A stretch of DNA of 64,000 bases. Origin: Liolophura sinensis. Lineage: Eukaryota; Mollusca; Polyplacophora; Chitonida; Chitonidae. Under the pieces are notes generated by a model. The model searched no databases. It was not told the origin of the DNA and was given only the letters and a program-made list of their open reading frames with translations. Position 1 is the first letter of the stretch; every line of letters starts with the position of its first letter. Positions 1-64,000 of the stretch are shown piece after piece. The position numbers and the translations under genes were made by a program. The DNA lies in NCBI RefSeq assembly GCF_032854445.1, contig NC_088300.1, positions 81,334,101 to 81,398,100 on the forward strand. Direction: 5' to 3'.

Positions 1-3000
1 CATGCTGGCTGCATGGGGACGGTATATTCATGGTGTTGAATTAGATCGCCACATTGGTTATATGGACCGTTGCAAAGTGCAGCTGAGATGCACATATTAT
101 TATCGACAACTTATATACTCGTACTGGCACTGTACACGATTTGAATACCGATTTCACTTATTCGCCTAGAAACCACCCTGCGGCTTTCCAACGTCACTGA
201 AAGCTGTTGACTGCTTCTCTTGGTGTGATTCCGTCGTACGAATACTCTCTTAGTGCTAAGCGTCGTTTTGGGAATTTGCCTTGCCATTATTGACATATTT
301 TTTCTTGACATGTCAAGTTCATAAAATTCATAGCGCTTTTTACAAATTTTTTTTACAAAAATCGTGACTTTTGATGACAATTCCGTACTAGGACATGTAC
401 TCATGACAATTTAACTTTTGTCATGACCGTGCCAACCGTGACATGCAACCAGGAAGGGTAACATAATACAGACCTGCCCAAAGGAATGAAATAAAAAAAA
501 GAGGAGGGAAAAATAAGCTGGCATGCTTGTGGTCTGATATAAAATAGCTGGGTATGGAAGAGTTCAGTTCACTTGGTATATAGTGATTTGCGACATACCC
601 ATACATGCGTTTTACTTTCTGAGAACAAGGCATTTTATAGTATTGTCGGTAACATTTCTTTGTCTTTTGGCAAAGTACAAACGGGTGTAAGTCATGGTTA
701 TACAGTTAAGTGGGGGAATGTTTAATGCAATATATTTCACACCAAGAAACGAGCAGCTCAGTGCTCACTGTGATCAAAAATCAGAATTGTTCAACGTTCC
801 GCTTTTTCGTTCATATCATAGCTGTATGTAGCAGCCGTGGGTAGCATTCTTGGCCACTTGTCTTTCGTTCATCTCCGCATAATGATCAACTTCTGATATA
901 GACTCACCACCGAAACATTAATTTGGGTAGCATTCTTGGCCACTTGTTTTTCGTTCATCTCCGCACAATGCTGATCATCTTCTGATACAAACTCATTACC
1001 GAAACATTAATTTCTACAGTGTTTGATTACTTAACGTCCAAATTTTTCATTTCTATACATGTCCATGCCGGCGCTAAGATTTACGGGAGGTGGAATCGCG
1101 GATTGCCTGAAGTAAAACTCTGCATGCCCTTTGCATATACCTGACAAATCTTCTAAATAAGAAGCCAAATTAAGGAGAACTGGATTCGAGCCTGCGACCA
1201 CATTGGCCGGGATCTGACCCACTGCGGTCAACACAACATGCACTTAGACGACGGAGTGAGTGAAGAACTTAACACACATTCGTTATGCACTTTAAGCCTA
1301 ATTAACAGTGGAACGAATAAAGAAGGAAAACAATTTTTTCCGTTGAACTTTATCAGATGTCAAGTAGATTATTTCTATATTTGCGCAGGGTTGTGAGCGT
1401 TCAGTCAGCCAGATCTGTCTGAATGCATGGGCATCATGACTATTGTTATGTGCCCCATACATGTAGACCTATACGACTGGCAATTATAACACTGGTTTTA
1501 CCCGCCTCAACCTCGTAGACTATAGTCGGCTTAAAACCGTAATTAATAGGTACATCTGTTTTTAATAGGTTATGTTTAGATAGAGGTTTTCCCTGAGCTC
1601 TGCCAATGACCATCGTTGTAATCCACTTCACTGCAAGATCACTGTACAGACACTCACGCTCGGTGAACCACGTCTGTATCAGATATATTTCAAGACATCA
1701 TTCGTTTTCCACAGATCAACGATCAAAATCAATCAATCATTTAAGCAATCCATCAATCCTATATATATCTTCTATGTATAAAATGCGTATTTATACATAC
1801 ATTATATACTGTCCTTAAATGTATTGGGATCAAAACGATCATAACCTCGAGTGTAATCAGTGTATGATAATCAGTACCGGTATACAACTGCGCATGCTCC
1901 CTCGGCCCACCTGTATAATCGTACAACTCCATATGTACGCCAATGTCATTCCATATCATCACATTAACCAGTGGGTGCATGTCGTTCACAGAGACTCATG
2001 TTTCACTGTTCATATAAGTTTTGGCCATGCCATACCGCGTTTTTATTTGTTTATTTATTTAGTTGATTAGTTTTTAACACCGTAGGCCCCTACTCAAAAT
2101 TGTTCACAAACACGACAGCGGTGAGGTTTTCGAGAGCCATGCTTCGTTATATAGGTACTAAAACATCACAGAGAACAAATATAGAACATACAACAGTCGT
2201 CTCGCCTTCAAACAAAACATGAATATAGGATCACGGATGTATGATGAGTGCAGATAATAACAGTTAAAGTCACTGTCACCTTTACATCACGACTGCATAG
2301 GTAACCTGGGATTGCCACAAACGTCTATGCTAATCCCAGGTGTTCTGATATAAGCCTATCGTAATACCAGAGGAAAGCATCTAACACCCGTGATTCTTCT
2401 GCTTTGCGCAGGCAATGTTCTGTCTTGGTCTTTACCTTGGTCATAACAAACCTGTAATGTGTTAGCACTAACATGACAGCTTAAGTTGATTTGATCGACC
2501 TAAATATTTGTACGTGTTAAAACAGAAATTACATGTCATATGCATACGATACGGTGACACATTCAAACTTCATCTGCAAGCTAAGAAACGTGCTTGTAGT
2601 AAAATGTCAGATCACTGACTTATTAAGGCTAGGTGATCTAAACTCAGAACACAGTACAATGTCGACCTGCTGTCTGAATGTCTGCTTGTATTTATACGAA
2701 CAAGTATTGGGTGAAGTTTTGATAACTGCTCTAAGCCCGCGTGTTTACTTCTCATCTATCCGGCATCACGTGGGACAAGCCTTGGTTTGGCAAAAGGGGG
2801 GAGAGAATTTATGGGAGATACCAAGTGAGGGGATAACAGCATGTGGGGGCGGGACGTTGCTTCCAACTTATCTTTTTCATGTAAACTTTTAAGAAAATTA
2901 GTTTTAATTAAACCAGAACATAAATAAAATGCAGAAATTCCATCTCTAGTGCATGTGATAAGGATGTGTATACTGACCACATCCTAGTCGTACGTCAAAG

Positions 3001-3129
3001 CAATCGTTTTAGCTATCCACCCCCTGCCCAGCAGTGGTCTCAGTTTCGAATAACTTCACTCACACGTGCCGAGGCAGTGTAGAAACAGCGTAGATTTTGC
3101 CAGGCACACAGACGTTAAGGGACTTCACA
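1..3129. other. upstream region, no gene recognised
   Basis: No reading frame here resembles a protein I know. The longest, 119 codons at 2533-2892 (+), has no family signature and ordinary composition, so I do not call it. The last 100 bases before 3130 should hold the 5' UTR and core promoter of the SOD-repeat gene. I see no convincing TATA box. A CACGTG E-box lies near 2767 and another CACGTG at about 3063. The only repeat is a two-copy duplication at 840-1011. Confidence 0.5.
840..1011. repeat. two-copy 86-bp tandem duplication
   Basis: Two adjacent copies start at 840 and 926 with the shared phrase GGGTAGCATTCTTGGCCACT and both end in an AAACATTAATTT run. They differ by a few substitutions and small indels. 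It is a local duplication with no coding content. Confidence 0.8.
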
Positions 3130-3175
3130 ATGCTGTCAACTATGTTCGCTGTGCTATCCCTGCTCATTCTGGCGG
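3130..3175 (+). CDS. SOD-repeat gene exon 1: signal peptide
   Basis: The ATG has A at -3. It opens 15 codons of mostly hydrophobic residues (MLSTMFAVLSLLILA) followed by one base of a split codon and a strong donor, G|GTAAG. This is a textbook secretory signal peptide on its own exon. The phase (1) matches the acceptor at 10542, giving Val16. The start is chosen because it is the only ATG that gives a signal peptide in frame with exon 2. Confidence 0.8.
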
Positions 3176-6100
3176 GTAAGAACAAATTTTGCTTGTAAAG
3201 AATCAACAATTGTTACTTTTAATATATGTTCATATAATACGGTGTAATAAGGGGATGAAACGGGTTGCAGGAGAAAATCTATCTAGCGAATTCTAGAACT
3301 TGTGAGTGGTAGATTACTGTGTAAATCCATAAGTGCACAGCATGGATTGATTACGTCTAGTGCCTAGTACAGAGGAACAGTAGTGGGTATAACAGGTGAT
3401 GGTATGTGGGAAGGCCTGTGTTGTAGAATAACTAATTAAGTCACATTTATTTCCCACATGTCACTTGTCTGGGGTTTGTATGAAGTGACTTATCGCCACA
3501 GTTTGATCGTTTCCTGTTTCTAGTATTTTTAGACAGATTTATCACATACGGGGAAGATAGGATATTGATTGCCTTCTTTAATCTACAGGTCATTTACATA
3601 GCAGTATATCAGTGGTGTATATCTACCCATAAATACATACCGGTATGCAAACATCCTGTTAGGGCCAAAATAGATCACTTTCTCATTTCATCAAACTTCA
3701 CTGATTATATTGGTCATACAGCTCTGGCTCCTTTTGACTATCAGGTCCTGGACCAATGAGGTCATGTGTTCAAACCCAGCTCCAGCTGTTTCATCTGTAC
3801 CTTGAAGTTAAGGGGTTTTTTTCGGGTATCTGATGAAGGACAGTAGTTTACCCTGTGCAATGGATTACTTCCTCAAATAAACTTGACTATCATTATAAGT
3901 GTAAATTTTTTTAGCATCTTATTAAACAAGTCATTGATTCATTTTTAGCGCAGTGTCACATGAGCCTTCGATATACATGTAAAACTGACCATGCACTGGA
4001 TGTCTGGTCTCAGTATAATGTGTGGTGTCCTGTCCTACATTCTCACTAGGGACTCAGTAGATGGGGACAGATCAAGCACTGGATGCCTGGTGTCAGTATA
4101 ATGGATCAGGCGTTGGTCTGGCCCCTTGATTGGTGGCTAAGAAAATTGACAAGCAAAAGTCCACATTGGTGTCAGTATAAGTGGTGTCAGTACAAGTGGT
4201 GTCGTGCTTGCTGCCATACTTTGTACAGCTTCCTAGTGTGGTGTTTATTATGTGGGGAACACTTGTGTATGCAGGAGTTACATTAAAGAAATTATCGAAT
4301 TTCGACTGAATATGGCAATAAACCCTAAACGTGAACAGGCCAAGAGACTACACGCTCTCACGCCCATAGTAGTAGAGAAATACAGAGGGAGAGTTGTCAG
4401 TCTATTTGTACTGTTGTCAAGGAGGTGTTCACTGCATGTGTCTTGATTGTGTATTTTACACATATTAAGCACCGTACATGTGCATCAGCACTACATACAC
4501 ATTATGTTTGACAATGTCTGTATTTCTGTCTTAAGGTCTGGTGGTTAATAGGAGAAGAGCATTTGTACACCCCTGACTAAGTAAAAGTACACGCTTCAGT
4601 AAGTATGTGTACACCTTACTTGACGTGTGTTATATAGCAGTTGTACAGCATGGGTGAAGCCTCGGAAGGTTTGTACCATGGTGTCTTGTTTAGGCTATGT
4701 AACCCAACTTGTAGCCATCATGAAGTCTGTCTGTACACTACGCGGTTTTCTGCGTGCAGAAATGCTTCTTTAAAGTTTGCGGTTTCTTAAAAATGAATTT
4801 ATAGTACATCTACATTCAGTAGCTGAGATAAATTTGCCTTTTATGTTGTGTGTAATGAGTTGTGAAGATTACTCAGATCATAAAGGCCCTTTTAGCAGGT
4901 GTATGAAGAGGTGTGGACAGCTTTTGTTTTTTTGATATCATACTCTGTCTGTAGCATATCACTCAGACTTCATACCGACCAATGAAGTGCACTTCACACA
5001 GACTCCATACCAACAAGTGAAGTACACATCACAGACTCCATACCAACAAGTGAAGTGCACATCGCTCAGACTCCATGACAACCAGTGAAGTGCACATCGC
5101 TCTGACTCCATACCAACAAGTGAAGTACACATCACAGACTCCATACCAACCAGTGAAGTGCACATCGCTCAGACTCCATGACAACCAGTGAAGTGCACAT
5201 CGCTCTGACTCCATACCAACAAGTGAACTACACATCACAGACTCCATACCAACCAGTGAAGTGCACATCGCTCTGACTCCATACCAACAAGTGAAGTACA
5301 CATCACAGACTCCATACCAACCAGTGAAGTGCACATCGCTCAGACTCCATGACAACCAGTGAAGTGCAAATCACTCAGACTCCATGACAACCAGTGAAGT
5401 GCACATCGCTCAGACTCCATGACAACCAGTGAAGTGCACATCACAGACTCCATACCAACCAGTGAAGTGCACATCGCTCAGACTCCATGACAACCAGTGA
5501 AGTGCAAATTGCTCAGACTCCATACTAACAAGTGAAGTGCACATCACAGACTCCATACCAACCAGTGAAGTGCACATCGCTCTGACTCCATACCAACAAG
5601 TGAAGTACACATCAGACTCCATACCAACCAGTGAAGTGCAAATTGCTCAGACTCCATACCAACCAGTGAAGTACACATCACAGACTCCATACCAACCAGT
5701 GAAGTGCACATCGCTCAGACTCCATACCAACAAGTGAAGTACACATCAGACTCCATACCAACCAGTGAAGTGCACATCGCTCTGACTCCATACCAACAAG
5801 TGAAGTACACATCACAGACTCCATACCAACCAGTGAAGTGCACATCGCTCTGACTCCATACCAACCAGTGAAGTGCACTTTGCTCAGACTCCATACCAAC
5901 CAGTGAAGTGCACTTCGCTCAGACTCCATACCAACAAGTGAAGTACACATCGCTCTGACTCCATACCAACAAGTGAAGTGCACATTGCTCTGACTCCATA
6001 CCAAAAAGTGAAGTGCACTTCACTCAGACTCCATACTAACAAGTGAAGTGCAAATCGCTCAGACTCCATGACAACCAGTGAAGTGCAAATTGCTCAGACT

Positions 6101-9100
6101 CCATACCAACAAGTGAAGTGCACTTTGCTCAGACTCCATACCAACCAGTGAAGTGCTCTTTGCTCAGACTCCATACCAACCAGTGAAGTGCACATCGCTC
6201 AGACTCCATACCAACCAGTGAAGTGCAAATCGCTCAGAATACATACCAACAAGTGAAGTGCAAATCGCTCAGACTCCATACCAACAAGTGAAGTGCACTT
6301 CACTCAGACTCCATACCAACAAGTGAAGTGCAAATCGCTCAGACTCCATACCAACCAGTGAAGTGCACATCGCTCTGACTCCATACCAACAAGTGAAGTA
6401 CACATCACAGACTCCATACCAACCAGTGAAGTGCACATCGCTCTGACTCCATACCAACCAGTGAAGTGCACTTTGCTCAGACTCCATACCAACCAGTGAA
6501 GTGCACTTCGCTCAGACTCCATACCAACAAGTGAAGTACACATCGCTCTGACTCCATACCAACAAGTGAAGTGCACATTGCTCTGACTCCATACCAAAAA
6601 GTGAAGTGCACTTCACTCAGACTCCATACTAACAAGTGAAGTGCAAATCGCTCAGACTCCATGACAACCAGTGAAGTGCAAATTGCTCAGACTCCATACC
6701 AACAAGTGAAGTGCACTTTGCTCAGACTCCATACCAACCAGTGAAGTGCTCTTTGCTCAGACTCCATACCAACCAGTGAAGTGCACATCGCTCAGACTCC
6801 ATACCAACCAGTGAAGTGCAAATCGCTCAGAATACATACCAACAAGTGAAGTGCAAATCGCTCAGACTCCATACCAACAAGTGAAGTGCACTTCACTCAG
6901 ACTCCATACCAACAAGTGAAGTGCAAATCGCTCAGACTCCATACCAACAAGTGAAGTGCAAATCGCTCAGACTCCATACCAACAAGTGAAGTGCACTTTG
7001 CTCAGACTCCATACCAACCAGTGAAGTGCACTTTGCTCAGACTCCATACCAACCAGTGAAGTGCACTTCGCTCAGACTCGATACCAACAAGTGAAGTGCA
7101 CACCACACAGACTTCATACCAACCAGTGAAGTGCTCTTCACTCAGACTTCATACCAACCAGTGACTGGGTAGGCAGAGTGAGCGTTTTGTCCCTGGCATG
7201 GCTGGTAGGCAGAGTGAGTCTTTGTGAATATCATTTAGAGCATTATATAAGGCTTGTGCGCTGTGTTGTTGTAGGGGAGAACTGATCTGTAAACATGGCT
7301 GACCTGTACTGTCCCTCAACAGGGCCAGGACTAAAGCTGAGGTCACTGTCCCTGTGCAGTAGTCTCTATGGATTAGTGAGCTTGAACACCTTTGACTGGG
7401 GTTTGTAGTTACCTAGGTCAACCCAGAACAGATTAGGGCTTTGATGAGGACATGTTATGAAGTGTATGGACAAAGATTGTCAAGAAAGAATATGAATAGC
7501 ATGGCAGCACTATCCTTATTCTTGAACCTTTTCAACCACCACATTCAAATCAGTCAAAATTTAATTCGAAATATTCCAAGGGAACGTTGAGGGGTACAGA
7601 TATAATGTGCACACTTTTATATCACTGGTGATACAAGCCAATCCGATTATCTTCGATTTCACCTTATTTTTATACATTAATTCCACTGCAAACATTTTGT
7701 TTACAGGATGAATTGGTTGAAGATATACAGTAAATGGTATTTTGACCAAGCAGGCATGTTTACAAGCGCAGATGCAATCAGAAGTTTGGTGAAAAGCCTG
7801 ACTTTTATTCACCTTATCGCAGTTCTCATCGGCACTTCTCCCTGATCTACACGATGTAATTGGAAATTGATTGACGAGTTTAGTCACACATGTCAGAAGG
7901 TGTTATTAACATCAAGCCTATGAAATCCCATGGAGCAATTTGACAGTGAACATAACATGAATTAGGTGATACATACCTGACAACACTTTGTGCACGTTCG
8001 TTGTGTTACTTGCACATGTAGGTGCGTGGTGTACTTGCACATGTAGGTGCTTGGTCAGTACTTGCATATGTAGGTGCGTGGTCAGTACTTGCACATGTAG
8101 GTGCGTGGTCAGTACTTGCACATGTACGCGCATGGTCAGTACTTGCACATGTACACGCGTGGTCAGTACTTGCACATGTACGTGCATGGTCAGTACTTGC
8201 ACATGTAGGTTCGTGGTCAGTACTTGCACATGTAGGTGCGTGGTCAGTACTTGCACATGTAGGTTCGTGGTCAGTACTTGCACATGTAGGTGCGTGGTCA
8301 GTACTTGCACATGTAGGTGCATGGTCAGTACTTGCACATGTAGGTGCATGGTCAGTACTTGCACATGTAGGTGCGTGGCCAGTACGTGCACAAGTATGTG
8401 CGTGGTCAGTACGTGCACATGTACGCGCGTGGTCAGTACTTGCACATGTACGCGCGTGGTCAGTACTTGCACATGTACGCGCGTGGTCAGTACTTGCACA
8501 TGTACGCGCGTGGTCAGTACTTGCACACGTACGCGCGTGGTCAGTACTTGCACACGTAGGCGCTTGGTCGATACTTGCACACGTACGCGTGTGGTCGGTA
8601 CTTGCACACGAACGCGTGTGGTCGGTACTTGCACACGTACGCACGTGGTCGGTACCAGCACACATACACGCGTTGTCGGTACGTGCACACGTACGCGCGT
8701 GGTCGGTACTTGCACGTGTACGCACGTGGTCGGTACTTGCACGTGTAGGTACGTGGTCAGTACTCGCACATGTAGGTGCGTGGTCAGTACTTGCACAGGT
8801 ACGTGTGTGTAAGATGGCATGTTTCTTTTGTCTATATGATGACTTTTTGAAAGATAACATAAATGTTTACATAGATGTAAAGAGGATGAAGCAGTTTTTA
8901 TGATGGAGTCACCATGCATACCATGCTAAAGAATGGAGTGCTAAGGCAGATTTTTTCTGTAGTATTGTAAGGGTTTATACTGTAATGTAGGCACTGCTAA
9001 GGAGTCTACTCTGTAATGTAGGCACTGCTGAGGAGTCTACTCTGTAATGTAGGCACTGCTGATGAGTCTACTCTGTAATGTAGGCACTGCTGAGGAGTCT

Positions 9101-12100
9101 ACTCTGTAATGTAGGCACTACTGAGGAGTCTACTCTGTAATGTAGGCACTGCTGTGGAGTCTACTCTTTAATGTAGGCATTATTTAGGAGTCTACTCTGT
9201 AATGTAGGCATTGCTGAGGAGTCAACTCTGTAATGTAGGCACTACTGAGGAGTCTACTCTGTAAAATAGGCACTACTGAGGGATCTACTCTGTAGTGTAG
9301 TCACTACTGAGGGGTCTACTCTGTAATGTAGTCACTACTAAAGAGTCGACTCTGTAATGTAGTCACTACTGAGGAGTCAACTCTGTAATGTAGTCACTAC
9401 TGAGAATTCTTCTCTGTAATATAGTCACTACTGAAAAGTCTACTCTGTAGTCACTATTGAGAAGTGTACTCTATAAATGTAGGCACAACTGAGAAGTCGA
9501 CTCTGTAATGTAGTCACTACTCAGAAGTGTACTCTGTATAAATGTCACTACTGAGGAGTCTACTCTGTAATGTAGTCACTATTGGGAAGTGCACTCTGTA
9601 TAAATGTAGGCAAAACTGAGAAGTCTAATGACAAACAAACTATATCAGACAAACTGTATCTTATGCTTTTGACAGAAAGACAATGGTTGAACATGTGTAT
9701 ATCTGGACTATAGTTTGCTATCTTCCACTGAGGATGGTTGTGACAGACAGACAGTGGTTGAACATGTGTATAACTGGACTATAGTTTGTTATCTTCCACT
9801 GAGGATGGTTGTGACAGACAAACAGTGGTTGAACATGTGTATATCTGGACTATAGTTTATCTTCCACTGAGGATGGTTGTGACAAACAGACTAACAATGG
9901 TTGAACATGTGTATATCTGGACTATAGTTTGTTATCTTCCACTGAGGATGGTTGTGACAGACCAATCCAGTCTGGATTAATAGTGGAGCTAAAGTTTTGT
10001 GTTTATCTCTCAGTCCACTCTGGATTATTAGTGGAGCTAAAGTTTTGTTTGTTTATCTTTTAGTTGAGTCTGGATCAGCAGTGGAGCTAAATTTTTATGC
10101 GTATCTTTCAGTCCATATCAGCAGTGGAGCAAAAGTTTTGTGTTTATCTCTCAGTTGAGTCTGGATCAGCAGTGGAACTAAAGTTTTATGTGTTTATCTT
10201 TCAGTTGAGTCTGGATTATCAGCGGAGCTAAAGTTTTTTTTGTTTATCTTTCAGTTGAATCTGGATCAGCAGTGGAGCTAAAGTTTTATGCGTATCTTTC
10301 AGTCCATATCAGCAGTGGAGCAAAAGTTTTGTGTGTTTATCTCTCATTTGAGTCTGGATCAGCAGTGGAGCTAAAGTTTTGTGTTTATCTTTCAGTTGAA
10401 TCTGGATCAGCAGTGGAACTAAAGTTTTGTGTTTATCTTTCAGTTGAGTCTGGATTATCAGTGGAGCTAAATTTTTGTGTTTATCTTTCAGTTGAGTCTG
10501 GATCAGCAGTGGAGCTAAAGTTTTATGTGTTTATCTTTCAGTTGAGTCTGGATCAGCAGTGGAGCTAAAGGCACAGATTTTTATGGCGGGATTACAGGGT
10601 GATGTCCTTTTCTCCCAGAGTAACCTTGGTGGCCCCATAGAGGTCATATTTGACTTGAAGGGCTTGCCTGCTGGGAAGACATATAACTGGAGTATACGAG
10701 AGTTTCCTGTGAACTATGATGTGGCAGATCGCTGCAGCGAGACAGCTATTGGTCAAAGGTACATCAACAAACATGCTTGTCTTCATCAGCTCTTACTTTG
10801 TAGTGTTCACGTCAGCAGAGCAACATTGGAAACTACGATCTATCACTCAAGTTGATAAAGTTTTAAATACAGTACTTGATAATTCATAAAGTTTCCCTCG
10901 CATTTGTATGTCACTGACTGAAACACTCATTTGTATGTCACTGATTGAAACATTCATTTGTATGTCACTGACTGAAACACTCATTTGTATGTCACTGACT
11001 GAAACACTCATTTGTATGTCACTGACTGAAACACTCATTTGTATGTCACTGACTCAAACACTCATTTGTATGTCACTGATTGAAACACTCATTTGTATGT
11101 CACTGATTGAAACACTCATTTGTATGTCACTGATTGAAACACTGATTTGTATGTCACTGACTCAAACACTCATTTGTATGTCACTGACTCAAACACTCAT
11201 TTGTATGTCACTGACTGAAACACTCATTTGTATGTCACTGACTGAAACACTCATTTGTATGTCACTGACTGAAACACTTATTTGGATGTCACTGACTGAA
11301 ACACTGATTTGTATGTCACTGATTGAAACACTGATTTGTATGTCACTGATTGAAACACTGATTTGTATGTCACTGACTGAAACACTGATTTGTATGTCGC
11401 TGATTGAAACACTCATTTGTATATCACTGACTGAAACTCATTTGTATGTCACTGACTGAAACTCATTTGTATGTCACTGATTGAAACACTGATTTGTATA
11501 TCACTGACTGAAACTCATTTGTATGTCACTGACTGAAATGCTCATTTGTATGTCGATGACTGAAACACTCATTTGTATGTCACTGATTGAAACACTCATT
11601 TGTATGTCACTGATTGAAACACTCATTTGTATGTCGCTGACTGAAACACTCATTTGTATATCACTGACTGAAACACTGATTTGTATGTCACTGACTCAAA
11701 CACTCATTTGTATGTCACTGACTGAATCGCTCATTTGTATGTCGCTGACTGAAACACTCATTTGTATGTCACTGACTCAAACACTCATTTGTATGTCACT
11801 GACTGAAACACTCATTTGTATGTCACTGACTCAAACACTCATTTGTATGTCACTGATTGAAACACTCATTTGTATGTCACTGACTGAAACACTGATTTGT
11901 ATGTTGCTGACTGAAACACTCATTTGTATATCACTGACTGAAACACTGATTTGTATGTCACTGATTGAAACACTTATTTGTATGTCGCTGAGTCAAACAC
12001 TCATTTGTATGTCACTGACTGAAACACTCATTTGTATGTCACTGACTGAAACACTCATTTGTATGTCACTGACTGAAACACTCATTTGTATGTCACTGAC

Positions 12101-15100
12101 TGAAATGCTCATTTGTATGTCGATGACTGAAACACTCATTTGTATGTCACTGACTGAAACACTGATTTGTATGTTGCTGACTGAAACACTCATTTGTATG
12201 TCACTGACTGAAACACTAATTGTATGTCACTGACTGAAACACTCATTTGTATGTCACTGACTGAAATGATCATTTGTATGTCACTGACTGTATGTCATTT
12301 GTATTTACAATAATGAACTATTTTGAATTTGGTACCAAAATTAGACTTAAAGCTATGACATAAAAGATATGTCAGGTGAACAAATGGTATTGCTGGTTAT
12401 ATCAGGAAAGCTTTCCCTATATTAGGCTGATCAGATGAGACTATGGCACTAAGTAGTGTAGTGAGGAAGTGGTATTGGTGATAATATTAGGAAAGCTTTC
12501 CCTGTATTGGGGTGATCAGATGAGACAAGGGTACTAAGTAGTGTAGTGAGGAAGTGGTATTGGGGATTATATCAGGAATGCTTTCCCTGTATTGGGGTGA
12601 TCAGATGAGACAAGGGCACTAAGTAGTATGGTAAGGAAGTGGTATTGGTGATTATATCAGGAATGCTTTCCCTGTATTGGGGTGATCAGATGAGACAAGG
12701 GCACTAAGTAGTATGGTGAGGAAGTGGTATTGGTGATTATATCAGGAATGCTTTCCCTGTATTGGGGTGATCAGATGAGACAAGGGCACTAAGTAGTATG
12801 GTAAGGAAGTGGTATTGGTGATTATATCAGGAATGCTTTCCTTGTATTGGGGTGATCAGATGAGACAAGGGCACTAAGTAGTATGGTGAGGAAGTGGTAT
12901 TGGTGATTATATCAGGAAAGCTTTCCCTGTATTGGGGTGATCAGATGAGACAAGGGCACTAAGTAGTATGGTAAGGAAGTGGTATTGGTGATTATATCAG
13001 GAAAGCTTTCCCTGTATTGGGGTGATCAGATGAGACAAGGGCACTAAGTAGTATGGTAAGGAAGTGGTATTGGTGATTATATCAGGAAAGCTTTCCCTGT
13101 ATTGGGGTGATCAGATGAGACAAGGGCACTAAGTAGTATGGTAAGGAAGTGGTATTGGTGGTTATATCAGGAAAGCTTTCCCTATATTAGGCTGATCAGA
13201 TGAGACAAGGGCACTAAGTAGTGTAGTGAGGAAGTGGTATTGGTGGTTATATCAGGAAAGCTTTCCCTGTATTGGGGTGATCAGATGAGACAAAGGCACT
13301 AAGTAGTATGGTAAGGAAGTGGTATTGGTGGTTATATCAGGAAAGCTTTCCCTGTATTGGGGTGATCAGATGAGACAAGGGCACTAAGTAGTGTAGTGAG
13401 GAAGTGGTATTGGTGATTATATGAGGAATGCTTTCCCTGTATTGGGGTGATCAGATGAGACAAGGGCACTAAGTAGTATGGTGAGGAAGTGGTATTGGTG
13501 GTTATATCAGGAAAGCTTTCCCTGTATTGGGGTGATCAGATGAGACAAGGGCACTAAGTAGTGTAGTGAGGAAGTGGTATTGGTGATTATATCAGGAATG
13601 CTTTCCCTGTATTGGGGTGATCAGATCAGACAAGGGCACTAAGTAGTATGGTAAGGAAGCGGTATTGGTGGTTATATCAGGAAAGCTTTCCCTGTATTGG
13701 GGTGATCAGATGAGACAAGGGCACTAAGTAGTATGGTGAGGAAGTGGTATTGGTGGTTATATCAGGAAAGCTTTCCCTGTATTGGGGTGATCAGATGAGA
13801 CAAGGGCACTAAGTAGTGTAGTGAGGAAATGGTATTGGTGGTTATATCAGGAAAGCTTTCCCTGTATTGGGGTGATCAGATGAGACAAGGGCACTAAGTA
13901 GTATGGTGAGGAAGTGGTATTGGTGATTATATCAGGAAAGCTTTCCCTGTAATTGGGTGATCAGACGACTGCGGCACTAAGTAGTAGTCTTTCTTGTTTT
14001 CAGTATACATGATCATATTTCTGGGACTGTCACTAACACAACCCAGGTCACAAATATATCTATCCCTAATGCTGGAGTTGATCTCAATGGAACATCTAGT
14101 CTTCTAGGTAAGTAGCTTTAATATTCACACGCATTTGTACATGTAATTGCTTTTCTGAAAGATGTATGGGAAGATGTAAAACAGTGTAGGACATGCACTG
14201 GAGAAATGAGTCCTGTTCCTTGTGTGTGAGGCAAACACGTCGCTGTAGACTTCAGTGTAGGACATGCACTGGCGAAATGAGTCCTGTGGAGTTGCTTGTG
14301 TGTGAGGCAAACACGTAGCTGTAGTCTTCAGTGAAATGATTAATCTGGTAAGTAGACAAGAAATTCAGTGAAAAATTCTTAAAGAATCAAACTTGTGCTG
14401 ATTTTTATTTTTATGATCGAAAAATTGTCATTATATTTATGCATTTCAGGCAGGTCCATTCTTCTGAAGGACCAAGAGGAGCTTTTAGAATCGGCCTGTG
14501 CCAGCATTCTCCCCTTGCATACTCTGACCACAGCCATTGCTCGCTTCCAGTCTGAGATAGCTGGCACAGTCCTGCTTCGCCAGCCGACAAACATGGATGA
14601 TGCTGAGACAATGGTGGTCACAGACCTCTTCTATGTTAATGACATGACCGAGGTTGGAATGTACAACTGGAAAATCATGACTAACTCGGCTGACAATAGT
14701 GCTCTGGGACCAAATGTTTGTGAAAATTTAGGAACAATTTTCAACCCTGCTGGAGCTGTGGAAGGGGTTGATTGTCAAGCCGGTAACCACTTTAATTGCT
14801 CTGTAGGTGATCTAACAGCAAAGCTCGGGAAAGTGAGCGTTGGCGCTGAAATGTCAGGAGCCAGGCATTTAACATCTGATGCTAATCTACCACTGACAGG
14901 TGGGCAGAGTATTGCAGACAAAGCCTTGGCGCTTCTCGATGCCAATGGGGCTATTATCACTTGTGCCAACATCAAGGCGTTCCAAACAAAGATGGCCACA
15001 GCATTTTTCAGCATGGATGGTATCCAGGGCAACCTTAAGTTTGTTCAAGATTCGCCCTATGACCCTACCCTTGTCCAGGTTAACCTCTTTGGTCTGAAAA

Positions 15101-18100
15101 GTAAAGCTGGAGGTTATCATGTCCACGACTTTCCAGTTCCACAACGGATAAGCAAAGATGACAAAGTCTGCAGTGGTGACTCAGTCAGTGGTCACTGGAA
15201 CCCATTCATGTGGGTCAAGGCCACTAGCCCAGCAGAAGGCAGTGGGACAAGTGACCAGTACGAGGTGGGTGACCTGAGCGGGAAGTATGGACTCTTGACT
15301 GGTTTGTCACAACTCCAAACTAACTACACAGATTGGAACCTGCCCCTGTTTGGGAAAAATAGCATTATTGGTAGATCCATTGTAATTCATAGAAGTTCTG
15401 ATGGAAGCCGTTGGGTCTGCTCGAATATTGTAGGCTCGTCAATGCTGCGAACTGCAGTTGCAACCTTTAAATACCCAGTAATTGGCAGTATGTATTTCCA
15501 GCAACCTGCCGATGACCCCATGGCAGACACGAGTATTTTCCTGAAGCTGAACTACGGTGATGGAAGTTTCGAAACAGTTGGTCACAATTGGCACATCCAT
15601 GTGGATCCCATTGGGGATGATTTTGATGCCGACATTTCGTTGAGGTGTAAAAGTGCCAAGGGACATTACAATCCATTCCATGTTTATCTAGAAGGTAACT
15701 ATTCCAGCTCTTGTAGACCAGATAATGGCATGCGATGTGAAGTGGGCGACTTAGCAAACAAACATGGAAAACTGGCAATTAGGACGCCGGAAGGAATGGG
15801 AATGAAATATTTCTTCACGGACACTACTCTTCCATTATCTGGACCTAACAGTATCATTGGCCGCTCAGTTGTGATACACGGGAGAGACTCTGGTGACTCG
15901 AGAATGTCGTGTGCTAATATTTACCATATGACAATGATGAATGCAGAAGTGACAGAATGGTCATCCAGTGAGGTCACAGGGTCAATGAAGTTCCACCAGG
16001 CGCCCATGTGTGACCACTCCATGCTGATGGTGGATGTGACTGGACTGGGTCACATAGCAGGAGGGTACCATGTACATGAACTGCCAACTCTGAAGGGTGC
16101 TCAGAATCCATGTTCAGGGGCCAGCGTAGCTGGACACTATAATCCATTTCATGTCAACATTTCAGTGAGCCCCGCTCCTGGAAATGGAACCCTGGATAAG
16201 TATGAAGTTGGGGACTTGAGTGGCAAACACGGCCGAGTCACGGGTCTACAAGGGCTGAAGGAAACATTCATGGACAACAATCTGATGCTGTACGGCACTC
16301 GAAGTGTCGTGGGGCGGTCGATTGTCATTCACAAAGAGGAGAAGAATGCCCGATGGATCTGTGGAAACATACTGCCAACCACTGGGGCATCTGACAGAAC
16401 TTACAGGGCAAAAGCTACCTTTAAAGGAACTGTTCAAGGATTCATTATGCTGGTAAGTACTTGTGTGATATGTACGTTTACAGGGGCATAGATACTTTGG
16501 TCATGTTGGTAAGCACTTGTTTGATATGTACAGAGGCATAGATATTTTGATCATGTTGGGAAGTACTGGTGTGATATGTACAGAGGCATAGATACTTTGG
16601 TCATGTTGGTAAGTACTTGTGTGATATGTACAGAGGCGTAGATACTTTGGTCATGTTGAGAAGTACTTGTGTGATATGTTTTAGAGGCATAGATATTTTG
16701 ATCATGTTGGGAAGTACTGGTGTGATATGTACAGAGGCATAAATACTTTTGTCATGTTGGTAAGTACTTGTGTGATATGTACAGAGGCGTAGATACTTTG
16801 GTCATGTTGAGAAGTACTTGTGTGATATGTTTTAGAGGTATAGATACTTTGGTCATGTTGGGAAGTGCTAGTGTGATGTGTACAGAGGCGTAGATACTTT
16901 GGTCATGTTGAGAAGTACTAATGTGATATGTACAGAGGCGTAGATACTTTGGTCATGTTGGTCAGCACTTGTGTGATATGTTTTAGAGGTATAGATACTT
17001 TGGTCATGTTGGGAAGTACTGGTGTGATATGTACAGAGGTGTAGATACTTTGGTCATGTTGAGAAGTACTTGTGTGATATGTTTTAGAGGTATAGATACT
17101 TTGGTCATGTTGGGAAGTGCTAGTGTGATATGTAGAGAGGCGTAGATACTTTGGTTATGTTGAAGTACTTGTGTGATATGTACAGAGGCGTAGATACTTT
17201 GGTCATGTTGAGAAGTACTTGTGTGATATGTACAGAGGCGTAGATACTTTGGTCATGTTGGGAAGTACTGGTGTGATATGTACAGAGGCGTAGATACTTT
17301 GGTCATGTTGAGAAGTATTTGTGTGATATGTACAGAGGCGTAGATACTTTGGTCATGTTGAGAAGTACTTGTATGACATGTTTTAGAGGTATAGATACTT
17401 TGGTCATGTTGGTAAGTACTGGTGTGATATGTACAGATGCATAGATACTTTGGTCATGTTGAAGTACTTGTGTGATATGTTTTAGAGGTATAGATACTTT
17501 GGTCATGTTGGTCAGTACTAGTGTGATATGTACAGAGGCGTAGATACTTTGGTCATATTGAAGTACTTGTGTGATATGTTTTAGAGGTATAGATACTTTG
17601 GTCATGTTGGTCAGTACTAGTGTGATATGTACAGAGGCGTAGATACTTTGGTCATATTGAAGTACTTGTGTGATATGTTTTAGAGGTATAGATACTTTGG
17701 TCATGTTGGTAAGTACTGGTGTGATATGTACAGAGGCGTAGATATTTTGGTCATGTTGAGAAGTACTTGTGTGATATGTTTTAGAGGTATAGATACTTTG
17801 GTCATGTTGAAGTACTGGTGTGATATGTACCTATGCATAGATACTTTGGCCATGTTGAGAAGTACTTGTGTGATATGTTTTAGAGGTATAGATACTTTGG
17901 TCATGTTGGTCAGTACTAATGTGATATGCACAGAGGAGTAGATACTTTGGTCATGTTGGGAAGTAGTTGTGTGATATATTTTAGAGGTATAGATACTTTG
18001 GTCATGTTGGGAAGTACTTGTGTGATATGATTTAGAGGCGTAGATACTTTGGCCATGTTGAGAAGTACTTGTGTGATATGTTTTAGAGGCGTAGATACTT

Positions 18101-21100
18101 TGGTCATGTTGGTCAGTACTAATGTGATATGCACAGAGGAGTAGATACTTTGGTCATGTTGGGAAGTAGTTGTGTGATATGTTTTAGAGGTATAGATACT
18201 TTGGTCATGTTGAAGTACTTGTGTGATATGTACAGAGGCGTAGATACTTTGGTCATGTTGGGAAGTAGTTGTGTGATATCAGCAGAGGTGTAGATACTTT
18301 AGGTGTGTTAGTCAGTACTTGTGTGATATGTACAGAAGCATAGATACTTCAACACACTCTTGAAATGTGTTCTACGCTAGATGTACTGTATTGGGGGTAA
18401 GTTTCACTGTAGCAAATACAAAACTTGGATTGACTTATGTAGGAATAGCGTTACTGTATTTTAGGTCATTTACCAATAGAATGAATTGAAGAAAAAGCTT
18501 TTGGGTATTTTCACAGCTTTACAAATGTCTGTTAACTGATCAGTGCTAGCTGTAATATATTTCAGAGATGTCTGCCCGTGTAAAACTTGAATAAGCTCAT
18601 CATTGGGGGCACGTAAAGTGGCAGCATGCCCTCTAGTTAACAGCTGCCACCTGGTGCATATGATCTGTGAGGATGGATGTAAATGAAGGGCAGGGCTGTG
18701 GGGGAAGTCTGGGTAAAGCAAGACCATATTTGGATATTTGTGATTCCGCTTTTAGGTACAAAGCCTGAGTTTTCAGCATGACCATATGATTATTGAACTG
18801 TACATTCCTTTGAGACAAAAAAGAAAATTGAAATATTGAATGTTTTGGTGTTCTTGTATACTCCTCCAACGGTTAGGCATGTGTGAGCGTATCTGAGTGG
18901 GGCCAGTATTGTGGATTACAGTATTGTAGATTACAGTATTGTAGATTACAGCTCAAATATAAACATACAGCAGAATGAGTGGCTCTGCTTTACCTGCTGG
19001 GTGCTGCCTGATAACAGGATTAACATCAAAGTTGTTATATACGTGCGCATTCAAGCCCGATAGCTATCCTATGATCTGGAGTTGATGATGCCATATGTCC
19101 ATGCGCCATGTGAAGTTTTGATTAATGTGGAGAAGACAGTGTAATCCTCTGCCAGGATTGCATAAAATGTACTGTTGATTGAGTGAAAAGGGATGATGGA
19201 TGACGTTAAGACTCTTTGAACATACTGTGCAGGCCTTCTTTTGTATTTATGACCAGGAATGTGATTATGACACCCTTGTACCAGACACTGAGTGTGATTT
19301 GCACACCGATTGATACTCTCAATACCCTGATGTGAAGTGTGGTTTTAATTCACCTAGATCTTGTTACAGGAGTGTGCCGCTGTGTGGATATGTGATAACA
19401 TGCTTCAAGCTGGGAAGCCTGCATATCTCACCTAAAAATTTAAACAGTGTTGAATGGGCTAAGACTAATTTTAAACATTTAATTTCTACAACCTTTTCAT
19501 GGGTCAATGAATTTTCTTTTATTTTATACATGTCTCCTGGGAAGCTTTGATAGATGTATATGTCTCAGCAGGGCGTTTGTGATCATCCCCCCAGTGGTCT
19601 GTATGACATGTAGCCTGTGTTTGTGTCTGAAGTCTACATATTTATATACATACTTTCATTCCTTCCTTCCTTCCCATCTCAAACAGTGGACACCCAAGTT
19701 TTCAAGAGATTAGTGAGGTTTCCATGGTAACAGCATGTGGTCTTTTTAACAGTGAAGTGACATTTTGTTGGAGGTGATCATGAAGATAACAACTTTGTGT
19801 GGGTGTGTGTGTGTGTGTGTGTGTGTCTGAGTGCATGTGTGTGTTTGTCTGTGTGTGTCTGTGTGAGTGTGTGATTATCTGTGTGTCTGTGAGTGAGTGT
19901 GTGTCTGTGTGAGTGTGAGTGTGTGTGTGAGTGTGAGTGTCTGTGTGTGTCTTTGTGAGTGAGTGAGTGTGTGTGTTTGTAACACAGCCCCTGCAGGGCA
20001 GGACTACCCTCAAACTTTTTTTTAGTCCCCAACCATACTAAGATTACATTATCTACGCATTACCTATTTATCAGGCAGTTGATCAAGGTGCTTTGTTGGA
20101 AGATGGATGTTATATGTATTTTGTTACAATGAAAGAGGCTATGTACTGCACACCATTTTCTTTGTAGTGATGAGTTGTACCACTGTGCACTTCTCATTCA
20201 TAACTAGGCAAATCTTTTAAATGTTTTCTCAAGAGTTAATATAATAATAATAGTAATAATGTACTTATTTACGTGGCTCGGTCAGTTTGCAGTGAAACTG
20301 TTCTTCCCCCATGGCAAGAGAAAACAATATTTAGGAAATATATACTTCAGAGTGCAATCCAAAAAAATACATCAATATATATCAAACAAGATACAGCACG
20401 TACATGTGGTTGGAAAGGTGAACTTAGATACATTCATAAATGTACATACAAAAAGGCAACAGCAACAACAACAAAACAAGCAATAGTGCTGTCCCCACAA
20501 ATGTCCCAACTAGCGGGAGAAACAGGGTAGTAGGAGGTGGCCCATTACCGCCCCCCCCCCCCCCTCCCTCTGCCTGTCTGGTATATAAGTGAAACAAGGA
20601 TGCATTCAGAGATGAAGTGAGGGCCTCCATGTACATAGACAGTGTATGTAAGTAAAACAAGGATGCATTCAGAGATGAAGTGATGTACACAGACAGTGTA
20701 TGTAAGTGAAACAAGGATGCATTCAGAGATGAAGTGAGGGCCTCCATGTACATAGACAGTGTATGTAAGTAAAACAAGGATGCATTCAGAGATGAAGTGA
20801 TGTACACAGACAGTGTATGTAAGTGAAACAAGGATGCATTCAGAGATGAAGTGAGGGCCTCCATGTACATAGACAGTGTATGTAAGTAAAACAAGGATGC
20901 ATTCAGAGATGAAGTGATGTACACAGACAGTGTATGTAAGTAAAACAAGGATGCAGTCAGAGATGAAGTGAGGGCCGCCATGTACACAGACAGTGTATGT
21001 AAGTAAAACAAGGATGCATTCAGAGATGAAGTGATGTACACAGACAGTGTATGTAAGTAAAACAAGGATGCATTGAGAGATGGAGTTATGTACACAGACA

Positions 21101-24100
21101 GTGTATGTAAGTAAAACAAGGATGCATTCAGAGATGAAGTGATGTACACAGACAGTGTATGTAAGTGAAACAAGGATGCATTCAGAGATGAAGTGATGTA
21201 CACAGACAGTGTATGTAGGTAAAACAAGGATGCATTCAGAGATGAAGTGATGTACACAGACAGTGTATGTAAGTAAAACAAGGATGCATTCAGAGATGAA
21301 GTGATGTACATAGACAGTGTATGTAAGTAAAACAAGGATGCATTCAGAGATGAAGTGATGTACACAGACAGTGTATGTAAGTAAAACAAGGATGCAGTCA
21401 GAGATGAAGTGAGGGCCACCATGTACACAGTGTATGTAGGTAAAACAAGGATGCATTCAGAGATGAAGTGATGTACACAGACAGTGTATGTAAGTAAAAC
21501 AAGGATGCATTCAGGGATGAAGTGAGGGCCACCATGTACATATGTAGTGGCATTAAAAGATACATGAAGCACTTGATTTTTATGTCTTAATGTTTAGTGT
21601 ATGATGTGGTCGAACATATAAACATACAAGGCCCTTTTCAGCTTTCTTGCTGGGGTGTAAAAATGACTTTCAAAAAAATGAGCTACAGTTTCTTAAAGTT
21701 CAGAGCGATCAATGCAGACATTAGCTGCTGTGGTGACATTAACGTTGATGGCTGTTAAAACGGCGTAGTTGTTGGGAGAATCTGAGCTGCTGTAGGTAAG
21801 CGATCAATGTAGACATTACCTACTGTGGTGATGTTAATGTTGATAGCTGTTAAAACGGCGTAGCTGTTGGGAGAGCCTGAACTGCTGTAGCTAAGCGATC
21901 AGTGTAGACATTAGCTGCTGTGGTGACTTTAACGTTGATAGCTGTTTAAACAGCTCAGTTGTTGGGAGAGCCTGGGCTTCTGTAGCTAAGTTGATCTCGC
22001 ATTCCCGCTATGTTAATCAATAACATCCTTTCCAAATGCATTATGGGTATTGATGGAAATTATGCCTAGAAAAGAGCACTGATTAAGAATTATCAAATAT
22101 GCTGAAAACAACATAATTTTTAATTGTTTTTTGACATATCTATCTGCATTTTTCTTAAAACAGTGCTCATTGTTTAATAGTATCTTTCCATGTCTCCTTT
22201 AGATTGTGAGTGATGCATATTGGTATGTCACATTAAGGATTGAAGGTAAAGCTCACTTCCGTCTTATCGCTGAAAGTATCCTTATGGCCATCATTAAAAA
22301 TGTTATTGGGATCTGAGGGTGGCATTTTCATTTTTCTGTCCATCATAATTTCATAATCCCTATGTTTCACAGTGAAAATAGAAATGGATTCCTTATTTAC
22401 GACCTGCCTTATTCTTTTTCATAGGAGTGGGTTACACCCAACCAAAAATTGTTTAAAGGTGGCTAGAGTGTAGCATTAATTAACAACAATCAAGTAAGAA
22501 ACATATATAGTGATATATTCAATGTATGTGTGTGTAGTTTGAGGGGTTCTTTTGTTATTCTGAGGATGGTCATGGGTTTCCCCCAGGGCTCTGCCCGGTT
22601 TCCTACCACCATAATGTTAGCCACCGTTGTATAGGCCTAAGTGAAACATCATTGAGGACAACATATAACACCAGTCAAATAAAAAAGTAAATCTATTTTT
22701 ACTTCCTGTACTCATATCAGTGTGCTGTCTGTTTCAGACTCAGGTGCGCTACGGTGATGGAAGGCTAAGTGACACTCAAGTGTACGTCGATCTCAGCTAT
22801 CCCATAAACCCATCCAAAAAGGTATTAAATATAGTTTTCTGTATTTGCTTGTCTTTACTGTTCTTTCAAACAAATCAGTTGGAGAGATTTTTTTGTCTAG
22901 TGACAGAGGAATGGTTCAGCAGGGGCGTCCCGCACAGCTGGGATGATGATAAAGTTAATTCACTTGTTTGAGGAAAGCTGAATAATCAAGCTTTAAATCT
23001 GAGATCAGACGTGATAATCCGAGATAACACATGATAATCCGAGATAACACATGATAATCCGAGATAACACATGATAGTGAATGCCCTAAAGGCTAATACA
23101 TGATGTAGAGATAGTGGAGATATAAACTAGGGCTTTTCTCTATACAAAACATTTATATTAAAAAAGTAATTTAAAAAACTTAACAGAAAATATGTTGCTG
23201 TTGTAGTAATCAAAAACTTAATAAGGTATATTTATGATTAAATAAGTTTTTTGGAATGAAAAATGTCACACAAAACTCCCTGAATATATACGTGCATGGA
23301 ATTCAGTGTGTTTCGAGGCCATTGAACTGAATGTTATGTGTACTTAGTCTAGTTTCCCCCCAAAACTACTGCACACTTCTGTATGACCTGAAGAACTTGT
23401 TTGACCAGAAATGTTCTGAATGCATTACCAAGCAGGTTTAAACAGAAAAATGGATATTATAAAAAGTTTTATAATTACCCGTGTGATGTCAAAATTTTGT
23501 GCACCGAAATTTAACAATTAAACAAACACTGGAACATGTCATGTCTTAATCCTCTGGACACTGTTTTAAAATGTTAGGTATATAAGTATTGGTGTCGATC
23601 TAAGTGCTACAATTATTGTGAAATCCAAGGGCTACAATTACTGTGAAATCGAAAGGCTACAATTATTGTGAAATCCAAGGGCTACGATTACTGTGAAATT
23701 GAAAGGCTACAATTACTGTGAAATGGAAGGGCTACAATAACTGTGAAATCCAAGTGCTACAATTACTGTGAAATGTACATGCGATATACATGAATACATT
23801 AGTATAGATTGTTGCTTTGTCTTGATAGACATGTAAACATGTACTGGTACATCCATCACACACACTGCTTTGTCTTGATAGACATGTAACCATGTACTGG
23901 TACATCCATCATACACACTACTTTGTCTTGATAGACATGTAACCATGTACTGGTACATCCATCACACACACTGCTTTGTCGTGATTGACATGTAATCATG
24001 TACAGGTACATCCATCACACACACTCCTTTGTCGTGATTGACATGTAACCATGCACTGGTACATCCATCACACACACTACTTTGTCTTAATTGGCATGTA

Positions 24101-27100
24101 ACCATGTACAGGTACATCCATCACACACACTGCTTTTGCCTTGATTGCCTTGTAACCATGTACAGGTACATCCATCACACACACTGCTTTTGCCTTGATT
24201 GCCTTGTAATCATGTACAGGTACATCCATCACACACACTGCTTTGTCTTGATTGGCATGTAATCATGTACAGGTACATCCATCACACACACTGCTTTTTG
24301 TTGATTGACATGTAACCATGTACAGGTACATCCATCACACACACTGCTTTGTCTTGATTGACATGTAACCATGCACAGGTACATCCATCACACACACTGC
24401 TTTGTCTTGATTGGCATGTAACCATGCACAGGTACATCCATCACACACACTGCTTTGTCTTGATTGGTACTGGTACATCCATCACACACACTGCTTTGTC
24501 TTGATTGGCATGTAACCATGCACAGGTACATCCATCACACACACTGCTTTATCGTGATTGACATGTAACCATGCACTGGTACATCCATCACACACACTGC
24601 TTTGTCTTGATTGACATGTAACCATGTACAGGTACATCCATCACACACACTGCTTTGTCTTGAATGACATGTAACCATGTACAGGTACATCCATCACACA
24701 CACTGCTTTATCTTGATTGGCATGTAACCATGTACAGGTACATCCATCACACACACAAACTGCTTTGTCGTGACTGGCATGTAACCATGCACAGATACAT
24801 CCATCACACAAACTGCTTTGCCTTGATTGACATGTAACCATGTACAGGTACATCCATCACACACACTACTTTGTCTTCATTGGCATGTAATCATGTACAG
24901 GTACATCTATCACACACACTGCTTTATCTTGATTGGCATGTAATCATGTACAGGTACATCCATCACACAAACTGCTTTATCTTGATTGACATGTAACCAT
25001 GTACAGGTACATCCATCACACACACTCCTTTGTCGTGATTGACATGTAACCATGCACTGGTACATCCATCACACACACTGCTTTGTCGTGATTGGCATGT
25101 AATCATGTACAGGTACATCCATCACACACACTGCTTTGCCTTGATAGACATGTAACCATGTACTGGTACATCCATCACACACACTCCTTTGTTGTGATTG
25201 ACATGTAACCATGTACAGGTACATCCATCACACACACTGCTTTGTCTTGATTGACATGTAACCATGCACTGGTACATCCATCACACACACTGCTTTGTCT
25301 TGACTGGCATGTAATCATGTACAGGTACATCCATCACACACAAACTGCTTTGTCGTGATTGACATGTAACCATGCACAGGTACATCCATCACACACACTG
25401 CTTTGTCTTGATTGGCATGTAACCATGCACAGGTACATCCATCACACACACTGCTTTGTCTTGATTGGTACTGGTACATCCATAACACACACTGCTTTAT
25501 CGTGATTGACATGTAACCATGCACAGGTACATCCATCACACACACTGCTTTATCTTGATTGACATGTAATCATGTACAGGTACATCCATCACACACACTA
25601 CTTTGTCTTGATTGACATGTAACCATGCACTGGTACATCCATCACACACACTGCTTTGTCTTGTTTGGCATGTAACCATGTACAGGTACATTCATCACAC
25701 ACACTACTTTGTCCTGATTGACATGTAACCATGTACAGGTACATCCATCACACACAAACTGCTTTGTCTTGATTGACATGTAACCATGTACAGGTACATC
25801 CATCACACACACTGCTTTGTCTTGATTGACATGTAACCATGCAGTGGTACATCCATCACACAAACTGCTTTGCCTTGATTGACATGTAACCATGTACAGG
25901 TACATCCATCACACACACTGCTTTGCCTTGATTGACATGTAACCATGTACAGGTACATCCATCACACACACTGCTTTATCTTGATTGGCATGTAACCATG
26001 TACAGGTACATCCATCACACACACAAACTGCTTTGTCGTGACTGGCATGTAACCATGTACAGGTACATCCATCACACACACTGCTTTGTCTTGATTGACA
26101 TGTAACCATGTACAGGTACATCCATCACACACACTGCTTTATCTTGATTGGCATGTAACCATGTACAGGTACATCCATCACACACACAAACTGCTTTGTC
26201 GTGACTGGCATGTAATCATGTACAGGTACATCCATTACACAAACTGCTTTGTCTTGATTGGTACAGGTACATCCATCACACACACTGCTTTGTCTTGATT
26301 GACATGTAATCATGTACAGGTACATCCATCACACATACTGCTTTTTGTTGATTGACTTGTAACCATGTACAGGTACATCCATCACACACAAACTGCTTTG
26401 TCGTGATTGACATGTAATCATGTACAGGTACATCCATCACACACACTGCTTTGTCTTGATTGGCATGTAACCATGCACAGGTACATCCATCACACACACT
26501 GCTTTTTCTTGATTGACATGTAATCATGTACAGGTACATCCATCACACACACTGCTTTTTGTTGATTGACATGTAATCATCTACAGGTACATCCATCACA
26601 CACACTGCTTTTTGTTGACTGACTTGTAACCATGTACAGGTACATCCATCACACACAAACTGCTTTGTCGTTATTGACATGTAATCATGTACAGGTACAT
26701 CCATCACACACAAACTGCTTTGTCGTGATTGACATGTAATCATGTACAGGTACATCCATCACACACACTGCTTTGTCTTGATTGGCATGTAAGCATGCAC
26801 TGGTACATCCATCACACACACTGCTTTGTCGTGATTGGCATGTAACCATGCACTGGTACATCCATCACACACACTGCTTTGTCGTGATTGGCATGTAACC
26901 ATGCACTGGTACATCCATCACACACACTGCTTTGTTGTGATTGGCATGTAACCATGCACTGGTACATCCATCACACACACTGCTTTGTCGTGATTGACAT
27001 GTAACCATGCACTGGTACATCCATCACACATTCTACTTTGTCTTGATTGACATGTAACCATGTACAGGTACATCCATCACACACACTGCTTTGTCTTGAT

Positions 27101-30100
27101 TGGTACAGGTACATCCATCACACACACTGCTTTTTCTTGATTGACATGTAATCATGTACAGGTACATCCATCACACACACTGCTTTTTGTTGATTGACTT
27201 GTAACCATGTACAGGTACATCCATCACACACAAACTGCTTTGTCGTGATTGACATGTAATCATGTACAGGTACATCCATCACACACACTGCTTTGTCTTG
27301 ATTGGCATGTAATCATGTACAGGTACATCCATCACACACACTGCTTTATCTTGTTTGGCATGTAATCATGTACAGGTACATCCATCACACACACTGCTTT
27401 ATCTTGATTGGCATGTAACCATGTACAGGTACATCCATCACACAAACTGCTTTGTCGTGACTGGCATGTAATCATGTACAGGTACATCCATCACACAAAC
27501 TACTTTGTCGTGATTGGCATGTAACCATGTACAGGTACATCCATCACACACACTGCTTTGTCGTGATTGGCATGTAACCATGCACTGGTACATCCATCAC
27601 ACACACTGCTTTGTCTTGATTGGCATGTAACCATGCACAGGTACATCCATCAAACACACTACTTTGTCTTGATTGGCATGTAACCATGTACAGGTACATC
27701 CATCACACACACTGCTTTGTCGTGATTGGCATGTAACCATGCACTGGTACATCCATCACACACACTGCTTTGTCGTGATTGACATGTAACCATGTACAGG
27801 TACATCCATCACACACACAAACTACTTTGTCTTGATTGACATGTAACCATGTACAGGTACATCCATCACACACTACTTTGCCGTGATTGACATGTAACCA
27901 TGTACAGGTACATCCATCACACACACTGCTTTTTGTTGATTGACTTGTAACCATGTACAGGTACATCCATCACACACAAACTGCTTTGTCGTGATTGACA
28001 TGTAATCATGTACAGGTACATCCATCACACACACTGCTTTGACCTGATTGACATGTAACCATGTACAGGTACATCCATCACACACACAAACTGCTTGTCG
28101 TGATTGATCTGTAATCATGTACAGGTACATCCATCACACACACTACTTTGTCGTGATTGACATGTAACCATGCACAGGTACATCCATCACACAAACTGCT
28201 TTGTCGTGATTGACATGTAACCATGCACAGGTACATACATCACACACACTGCTTTATCGTGATTGACATGTAACCATGTACAGGTACATCCATCACACAC
28301 ACACTACTTTGACCTGATTGACATGTAACCATGCACTGGTACATCCATCACACACACATTTAGTATTTGTCCCATGTTTCAGACTCTCCAGCATAACTGG
28401 CACATCCATGAGAAGCCCGTCGGGGTGGGCCAGGGCTGTGGTAGCGCCGGGGGTCATTATAACCCTTACCATGTGGATGTCAAGGTAAGCCTGCACTGCT
28501 AATAGCCAGCTAAATCTCCAGGAGCGATTTTACAAGTCTAAGTTCAGGTGACTTTCTCTTCTGCAGCACTGTTGACTTCTAAGCATGTGAGCCCTCCATC
28601 CACCCCCAAACCCTATGGCTCATTGGATCTACAGAAGCTAGAGTTGTTTGTTTCTCATTTTCTCATGTTTTTGGGGTTTTTTTGTTTCATTGTATGTCAT
28701 TCATTCATCGTTCATCTGGTGCATTCATTGTTCATCTGGTGCAATCATTGTTCACCTCCCTGACCAGGACCACCTTACCATGTAGACATAGTTCTCATTA
28801 TACTGTACTAATAAAGTTCTCTCATACATATTGGTGCAGTTCCTTTATGCGCACTCGTCCCATTTGGTCTCTATTAACTGTGAGATGATTTTTGTTCTAA
28901 GAATAACTACACAGAGTGTTCCATGCACAATCCACTGCGGTGTGAGCTGGGAGACCAGGCAGGTAAACTTGCAGCCTACGACATCGGCGGGGGGCCAAGG
29001 CTCTACACAGATGTGGACATTCCACTGGCTGACAAATTTTCAGGTGAGAAAGTCTGAGAAACTGCCAGCAACACAGTAAGTTGGTAGTCAGAAACTGCCA
29101 GCAGCACAGTAAAGCAGTAGTCAGAAACTGTCAGCAGCACAGTAAGATAGTCGTCAGAAACCGTCAGCAGCACAGTTAGGTAGTAGTCAGAAACTGTCAG
29201 CAGCACAGTTAGGTAGTAGTCAGAAACTGCCAGCAGCACAGTAAGGCGGTCGTCAGAAACTGCCAGCAGCACAGTAAGGCGGTAGTCAGAAACCGCCAGC
29301 AGCACAGTAAGGCGGTAGTCAGAAACCGCCAGCAGCACAGTAAGGCGGTAGTCAGAAACCGCCAGCAGCACAGTAAGGCGGTAGTCAGAAACCGCCAGCA
29401 GCACAGTAAGGCGGTAGTCAGAAACTGCCAGCAGCACAGTAAGGTGGTAGTCAGAGACCACCAGCAGCACAGTAAGGTGGTAGTAAGACCACCAGCAGCA
29501 CAGTAAGGTGGTAGTCAGAGACCACCAGCAGCACAGTAAGGTGGCAGTCAGAGACTGCCAGCAGCACAGTAAGGTGGTAGTCAGAAACTGCCAGCAGCAC
29601 AGTAAGGTGGTAGTCAGAAACTAAGGCGGTAGTCAGAAACTGCCAGCAGCACAGTAAGGCGGTCGTCAGAAACCGCCAGCAGCACAGTAAGGCGGTCGTC
29701 AGAAACCGCCAGCAGCACAGTAAGGCGGTAGTCAGAAACTGCCAGCAGCACAGTAAGGCGGTAGTCAGAGACTGCCAGCAACACAGTAAGTTGGTAGTCA
29801 GAAACTGCCAGCAGCACAGTAAGGTAGTCGTCAGAAACTGCCAGCAGCACAGTAAGGTGGTAGTCAGAAAATGTCAGCAGCACAGTAAGGTGGTAGTAAG
29901 ACCACCAGCAGCACAGTAAGGTGGTAGTCAGAGACCACCAGCAGCACAGTAAGGTGGTAGTGAGAGACTGCCAGCAGCACAGTAAGGTGGTAGTCAGAAA
30001 CCGCCAGCAGCACAGTAAGGCGGTAGTCAGAAACCACCCGCGGCACAATAAGAAAGTCATCAGACTGTTGGCAGCACAGTAAAGTGTTAGTCAGAAACTG

Positions 30101-33100
30101 CCAGCAGCACAGTAAGTAGGAGACCACCAGCATCTCAGTAAGATGGTAGTCGGGGACCGCCAGCAGTGCAATATGTACATATGGTAGATGCCAGAAACTG
30201 CAAGCATTACGGTAATGTAGTACAAGTCTGAGAAACCGCAAACAACACCGCAATGTAGTGGAAGTTTGAGAAACAGCAAAGAAAACACAGTAATGTAGTG
30301 GAAGTCTGAGAAACAGCAAGCAGCAGGGTAATGTAGTGGACGTCTGAGAAACAGTAAGCAGCAGAGTAAGGTAGTGGAAGTCTGAGAAACAGCAAGCAGC
30401 AGGGTAATGTAGTGGACGTCTGAGAAACAGTAAGCAGCAGAGTAAGGTAGTGGACGTCTGAGAAACAGCAAACAACATGGTAATGTAGTGGAAGTCGGAG
30501 AAACAGCAAAGAAGACACAGTAATGTAGTGGAAGTCTGAGAAACAGCAAGCAACATGGTATTGTAGTGGAAGTGTGAGAAACAGCAAGCGGCAGGGTAAG
30601 GCAGGGGAAGTCTTGAGAAACCGCAAGGGGCAGGGTAAGGTAGTGGAAGTCGGAGAAACAGCAAGCCACAGGGTAAGGTAGTGGAAGCCTGAGAAACAGT
30701 AAGCAGTAGGGTAAGGCAGTGGAAGCCTGAGAAACAGCAAGCAGCAGGGTAAGGTAGTGGGAGTTTGAGAAACAGCAAGCAGCAGGGTAAGGTAGTGGAA
30801 GTCTGAGAAACAGCATGCAGCAGAGTAAGGTAGTGGGAGTCTGAGAAACATCACACAGAAATGTAAAAGTAAAAGAAACAACATAGTAAGGTAGCAGCAG
30901 CCAGAGAAACAGCACTGAAAGTTAATGGAAGTAAGAAACAGGAAACCTCAGACTAAGGTAGAAGTCAGGGAAGCAGCGGACATCTGAGGAAAAGTAGCAG
31001 AATACTTTATTGTGACACAGTGCATCTAAGTAAAATAAGCATTATCAAATCCTGTATTCTGTGAAATTGAAGAGACAATGTACTGGTCTGGTACATAAGG
31101 TTGATCCTCCAGAAAGTACTGCTTCCCTTTATTGTGGCTATTTCCTATAAGATAATCCATGAAGTCTCGCAGTGATGCAGTTTGGATTTGTTCAAGGTAA
31201 CATTCTCAACCTTTCTGACTATAAAGTATTTTTGACAAAAAGCAAGAGAAATTTTAAGTTTAGAATTCATATTTTTCCAGTGTTGGGAAGGTCCTTTGTG
31301 TTTCACGCTGAGAACAGAGGTGCGCCCCGAATCGCCTGCGCTGATATCCTGCCTATGGACGCACAGACAGTGGAGATGATTATAGCCAACCCTAAACCTT
31401 TTGACAAGTGAGCAGCTGTGGTAGCTAAACTGTACATTACTGGGGGATTCCTAACCTGATAAGTGAGCAACGATGGTAGCTAAACTGTACATTACTGGGG
31501 AATTCTTAACCTGACAGTGAGCAACTGTGGTAGCTAAACTATTCATTACTGGGGAATTCCTAACATGATAAGTGAGAAACTGTGGTAGCTAAACTGTACA
31601 TTACTGGGGAATTCCTAACCTGACAGTGAGCAGCTGTGGTAGCTAAACTGTAAATTACTGGGGAATTCCTAACCTGATAAGTGAGCAACTGTGGTAGCTA
31701 AACTGTACATCACTGGGGAATTCCTAACCTGACAGTGAGCAGCTGTGGTAGCTAAACTGTAAATTACTGGGGAATTCCTAACCTGATAAGTGAGCAACTG
31801 TGGTAGCTAAACTGTACATCACTGGGGAATTCCTAACCTGACAGTGAGCAACCATGGTAGCTAAACTGTAAATTACTGGGGAATTCCTAACCTGACAGTG
31901 AGCAACTGTGGTAGCTAAACTGTAAATTACTGGGGAATTCCTAACCTGATAAGTGTGCAGCTATGGTAGCTAAACTGAAAATTACTGGGGAATTCCTAAC
32001 ATGACAGTGAGCAGCCGTGGTAGCTAAACTGTACATTACTGGGGAATTCCCAGCCTGACAAATGGCGAACTGTGGTAGCTAAACTGTACATTTCTGGGGA
32101 ATTCCTAACCTGACAAGTGTGCAGCTATGGTACCTAAACTGTACATTACTGGGGAATTCCCAGTCTGACAAATAGGGAACTGTGGTAGCTAAACTGTACA
32201 TTACTGGGGAATTCCTAACCTGACAAGTGTGTAGCTATAATATCTAAACTGTGCATTACTGGGGAATCCCCAGTCTGACAAGTGAGGAACTGTGGTAGCT
32301 AAACTGTACATTACTGGGGAATTCCTAACCTGACAAGTGTGTAGCTATAATATCTAAACTGTGCATTACTGGGGAATCCCCAGTCTGACAAGTGAGGAAC
32401 TGTGGTAGCTAAAATGTACATTGCTTTGGTATTCCTAAAGTGACAAGTGTTCCACCTTTTGACCGAAACCGTACATTTATTGGGAATTCCTGATTTGACA
32501 AGTGAGCAACTGTGGTAGCTAAACTGTACATTACTGGGGAATCCCTATCCTGCTAAGTGAGAAACTGCAGTAGCTAAACTGTACATTACTGGACAAGTGA
32601 GCAACTGTGGTAGCTAAAATTGTACATTAATGGGATGTTCGTTTCCTGAAATATCCGTTGTTTGTATCTTGTAAGGAATTGGAATACATACAAATTCAAA
32701 TACAAAAAAATCATACGAAACATGTGAATAATCATGCAGCTTACAGCATGATAGAGATGTTAATGACCAATCTTATCTTGTTAAGTTACATGTACAGTGA
32801 GATGGACTGGATATCTGTGTGCGTGTGGTGGCAATTTGCATGCCAACTCGGGATTTTATCTGGTGATCTGTTTATTCTGTAATCAGGTTGGATTTCATGA
32901 ACACCATATCAGAGCTAGTGGACGCTCCACGCTGGATTGTTAGTGTGGCGATGGTCACATCTGATATTACCACGGACGAGTGTGTAACAGTCATGGCTTA
33001 TATCACAGGTACAGTACAGCTTGGTTGTGTCTCAAGATTTACCTGTTGTTCTGTGTTTGTCTTCCCTTGAACATTTACCTTAAGATTTACCTGTTGTTCT

Positions 33101-36100
33101 GTGTTTGTCTTCCCATTAAGATTTATCTTAAGATTTACCTGTTGTTCTATGTTTATCTTCTGTTAAGATTTACCTGTTGTTCTGTGTTTGTCTCACCCTG
33201 AACATTTACCTTAAGATTTACCTGTTGTTCTGTGTTTATCTTCCCATTAAGATTTACCTGTTGTTCTGTGTTTGTCTTACCCTGGACATTTACCTTAAGA
33301 TTTACCTGTTGTTCTGTGTTTGTCTTACCCTGGACATTTACCTTAAGATTTACCTGTTGATCTGTGTTTGTCTTCCCATTAGGATTTACCTTTTTTTTCT
33401 GTTTGTCTTACCCTGAACATTTACCTTAAGATTTATCTGTTGTTCTGTGTTTGTCTTCCCATTAAGATTTACCTGTTGTTCTGTGTTTGTCTTACCCTGA
33501 ACATTTTCCTTAAGATTTACCTGTTGTTCTATGTTTGTCTTCCCTTGAACATTTACCTTAAGATTTACCAGTTCTATGTTTGTCTTACCCTGAACATTTA
33601 CCTTAAGATTTACCTGTTGTTCTGTGTTTGTCTTCCCTTGAACATTTACCTTAAGATTTACCTGTTGTTCTGTGTTTGTCTTACCCTGAACATTTACCTT
33701 AAGATTTACCTGTTGTGCTTCCTTGGTCTCGCCCTGAACATTTACCTGTTGTGTTGTGCTTGTCTTCCCCTTAACATTTACCTGTTGTGCTGTATGCCTT
33801 CCTCTCAGGATTTACCTGTTGTGCTGTGATTGTCTCACCCTGAACATTTACCCGTTGTGCTGTGTTTCTCCTCTCCTGAACATTTATCTGTTGTGCTGTG
33901 CTTGTCTTCCCCTTAAGATTTACCTGTTGTGCTGTATTTGTCTTCCCTTGAACATTTACCTTAAGATTTACCTGTTCTATGTTTGTCTTCCTTTGAACAT
34001 TTACCTTAAGATTTACCTGTTGTTCTGTGTTTGTCTTACCCTGAACATTTATCTTGAGATTTACGTGTTGTTCTGTGTTTGTGTTGGTCTCCCCCTTAAG
34101 ATTTACCTGTTGTGCTTCCTTGGGCTCGCCCTGAACATTTACCTGTTGTGTTGTGCTTGTCTTCCCCTGAACATTTACCTGTTCTGTGTTTGCCTTCCCC
34201 TTAACATTTACCTGTTGTGCTGTATGCCTTCCTCTCAAGATTTACCTGTTGTGCTGTGATTGTCTCACCCTGAACATTTACCTGTTGTGCTGTGTTTGTA
34301 TCACCCTGAACATTTACCTGTTGTTCTGTGTTTGTCCTCCCAGAACATTTACATGTTACGCTGTGCTTGTCTTCCCCTTAAGACTTACCTGTTGCGCTGT
34401 GCTTGTCTTCCCCTTAAGACTTACCTGTTGCGCTGTGCTTGTCTTCCCCTTAAGATTTACCTGTTGTGCTGTATTTGTCTTCCCCTGAACATTTACCTGT
34501 TGCGCTGTGCTTGTCTTCCCCTGAACATTTACCTGTTGTGCTGTATGCCTTCCCCTCAAGATTTACCTGTTGTGCTGTGATTGTCTCACCCTGAACATTT
34601 ACCCGTTGTGCTGTGTTTGTCCTTTCCTAAACATTTACATCTTGCGCTGTGCTTGTCTTCCCCTTAAGACTTACCTGTTGTGCTGTGCTTGTCTTCCCCT
34701 TAAGACTTACCTGTTGCGCTGTGCTTGTCTTCCCCTGAACATTTACCTGTTGCGCTGTGCTTGTCTTCCCCTGAACATTTACCTGTTGTGCTGTGTTTGT
34801 CTCCCCTGAACATTTACCTGTTCTGTGTTTGTCTTCCCCTGAACATTTAGCTGTTGTGCTCTGTGCCTTCCCCTGAACATTTATCTGTTGTGCTGTGCTT
34901 GTCACCCATCAAGATTTACCTGTTGTGCTATGTTTGTCTTCATCTGAACATATACCTGTTGTTCTGTGGTTGTCTTCCCTTGAACATTTACCTGTTGTTC
35001 TGTGCTTGTCTTCCCCTGAACATTTGCCTTTTGTGCTGTGTTTGTCTCCCCTGAACATTTACCTGTTCTGTGTTTGCTTTCCCCTGAACATTTACCTGTT
35101 GTGCTCTGTGCCTTCCCCTGAACATTTATCTGTTGTGCTGTGCTTGTCACCCATCAAGATTTACCTGTTGTGCTATGTTTGTCTTCACCTGAACATATAC
35201 CTGTTGTTCTGTGGTTGTCTTCCCTTGAACATTTACCTGTTGTTCTGTGCTTGTCTTGCCCTGAACATTTACCTGTTGTGCTGTGTTTGTCTTCCCCTGA
35301 ACATTTACCTGTTGTGCTGTGCTTGTCTTGCCCTGAACATTTAGCTGTTGTGCTGTGTTTGTCTTCCCCTGAACATTTAGCTGTTCTGTCCCCTGAACAT
35401 TTACTTGTTGTGCTGTGCTTCTCTTCCCCTGAACATTTACCTGTTGTGCTGTGTTTGTCTTCCCCTGAGCATTTACCTGTTGTTCTGTGTTTGTCTTCCC
35501 CTAAACATTTACCTGTTGTGTTGTTTGTCTTCCCCTGAACATTTACCTGTTGTGCTGCGTTTGTCTTCCCCTGAACATTTACCTGTTGTGCTGTGTTTGC
35601 CTTCCCCTGAACATTTACCTGTTGTGCTGTGTTTGCCTTCCCCTGAACATTTACCTGTTGTGCTGTGTTTGTCTTCCCCTGAACATTTACCTGTTGTGCT
35701 GTGTTTGTCTTCCCCTGAACATTTACCTGTTGTGCTGTGTTTGTCTTCCCCTGAGCATTTACCTGTTGTGCTGTGTTTGTCTTCCCCTGAACATTTACCT
35801 GTTGTGCTGTGCTTGTCTTCCCTTGAACATTTACCTGTTTTGCTGTGTTTGTCTTCCCCTGAATGTTTACCTGATGTGCTGTGTTTTGTCTTCCCCTGAA
35901 CATTTACCTGTTGTGCTGTGCTTGTCTTCCCCTGAACATTTACCTGTTGTGCTGTGCTTGTCTTCCCCTGAACATTTTCCTGTTGTGCTGTGTTTGCCTT
36001 CCCCTGAACATTTACCTGTTGTGCTGTGTTTGCCTTCCCCTGAACATTTAGCTGTTGTGCTGTGTTTGCCTTCCCCTGAACATTTAGCTGTTGTGCTGTG

Positions 36101-37574
36101 TTTGTCTTCCCCTGAACATTTACTTGTTGTGCTGTGCTTGTCTTCCCCTGAACATTTACCTGTTGTGCTGTGTTTGTCTTCCCCTGAGCATTTACCTGTT
36201 GTGCTGTGTTTGTCTTCCCCTGAGCATTTACCTGTTGTGCTGTGTTTGCCTTCCCCTGAACATTTACCTGTTGTGCTGTGTTTGCCTTCCCCTGAACATT
36301 TAGCTGTTGTGCTGTGTTTGCCTTCCCCTGAACATTTAGCTGTTGTGCTGTGTTTGCCTTCCCCTGAACATTTAGCTGTTGTGCTGTGTTTGCCTTCCCC
36401 TGAACATTTAGCTGTTGTGCTGTGCTTGTCTTCCCCTGAACATTTAGCTGTTGTGCTGTGTTTGTCTTCCCCTGAACATTTACCTGTTGTGCTGTGTTTG
36501 CCTTCCCCTGAACATTTAGCTGTTGTGCTGTGCTTGTCTTCCCTGAACATTTACCTGTTGTGCTGCGTTTGTCTTCCCCTGAACATTTACCTGTTGTGCT
36601 GTGTTTGTCTTCCCCTGAACATTTACCTGTTGTGCTGTGTTTGAACATTTACCTGTTGTGCTGCATTTGTCTTCCCCTGAACATTTACCTGTTGTGCTGT
36701 GTTTGTCTCACCCTGAACATTTACCTGTTGTGCTGTGTTTGTCTCACCCTGAACATTTACCTGTTGTGCTGTATTTGTCTCACCTGAACATTTACCTGTT
36801 GTGCTGTGTTTGTCTCACCCTGAACGTTTGCCTGTTGTGCTGTATTTGTCTCACCTGAACATTTAACTGTTGTGCTGTATTTGTCTCACCTGAACATTTA
36901 CCTGTTGTGCTGTGTTTGTCTCACCCTGAACATTTACCTGTTGTGCTGTGTTTGTCTCACCCTGAACATTTACCTGTTGTGCTGTGCTTGTCTTCCCTTG
37001 AACATTTACCTGTTGTGCTGTGTTTGTCTTCCTCTGAGCATTTTCATAGTTGTACTGTTTTCCCCTTAACATTTACTGTGTTCTGTTTGTCTTCCCCCTA
37101 CAGGTCCAGACTCGAGAGAGATGGAGGACAAATTAAGGTCATTCATGGAGAATGAGCCAGAACGGCTGGGGTTGTACAAACCGTGTGTAGCATCAGGTAT
37201 GTGGACAGGAATGTACTGTTATTACTATAAACCTGTTCATAACACAAGTTAATATCAAAGATATGCTTATTTATGTTTAGATGATTAGTTTGCATGCTTA
37301 TTAAGGTAAAGAGCATCGCCACCTCAGCCTCCCCAACTTGTGTAGTGCTGTTTTTACGGGTGTGATAACTACATATAGGTTGTTAATGATATGGGGGAGC
37401 GTTGTTAAAATTAACACAAATTATTGGTCATGTACAACACAAAACAGGAGTGAAATGCAGGTACTGAAGTATAATGAAGGTTTATGTGACTTTTTCTCCT
37501 CAGCTTCGATGGCGTGTTGGTCTGTGTTTCTGCTGCTGTGTGGCTTAACCCTGCAGGGGTGGCTAACCCTGTGA
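3130..37574 (+). CDS. secreted/GPI-anchored Cu-only superoxide dismutase repeat protein (CSRP-like), 11 coding exons
   Basis: The joined exons 3130-3175, 10542-10758, 14004-14107, 14450-16452, 22738-22821, 28383-28484, 28902-29043, 31281-31407, 32887-33008, 37104-37196 and 37504-37574 total 3111 bases and read open through 1036 codons to TGA; all intron phases agree. Residues 1-16 form a signal peptide. Six SOD_Cu-like domains follow: D1 (about 22-135), D2 (136-275), D3 (276-445), D4 (446-610), D5 (611-760) and D6 (761-920). D3-D6 keep the copper histidines: H346/H348/H371/H436, H504/H506/H528/H599, H663/H665/H685/H750 and H825/H827/H843/H908. D1 has S66/R68/K129 and D2 has K197/M199 in place of histidines, so they are probably not catalytic. 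A C-terminal module (921-1013) and a hydrophobic tail (1014-1036) suggest a GPI anchor. From family knowledge it is an extracellular copper-binding, superoxide-handling protein. Enzyme activity is inference; a copper-binding or structural role is the alternative. Confidence 0.9.
3176..4954 (+). other. intron 1, unique 5' part
   Basis: This is unique intron DNA with no gene. Near 3765-3895 a segment with a B-box-like GTTCAAACCC and the tail CTCAAATAAACTTGACTATC could be an old SINE. A related inverted fragment seems to lie at 22925-22975. Short direct repeats TGTCAGTATAAGTGG occur at 4170-4200. Confidence 0.45.
4955..7165. repeat. minisatellite, 31-36 bp unit, ~65 copies (intron 1)
   Basis: The unit reads about CAGACTCCATACCAACCAGT followed by GAAGTGCACATCGCT. 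Length variants of 31-36 bp are intermixed. The copies are close but not identical, and the edges near 4960 and 7100-7165 are the most diverged. A segment of about 593 bp containing many units is itself duplicated (about 5762-6352 and 6355-6945). Confidence 0.95.
7166..8017 (+). other. intron 1 unique segment between arrays
   Basis: I see no gene. Two short copies of GTAGGCAGAGTGAG occur at 7169 and 7206. Reading frames on the - strand at 7561-7887 have no recognisable family. Confidence 0.5.
8018..8806. repeat. 27-bp minisatellite, ~29 copies (intron 1), CpG-rich core
   Basis: The unit is GTGCGTGGTCAGTACTTGCA followed by CATGTAG. The unit is exactly nine codons and has no stop in several frames, so open frames of 270-330 codons run through it on both strands; these are artefacts. 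Central copies (8400-8720) carry TACGCGCGTGG, making them much richer in CpG than either flank. Confidence 0.95.
8966..9625. repeat. 31-bp minisatellite, ~20 copies (intron 1)
   Basis: The unit is about CTGAGGAGTCTACTCTGTAA followed by TGTAGGCACTA. The left copies are nearly identical; the right half (after 9300) changes to TGTAGTCACTACTGAG and becomes irregular. Confidence 0.92.
9680..9965. repeat. ~71-bp tandem repeat, 4 copies (intron 1)
   Basis: Four copies of a unit containing GGTTGAACATGTGTATATCT and CTTCCACTGAGGATGGTTGT. It adjoins the next array with no spacer. Confidence 0.9.
9966..10541 (+). repeat. splice-acceptor array: 43-50 bp unit with copies of the exon 2 acceptor and exon start
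   Basis: About twelve units, each with a pyrimidine-rich TTTATCTTTCAG followed by exon 2 sequence TTGAGTCTGGATCAGCAGTG and GAGCTAAA. The real exon 2 (from 10542) is the terminal unit, which then diverges into coding sequence. Most units keep an intact AG. Two carry a shortened exon part (TCCATATCAGCAGTGGAGC). Confidence 0.93.
10542..10758 (+). CDS. SOD-repeat gene exon 2: first half of degenerate domain 1
   Basis: Acceptor TTATCTTTCAG and donor CAAAG|GTACAT bound 217 bases, entering in phase 1 and leaving in phase 2. The frame encodes residues 16-88, a SOD-like beta strand region and the segment YNWSIREFP. This aligns with the HNWHIHE copper motif of domain 6, but Ser66 and Arg68 replace the two histidines. 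The first ~29 bases of this exon and its acceptor are amplified upstream as a tandem array, so the exact acceptor used needs transcript support. Only this last acceptor both keeps the frame and continues into the domain. Confidence 0.85.
10902..12300. repeat. 27-bp minisatellite, ~51 copies (intron 2)
   Basis: The unit is GTATGTCACTGACTGAAACA followed by CTCATTT, with point variants (GATTGAAAC, ACTCAAAC, GTATATC). Nine codons without stops give open frames of 180-236 codons on + and shorter ones on -, which are not genes. Confidence 0.96.
12385..13985. repeat. 85-bp tandem repeat, ~19 copies (intron 2)
   Basis: The unit begins GAAGTGGTATTGGTGATTAT and contains GGAAAGCTTTCCCTGTATTG and TGATCAGATGAGACAAGGGC. 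The copies are very similar (a few percent differences by eye). The last unit breaks off in GCACTAAGTAGT only about 15 bases before the acceptor of exon 3. Confidence 0.95.
14004..14107 (+). CDS. SOD-repeat gene exon 3: middle of domain 1
   Basis: Acceptor TTGTTTTCAG and donor CTAG|GTAAGT enclose 104 bases that enter in phase 2 and leave in phase 1. The peptide (residues 88-123) starts SIHDHISGTVTN, is rich in Asn/Thr and has possible N-glycosylation sites (NTT, NIS, NGT). It has no long open frame of its own and is recognised because the phases and the sense of the join fit both neighbours. Confidence 0.8.
14186..14334. repeat. two-copy ~75-bp duplication (intron 3)
   Basis: Two adjacent copies share GTAGGACATGCACTGG, GAAATGAGTCCTG and GTGTGAGGCAAACACGT, differing by a small insertion. 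Confidence 0.85.
14450..16452 (+). CDS. SOD-repeat gene exon 4: domains 2-5 and start of domain 6 in one large exon
   Basis: This 2003-base exon runs from the acceptor GCATTTCAG to the donor ATGCTG|GTAAGT. It encodes residues 123-790: the end of domain 1 (GRSILLK), all of domain 2 (copper motif replaced by YNWKIMT), domains 3, 4 and 5 with GGYHVHDFP, HNWHIHVDP and GGYHVHELP, the matching GHWNP or GHYNP motifs, the VGDL(S/A)(G/N)K motif and the GRS(I/V)VIH strand. It ends inside domain 6. Cysteine pairs typical of extracellular SOD folds are present in each domain. The absence of introns over four domains contrasts with the first and last domains, which are split into several small exons. Confidence 0.95.
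16453..18350 (+). repeat. splice-donor array: ~50-bp unit with copies of the exon 4 donor, ~38 copies (intron 4)
   Basis: The unit is about TTGGTAAGTACTTGTGTGAT followed by ATGTACAGAGGCATAGATACTTTGGTCATG. The first unit starts at the real donor ATGCTG|GTAAGTACTTG. Later copies read ATGTTGGTAAGTAC (for example near 16507, 16609, 16758 and 17706) or the altered ATGTTGGGAAGTAC and ATGTTGAGAAGTAC, which lose the GT. Two unit types (TACAGAGGCG and TTTTAGAGGTA) often alternate. Confidence 0.95.
18351..19791 (+). other. intron 4 unique segment
   Basis: No gene is seen. A 15-bp triplicate (GTATTGTAGATTACA) lies at 18907-18951. Other reading frames are short and unrecognised. Confidence 0.5.
19792..19980. 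repeat. GT-rich microsatellite (intron 4)
   Basis: About 190 bases of GT repeats interrupted by GA, CT and TT steps. The His/Thr-rich frames on the - strand are artefacts of it. Confidence 0.95.
19981..20589 (+). other. intron 4 unique segment with poly-C tract
   Basis: No gene is seen. Fourteen consecutive C at 20551-20564 precede the next array. A short CAA-rich run lies at 20460-20480. Confidence 0.5.
20590..21555. repeat. 54/63-bp minisatellite, ~17 copies (intron 4)
   Basis: The unit is ACAGACAGTGTATGTAAGTA followed by AAACAAGGATGCATTCAGAG and ATGAAGTGATGTAC. A longer 63-bp form carries GAGGGCCTCCATG. Both lengths are multiples of three, so a 382-codon open frame runs through on the - strand; it is not a gene. 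Confidence 0.95.
21704..21985. repeat. ~94-bp tandem repeat, 3 copies (intron 4)
   Basis: Copies begin near 21706, 21800 and 21895 with GCGATCA(A/G)TG(C/T)AGACATT and contain GATAGCTGTTAAAACGGCG. Confidence 0.9.
21986..22562 (+). other. intron 4 unique 3' part
   Basis: No gene or repeat is recognised between the 94-bp repeat and the SINE fragment that precedes exon 5. Confidence 0.5.
22563..22690 (+). mobile_element. tRNA-derived SINE, 3' fragment
   Basis: It carries GGGTTTCCCCCAGGGCTCTG, CCCGGTTTCCTACCACCATA and a tail ending CCAGTCAAATAAAAAAG. It matches, in the opposite orientation, the SINE copies at 42025, 60199, 62033 and 63345. The tRNA-like head is missing. It ends about 48 bases before the exon 5 acceptor. 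Confidence 0.75.
22738..22821 (+). CDS. SOD-repeat gene exon 5: domain 6, second segment
   Basis: Twenty-eight codons lie between the acceptor CTGTTTCAG and the donor AAAAAG|GTATTA, phase 0 on both sides. The peptide TQVRYGDGRLSDTQVYVDLS continues the beta strands before the copper motif, as FLKLNYGDG does in domain 4. Phase and homology to the other domains support it. Confidence 0.88.
22999..23075. repeat. 20-bp repeat, ~4 copies (intron 5)
   Basis: Nearly perfect copies of ATAATCCGAGATAACACATG. Confidence 0.9.
23076..23600 (+). other. intron 5 unique segment
   Basis: AT-rich intron DNA with no recognised feature. Confidence 0.5.
23605..23775. repeat. ~26-bp repeat, ~7 copies (intron 5)
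   Basis: The unit is GGCTACAATTACTGTGAAAT followed by CCAAG or GAAAG. Confidence 0.9.
23795..28355. repeat. 53-bp minisatellite, ~85 copies, 4.5 kb (intron 5)
   Basis: The unit is ACATGTAACCATGTACAGGT followed by ACATCCATCACACACACTGC and TTTGTCTTGATTG. Variants include TGCACTGG for TGTACAGG and AAACTGC for ACACTGC. Occasional units lack about 14 bases (GATTGGTACAGG). The centre CATGTACAGGTACAT is nearly palindromic. The array ends about 30 bases before the exon 6 acceptor. Confidence 0.97.
28383..28484 (+). CDS. SOD-repeat gene exon 6: copper motif of domain 6
   Basis: Thirty-four codons, phase 0 on both sides, with acceptor CCCATGTTTCAG and donor GTCAAG|GTAAGC. The exon carries HNWHIHEKPVG (copper ligands His825 and His827), the cysteine of the SOD disulfide region, and GGHYNPYHV (His843). 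It ends immediately after this motif. It is the clearest active-site exon outside exon 4, and lies directly after the 4.5-kb array of intron 5. Confidence 0.93.
28485..28901 (+). other. intron 6, unique
   Basis: This is the only intron longer than 400 bases in the SOD-repeat gene without a sizeable array; it has a few TTCATTGTTCATCTGGTGCA repeats at 28700-28750. Confidence 0.6.
28902..29043 (+). CDS. SOD-repeat gene exon 7: domain 6, zinc-loop equivalent
   Basis: It has acceptor TTGTTCTAAG and donor TTTTCAG|GTGAGA, and covers 142 bases leaving in phase 1. The peptide contains LRCELGDQAGKLAAYDIGG, matching CEVGDLANKHG of domain 4, then the strand ending in IPLADKFS. It supplies the aspartate of the ELGD motif and a cysteine. 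Confidence 0.9.
29044..30075 (+). repeat. ~33-bp array related to the exon 7 donor, ~31 copies (intron 7)
   Basis: The unit is CAGTAAGGCGGTAGTCAGAA followed by ACCGCCAGCAGCA. The first bases after exon 7, CAGGTGAGAAAGTCTGAGAA followed by ACTGCCAGCAACA, align with the unit, so each copy keeps a donor-like GTAAG at the matching place. Many copies have self-complementary GGCGGT/ACCGCC or GGTGGT/ACCACC arms. Confidence 0.93.
30076..30990. repeat. ~38-bp array, diverged relative of the preceding one, ~20 copies (intron 7)
   Basis: The unit is about GAAACAGCAAGCAGCAGGGT followed by AAGGTAGTGGAAGTCTGA. It shares GAAAC, GCAGCA and GTAAGG in the same order with the 33-bp unit, so both look like branches of one array. 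Edges after 30840 decay. Confidence 0.9.
31281..31407 (+). CDS. SOD-repeat gene exon 8: end of domain 6 and linker
   Basis: It has acceptor TTTTTCCAG and donor GACAA|GTGAGC, with 127 bases from phase 1 to phase 2. It encodes LGRSFVFHAENRG (copper ligand His908), then RIACADIL, the conserved terminal cysteine strand of an SOD domain, and a linker ending NPKPFDK. Its last ~17 bases and donor are amplified downstream as a 55-bp tandem array. Confidence 0.92.
31408..32625 (+). repeat. splice-donor array: 54-55 bp unit with copies of the exon 8 end and donor, ~22 copies (intron 8)
   Basis: The unit is GTGAGCAACTGTGGTAGCTA followed by AACTGTACATTACTGGGGAA and TTCCTAACCTGACAA. The end of exon 8, CCTAAACCTTTTGACAA|GTGAGCAGCTG, aligns with the unit junction CCTAACCTGACAA|GTGAGCAACTG. 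The exon border is the seed or the first unit. Confidence 0.95.
32887..33008 (+). CDS. SOD-repeat gene exon 9: C-terminal non-SOD module
   Basis: It has acceptor TTCTGTAATCAG and donor ATCACAG|GTACAG, with 122 bases from phase 2 to phase 1. The peptide LDFMNTISELVDAPRWIVSV and the following TSDITTDECVTVMAYITG do not match the SOD fold. The alternating helix and strand pattern and Cys974 suggest a small separate domain shared by this protein type; I cannot name it. Confidence 0.88.
33030..37080 (+). repeat. 36-bp pyrimidine-tract array, ~110 copies, 4 kb (intron 9)
   Basis: The core unit is CTGTTGTGCTGTGTTTGTCT followed by TCCCCTGAACATTTAC. The left part has longer units with CTTAAGATTTAC. 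The real exon 10 acceptor region, ATTTACTGTGTTCTGTTTGT followed by CTTCCCCCTACAG, is the end unit. Units are multiples of three without stops, giving 360-380-codon frames on both strands; these are artefacts. Confidence 0.96.
37104..37196 (+). CDS. SOD-repeat gene exon 10: end of C-terminal module
   Basis: It has acceptor CTTCCCCCTACAG and donor GCATCAG|GTATGT, with 93 bases, phase 1 to phase 1. The peptide has a charged helix (SREMEDKLRSFMENEPERLG) ending in LYKPC, whose Cys1010 may pair with Cys974. The preceding ~4 kb is an array of pyrimidine-tract copies. Confidence 0.88.
37504..37574 (+). CDS. SOD-repeat gene exon 11: GPI-anchor signal and stop
   Basis: It has acceptor TTTTTCTCCTCAG and 71 bases ending in TGA. 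The peptide begins ASMACW and continues as a hydrophobic stretch (SVFLLLCGLTLQGWLTL) to the very end, the layout of a GPI-attachment signal. Small residues at Ser1013, Ala1014 and Ser1015 are candidate omega sites. A single transmembrane anchor is unlikely because no charged cytoplasmic residues follow. Confidence 0.85.
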
Positions 37575-38570
37575 TCTGGCCCGAGTGACAAACTTCTCAG
37601 CCTTACTGCACGATTTACGCTCAACGTTCTGTTGTTTACTACATATTGCTTCAAAAAAGTCCAATCGTAGCATACAATGATGGGTACATATTTTTGTGTA
37701 TAAGATGTCTGTCTAGATAGAAGTCCAGCCCACTGTATGATGAGAATTCTGTTACACTTGAAGTCTGGATGATGAGAATTCTGTTACACTTGAAGTCTGG
37801 ATGATGAGAATTTTCTGAAGACATATAGCCTTCAGGGGACAAGTCTTATAAATTCATTCACCAATCATTATTGCATTTATACCAAGGCGTTTTAGTGCTT
37901 TCATGAAAACTTTACATATCAGCTGGGCCTGTTGATGGTCAGAGATTAGTCAGCATTGATATATTAACAAGTATTTATAGATTTCATTTTAAAATGTCCA
38001 AAAAAAAAAAAAAAAATTGCAAATTGAGTATAAGAATACTCAAAATGCTTTGTACTCAGATATACTTTATACTTACATTTAAATTTTTAGATCTTCTGAT
38101 GCCTTAAGTCATTGTTGAGATTCATCTTGATCTGGTAATGGAGTGACGTTCCTCTTACATTCCGGATGTGGAGTGCTGTCAGTGTAGTAAACTATTTATT
38201 GTGTCAGTTTTGCATCCAGGTATACTGTTCACTTGTTTTGTATATAAGTGTTGTTCTTCTCAAGTTTGTGTTATACGTAGAAGACAATCCTGGTGTTATA
38301 AAAGCTCTCATCTTTTAAATGCTAATCATATTGCAAACACAGTATGATGGAACTTGAGTAATCCTCTGTTTTTAGACACATAATACAAACTTTGTGATAA
38401 CAATTCCGGATTCAGGAGAAATTCATCATCTGCCGACAAGCGGAGAGAGGTGGGATTATAGGACGGTCTTTGTCACTTTTAGGTGTGAAATTTGCGAAGA
38501 AGCTACACATTTTAAAAGCTTTGGCAGCTACATTGCTATATGAAATAAAGACTTTGACTACAGTAAGAGC
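37575..38570 (+). other. presumed 3' UTR of the SOD-repeat gene
   Basis: It follows the stop codon. It contains a three-copy 32-bp repeat (37738-37812, GATGAGAATTCTGTTACACT), a run of 17 A at 38000-38016, and an AATAAA at 38544-38549. No other gene is seen. Confidence 0.6.
38544..38549 (+). terminator. candidate polyadenylation signal AATAAA
   Basis: The first canonical AATAAA I found downstream of the TGA at 37572-37574, about 970 bases on. Its actual use is inference. Confidence 0.5.
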
Positions 38571-38584
38571 ACTGTAGTCAAATG

Positions 38585-40052
38585 TTGTGGTATACGCTCT
38601 GCCCTAAACGTACATGTAGTGTTTGTGATGTGGTGGTCTACGCTCTGTCCTAAACGTACATGGAGTGTTAGCTGTGTTGTGGTCTATGCTCTGTCCTAAA
38701 CGTACATGGAGTGTTAGCTGTATACCCTCTGTCCTAAACGTACATGGAGTGTAAGCGGTGTTGTGGTCTACGCTTTGTCCTAAACGTACATGGAGTGTTA
38801 GCTGTATACCCTCTGTCCTAAACGTACATGGAGTGTTAGCTGTGTTGTGGTCTATGCTCTGTCCTAAACGTACATGGAGTGTTAGCTGTATACCCTCTGT
38901 CCTAAACGTACATGGAGTGTAAGCTGTGTTGTGGTCTATGCTCTGTCCTAAATGTACATGGAGTGTTAGCTGTATACCCTCTGTCCTAAACGTACATGGA
39001 GTGTAAGCTGTGTTGTGGTCTACGCTCTGTCCTAAACGTACATGTAGTGTTTGTGATGTGGTGGTCTACGCTCTGTCCTAAACGTACATGGAGTGTTAGC
39101 GGTGTTGTGGTCTATGCTCTGTCCTAAACGTACATGGAGTGTTAGCTGTATACCCTCTGTCCTAAACGTACATGGAGTGTAAGCGGTGTTGTGGTCTACG
39201 CTTTGTCCTAAACGTACATGGAGTGTTAGCTGTATACCCTCTGTCCTAAACGTACATGGAGTGTTAGCTGTGTTGTGGTCTATGCTCTGTCCTAAACGTA
39301 CATGGAGTGTTAGCTGTATACCCTCTGTCCTAAACGTACATGGAGTGTTAGCTGTGTTGTGGTCTATGCTCTGTCCTAAACGTACATGGAGTGTTAGCTG
39401 TATACCCTCTGTCCTAAACGTACATGGAGTGTTAGCTGTGTTGTGGTCTATGCTCTGTCCTAAACGTACATGGAGTGTTAGCTGTATACCCTCTGTCCTA
39501 AACGTACATGGAGTGTAAGCGGTGTTGTGGTCTACGCTTTGTCCTAAACGTACATGGAGTGTTAGCTGTATACCCTCTGTCCTAAACGTACATGGAGTGT
39601 TAGCTGTGTTGTGGTCTATGCTCTGTCCTAAACGTACATGGAGTGTTAGCTGTATACCCTCTGTCCTAAACGTACATGGAGTGTTAGCTGTGTTGTGGTC
39701 TACGCTCTGTCCTAAACGTACATGGAGTGTTAGCTGTATACCCTCTGTCCTAAACGTACATGGAGTGTTAGCTGTGTTGTGGTCTACGCTCTGTCCTAAA
39801 TGTACATGGAGTGTTAGCTGTATACCCTCTGTCCTAAACGTACATGGAGTGTAAGCGGTGTTGTGGTCTATGCTTTGTCGTAAACGTACATGGAGTGTTA
39901 GCGGTGTTGTGGTCTATGCTCTGTCCTAAATGTACATGGAGTGTTAGCTGTATACCCTCTGTCCTAAACGTACATGGAGTGTTAGCGGTGTTGTGGTCTA
40001 CACTCTGTCCTAAACGTCTATGGAGTGGAAGCTGTGTTGTGGTCTGCGCTGT
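38585..40052. repeat. 84-bp composite array (46+38), ~35 monomers (intergenic)
   Basis: Two monomers alternate. One has ACGTACATGGAGTGTTAGCT then GTGTTGTGGTCTATGCTCTG; the other has the same start then GTATACCCTCTG; both end TCCTAA. The pair is 84 bp, giving open frames of 110 codons that are not genes. The array begins about 35 bases after the AATAAA. Confidence 0.95.
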
Positions 40053-40770
40053 CTTTATTACAGTTGTGCTAGATTTTGGCCCAAGCCTTTTACACACTTA
40101 GTTGTTATTTACATGTACATGTTTGTGCACTATTGTCTTTCAGTTACCTATGTATATTTATTGTAAAACTACTGCTCATCAAGGGGTATGCCAGACTACA
40201 TGTAGGTAAAGGAAATCAGATTATGTCATTCTGATATCGTCTTATATCAATCATTCAGCCTCTTTGTCAGTCAATCATTCAGCAATGTATTGTTTACGAA
40301 CTGAAATGTCAATCTAACGTATAATCTCTTCCACCCTCATAAATTATTACCGAGCATGTTGTTTACAGATCTTGTTCGGGCCTCATACAGAACCTATTTT
40401 GTATGCCGTTGTCAATTCATGGGATTTAATATAAATAATACATGTATGTGGTTTCAAGATAGTTTTGTCTCATTTATTTCAACCCAATAAAATTCAACCC
40501 TTGGCCGGGAAGGGAAGTTCTAGGATTCCCCCATTGCTGTTGTAACCATGGTAACACGTAGTGGTTAAAGGTACTTCTAGGGATGTTGCAACCATGGTAA
40601 CATGTAGCGAGTGACGGTGCTTGTAGGGCTGTTGTAACCATGGTAACTTGTAGTCCTTGACTGTGCTTGAGCTGTTGCCGAATCTCAGTACATTTACATT
40701 TGTTAAAAGTGTAGCTGGACTTAAACTCTCTGGGTGGGACACATGAGGGAAAACGTCAGTAATTTGTGCA
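40053..40770. other. intergenic unique segment
   Basis: No gene is recognised. It holds a three-copy repeat with GTAACCATGGTAAC-like palindromes at 40535-40650, and AATAAA/TTTATT on both strands near 40473-40492. Confidence 0.5.
40535..40650. repeat. ~46-bp repeat, 3 copies, with palindromic core
   Basis: Each copy carries GTTG(T/C)AACCATGGTAAC, at about 40539, 40585 and 40631. Confidence 0.8.
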
Positions 40771-41548
40771 AAGTGAGTGTTTTACCCCTGCCCATATAAA
40801 AACACTGCCAGTGGACAGGACAAAAAAGTGAGTGTTTTACCCCCGCCCATGTAAAAACTCACTGCCAGTGGACAGGACAAAAAAGTGAGTGTTTTACCCC
40901 CGCCCATATAAAAACACTGCCAGCTGACAGGACAAAAATGTTTTACCCCCGCCCATATAATAACTCACTGCCAGCTGACAGGACAAGAAGTGAGTGTTTT
41001 ACACCCGCCCATATAATAACTCACTGCCAGCTGACCGGACAAGAAGTGAGTGTTTTACCACCGCCCATATAAAAACACTGCCAGCGGACAGGACAAAAAA
41101 GTGAGTGTTTTACCCCCGCCCATATAATAACTCACTGCCAGCTGACAGGACAAAAAAGTGAGTGTTTTACCCCTGCCCATATAATAACTCACTGCCAGCT
41201 GACAGGACAAAAAATGTGAGTGTTTTACCCCCACCCATATAATAACTCACTGCCAGCTGACAGGACGAAAAAGTGAGTGTTTTACCCACACCCATATAAT
41301 AACTCACTGCCAGCTGACAGGACGAAAAAGTGAGTGTTTTACCCCCGCCCATATAATAACTCACTGCCAGCTGACCGGACAAGAAGTGAGTGTTTTACCC
41401 CCGCCCATATAAAAACACTGCCGGCGGACAGGACAAAAAAGTGAGTGTTTTACCCCTGCCCATATAATAACTCACTGCCAGGTGACAGGACAAAAAAGTG
41501 TTTTACCCCCGCCCATATAATAACTCGATGCCAGGTGACAGGACAAAA
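40770..41548. repeat. ~57-bp array, ~14 copies (intergenic)
   Basis: The unit is AAAAAAGTGAGTGTTTTACC followed by CCCGCCCATATAATAACTCA and CTGCCAGCTGACAGGAC. Each unit contains AGTGAGT and its complement ACTCACT about 25 bases apart. Confidence 0.94.
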
Positions 41549-42611
41549 TTCTTGAGTATGTAGACACTACATACAAGGTTCAATCTAATTTGTGTAAGAA
41601 AATCGCATGGTCCATGAGCTCAGAAGGATGTTTTCACTGCCAGTACACAATGTTCTGGTCTATAACATGTACATCTGATACACAGGACCTTCCAAATGGT
41701 TTGATGCTATCCTGTACTGATTAAAGACCTGACCTGTAGGAGACACAAAACTTCAGCTCAATACATTTACACCAAGTACTTGTGAATTTGGTAAGTTACG
41801 GTGCACACAGCATCAATGATGGAACATGCCTCGTGTTACTGTACTTTACATGTATGGAGAACCCCAGCCGTAATGCTCCCTGCTGTCGTATACAACAGTC
41901 TGGAGTACAGCATAAAACGCAGATTTTATGCTAAAACTCTTGAATGTATACATACGTATGCTAGGGGTTTTACATGGTACCGGTACTTAACTATTTTTCA
42001 GTCACATAATGGCTCATGAATACGCTGTACTCAACAATATTTCACTTATACCACTGCAGTCAGCATTATGGTGGGAGGAAACCCACAGCCATCCATCGGT
42101 TGCTGGCAGATCTTCTCGTGTGCTATGACGACCATATAGTATGTGTATGTGTGTACGTGCATGTAGACATATAGGCTGATGTGTCTTGTGGCAGGGGTGA
42201 GTCACCATACAGACAGCTGGTCAATCCTTCCTGTTTTCTTGCTCTAACCTCTCAGTGCTGAGCGCAAAATGAGGCAATAAGTGCCATTTTTTAAGTTTTT
42301 TGTATTGCCCAGGTAAAACTCCTGTACCAAGTCTGCTTACGTGTAAGAAAAAGTCAACCATCAATAAGCCTTGTTAAGACTTGTCCTTTGGTTTAACATT
42401 GGCATGGTTAGGTACATTCATCATATTAGTGCTTAATTAATCTCTGTGACTTTCTTATTTCGGATCAAGACCTTTCTTTTGTGAAAATTGCATTAATCAA
42501 TCCATCAATTAGCATAATCGAGTATATGTCAACACCCAATGTCTTTTGGGTCTTGGGTCATGTAGTTTTTCTGCATAAGTTAAAACTTATATTTTGATCT
42601 TTGGCCCTTTG
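41549..42611. other. intergenic unique segment
   Basis: Apart from the SINE fragment at 42025-42130 I see no feature. Reading frames are short and unrecognised. Confidence 0.5.
42025..42130 (-). mobile_element. tRNA-derived SINE, 3' part
   Basis: TATTTCACTTATACCACTGC, AGCATTATGGTGGGAGGAAA and CATCGGTTGCTGGCAGATCT match the inverted SINE copies at 62033 and 60199. It lacks the tRNA-like head. Confidence 0.75.
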
Positions 42612-42868
42612 TCAGATTGACGTAGCTGATGTATCCACGGTACTGGACAGTACAATGTAGTACTGTACCACAGGAACTTACAAATACACAAACAATATGT
42701 CAGATTGACGTAGCTGATACATCCATGGTACTGGACAGTATAATGTAGTACTGTACCACAGGAACTTACAAATACACAACAGTATGTCAGATTGACGTAG
42801 CTGATGCATCCATGGTACTGGACAGTACAATATAGTACTGTACCACAGGAACTTACACATACACAACT
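42612..42868. repeat. ~87-bp repeat, 3 copies (intergenic)
   Basis: The unit begins GTCAGATTGACGTAGCTGAT and contains the hairpin ACAGTAC-AATGTA-GTACTGT, then CACAGGAACTTACAAATACA. Confidence 0.92.
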
Positions 42869-43289
42869 GTCCTCTGACTGTGTAATTGTTCACAAACTGC
42901 AGCAAACACAACCAATGGTTTGTACAAAATAATATGCCTATATATTTCATAAATGTACACATTACATAAAAATATTTGACAGATATCACATATTTACCCA
43001 GGGAAAATATTGTTTGTTTACTCTCGTTTAATACCTATAATATTGTTACATACCAAAGTATACGGTTATAATGAAAACCCACACAGAGCATGCTTCTCTA
43101 CATATAAATGAACCAAACTACAACACATGAATCTTTTATCATTGTCAGTGACCTCTAACTGCTAACCCTACACTATTTCTGACTGCTACCATCATGATCT
43201 CCCCAAATGACCCAGGCTGTTGTCACATTCAACTCCTGAACCAAACTACAACACACAAATCTTTTATCTGTCAGTGACCTCTAACTGCT
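42869..43289. other. intergenic segment with a two-copy ~78-bp duplication
   Basis: Two copies of a unit beginning CCAAACTACAACACA lie at about 43111 and 43242. They share CAGTGACCTCTAACTGCTA and lead into the next array. An ATTAAA on the - strand (43027-43032) could be the polyadenylation signal of the SFI1-like gene; this is weak. Confidence 0.5.
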
Positions 43290-46272
43290 ACCTCTACACT
43301 ATTTCTGACAGCTACCCCAACAGTATTTCTGACTGGCACTCCACAGTGTTTCTGACTGCTGCCCCCCATAGCGTTTCTGACTGCTACCCCACATCCCCCC
43401 AGTGTTTCTGACTGCTACAAACACAGCATTTTACTACCCACACAGTATTTCTGACTGTTACCACCACAATGTTTCTGACTGCTACCCCACAGTGTTTTTG
43501 ATTGCTAAACCCTATAGCGTTTCTGACTGCTACCTCCACAGCATTTCTAACTGCTGTCCCACAGTATTTCTGACTGCTACCTTCACAGTGTTTCTGACTG
43601 CTACCCCCACAGTGTTTCTGACTGCTACCCCCACAGTGTTTCTGACTGCTACCCCCACAGTGTTTCTGATTGCTAACCACCAGTGTTTCTGACTGCTACC
43701 CCCACAGTGTTTCTGACTGCTACCACCACAGTGTTTCTGACTGCTACCCCCACAGTGTTTCTGACTGCTACCCCCACAGTGTTTTTGATTGCTAAACCCC
43801 ACAGTGTTTCTGACTGCTACCACCACAGTGTTTCTGACTGCTACCCCCACAGTGTTTCTGACTGCTACCCCCACAGTGTTTTTGATTGCTAAACCCCACA
43901 GTGTTTCTGACTGCTACCCCCCACAGTGTTTGTGACTGCTACCACCACAGTGTTTCTGACTGCTACCACCAGTGTTTCTGACTGCTACCCCCAGTGTTTC
44001 TGACTGCTACCCCCCACAGCGTTTCTGACTGCTACCACCAGTGTTTCTGACTGCTACCCCCACAGTGTTTCTGACTGCTACCCCCACAGTGTTTCTGACT
44101 GCTACCACCACATTGTTTCTGACTGCTACTCCCACAGTGTTTCTGACTGCTACCCACACAGTGTTTCTGACTGCTACCACCACAGTGTTTCTGACTGCTA
44201 CCACCACAGTGTTTCTGACTGCTACCCCCCACAGTGTTTCTGACTGCTGCCCCCCATAGCGTTTCTGACTGCTACCCACACAGTGTTTCTGACTGCTACC
44301 ACCACAGTGTTTCTGACTGCTACCCCCCACAGTGTTTCTGACTGCTGCCCCCCATAGCGTTTCTGACTGCTACCCACACAGTGTTTCTGACTGCTACCAC
44401 CACAGTGTTTCTGACTGCTACCACCACAGTGTTTCTGACTGCTACCCCCAGTGTTTCTGACTGCTACCCCCCACAGTGTTTCTGACTGCTGCCCCCCATA
44501 GCGTTTCTGACTGCTACCCACACAGTGTTTCTGACTGCTACCCCCCACAGTGTTTCTGACTGCTACCACCACAGTGTTTCTGACTGCTACCACCACAGTG
44601 TTTCTGACTGCTGCCCCCCATAGCGTTTCTGACTGCTACCCACACAGTGTTTCTGACTGCTACCACCACAGTGTTTCTGACTGCTACCCCCCACAGTGTT
44701 TCTGACTGCTGCCCCCCATAGCGTTTCTGACTGCTACCCACACAGTGTTTCTGACTGCTACCACCACAGTGTTTCTGACTGCTACCCCCAGTGTTTCTGA
44801 CTGCTACCCCCCACAGTGTTTCTGACTGCTGCCCCCCATAGCGTTTCTGACTGCTACCCACACAGTGTTTCTGACTGCTACCCCCCACAGTGTTTCTGAC
44901 TGCTACCTCCACAGTGTTTCTGACTGCTACCCCCCACAGTGTTTCTGACTGCTACCACCACAGTGTTTCTGACTGCTACCACCACAGTGTTTCTGACTGC
45001 TACCCCCCACAGTGTTTCTGACTGCTGCCCCCCATAGCGTTTCTGACTGCTACCCACACAGTGTTTCTGACTGCTACCACCACAGTGTTTCTGACTGCTA
45101 CCCCCCACAGTGTTTCTGACTGCTGCCCCCCATAGCGTTTCTGACTGCTACCCACACAGTGTTTCTGACTGCTACCACCACAGTGTTTCTGACTGCTGCC
45201 CCCCATAGCGTTTCTGACTGCTACCCACACAGTGTTTCTGACTGCTACCACCACAGTGTTTCTGACTGCTACCCCCCACAGTGTTTCTGACTGCTGCCCC
45301 CCATAGCGTTTCTGACTGCTACCCACACAGTGTTTCTGACTGCTACCACCACAGTGTTTCTGACTGCTACCCCCAGTGTTTCTGACTGCTACCCCCCACA
45401 GTGTTTCTGACTGCTGCCCCCCATAGCGTTTCTGACTGCTACCCACACAGTGTTTCTGACTGCTACCCCCCACAGTGTTTCTGACTGCTACCCCCAGTGT
45501 TTCTGACTGCTACTACCACAGTGTTTCTGACTGCTACCCCCAGTGTTTCTGACTGCTACCCCCCATAGTGTTTCTGACTGCTACCACCACAGTGTTTCTG
45601 ACTGCTACCCCCACAGTGTTTCTGACTCTGACTGCTACCCCCACAGTGTTTCTGACTGCTTCCACCACAGTGTTTCTGACTGCTACCGCCACAGTGTTTC
45701 TGACTGCTACCCCCACAGTGTTTTTGATTGCTAAACCCCACAGTGTTTCTGACTGCTACCTCCACAGTGTTTCTCACTGCTACCCCCACAGTGTTTCTGA
45801 CTGCTACCCCCCACAGTGTTTCTGACTGCTGCCCCCCATAGCGTTTCTGACTGCTACCCACACAGTGTTTCTGACTGCTACCCCCCACAGTGTTTCTGAC
45901 TGCTACCCCCAGTGTTTCTGACTGCTACTACCACAGTGTTTCTGACTGCTACCCCCAGTGTTTCTGACTGCTACCCCCCATAGTGTTTCTGACTGCTACC
46001 ACCACAGTGTTTCTGACTGCTACCCCCACAGTGTTTCTGACTCTGACTGCTACCCCCACAGTGTTTCTGACTGCTTCCACCACAGTGTTTCTGACTGCTA
46101 CCGCCACAGTGTTTCTGACTGCTACCCCCACAGTGTTTTTGATTGCTAAACCCCACAGTGTTTCTGACTGCTACCTCCACAGTGTTTCTGACTGCTACCC
46201 CCACAGTGTTTCTGACTGCTAACCCCACAGTGTTTCTGACTGCTACATCCACAGTGTTTCTGACTGCTAACA
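43290..46272. repeat. 24-bp minisatellite, ~120 copies, 3 kb, at the 3' end of the SFI1-like gene
   Basis: The unit is GTTTCTGACTGCTACCCCCA followed by CAGT. Variants are CCACCACAGT, CCCCCCATAGC and CCCACACAGT. It ends at about 46272, only ~25 bases past the TAG of the SFI1-like gene (46297-46299), so it is its 3' UTR or immediate downstream DNA. Units are in multiples of three, giving false frames on both strands. A ~415-bp block is duplicated at the right end. Confidence 0.96.
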
Positions 46273-46296
46273 TCAACGATCGTCAAACTTCCCGCA

Positions 46297-46407
46297 CTAT
46301 CCAGGCTGTTGTAACTTCATCAGCTCTTGCACTCTTCTAACTAGGAGTTCACACTGAGGTTTGTCTTTGCTGATTTCTTTCTTCAGGATTGATATCTCCT
46401 CAGTAAT
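46297..46407 (-). CDS. SFI1-like in-window exon 10: C-terminus and stop
   Basis: It has acceptor TTGGCACAG and 37 codons in phase 0 ending TAG. The peptide ITEEISILKKEISKDKPQCE, LLVRRVQELMKLQQPG is a heptad-like coiled coil. It corresponds in position and character to the end of SFI1 proteins. The stop is about 25 bases from the 24-bp array. Confidence 0.85.
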   Translation of the reverse strand: MTEEISILKKEISKDKPQCELLVRRVQELMKLQQPG

Positions 46408-49400
46408 CTGTGCCAACAGTAAAACAAAGAAAAATTCTTGCATATTTCCAGAACACCAGGGCAGTGTCTATGGTAGGGATACAGTATATCTGATGCAAGA
46501 TCTTGCATCTTAATAGAAACTGTCATGCTGAATGCATCAGTCCTACCTGATCACATGCAAGTGTCCTCTACCATTCAGCCTCTGTATGCGTTTGTAACAC
46601 ACAGTCTCCATTACTTAAAGATTACCTGGGGTTTTTCTAATGACTCACCTGTACAAGTTCATCCCTTATCCTCCACACTGTGTGATCTTTGAGTGAGGAT
46701 TCTACACCACAGAATGTCTGTATCCACAGACATCCCTGATCCTCCACACTGTGATCTTTGAGTGAGGATTCTACACCACAGAATGTCTGTATCCACAGAC
46801 ATCCCTGATCCTCCACTCTGTTATCTGTCACACTGTGATCTCTGAGTGAGGATTTTACAGCACATAATGTTTGTACTCACTGACTCACTGGACAAGTTAA
46901 TCCCTGATCCTCCACACTGTTACCTGTCACACTGTGATCTCTGAATGAGGATTCTACACCACATAAAGTCTGTATCCTCTGATTCACCTGGACAAGTTAA
47001 TCCCTGATCCTCCGCACTGTTACCTGTCACACTGTGATCTCTGAATGAGGATTCTACACCACATAAAGTCTGTATCCTCTGACTCACCTGTACAAGCTCA
47101 TCCCTGATCCTCCACACTGTTACCTGTCACACTGTGATCTCTGAATGAGGATTCTACACCACATAAAGTCTGTATCCTCTGACTCACCTGTACAAGCTCA
47201 TCCCTGATCCTCCACACTGTTACCTGTCACACTGTGATCTCTGAATGAGGATTCTACACCACATAAAGTCTGTATCCTCTGACTCACCTGTACAAGCTCA
47301 CCCCTGATTCTCCACACTGTCACCTGTCATACACTGATCTCTGAGTGAGGATCCTGCACCACATAATTCTTGTATCCTCTCACTCACCTGATCCTCCACA
47401 CTGTTACCTGTCACACACTGATCTCTGAGTGAGGATCCTACACCATATAATTCCTGTATCCTCTCACTCACCTGCACAAGCTCATCTCTGATATTTCTGG
47501 TGTCCTCATCTTCCACACTGTCATCTGTCATACGTTGGTCCTTTATTAATGATGACAATTGTTTCCACTGAGATTTTAATACCCTACAATGTCAAAATCA
47601 GAACTGCATGCTGATGGACTTAATGAAATCTTAACAACAAAACATGAGACACCTAGCTTTTTGTTTTACATTTCCTCTGTGACTGAAACCCAACTATCAT
47701 TTCTCAAGAATATTTCACTGACACCAGCTGAACTGAACACAAATTGAACATCTCCAACATCATATGTAAAAATACATTCAGGGTCCTCAGTAAATGAATG
47801 AAACATGTTAAAAAACAGACGTGAAGAATTTGCCTGACATTCAAAATGACTTAAACAGCAGCTTGACACTCCTGTACACTGCAAACAGTAGGTGAACTTC
47901 ACTTACTTCAGTTTTTTCTTCTTCTCCTCAAACTGTTTCAAAGTGTCTCGAATCTGGACGACCTCCCTTTCCTTGTGTATTTGTTCAGAGTGCGAGGTCC
48001 ATGTAGCCACGGTGTCTCCAGGTAACACTGTACAGGTGAGACGTGACTTGGAGGTTTGATTGTCTCCTGAGTGGTGCAAAGGCTTTACTTCAGGAATCAA
48101 AGTTCCATCCTTCTTGGTGAGGAACGCTGCAGGGGTGAGCAAGGTAATGCCAGTATCCTGGGGAAAAGGTGTGATTCCTGAACCAGCCTGTGTGTGAACA
48201 TGGGGTACGTGGTGATGTGGTTTGGAAGCCAATCTAACTCCTAGTCTTGACAGGACGGGCTCCTGAGAACCCTTTGTCACCTGATCAGGTGGTAACACTT
48301 CCTCTGCATTGCCCCCAGGTTTTGGGTCTGGTGAGATAACTGTGGACAAATGACAGGGGAGCTGTGACACGCTGTTCTCCTCAGGCAAGATAACTCTGGG
48401 ACGATGACATGGGAGCTGATATGGTTGTTGCACCCTGTTCTCTTCAGATGATATAACAGTAGGTCGGTCACAGGCAACAGCTTTGATCTCCGGCTGTAAT
48501 ATTCCAATTTGCTTATCTGACCCCGAGTCGTCAGGCTTAGATCTACAGGATACAAGTCACCACAGCAGATGAAAGATGTGAGTGGAATACCACAGACACT
48601 GGATAACATCATTGTACAGTGGATGCAAGATGTGAGCAGAACACTACAGAAAATGGGTAACCTCACTGTACAGTGGAGCGGAATACCACAGAAAATGGGT
48701 AACCTCACTGTACAGTGGATGAAAGATATGAGCTGAATACCACAGAAAATGGGTAACCTCACTGTACAGTGGAGCGGAATACCACAGAAAATGGGTAACC
48801 TCACTGTACAGTGGATGAAAGATATGAGCTGAATACCACAGAAAATGGGTAACCTCACTGTACAGCGGATGAAAGATGTGAGCGGAATACTACAGACATT
48901 GGATAACCTCACAGTACAGCGGATGAAAGATCACCACAGATACTGGATAACCTCAATGTACAGTGGATGAAAGATGTGAACGGAATACCACACACATTGG
49001 ATAACCTCACTGTACAGTGGATGAAAGATCACCCCAGATACTGGATAACCTCAATGTACAGTGGATGAAAGATGTGAGCGGAATACCACACACATTGGAT
49101 AACCCTGAGAGGAATGCTAGAGACAATGGATAACCTCACTGTACAGTGGACGAATCATGCGAGAGGAATGCTAGAGACAATGGAGTAAACACGGGAGAGG
49201 AATGCTAGAGACAATGGATAACCTCACTGTACAGTGGAGGAATCATGAGAGGAATGCTAGAGACAATGGATAACCTCACTGTACAATGGACGAATCATGA
49301 GAGGAATGCTAGAGACAATGGATAACCTCACTGTACAATGGAAGAAACATGGGAGAGGAATGCTAGAGACAATGGATAACCTCACTGTACAGTGGAGGAA

Positions 49401-52400
49401 TCATGAGAGGAATGCTAGAGACAATGGATAACCTCACTGTCCAGTGGACGAATCATGAGAGGAATGCTAGAGACAATGGATAACCTCACTGTACAATGGA
49501 GGAAACATGGGAGAGGAATGCTAGAGACAATGGATAACCTCACTGTACAGTGGAGGAATCATGAGAGGAATGCTAGAGACAATGGATAACCTCACTGTCC
49601 AGTGGACGAATCATGAGAGGAATGCTAGAGACAATGGATAACCTCACTGTACAATGGAGGAAACATGGGAGAGGAATGCTAGAGACAGTGGATAACCTCA
49701 CTGTCCAGTGGACGAATCATGAGAGGAATGCTAGAGACAATGGATAACCTCACTGTACAATGGAGGAAACATGGGAGAGGAATGCTAGAGACAATGGATA
49801 ACCTCACTGTACAGTGGAGGAAACATGGGAGAGGAATGCTAGAGACAATGGATAACCTCACTGTACAATGGAGGAAACATGGGAGAGGAATGCTAGAGAC
49901 AGTGGATAACCTCACTGTACAATGGAGGAAACATGGGAGAGGAATGCTAGAGACAATGGATAACCTCACTGTACAGTGGAAGAATCATGAGAGGAATGCT
50001 AAAGACAGTGGAGTAAACACGGGAGAGGAATACTGAATACTTGTGGAATGGGTATATACTGAATTGGTTTTATTTTCTCATACAATGCACTGTGTTGGCT
50101 GGACTAACCTGAATCCCTTGTGCCCTGAACTGGTGGTCAACAGCCCTTCTCTCTTCAGCGAGTCAATCAAGAAGTCTGGCTGGCGGGGGCGGGGGCGCAT
50201 TAGTCTGAGGGTCAGGGCGTGGGAGCTGCAGGTAACACAGATAATATGACATGTAGTTGTCACAAGGAGTCAATCAGGGAGTCTGACTGACGGGGCGGGG
50301 GGGCGAACTAGTCTGAGGGGAGGGGCTTGGGAGCTGCAGGTAACACAGATAATGAGGCACTAGTAGTTGTTACAAGGAGTCAATCAGGAAGTCTGGCTGA
50401 TGTGGGCGTGGGCGCATTTGTCTGAGGGGAAATGCGAGGGAGCTGAAAGTAACACTGATAATACTGCACATGTAGTTATCACAAGGAGTCAATCGGAGAG
50501 TCTGACAGGTGGGGGTGGGGGTGGGGGCGTGGGCGCACTAGTCTGAGGGGAAGAGCGTTGGAACTGCAAGTAACACAGACAATACGGCACATAGCTATCA
50601 CAAGGAGTCAATCAGGAAATCTGGCTGGCGGAGGCCAGGGTGAACTAGTCTGAGGATCAGGGCGTGGGAGCTGCAGGTAACACAGACAATACGGCACATT
50701 TAGTTATCACAAGGAGTCCATACTAATACACTAGATTGATAACACATATAACACTGTACATAAAGTTATCACAAGGAGTCAATCAGGGGGGATCTGGCGC
50801 ATGCGTGATGGGGTGTGCTAGTCTCTGAGCAGGGTTTGGGAGGTAACACATAACACTGTACATATAGTTATCACAAGGGGTCAATCAGGGGGTCTGACAC
50901 ATGGGTGACGGGGTGTGCTAGTCTGTGAGTAGGGTTTGGGTGGTAACACATAACACTGTACATATAGTTATCACAAGGAGTTATTCAGGGGGTCTGACAC
51001 ATGGGTGACGGGGTGTGCTAGTCTGTGAGTAGGGGTTTGGGAGGTAACACATAACACTGTACAAATAGTTATCACAAGAAGTTAATCAGGGGGTGTGACT
51101 CATGGGTGACGGGGTGTGCTAGTCTGTGAGTAGGGGTTTGGGAGGTAACACATAACACTGTACATATAGTTATCACAAGGGGTCAATCAGGGGGTCTGAC
51201 ACATGGGTGACGGGGTGTGCTAGTCTGTGAGTAGGGATTTGGGAGGTAACACATAACACTGCACATACAGTTATCACAAGGAGTTAATCAGGGGGTCAGG
51301 CACATGGGGGAGGGGGTATGCTAGTTTGTGAGTAGGGTTTGGGGGTAACACATAACACTATTCATATAGTTATCACAAGGAGTTAATCAAGGGGTCTGAC
51401 ACATGGGTGACAGGGTGTACTAGTCTGTGAGTAGGGTTTGGGAGGTAACACATAACACTGTACATAAAGTTATCACAAAGAGTTAATCTGGGAGTCTGGC
51501 ACATGGGGGAGGGGTATGCTAGTCTGTGAGTAGGGGTTTGGGAGGTAACACATAACACTGTACATATAGTTATCACAAGGAGTTAATCTGGGAGTCTGAC
51601 ACATGGGTGACGGGGTGTGCTAGTCTGCGAGTAGGGGTTTGGGAGGTAACACATAACACTGTACATATAGTTATCACAAGGAGTTAATCAGGAGGTCTGA
51701 CACATGGGGGACGGCGTGTGCTAGTCTGTGAGTAGGGTTTGGGAGGTAACACATAACACTGTACATATAGTTATCACAAGGGTTCAATCTAGTAGGGGTT
51801 TGGGAGGTAACACATAACACTGTACATATAGTTATCACAAGGAGTTAATCAGGAGGTCTGACACATGGGGAAGGGGGTGTGCTAGTCTGTGAGTAGGGTT
51901 TGGGAAGTAACACTTTACACTGTACATATAGTTATCACAAGGGGTCAATCAGGGGGTCTGACACATGGGGGACGGGGTGTGCTAGTCTGTGAGTAGGGGT
52001 TTGGGAGGTAACACATAACACTGTACATATAGTTATCACAAGGGGTCAATCAGGGGGTCTGACACATGGGTGACGGGGTGTGCTAGTCTGTGAGTAGGGT
52101 TTGGGAGGTAACACATAACACTGTACATATAGTTATCACAAGGAGTTAATCTGGGAGTCAGGCACATGGGGGAGGGGGTATGCTAGTCTGTGAGTAGGGG
52201 TTTGGGAGGTAGAACATAACACTGTACATATAGTTATCACAAGGAGTTGATCTGGGAGTCTGGCACATGGGGAAGGGGGTGTGCTAGTCTGTGAGTAGGG
52301 TTTGGGAAGAACACTTTACACTGTACATACAGTTATCACAAGGAGTTAATCTGGGAGTCTGGCACATCGGGGGCGGGAGGTAACAAAGATAACACTATAC

Positions 52401-55400
52401 ATGTGCATGTTGTCAGGACATGTATTTAATTCAGAGCAGAAAAAAAATTGAAAACAAATAAGTAAGGTGTTTATGGACACAGTTTTCAATAGTCATTCTA
52501 CTCCTGCTTTCCTCTTATTTACGTTTTCCTTCCTTTTAAACTGCCACATATCAATACAACCTCTGCAATATAGATTTTGATGAATTATATTGTGCCAAGA
52601 TTTACAAGTGCAAGTTTTGTAAGAGGACAAAAGAGGCGAAACAACCATGAATGGGTTCCACAGTTACAGTCAGTTCTCTAGCCATAGAGGCTACAACTCA
52701 CCTCTCTGACTCTGCCTGCACACTGCCCTCAGGTATAGCCTTGAATCTCTGGCCTATTACTGGGGAGAGCGACAAGACTGGGGCCGTGGGGATGATCCTT
52801 GATCTGGGTGGGTCATGTGACTCTCGAGGTATCTGTGAGCTCATTTGTTGGGATGTTTTTCTCCTTGCCACTGTAAGTTTCCAGCGTAAAGCAAACTTCT
52901 GGACGAGCTGGTAAGTGTCGTAGGCAGACTGTAGCATACAGTTATAGTGAGCAATAAACAAGTTCTGAAATGTTCAATAACAGAAGTAGAATGCCGACAA
53001 ACGCAAAGCACTGTGCGCAATTAGCTCAAAGTATCATGATACAAGCATTAGATGTAAGTTTGGTTTGTAATCCATGGTGTGGTGAAACAGATCTGTGGTC
53101 TATGGTGTGGTGTAATAGATCTGTGGTTGATGGTGTGGTGAAATATAACCTATGTTGTGGTGAAATGCAGGTATAACCTATGGTGTGGTGAAATGAATGT
53201 AAAACCTATGGTGTTGTGAAATAGATGTTTAACTTATGTTGGTGAAATGGCGGTATACCCTATGGTATGGTGAAATAGAGGTATAACCCATGGTGTGGTG
53301 AAATGGAGGTATAACCTATGATGTGGTGAAACAGATGTTTAACCTATGTTGTGGTGAAATGGAGATATAACCTATGGTGTGGTGAAATGGATGTAAAACC
53401 TATGGTGTTGGGAAATAGATGTTTAACTTATTTTGTGGTGAAATGGTGGTATACCCTATGGTATGGTGAAATAGAGGTATAACCTATGGTGTGGTGAAAT
53501 GAAGGTATAACTTATGGTGTGGTGAAATGTCAGTATAACCTATTGTGTGGTGGAATGGAGATAAAACTTATGGTGTGGTGAAACAGATGATCAACCTATG
53601 GTGTGGTATAACCTATGGTGTGGTGAAATGGAGGTATAACCTATGGTATGGTGAAATGGACGTATAACCCATGGTGTGGTGAAATGGAGGTATAACCTAT
53701 GGTGTGGTGAAATGGAGGTATAACCTATGGTGTGGTGAAATGGCAGTATAACCTATGGTATGGTGAAATGGAGTTACAGCCGATGGTATAGTGAAATGAA
53801 TGTAAAATGTATGGTATGGTGAAATGGAGGTGTAACCTACTCTGTGGTAAAATGGAGTTTCAACCTGTGGTGAAATGAAGGTATAACTTATGGTGTGGTG
53901 AAATAGCAGTATAACCTATGTTGGGGTGAAATGGAGCTATAACCTATGGTGTGGTGAAATAGCGGTATAACCTATGTTGTGGTGAAATGGAGGTATAACC
54001 TATGGTGTGGTGAAATGGAGGTATAACATATGTTGTGGTGAAATAGCAGTATAACATATGTTGTGGTGAAATGGAGGTATAACCTACATGTATGGTGCAG
54101 TGAAACTGATCTCAATACACACTATGGTGAAATAGATGTAAAAACAAGCTGTGGTAAAATGAATCTTTATATCTTCCAATGCCTGTGTCAACTGTCCTCT
54201 TACCTTTGAATGCTGTTGTGCAGCAAACTTTGCCCTGAACTGTGTCAGTTCATGAGCCACACGTAACCACTGAGTGGCACCCTCCCTCAGTAGCCTCAGT
54301 TGGCGTCTGTCTAAAGCTTCTGTATGTCGCACCTTCTTCCTTCTCCTGTTCTCAGTGTATGACCACCAGAGGATTAACACCTGAAGTCAACGTCAGAACT
54401 GTCAGGTCTTAGCTCACTGACAAGTATGCAACACCTTAACTCATGGAGACATGACAAACACCACAACTGTCATGTCTTAGCTCAATGACAGGAACGCAAT
54501 ACCTTAACTCATGGAGAGATGGCAAACACCACAACTGTCAGGTCTTAGCTCACTCACAGGTACACAACACCTTTACTCATGGAAAGATGGCAAACACTAA
54601 AACTGTCACGACTTACCTCACTCACAGGTACGGAACACTTGAACTCATGGAGAGATGGCAAACACCACAACTGTCAGGTCTTAGCTCACTGACAGGTATG
54701 CAACAACTTAACTCATGGAGAGATGGCAAACACCACAACTGTCAGGTCTTACCTGTAGCTCACTGACAGGTACGCAACATCTTAATTCATGGAGACATGG
54801 CAAACACCACAACTGTCAGGTTTAAGCTCACTGACAGGTACGCAACACCTTAACTCATGGAGATATGGCAAACACCACAACTGTCAGGTCTTACCTGTAG
54901 CTCACTGACAGGTACGCAACATCTTAACTCATGGAGATATGGCAAACACCACAACTGTCAGGTCTTACCTGTAGCTCACTGACAGGTACGCAACATCTTA
55001 ACTCATGGAGAGATGGCAAACACCACAACTGTCAGGTCTTAGCTCACTCACAGGTACACAACACCTTTACTCATGGAAAGATGGCAAACACTAAAACTGT
55101 CACGACTTACCTCACTCACAGGTACGGAACACTTGAACTCATGGAGAGATGGCAAACACCACAACTGTCAGGTCTTAGCTCACTGACAGGTATGCAACAA
55201 CTTAACTCATGGAGAGATGGCAAACACCACAACTGTCAGGTCTTACCTGTAGCTCACTGACAGGTACGCAACATCTTAATTCATGGAGACATGGCAAACA
55301 CCACAACTGTCAGGTTTAAGCTCACTGACAGGTACGCAACACCTTAACTCATGGAGATATGGCAAACACCACAACTGTCAGGTCTTACCTGTAGCTCACT

Positions 55401-58400
55401 GACAGGTACGCAACATCTTAACTCATGGAGAGATGGCAAACACCACAACTGTCAGGTCTTAGCTCACTGACAAGTATGCAATACATTAACTCATTGAGAC
55501 ATGGCAAACACCACAACTGTCAGGTCTTAGCTCACTGACAGGTACACAACACCTTAACTCATGGAGACATGGCAACCACCACAACTGTCAGGTCTTAGCT
55601 CATTGACAGGTGCACAACACTTTAACTCATGGAGAGATGGCAAACACTACAACTGTCAGGTCTTAGCTCACTCACAGGTACGCCACACCTTAACTCATTG
55701 AAATATGGCAAACACCACAACTGTCAGGTATGTAACACCTTAACTCATGGAGAGATGGCAAACACCACAACTGTCAGGCCTTAGCTCACTGACAGGTATG
55801 CAACACCTTAACTCATGGAGAGATGACAAACACCACAACTGTCAGGTCTTGCGTGTAGCTCACTGACAGGTACGCAACACCTTAACTCATGGAGAGATGG
55901 CAAACACCACAACGGTCAGGTCTTAGGTCACTGACAGGTACAACACCTTAACTCATAGAGACATGGCAAACACCACAACTGTCGGGTCTTACGTGTAGCT
56001 CACTGACAGGTACGCAACATCTTAACTCATGGAGACATGGCAAACACCACAACTGTCAGGTCCTAGCTCACTGACAGGTACGCAACACCTTAACTCATGG
56101 AGACATGGCAAACACCACAACTGTCAGGTCTTAGCTCACTCACAGGTACACAATACCTTAACTCATGGAAAGATGGCAAACACCACAACTGTCAGGTCTT
56201 AGCTCATTGACAGGTACGCAACACCTTAACTCATGGAGACATGGCAAAGACTACAACTGTCAGGTCTTAGCTCACCGACAGGTACACAATACCTTAACTC
56301 ATGGAAAGATGGCAAAGACTACAACTGTCAGGTCTTAGCTCACTGACAGGTACGCAACAACTTAACTCATGGAGAGATGGCAAACACCACAACTGTCAGG
56401 TCTTAGCTCACTGACAGGTATGCAACACCTTAACTCATGGAGACATGGCAAACACCACAACTGTCAGGTCTTAGCTCACCGACAGGTACACAATACCTTA
56501 ACTCATGGAAAGATGGCAAACACCACAACTGTCAGGTCTTAGCTCATTGACAGGTACGCAACACCTTAACTCATGGAGACATGGCAAACACCACAACTGT
56601 CAGGTCTTAGCTCATTGACAGGTACGCAACACCTTAACTCATGGCAAGATGGCAAAGACTACAACTGTCAGGCCTTAGCTCACTGACAGGTACACAATAC
56701 CTTAACTCATGGAAAGATGGCAAAGACCACAACTGTCAGGTCTTAGCTCACTGACAGGTATGCAACAACTTAACTCGTGGAGAGATGGCAAACACCACAA
56801 CTGTTAGGTCTTACCTCACTGACAGGTATGCAACACCTTAACTCATGGAGAGATGGCAAACACCACAACTGTCAGGTCTTAGCTCATTGACAGGTACGCA
56901 ACACCTTAACTCATGGAGACATGGCAAACACCACAACTGTCAGGTCTTAGCTCATTGACAGGTACGCAACACCTTAACTCATGGAGACATGGCAAACACC
57001 ACAACTGTCAGGTCTTAGATCACTGACAGGTACACAATACCTTAATTCATGGAAAGATGGCAAACACCACAACTGTCAGGTCTTAGCTCATTGACAGGTA
57101 TGCAACACCTTAACTCATGGCAAGATGGCAAAGACTACAACTGTCAGGTCTTAGCTCACCGACAGGTACACAATACCTTAACTCATGGAAAGATGGCAAA
57201 GACTACAACTGTCAGGTCTTAGCTCACTGACAGGTATGCAACAACTTAACTCATGGAGAGATGGCAAACACCACAACTGTCAGGTCTTAGCTCACTGACA
57301 GGTATGCAACACCTTAACTCATGGAGACATGGCAAACACCACAAGTGTCAGGTCTTAGCTCACCGACAGGTACACAATACCTTAACAATACAACTGTCAG
57401 GTTTTAGCTCACTGACAGGTACGCAACACCTTAACTCATGGAGACATGGCAAACACTAGAACTGTCAGGTCTTAGCTCACTCACAGGTGTGCAACACCTT
57501 AACTCATGGAGACATGGCAAACACTAGAACTGTCAGGTCTTAGCTCACTCACAGGTGTGCAACACGTTCCTCACCGAGAGATGGCAAACATCAGAACTGT
57601 CAGGTTTTAGCTCACTCACAAGTACAACACCTTAACTCATGGAGACATGGCAAACACTAGAACTGTCAGGTCTTAGCTCACTCACAGGTGTGCAACACGT
57701 TCCTCACCGAGAGATGGCAAACATCAGAATTGTCAGGTTTTAGTTCACTCACAAGTACAACACCTTAACTCATTGAGAGAAAACCAATACCTCAGTTAAC
57801 TGGCCAACATAAAGTTCATTTAATTATACAAGGTTATTTCATATTTGATTCTTGTTTAACATCTTACTCAAGATTTTTTCCACTTATACGACAGCAATCA
57901 GGTTTTGATCAAGGACCTGACAGATGTAACCAGGTGGGGCTTTAACTATCTGTAAGGCTCACTGATAGATATACATGTACCTCAGTTCATCCATATGTGG
58001 CCTATACATTAGCTGATGGAAAAGTGGCCAATATCTGGGCTGATGGAAATGTGGTCAATATCTTTATAATAATAGCCTTCATGTACATTTGTAAGCCTGG
58101 GGAAGTAAAATGTGACTCAAAATCATCCACTTTGGGATTTAATGATTCCCCTTTTTTGTTTTTTTTTCTTACTTCAGGTGTACAGTTTTGTTTGTTATCC
58201 ATATTTCTTGACAAGTACTCATCCATCATAAAGCAGTTTATAGTAAAGGCATTGTGCTACTAACCCTTCTCTGGAGAGACAGACACCAGTGCCAGAGAGC
58301 CAGGTTAGTTTTGGCCTGCTTTTCCTGGGCTTGTTCATGTTCTTGCTTCCAGCATGCAAAGTAGCGAGTCTGGGCCACCGTCTGACGAAACCACAGCGCC

Positions 58401-61400
58401 TGGCGAGCTAGCAGCTGTAACACAAAACACATCATGTCTGAGCCACCATCTGACAAAACCACAGCGTCTGACGAGCTGGCAGCTGTAACACAAAATACAT
58501 CATGCCTGAGCCACCGTCTGACGAAACCACAGCACCTGGCCAGCTAGCTGCTGTAACAGAAAAAACACATCATGTCTGAGCCACCGTCTGACCAAACAAC
58601 AGTGCCTGGCCAGCTAGCAGCTGTAACACAAAACACATCATGTCTGAGCCACCGTCTGACGAAACCACAGCACCTGGCTAGCTAGCAGCTGTAACACAAA
58701 ACACATCATGTCTGAGCCACCATCTGACAAAACCACAGTGGATGGCAAGCTAGCAACTGTAACACAAAACACGTCATTTCTGAGCCACCGTCTGATGAAA
58801 CAACAGTGCCTGGCCAGCTAGCAGCTGTAACAGAAAAAACACATCATGTCTGAGCCACTGTCTGACAAAACCACAGTGCCTGGTGAGTGAGGAGATGTAA
58901 CACAAAACACATCATGTCTGAGCCACTGTCTGACGAAACAACAGTGCCTGGCCAGCTAGCAACTGTAACACAAAACACGTCATTTCTGAGCCACCGTCTG
59001 ACGAAACCACAGTGCCTGGCCAGCTAGCTGCTGTAACAGAAAAAACACATCATGTCTGAGCCACCGTCTGACGAAACCACAGTGCCTGGCGAGCTAGCAG
59101 CTGTAACACAAAACACATCATGTCTGAGCCACCGTCTGACAAAACCACAGTGGATGGCAAGCTAGCAGCTGCAACACAAAACACATCATGTCTGAGCCAC
59201 CGTCTGATGAAACCACAGTGCCTGGCGAGCTAGCAGCTGTACCACAAAACACGTCATTTCTGAGCCACCGTCTGATGAAACAACAGCGTCTGACGAGCTG
59301 GCAGCTGTAACACAAAACACGTCATTTCTGAGCCACCGTCTGATGAAACAACAGTGTCTGGCCAGCTAGCAGCTGTAACAGAAAAAACACATCATGTCTG
59401 AGCCACCGTCTGACGAAACCACAGTGCCTGGCCAGCTAGCTGCTGTAACAGAAAAAACACATCATGTCTGAGCCACTGTCTGACCAAACAACAGTGCCTG
59501 GCCAGCTAGCAGCTGTAACACAAAACACATCATGTCTGAGCCACTGTCTGACAAAACCACAGCGTCTGACGAGTGAGGAGATGTAACACAAAACACATCA
59601 TGTCTGAGCCACTGTCTGACAAAACCACAGTGCCTGGTGAGTGAGGAGATGTAACACAAAACACATCATGTCTGAGCCACCATCTGACGGCAGATAGATT
59701 TTCGTGTATTAATTTCATCAACTTTCGCCATTATTTTAAGGTTTACTTACCTGGGAGAAAACACTGGAGAGAAACAGCATACCTCTTAATATGGCTTAAT
59801 ATTCTTAACTATGAATGTTTTCTTTGGTATGTTTATATTTTGCTGTGTATTGAATGGTCTAACACCACCACTTTTCCTACCTGACCAGGCAAGTTGCTCG
59901 TATCAGTTGCTACCGACTGTTGTTGCTACCGACTGTTGTATTACCTTCTTCCTGTAAGACAGCTGACAGAAATGCTTCCAGGCCTGGAGAGTTCTAAGCC
60001 CAACACAGTTCTGGTGATGTTGTACTGCCTGCTCGTGTTTCAGCGTCAGGATAAGAGCCTCATCCCGCGCCAGTCTCCAGTGCAGAAAGCTCCGCCGTAA
60101 TATCCCTGTTTACAAACAGATAAGAACCATGATTGATCACACATGGACATGTAAATCATGACACATGCACATGTAAATCATCACACACGTATCTGATTTG
60201 TTTGTTTAATTGGTGTTTTAGGCCGTACTCAAGAACATTTTCACATAGACGATGGCAACCAGCAGTATGGTGTGAGGAAACCGGGCATAGCCCGCGGAAA
60301 ATCCATGACCATCCGCAGGCTGCTGGCTGACAATCCCATGTACGGCCGGGGAGGAAGCCAGCATGCGACTTTAACTCACAGAGAACGCTTTGGTGAGAGG
60401 CTCCTGCGTTATTATGTTGCGCTAGCACGCTAACCAACTGAGACCCCCCCCCCCCTCCCAATCGCACACGTACATGTAAATCATGACACATGAATACGCA
60501 AATCATCACAAATACACATGCAAATCATGACACATGGACATGCAAATCACCACACATATGCATATGCAAATCGACACAGATGGTTATGTAAATTATCAGA
60601 CACATACATGTAAATCATCACACATGCACATGTCCGTGTAAATTATCACAAATGTACCTGTAAATCATCACAAACAGGCATGTAAATCATCACAAACTGG
60701 CATGTAAATCATCACACATGCACATCATCACACATGCATATGTAAATCATCACACATCCACATGTAAATCACAGGGATGAGAATGGTTATTGGAAAAAAA
60801 GTCTAAAACTATTTTATATACTGAATGAAACGAATACTGCAAGTGAGCGAATGAGCAACCTGAGTCTACATGTGGTTACCACATGTGGTTGTGGTACATG
60901 TGGTTACCATTGCAAGCCGCTGCAAAGCAGATATGCTAAAGTGCGTAAATGGTACTGGTAAAAGCTATTGACATTGTAAAATGGTCAGTATGCGTTATAT
61001 ATCTTACAACCACAGGTTGTAAGATATATATATATATCTTAACCACAGGTTGTAAGATATATAACCTGTATGAAGGATCTGATGTTAGTACATGTGTGTC
61101 AGATATATAACCTATATGGAGGGCCAGCTGTTACCTCATGTATGTAAGATATATCACCTGTATGAAGGATCTGATGTTAGCACATGCGTGTCAGATATAT
61201 AAATTGTATGGAGGGCCAGGTGTTGGCACACATATGTTAGATATATAACCTGTATGGAGGGCCAGCTGTTAGCTCATGTATGTAAGATATATAACCTGTA
61301 TGAATGGCCTGACGTTAGCGCGTGTGTCAGATACATAACCTGTATGAAGGGCCTCATATTAGTATATGTGTGTAAGATACATAACCTGTATGGAGGGCTT

Positions 61401-62860
61401 GATGTTAGCATATGTACGTAAGATATATAACCTGTATGAAGGATCTGATGTTAGCACATGTATGTTAGATATATAACCTGTATGAAGGATCTGATGTTAG
61501 CACATGTATGTTAGATATATAACCTGTATGAAGGATCTGATGTTAGCACATGTATGTTAGATATATAACCTGTATGAAGGATCTGATGTTAGCACATGTA
61601 TGTTAGATATATAACCTGTATGAAGGATCTGATGTTAGCACATGTATGTTAGATATATAACCTGTATGAAGGATCTGATGTTAGCACATGTATGTTAGAT
61701 ATATAACCTGTATGAAGGATCTGATGTTAGCACATGTATGTTAGATATATAACCTGTATGAAGCTCTTCTTGTCCTTGCATAACCAGCTGAGCCGTCTCA
61801 CTTTTCTTGTAAGCGTGGATTGCAGCAAAACGATGCCACGTCTTCAGCACCTACCATGTGAAATAGCCACAGATATCTATTATAATGTATTCACATAATT
61901 AGACAATAAAAGTGTCAAACTTCACATGTTCTCCATACCTCCATGTCCATGTGCTATATGTATACTCAGTATTTATATCCAAAGCCAAACTCTCTTCAAG
62001 CCTCAGTTCAAACCTTCTTTATACCCACACCTGCCATACTCAAGAATATTTCACTTATACGACGGCGGCCAGCATTATGGTGGGTGGAAACTGGGCACAG
62101 CCCAAAGGAAAGCCACGACCATCCGCAGGTTGCTGACAGACCTTCCCACGTATGGCTGGAGAGGAAGCCAGCATAAGCTGAACATGAACTCACATCAACT
62201 GCATTGGTGAGAGACTCCTGGGTCATTACGTTACACTAGCGCACTAACCAACTGAGCCACGGAGGCCCCTACTGTGTGTGTTGTGATTTACATCAATTCT
62301 CTGTGACTCACTCACTGTGGTGTACATGCACCTCTGCTCTTCCTTTAACTCAACTTTGCTAAGATCCTCCTCTTGTGGTGTACCTCACTCACTGTGTGAC
62401 TCACCTTTACTGAGATTCTCCATATGTGGAGTAGCTCTCCCTTTGACCCACCTTTGCTAAGATCCTCCTGTTGGGGCGTGCCTCTGCTCGCCCTGTGACT
62501 CACCTTTTTTAAGATCATCCTGTTGTGGTGTACCTAACTCACTGTGTGACTCATCTTGACTAAGATGCTCCTATTGTGGTGTACCTAACTAACTGTGTGA
62601 CTCACCTTTACTAAGATGCTCCTCTTGTGGTGTACCTCACTCACTGTTTGACTCACCTTTACTAAGATCCTCCTGTTGTGGTGTGCCTCAGCTTTCTGTG
62701 ACTCACCTTTACTCAGATCCTCCTGTTGTGGTGTTGCTAACTCACTGTGTGACTCACCTTTACTAAGATCCTCCTATTGTGGTGTGTCTCTGCTCTCTTG
62801 TTGGCCTCTCTCTCTTGGATGTTCTCGTGGATGCGCCTACCCCATGTCTGTATTACCCAC
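46297..62860 (-). CDS. SFI1-like centrin-binding centrosomal protein, C-terminal ten exons (5' part outside window)
   Basis: Exons on the - strand in order: 62860-62758, 61850-61754, 60105-59945, 58414-58265, 54380-54204, 52964-52702, 50225-50109, 48542-47907, 47583-47472 and 46407-46297. All have GT-AG borders and matching phases; together they are 1927 bases with one open frame ending in TAG. The first six exons encode Sfi1-type helical repeats with regularly spaced tryptophans (QTWGRRIHE, KTWHRFAA, LHWRLARDE, QAWKHFCQL, LALWHWCLSL, TQWLRVAHELTQFRAKFAAQ, FALRWKLTVARR). A proline/serine-rich linker follows, then a C-terminal coiled coil (QIRDTLKQFEEKKKKL and later ITEEISILKKEIS). In the SFI1 family these repeats bind centrins along a long helix at the centriole or centrosome. 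The C-terminal coiled-coil layout resembles that of vertebrate SFI1. More repeat exons must lie past 62860, probably beyond the window. Confidence 0.9.
46630..47471 (-). repeat. splice-donor array: 100-bp unit with copies of the end of in-window exon 9, ~8 copies
   Basis: Read on the - strand, each unit contains GTGTGGAGGATCAGGGATGA then GCTTGTACAG|GTGAGTCAGAGG. This resembles the exon 9 end GTGTGGAAGATGAGG...AGAGATGAGCTTGTGCAG|GTGAGTGAGAGG. The unit nearest the exon is shorter; those from 46900 to 47300 are nearly identical. Confidence 0.93.
47472..47583 (-). CDS. SFI1-like in-window exon 9: coiled coil
   Basis: It has acceptor GACATTGTAG and donor CTTGTGCAG|GTGAGT, with 112 bases from phase 2 to phase 0. 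The peptide is VLKSQWKQLSSLIKDQRM, TDDSVEDEDTRNIRDELVQ. Its last ~40 bases and the donor are amplified downstream as a 100-bp array. Confidence 0.85.
47584..47906 (-). other. SFI1-like intron between exons 8 and 9, unique
   Basis: No array and no other feature; it is the only short array-free intron of this gene in the window. Confidence 0.6.
47907..48542 (-). CDS. SFI1-like in-window exon 8: long linker and start of coiled coil
   Basis: It has acceptor TATCCTGTAG and donor AAACTGAA|GTAAGT, with 636 bases entering and leaving in phase 2. It encodes a linker with repeated RP(T/R)VI(S/L)(S/P)EEN-like motifs (RPTVISSEENRVQQPYQLPC, RPRVILPEENSVSQLPCH), His/Pro-rich stretches, and a helical end VVQIRDTLKQFEEKKKKLK. 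If the intron is retained, translation stops at the TAA three bases into it. Confidence 0.88.
48560..50038. repeat. 52-54 bp array in two subfamilies, ~28 copies (SFI1-like intron)
   Basis: Left part (48560-49100): ATGAAAGATGTGAGCGGAAT with TGGATAACCTCACTGTACAG. Right part (49100-50038): GAGAGGAATGCTAGAGACAA then TGGATAACCTCACTGTACAG and TGGAGGAA(T/A)CAT. Both share the palindrome CACTGTACAGTG. Confidence 0.94.
50109..50225 (-). CDS. SFI1-like in-window exon 7: linker
   Basis: It has acceptor GTTACCTGCAG and donor GGATTCAG|GTTAGT, with 117 bases, phase 2 to phase 2. The peptide SSHALTLRLMRPRPRQPDFL then IDSLKREGLLTTSSGHKGF is low-complexity and basic. The acceptor plus about 70 bases of this exon are amplified upstream as a ~100-bp array (50235-52385), so the exon border is supported by phase and by the fit to neighbours rather than by uniqueness. 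Confidence 0.8.
50235..52385 (-). repeat. splice-acceptor/exon array: ~100-109 bp unit copied from in-window exon 7, ~20 copies
   Basis: On the + strand the exon reads GAGTCAATCAAGAAGTCTGG ... CTAGTCTGAGG-like ... GGGAGCTGCAG|GTAACACAG. The array repeats exactly this order (GAGTTAATCAGGGGGTCTGA, GTGTGCTAGTCTGTGAGTAG, TTTGGGAGGTAACACATAAC). The four copies nearest the exon keep CTGCAG or an equivalent AG; the distal, mutually similar copies have lost it. Confidence 0.93.
52386..52701 (-). other. SFI1-like intron, unique part next to exon 6 donor
   Basis: AT-rich, with no feature other than the intron itself. Confidence 0.5.
52702..52964 (-). CDS. SFI1-like in-window exon 6: last Sfi1 repeat and start of linker
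   Basis: It has acceptor ACATTTCAG and donor TCAGAGAG|GTGAGT, with 263 bases from phase 0 to phase 2. The first third (NLFIAHYNCMLQSAYDTYQL, VQKFALRWKLTVARRKTS) is the final Trp repeat. The rest is proline/serine-rich linker (IPRESHDPPRSRIIPTAPVL). Confidence 0.9.
53080..54130. repeat. ~28-bp minisatellite, ~37 copies (SFI1-like intron)
   Basis: The unit is ACCTATGGTGTGGTGAAATG followed by GAGGTATA, with many point variants (GCAGTATAACC, ATGTTTAACC). It does not visibly contain either neighbouring splice site. Confidence 0.95.
54204..54380 (-). CDS. SFI1-like in-window exon 5: Sfi1 repeats and helix
   Basis: It has acceptor TTGACTTCAG and donor CATTCAAAG|GTAAGA, with 59 codons in phase 0. 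The peptide includes VLILWWSYTENRRRKK, RRQLRLLREGATQWLRVAHE and LTQFRAKFAAQQHSK. The GATQWLRVA...FAAQQ stretch is the most SFI1-like segment in the window. Confidence 0.93.
54400..57785. repeat. 68-bp array, ~50 copies, 3.4 kb (SFI1-like intron)
   Basis: The unit is GGTACGCAACACCTTAACTC, ATGGAGACATGGCAAACACC, ACAACTGTCAGGTCTTAGCT, CACTGACA. A ~494-bp block is duplicated (about 54490-54770 and 54985-55265). The array begins within ~20 bases of the acceptor of in-window exon 5; AACACCT at the exon edge recalls the unit, but I cannot show that the acceptor itself is copied. Confidence 0.95.
57786..58264 (-). other. SFI1-like intron, unique part with SINE remnant
   Basis: A short stretch at about 57866-57905 (TTCCACTTATACGACAGCAA) looks like the 3' end of an inverted SINE. 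Nothing else is recognised. Confidence 0.45.
58265..58414 (-). CDS. SFI1-like in-window exon 4: two Sfi1 repeats
   Basis: It has acceptor GTGTTACAG and donor CAGAGAAGG|GTTAGT, with 50 codons in phase 0. The peptide begins LLARQALWFRQTVAQTRYFA and includes NLALWHWCLSLQRR. The acceptor and first ~48 bases are amplified upstream (58415-59700) in a 68-bp array. Confidence 0.9.
58415..59703 (-). repeat. splice-acceptor/exon array: 68-70 bp unit copied from in-window exon 4, ~18 copies
   Basis: Read on the - strand each unit is GTTACAG|CTGCTAGCTCGCCAG, GCACTGTGGTTTCGTCAGAC, GGTGGCTCAGACATGATGTG, TTTTGT. The part after the bar is the first ~48 bases of the exon. After CAGAC the copies diverge from the exon into ATGATG and rejoin the intron end. 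Most copies keep an intact TTACAG acceptor. Confidence 0.95.
59704..59944 (-). other. SFI1-like intron, unique part next to exon 3 donor
   Basis: No feature recognised. Confidence 0.5.
59945..60105 (-). CDS. SFI1-like in-window exon 3: two Sfi1 repeats
   Basis: It has acceptor TTTGTAAACAG and donor AGGAAGAAG|GTAATA, with 161 bases from phase 1 to phase 0. The peptide carries ILRRSFLHWRLARDEALILT and LRTLQAWKHFCQLSYRKK, two tryptophan repeat motifs about 33 residues apart. Confidence 0.9.
60199..60458 (-). mobile_element. tRNA-derived SINE, near full length
   Basis: In reverse orientation it ends in the tRNA-like head: GTTGGTTAGCGTGCTAGCGC as read on the - strand, preceded by a G/C run. It includes the central GGTCATGGATTTTCCGCGGG segment and the tail CGGCCTAAAACACCAATTAA. 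Two sister copies lie at 62033 and 63345. The head matches a tRNA A box. Confidence 0.85.
60460..60775. repeat. ~20-bp irregular repeat (SFI1-like intron)
   Basis: Repeats of CACATGTAAATCATCACACA with varying spacers. A few copies also precede the SINE at 60130-60190, so the SINE appears to have inserted into this repeat. Confidence 0.85.
60776..61009 (-). other. SFI1-like intron, unique segment
   Basis: It contains ACATGTGGTTACCACATGTGG-like local inverted repeats near 60870-60910. No gene. Confidence 0.5.
61010..61753 (-). repeat. splice-donor array: 46-bp unit with copies of the end of in-window exon 2, ~16 copies
   Basis: The + strand unit is AACCTGTATGAAGGATCTGA, TGTTAGCACATGTATGTTAG, ATATAT. 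Read on - it contains CTTCATACAG|GTTATATATC, the last ten bases of the exon and its donor. Copies at 61430-61750 are almost identical; those at 61010-61400 are diverged. Confidence 0.95.
61754..61850 (-). CDS. SFI1-like in-window exon 2: Sfi1 repeat
   Basis: It has acceptor ATGGTAG and donor CATACAG|GTTATA, with 97 bases from phase 0 to phase 1. The peptide VLKTWHRFAAIHAYKKSE then TAQLVMQGQEELHT has the repeat's Trp and a basic/acidic helix. The exon end CTTCATACAG and donor are amplified downstream as a 46-bp array. Confidence 0.85.
62033..62270 (-). mobile_element. tRNA-derived SINE, near full length
   Basis: It contains, as read on -, GGGGCCTCCGTGGCTCAGTT (tRNA-like A box region), then the conserved GGTCGTGGCTTTCCTTTGGG and GTCGTATAAGTGAAATATTC. 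It lies in the intron between in-window exons 1 and 2. Confidence 0.88.
62280..62757 (-). repeat. splice-donor array: ~42-51 bp unit with copies of the end of in-window exon 1, ~9 copies
   Basis: The + strand unit is GTGACTCACCTTTACTAAGA, TCCTCCTGTTGTGGTGTACC. Read on - each holds GGAGGATCTTAGTAAAG|GTGAGTC, the exon end and donor. At least six copies keep an intact GTGAGTC; one (about 62550) reads GATGAGTC and has lost it. Confidence 0.92.
62758..62860 (-). CDS. SFI1-like in-window exon 1: Sfi1 repeat
   Basis: It has acceptor CTTGTAG and donor GTAAAG|GTGAGT. It enters with the last base of a codon and leaves in phase 0. The peptide is WVIQTWGRRIHENIQERE followed by ANKRAETHHNRRILVK. The preceding exon is not found in the window. 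Its last ~20 bases and donor are repeated downstream. Confidence 0.85.
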
Positions 62861-63344
62861 CTACAAGAACACAACACACTGGTCATCACAGAGGTCAGCA
62901 GTTCATCGGCATCACCTCACTTTACAGACTGCAATCATGTCACATACAGTGTCACCCAGTATTCTCCCCTCATCCCCAACTCTTGTCTTTCTCTTCCACT
63001 ACATGTATCGCAATCTAACAGTATGAACTCATCCTTAACCCAGAGCCTAAGACAATGTGTAGTTAGAAGCCTGTGAAATGTATCAAGCCCAATCCATAAT
63101 CAGACCTCAGGCAACCGTTGTTCCACTGCCAATGTACTTTGGGCCTATAATTTGTTGACAGCTGTATGAATGCAGCTGCCTGTCTACACTGAACAACTAC
63201 ACTGGTTTATTCATTCTGAAATGCAGCTGGCTATCTACACTGAACAACTACATTGGTTTTTTCATTCTGAATGCAGCTGTCTATCTACAACGAACAACTA
63301 CACTGGTTTATTCACTCTGTAGGAATTACTATCAGTCACAATGG
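62861..63344. other. region upstream of in-window exon 1
   Basis: I find no further SFI1-like exon. A 51-bp repeat of three copies is at 63172-63320. Short + strand reading frames overlapping 62676-63076 are shadows. Confidence 0.5.
63172..63320. repeat. ~51-bp repeat, 3 copies
   Basis: The unit contains AATGCAGCTG(C/G)C(T/A)(G/A)TCTAC and CTGAACAACTACACTGGTTT. Confidence 0.88.
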
Positions 63345-63506
63345 ATTCTATTTTTATTTCCACGACCCGCATTATGGCGAGAGGAAACCAGGCAGAGCCT
63401 AGAGAAAAACCACAATCATCTGCAGGTTATTGGTAGACCTTCCCACATACGGCCAAACTCATTGCATCGCGCTGGAACTCTAACCACTTCTGCCACAGAG
63501 GCCCCC
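63345..63506 (-). mobile_element. tRNA-derived SINE, internally deleted copy
   Basis: It matches the copy at 62033: as read on -, GGGGCCTCTGTGGCAGAAGT, then GTGGGAAGGTCTACCAATAA and GGTTTCCTCTCGCCATAATG. About 60 bases between head and body are missing. Confidence 0.75.
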
Positions 63507-63811
63507 AATGGATTTGTGAGAATTCTGCCTTGGGTTTATAAAAAACTGAATTACAGGGTGTCATAAACTGGATAAAAGGCATTGTAAGGTGAAACAGCAG
63601 ATTTTAAAGGTTGCTTAAACTCAGACTGCAAAGGGTCAGTCCTTACAGCCAAGATTTACTTGACACCAAGCAAATATCAATGTTGTTACAATATTAGAGA
63701 TGCCTATGAATCTTAAGTTAAGCATGACACGAGAAATGCCTAGGCAGTCCACAGTATGATGTATGTCCACATGTACATGTATGGAATGGTGCAGTTGTAC
63801 GGTATGAAAGT
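63507..63811. other. unique segment
   Basis: No gene or repeat recognised. Confidence 0.5.
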
Positions 63812-63870
63812 GGGGACCTCCGTGGCTCAGTTGGTTAGAGCACTAGCCCAGCGTAATGACCAAGAACGGC
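63812..63870 (+). mobile_element. tRNA-like SINE head
   Basis: GGGGACCTCCGTGGCTCAGT, TGGTTAGAGCACTAGC is a tRNA A-box-type head shared with the SINE copies to the left. The body that follows differs and is itself tandemly duplicated. Confidence 0.75.
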
Positions 63871-64000
63871 TCATCTGGCCGTGTGGTGTGGGGTAGCAGC
63901 CTGATCCACAGTGAGGGCTCATGTCAGGCTGCTGGCAGGTCATCTGGCCGTGTGGTGTGGGCTAGCAGCCTGATCCACAGTGAGGGCTCATGTCAGGCTG
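63867..64000. repeat. ~75-bp tandem duplication after the SINE head, runs to window end
   Basis: Two copies of TCATCTGGCCGTGTGGTGTG ... AGCCTGATCCACAGTGAGGG, CTCATGTCAGGCTG. More copies may continue past 64000. Confidence 0.85.

Follow-up and report, generated by a model that had tools for sequence, protein, structure and literature searches.

Do splice junctions seed the tandem arrays that run across the exon borders of two neighbouring genes, or do the arrays cover these borders as part of a general saturation of the introns with repeats? The question is raised by the stretch of DNA analysed here (the window, 64,000 bases), which, read from its genes, looks like animal nuclear DNA. It contains two convergent genes, gene A on the plus strand and gene B on the minus strand (Table 1). 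The exon borders of both were placed by eye, giving in-frame models with 38 splice junctions and 19 introns. In gene A, all 10 introns are GT..AG, the frame is kept across the 11 exons to the stop codon, and the protein matches Pfam Sod_Cu in four stretches (E 6.9e-55). Both ends of this SOD-repeat protein are hydrophobic by eye, and the hydrophobic C-terminus suggests that it is perhaps a lipid-anchored surface protein. The nine modelled introns of gene B are also GT..AG, with one open frame through to the stop codon. Its protein matched nothing in Pfam (up to E 0.1) or in the PDB (up to E 10), so “SFI1-like” remains only the label of the initial annotation. No structured RNA in the window passed the Rfam gathering thresholds, and ARAGORN called no tRNA. 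A SINE-like element is present in copies at 62010-62272 (minus strand), 60222-60442, 42028-42082, 63363-63453, 22560-22656 and 63810-63864; its head looks tRNA-like by eye, with no tRNA given by ARAGORN, and the element is presumably similar to one found in mollusc genomes.

Most of the window consists of tandem arrays. From 130 TRF rows, we kept those with a period of at least 15 and a score of at least 100 and merged overlapping rows, which yielded 37 arrays covering 40,483 of the 64,000 bases (63%). Within introns they account for 34,321 of 45,971 bases (75%) and are present in 16 of 19 introns; the median intron is 323 bases long array-free versus 1566 with arrays. Eight of the 37 arrays are located outside introns, and the intergenic DNA is also array-filled. 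It had been claimed that the units are unrelated between introns and that the arrays look independent. Our blastn comparison (E 0.01) agrees: it detected no similarity between arrays of different introns and no common unit behind all arrays, and the only two related pairs each reside within a single intron, namely intron 7 and intron f-g. In the tests below, 29 TRF arrays were used in the early and edge tests, and 27 after the two related pairs had been merged. Several arrays merit separate mention. Intron 9 (33009-37103) is array in all but 70 of its 4095 bases. A 3-kb array with a 24-base unit (43280-46269) starts 27 bases past the stop codon of gene B and is perhaps in its 3' UTR. Arrays near the acceptors at 14004, 28383, 54380 and 48542 end 16-25 bases upstream without reaching the acceptor, as if a minimal acceptor signal had to stay.

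Each of the 38 junctions was put to an alignment test: a core of exon plus intron sequence was aligned with the remainder of its intron and with the 18 others, in two settings (12+12 and 20+10 bases). Eight junctions, five donors and three acceptors, are copied into the tandem array of their own intron, seven of them clearly and the exon 4 donor marginally. The initial annotation had listed the same eight junctions, in two unrelated genes, as repeated together with exon sequence, and each scored higher in its own intron than in all other 18 introns in both settings. With 12+12 cores, the own intron against the best other intron scored 24 versus 9 for exon 2, 16 versus 14 for exon 4, 17 versus 11 for exon 8, 24 versus 11 for exon a, 20 versus 10 for exon b, 24 versus 12 for exon d, 24 versus 13 for exon g and 20 versus 10 for exon i. 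The thin margin of the exon 4 donor recurs with 20+10 cores (11 versus 10), and this array, with GT kept in 12 of 38 copies, is the weakest of the eight. Both settings let 10 of the 38 junctions pass; the extra passes (the d-e acceptor in both, the A5 acceptor with 12+12 and the d-e donor with 20+10) lead by one point each, and none has a spanning array. The exon g array is composed of two parts: 50160-50718, with a unit of 109 bases and 66 exon bases included, and 50744-52377, with a unit of about 100. Exon i (47472-47583, minus strand) is 112 bases long; its gapped alignment to an array copy takes in 82 of them, and the copy is without 17 of the exon bases. Two more junctions proposed as spanning, the exon 7 donor and the pyrimidine tract before exon 10, failed the test and were rejected. 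The exon 7 donor scored 9 in its own intron versus 11 elsewhere, and 7 versus 9 in the other setting, with two exon bases in the best alignment; the exon 10 acceptor scored 3 versus 10 and 1 versus 10, its best alignment stopping three bases before the exon.

Table 1 Gene models and tandem arrays at splice junctions in the 64,000-base window.
Feature	Position	Strand	Description
Gene A, Cu/Zn-SOD-repeat protein	3130..37574	+	11 exons, 1036 aa
Gene A exons 1-4	3130-3175, 10542-10758, 14004-14107, 14450-16452	+	
Gene A exons 5-8	22738-22821, 28383-28484, 28902-29043, 31281-31407	+	
Gene A exons 9-11	32887-33008, 37104-37196, 37504-37574	+	
Gene B, “SFI1-like”	46297..62860	-	10 modelled exons a-j down to the stop codon, 641 aa in the modelled part
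Gene B exons a-e	62860-62758, 61850-61754, 60105-59945, 58414-58265, 54380-54204	-	
Gene B exons f-j	52964-52702, 50225-50109, 48542-47907, 47583-47472, 46407-46297	-	
Exon 2 acceptor array	9969..10570	+	unit 48, 29 exon bases, AG kept in 11/12 copies
Exon 4 donor array	16447..18349	+	starts at donor; unit 50, 6 exon bases (5 identical)
Exon 8 donor array	31402..32633	+	unit 55, 8 exon bases (best local alignment), GT in 20/22 copies
Exon a donor array	62344..62798	-	unit 51, 41 exon bases, GT in 7/8 copies
Exon b donor array	60996..61763	-	unit 46, 10 exon bases, GT in 15/16 copies
Exon d acceptor array	58368..59689	-	unit 68, 47 exon bases, AG in 16/19 copies
Exon g acceptor array	50160..52377	-	two related TRF arrays
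Exon i donor array	46660..47492	-	unit 100, GT in 7/8 copies
Intron 7 array	29057..30850	+	two related TRF arrays; 13 bases past exon 7 donor; spanning not confirmed
Intron 9 array	33034..37058	+	TRF: 25 bases from donor, 45 from exon 10 acceptor; spanning not confirmed

Each spanning array places copies of a splice site inside the intron. We aligned 127 copies over the eight arrays, counting in the real sites and taking exon g copies from 50156-50718 only, where AG is kept in four of four. GT or AG is kept in 92 of the 127, which indicates that the decoys are mostly tolerated, and in the eight arrays the copies agree with their unit consensus at a mean of 0.83-0.93 per base. If at least 12 of 16 core bases have to match, the introns beside the eight real sites hold 76 decoys. 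In seven of eight arrays, use of the nearest decoy would cause a frameshift or introduce a stop; at exon i, the nearest decoy donor would add 84 bases in frame and without a stop. Of the site copies, the one closest to the exon body is the real site in our gene models, and with it the frame is normal. The unbroken reading frame suggests that the proximal sites are those used, and exon definition would pick such exon-proximal sites.

The initial annotation considered the pattern not described; similar repeats are on record in lancelets. Passages of PMC3087553 report tandem repeats across exon-intron boundaries in Adh3 and globin genes and call them “mirages”, a name from earlier work on Adh3 of two lancelet species (the original Adh paper being PMC117041, as cited there). 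According to these passages, both boundary types can be hit, regular splicing is seemingly undisturbed, and the mechanism is unclear. Further boundary-spanning repeats, in lancelet PGBD5 and troponin C, are given in PMC3902484. Like the lancelet mirages (Adh3, BflGb6/BflGb9, PGBD5, troponin C), the arrays of our window are minisatellite-like copies of both boundary types, many with intact splice signals. Their units span 46-109 bases, a range comparable to the 10-72 in Adh3 and 150-160 in BflGb6 given in PMC3087553, and their copy number exceeds the 3-6 units given for BflGb6 and the repeats given for PGBD5. Unlike in the mirage reports, the arrays here involve 8 of the 38 junctions of two adjacent genes, in a setting where most introns carry arrays. 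The arrays fit the structural definition of mirages, in that the unit spans a boundary and the copies carry AG or GT, and the window is a real and dense example of this already described kind.

Two other known systems were compared. Ordinary intronic minisatellites resemble our arrays in unit sizes, divergence and local independent origin, and 19 of the 27 intronic arrays here are without an exon edge; the other eight differ from them by including an exon edge and a splice site. For Conus introns, the passages of PMC3862624 speak of microsatellites and contain no boundary repeats. Intron gain by tandem genomic duplication of AGGT, in which an exonic segment becomes a new intron with matching ends (as outlined in the review PMC3443670), also involves tandem duplication of splice signals. 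Unlike its products, the introns of the window have dissimilar ends, and every spanning array is found at one end of an intron already present. Over the 19 introns, cognate ends reach a mean similarity of 7.7 (maximum 12, in intron 7) versus 8.2 (maximum 14) for ends of different introns. Donor and acceptor ends are thus not copies of one segment; we rejected this route, and the proposed link to intron gain falls with it.

We then propose a model for the origin of the arrays. They are likely mirage-type minisatellites, the outcome of frequent local tandem duplication in which copies straddling a junction are tolerated. Throughout the non-coding part of the genome, local tandem duplications would arise at a high rate, and the arrays would then grow by ordinary unequal exchange or slippage. 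If the first duplicated segment straddles a junction, the array would extend from the real site into the intron. Exon definition would pair the two exon-proximal sites and normal mRNA would still be made, so that straddling duplications may survive as neutral changes; duplications within exons would be removed.

The main alternative is that arrays arise preferentially at splice junctions, for instance because the first duplication is promoted at exon edges by breaks, R-loops or a paused polymerase, an idea partly compatible with tolerated duplication. Its weight depends on how many spanning arrays arise by chance. Our null model seeded one unit for every array at random in introns reduced to the length that they now have without arrays, with one unit added per array; exon overlap was allowed and, as a stricter condition, enough intron had to remain for a splice site. 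Because arrays saturate the introns, about half of the eight spanning arrays are expected from random seeding: 3.6 of 27 with splice-site room required (P 0.011) and 4.2-4.3 without this condition (P 0.033-0.034). The base periods of the model were hand-picked from TRF rows, and the sample is one window, chosen because the pattern had already been noticed; the P values are post hoc. Without merging, the 29 arrays give 3.5-4.6 expected (P 0.01-0.06). Arrays scoring at least 500 include 8 of 20 that span (3.0-3.5 expected, P 0.002-0.009), and those scoring at least 900 include 6 of 17 (2.5-3.0 expected, P 0.016-0.046). The excess over the null, from which it follows that seeding may not be uniform, grows for original introns of twice the length (2.1 expected, P 0.0002) and fades for those of half the length (5.4 expected, P 0.13). 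Setting aside exon 4, seven arrays at the 6-base threshold give P 0.04-0.10, and six would give P 0.11-0.23. When the TRF edges of the 29 arrays are used, the strongest result favouring birth at junctions is 14 edges within 30 bases versus 7.7 expected (P 0.0008), followed by an overlap of at least 6 bases (8 versus 4.0, P 0.019), edges within 50 bases (14 versus 9.5, P 0.021) and edges touching the junction (8 versus 4.6, P 0.055); the signal fades with an overlap of at least 10 bases (6 versus 3.6, P 0.11) or within 15 bases (9 versus 6.2, P 0.11). The excess is modest, noted after the fact and variable in strength with the settings, and arrays fill the intergenic DNA too, which speaks against junctions as special seeds. 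These comparisons lend weak support to the seeding of arrays by splice junctions as originally claimed; an extra bias towards junctions, about twofold, is possible rather than established. We regard preferred birth at junctions as a minority possibility, and we give similarly modest odds to a combined reading in which the window, with its possibly molluscan SINE-like element, is not from a lancelet, boundary-spanning minisatellites exist in a second phylum, and the twofold excess reflects a real and widespread bias in array birth.

The remaining explanations appear much less probable. Arrays might have come first and exons grown into them, the splice site having moved into a unit and the exon edge being array-derived. 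This would equally leave units common to exon edge and intron, and passages of the lancelet globin work propose that repeat copies are recruited as exons (PMC3087553). However, the end of exon 4 (ATFKGTVQGFIML) resembles by eye a SOD repeat in the interior of the gene A protein (ATFKYPVIGSMYF), so this edge is probably original coding sequence, and we consider the order of events improbable. Selection for decoy sites, for instance for slower splicing or alternative isoforms, had also been suggested, and the frequent retention of the dinucleotide, together with the in-frame decoy at exon i, could be taken in its favour. Yet conservation of the site dinucleotide (0.63-1.00) does not consistently exceed that of the other unit bases (0.82-0.92), most exon 4 decoys are broken, and nearly all nearest decoys are disruptive; such selection is very unlikely. 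An assembly artefact, in which copies were made or multiplied by misassembly, is hardly to be believed. Parts of PMC3902484 note that copy numbers differ between lancelet assemblies, yet re-sequencing backed the repeats, and one lancelet mirage was aberrantly assembled in a draft according to a passage of PMC3087553. In our window, the divergence of copies from their consensus and the intron-specific units are not expected from artefactual duplication of identical reads.

Under frequent, tolerated local duplication, the apparent link between repeats and junctions largely follows from introns that were originally short and are now saturated with repeats, and a genome-wide claim therefore needs a null model of array-free introns. 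With 76 decoys set against eight real sites, the two genes offer a dense natural test of splicing choice among near-identical sites. If the window comes from an animal other than a lancelet, mirages would extend to another lineage and would be a wider animal phenomenon.
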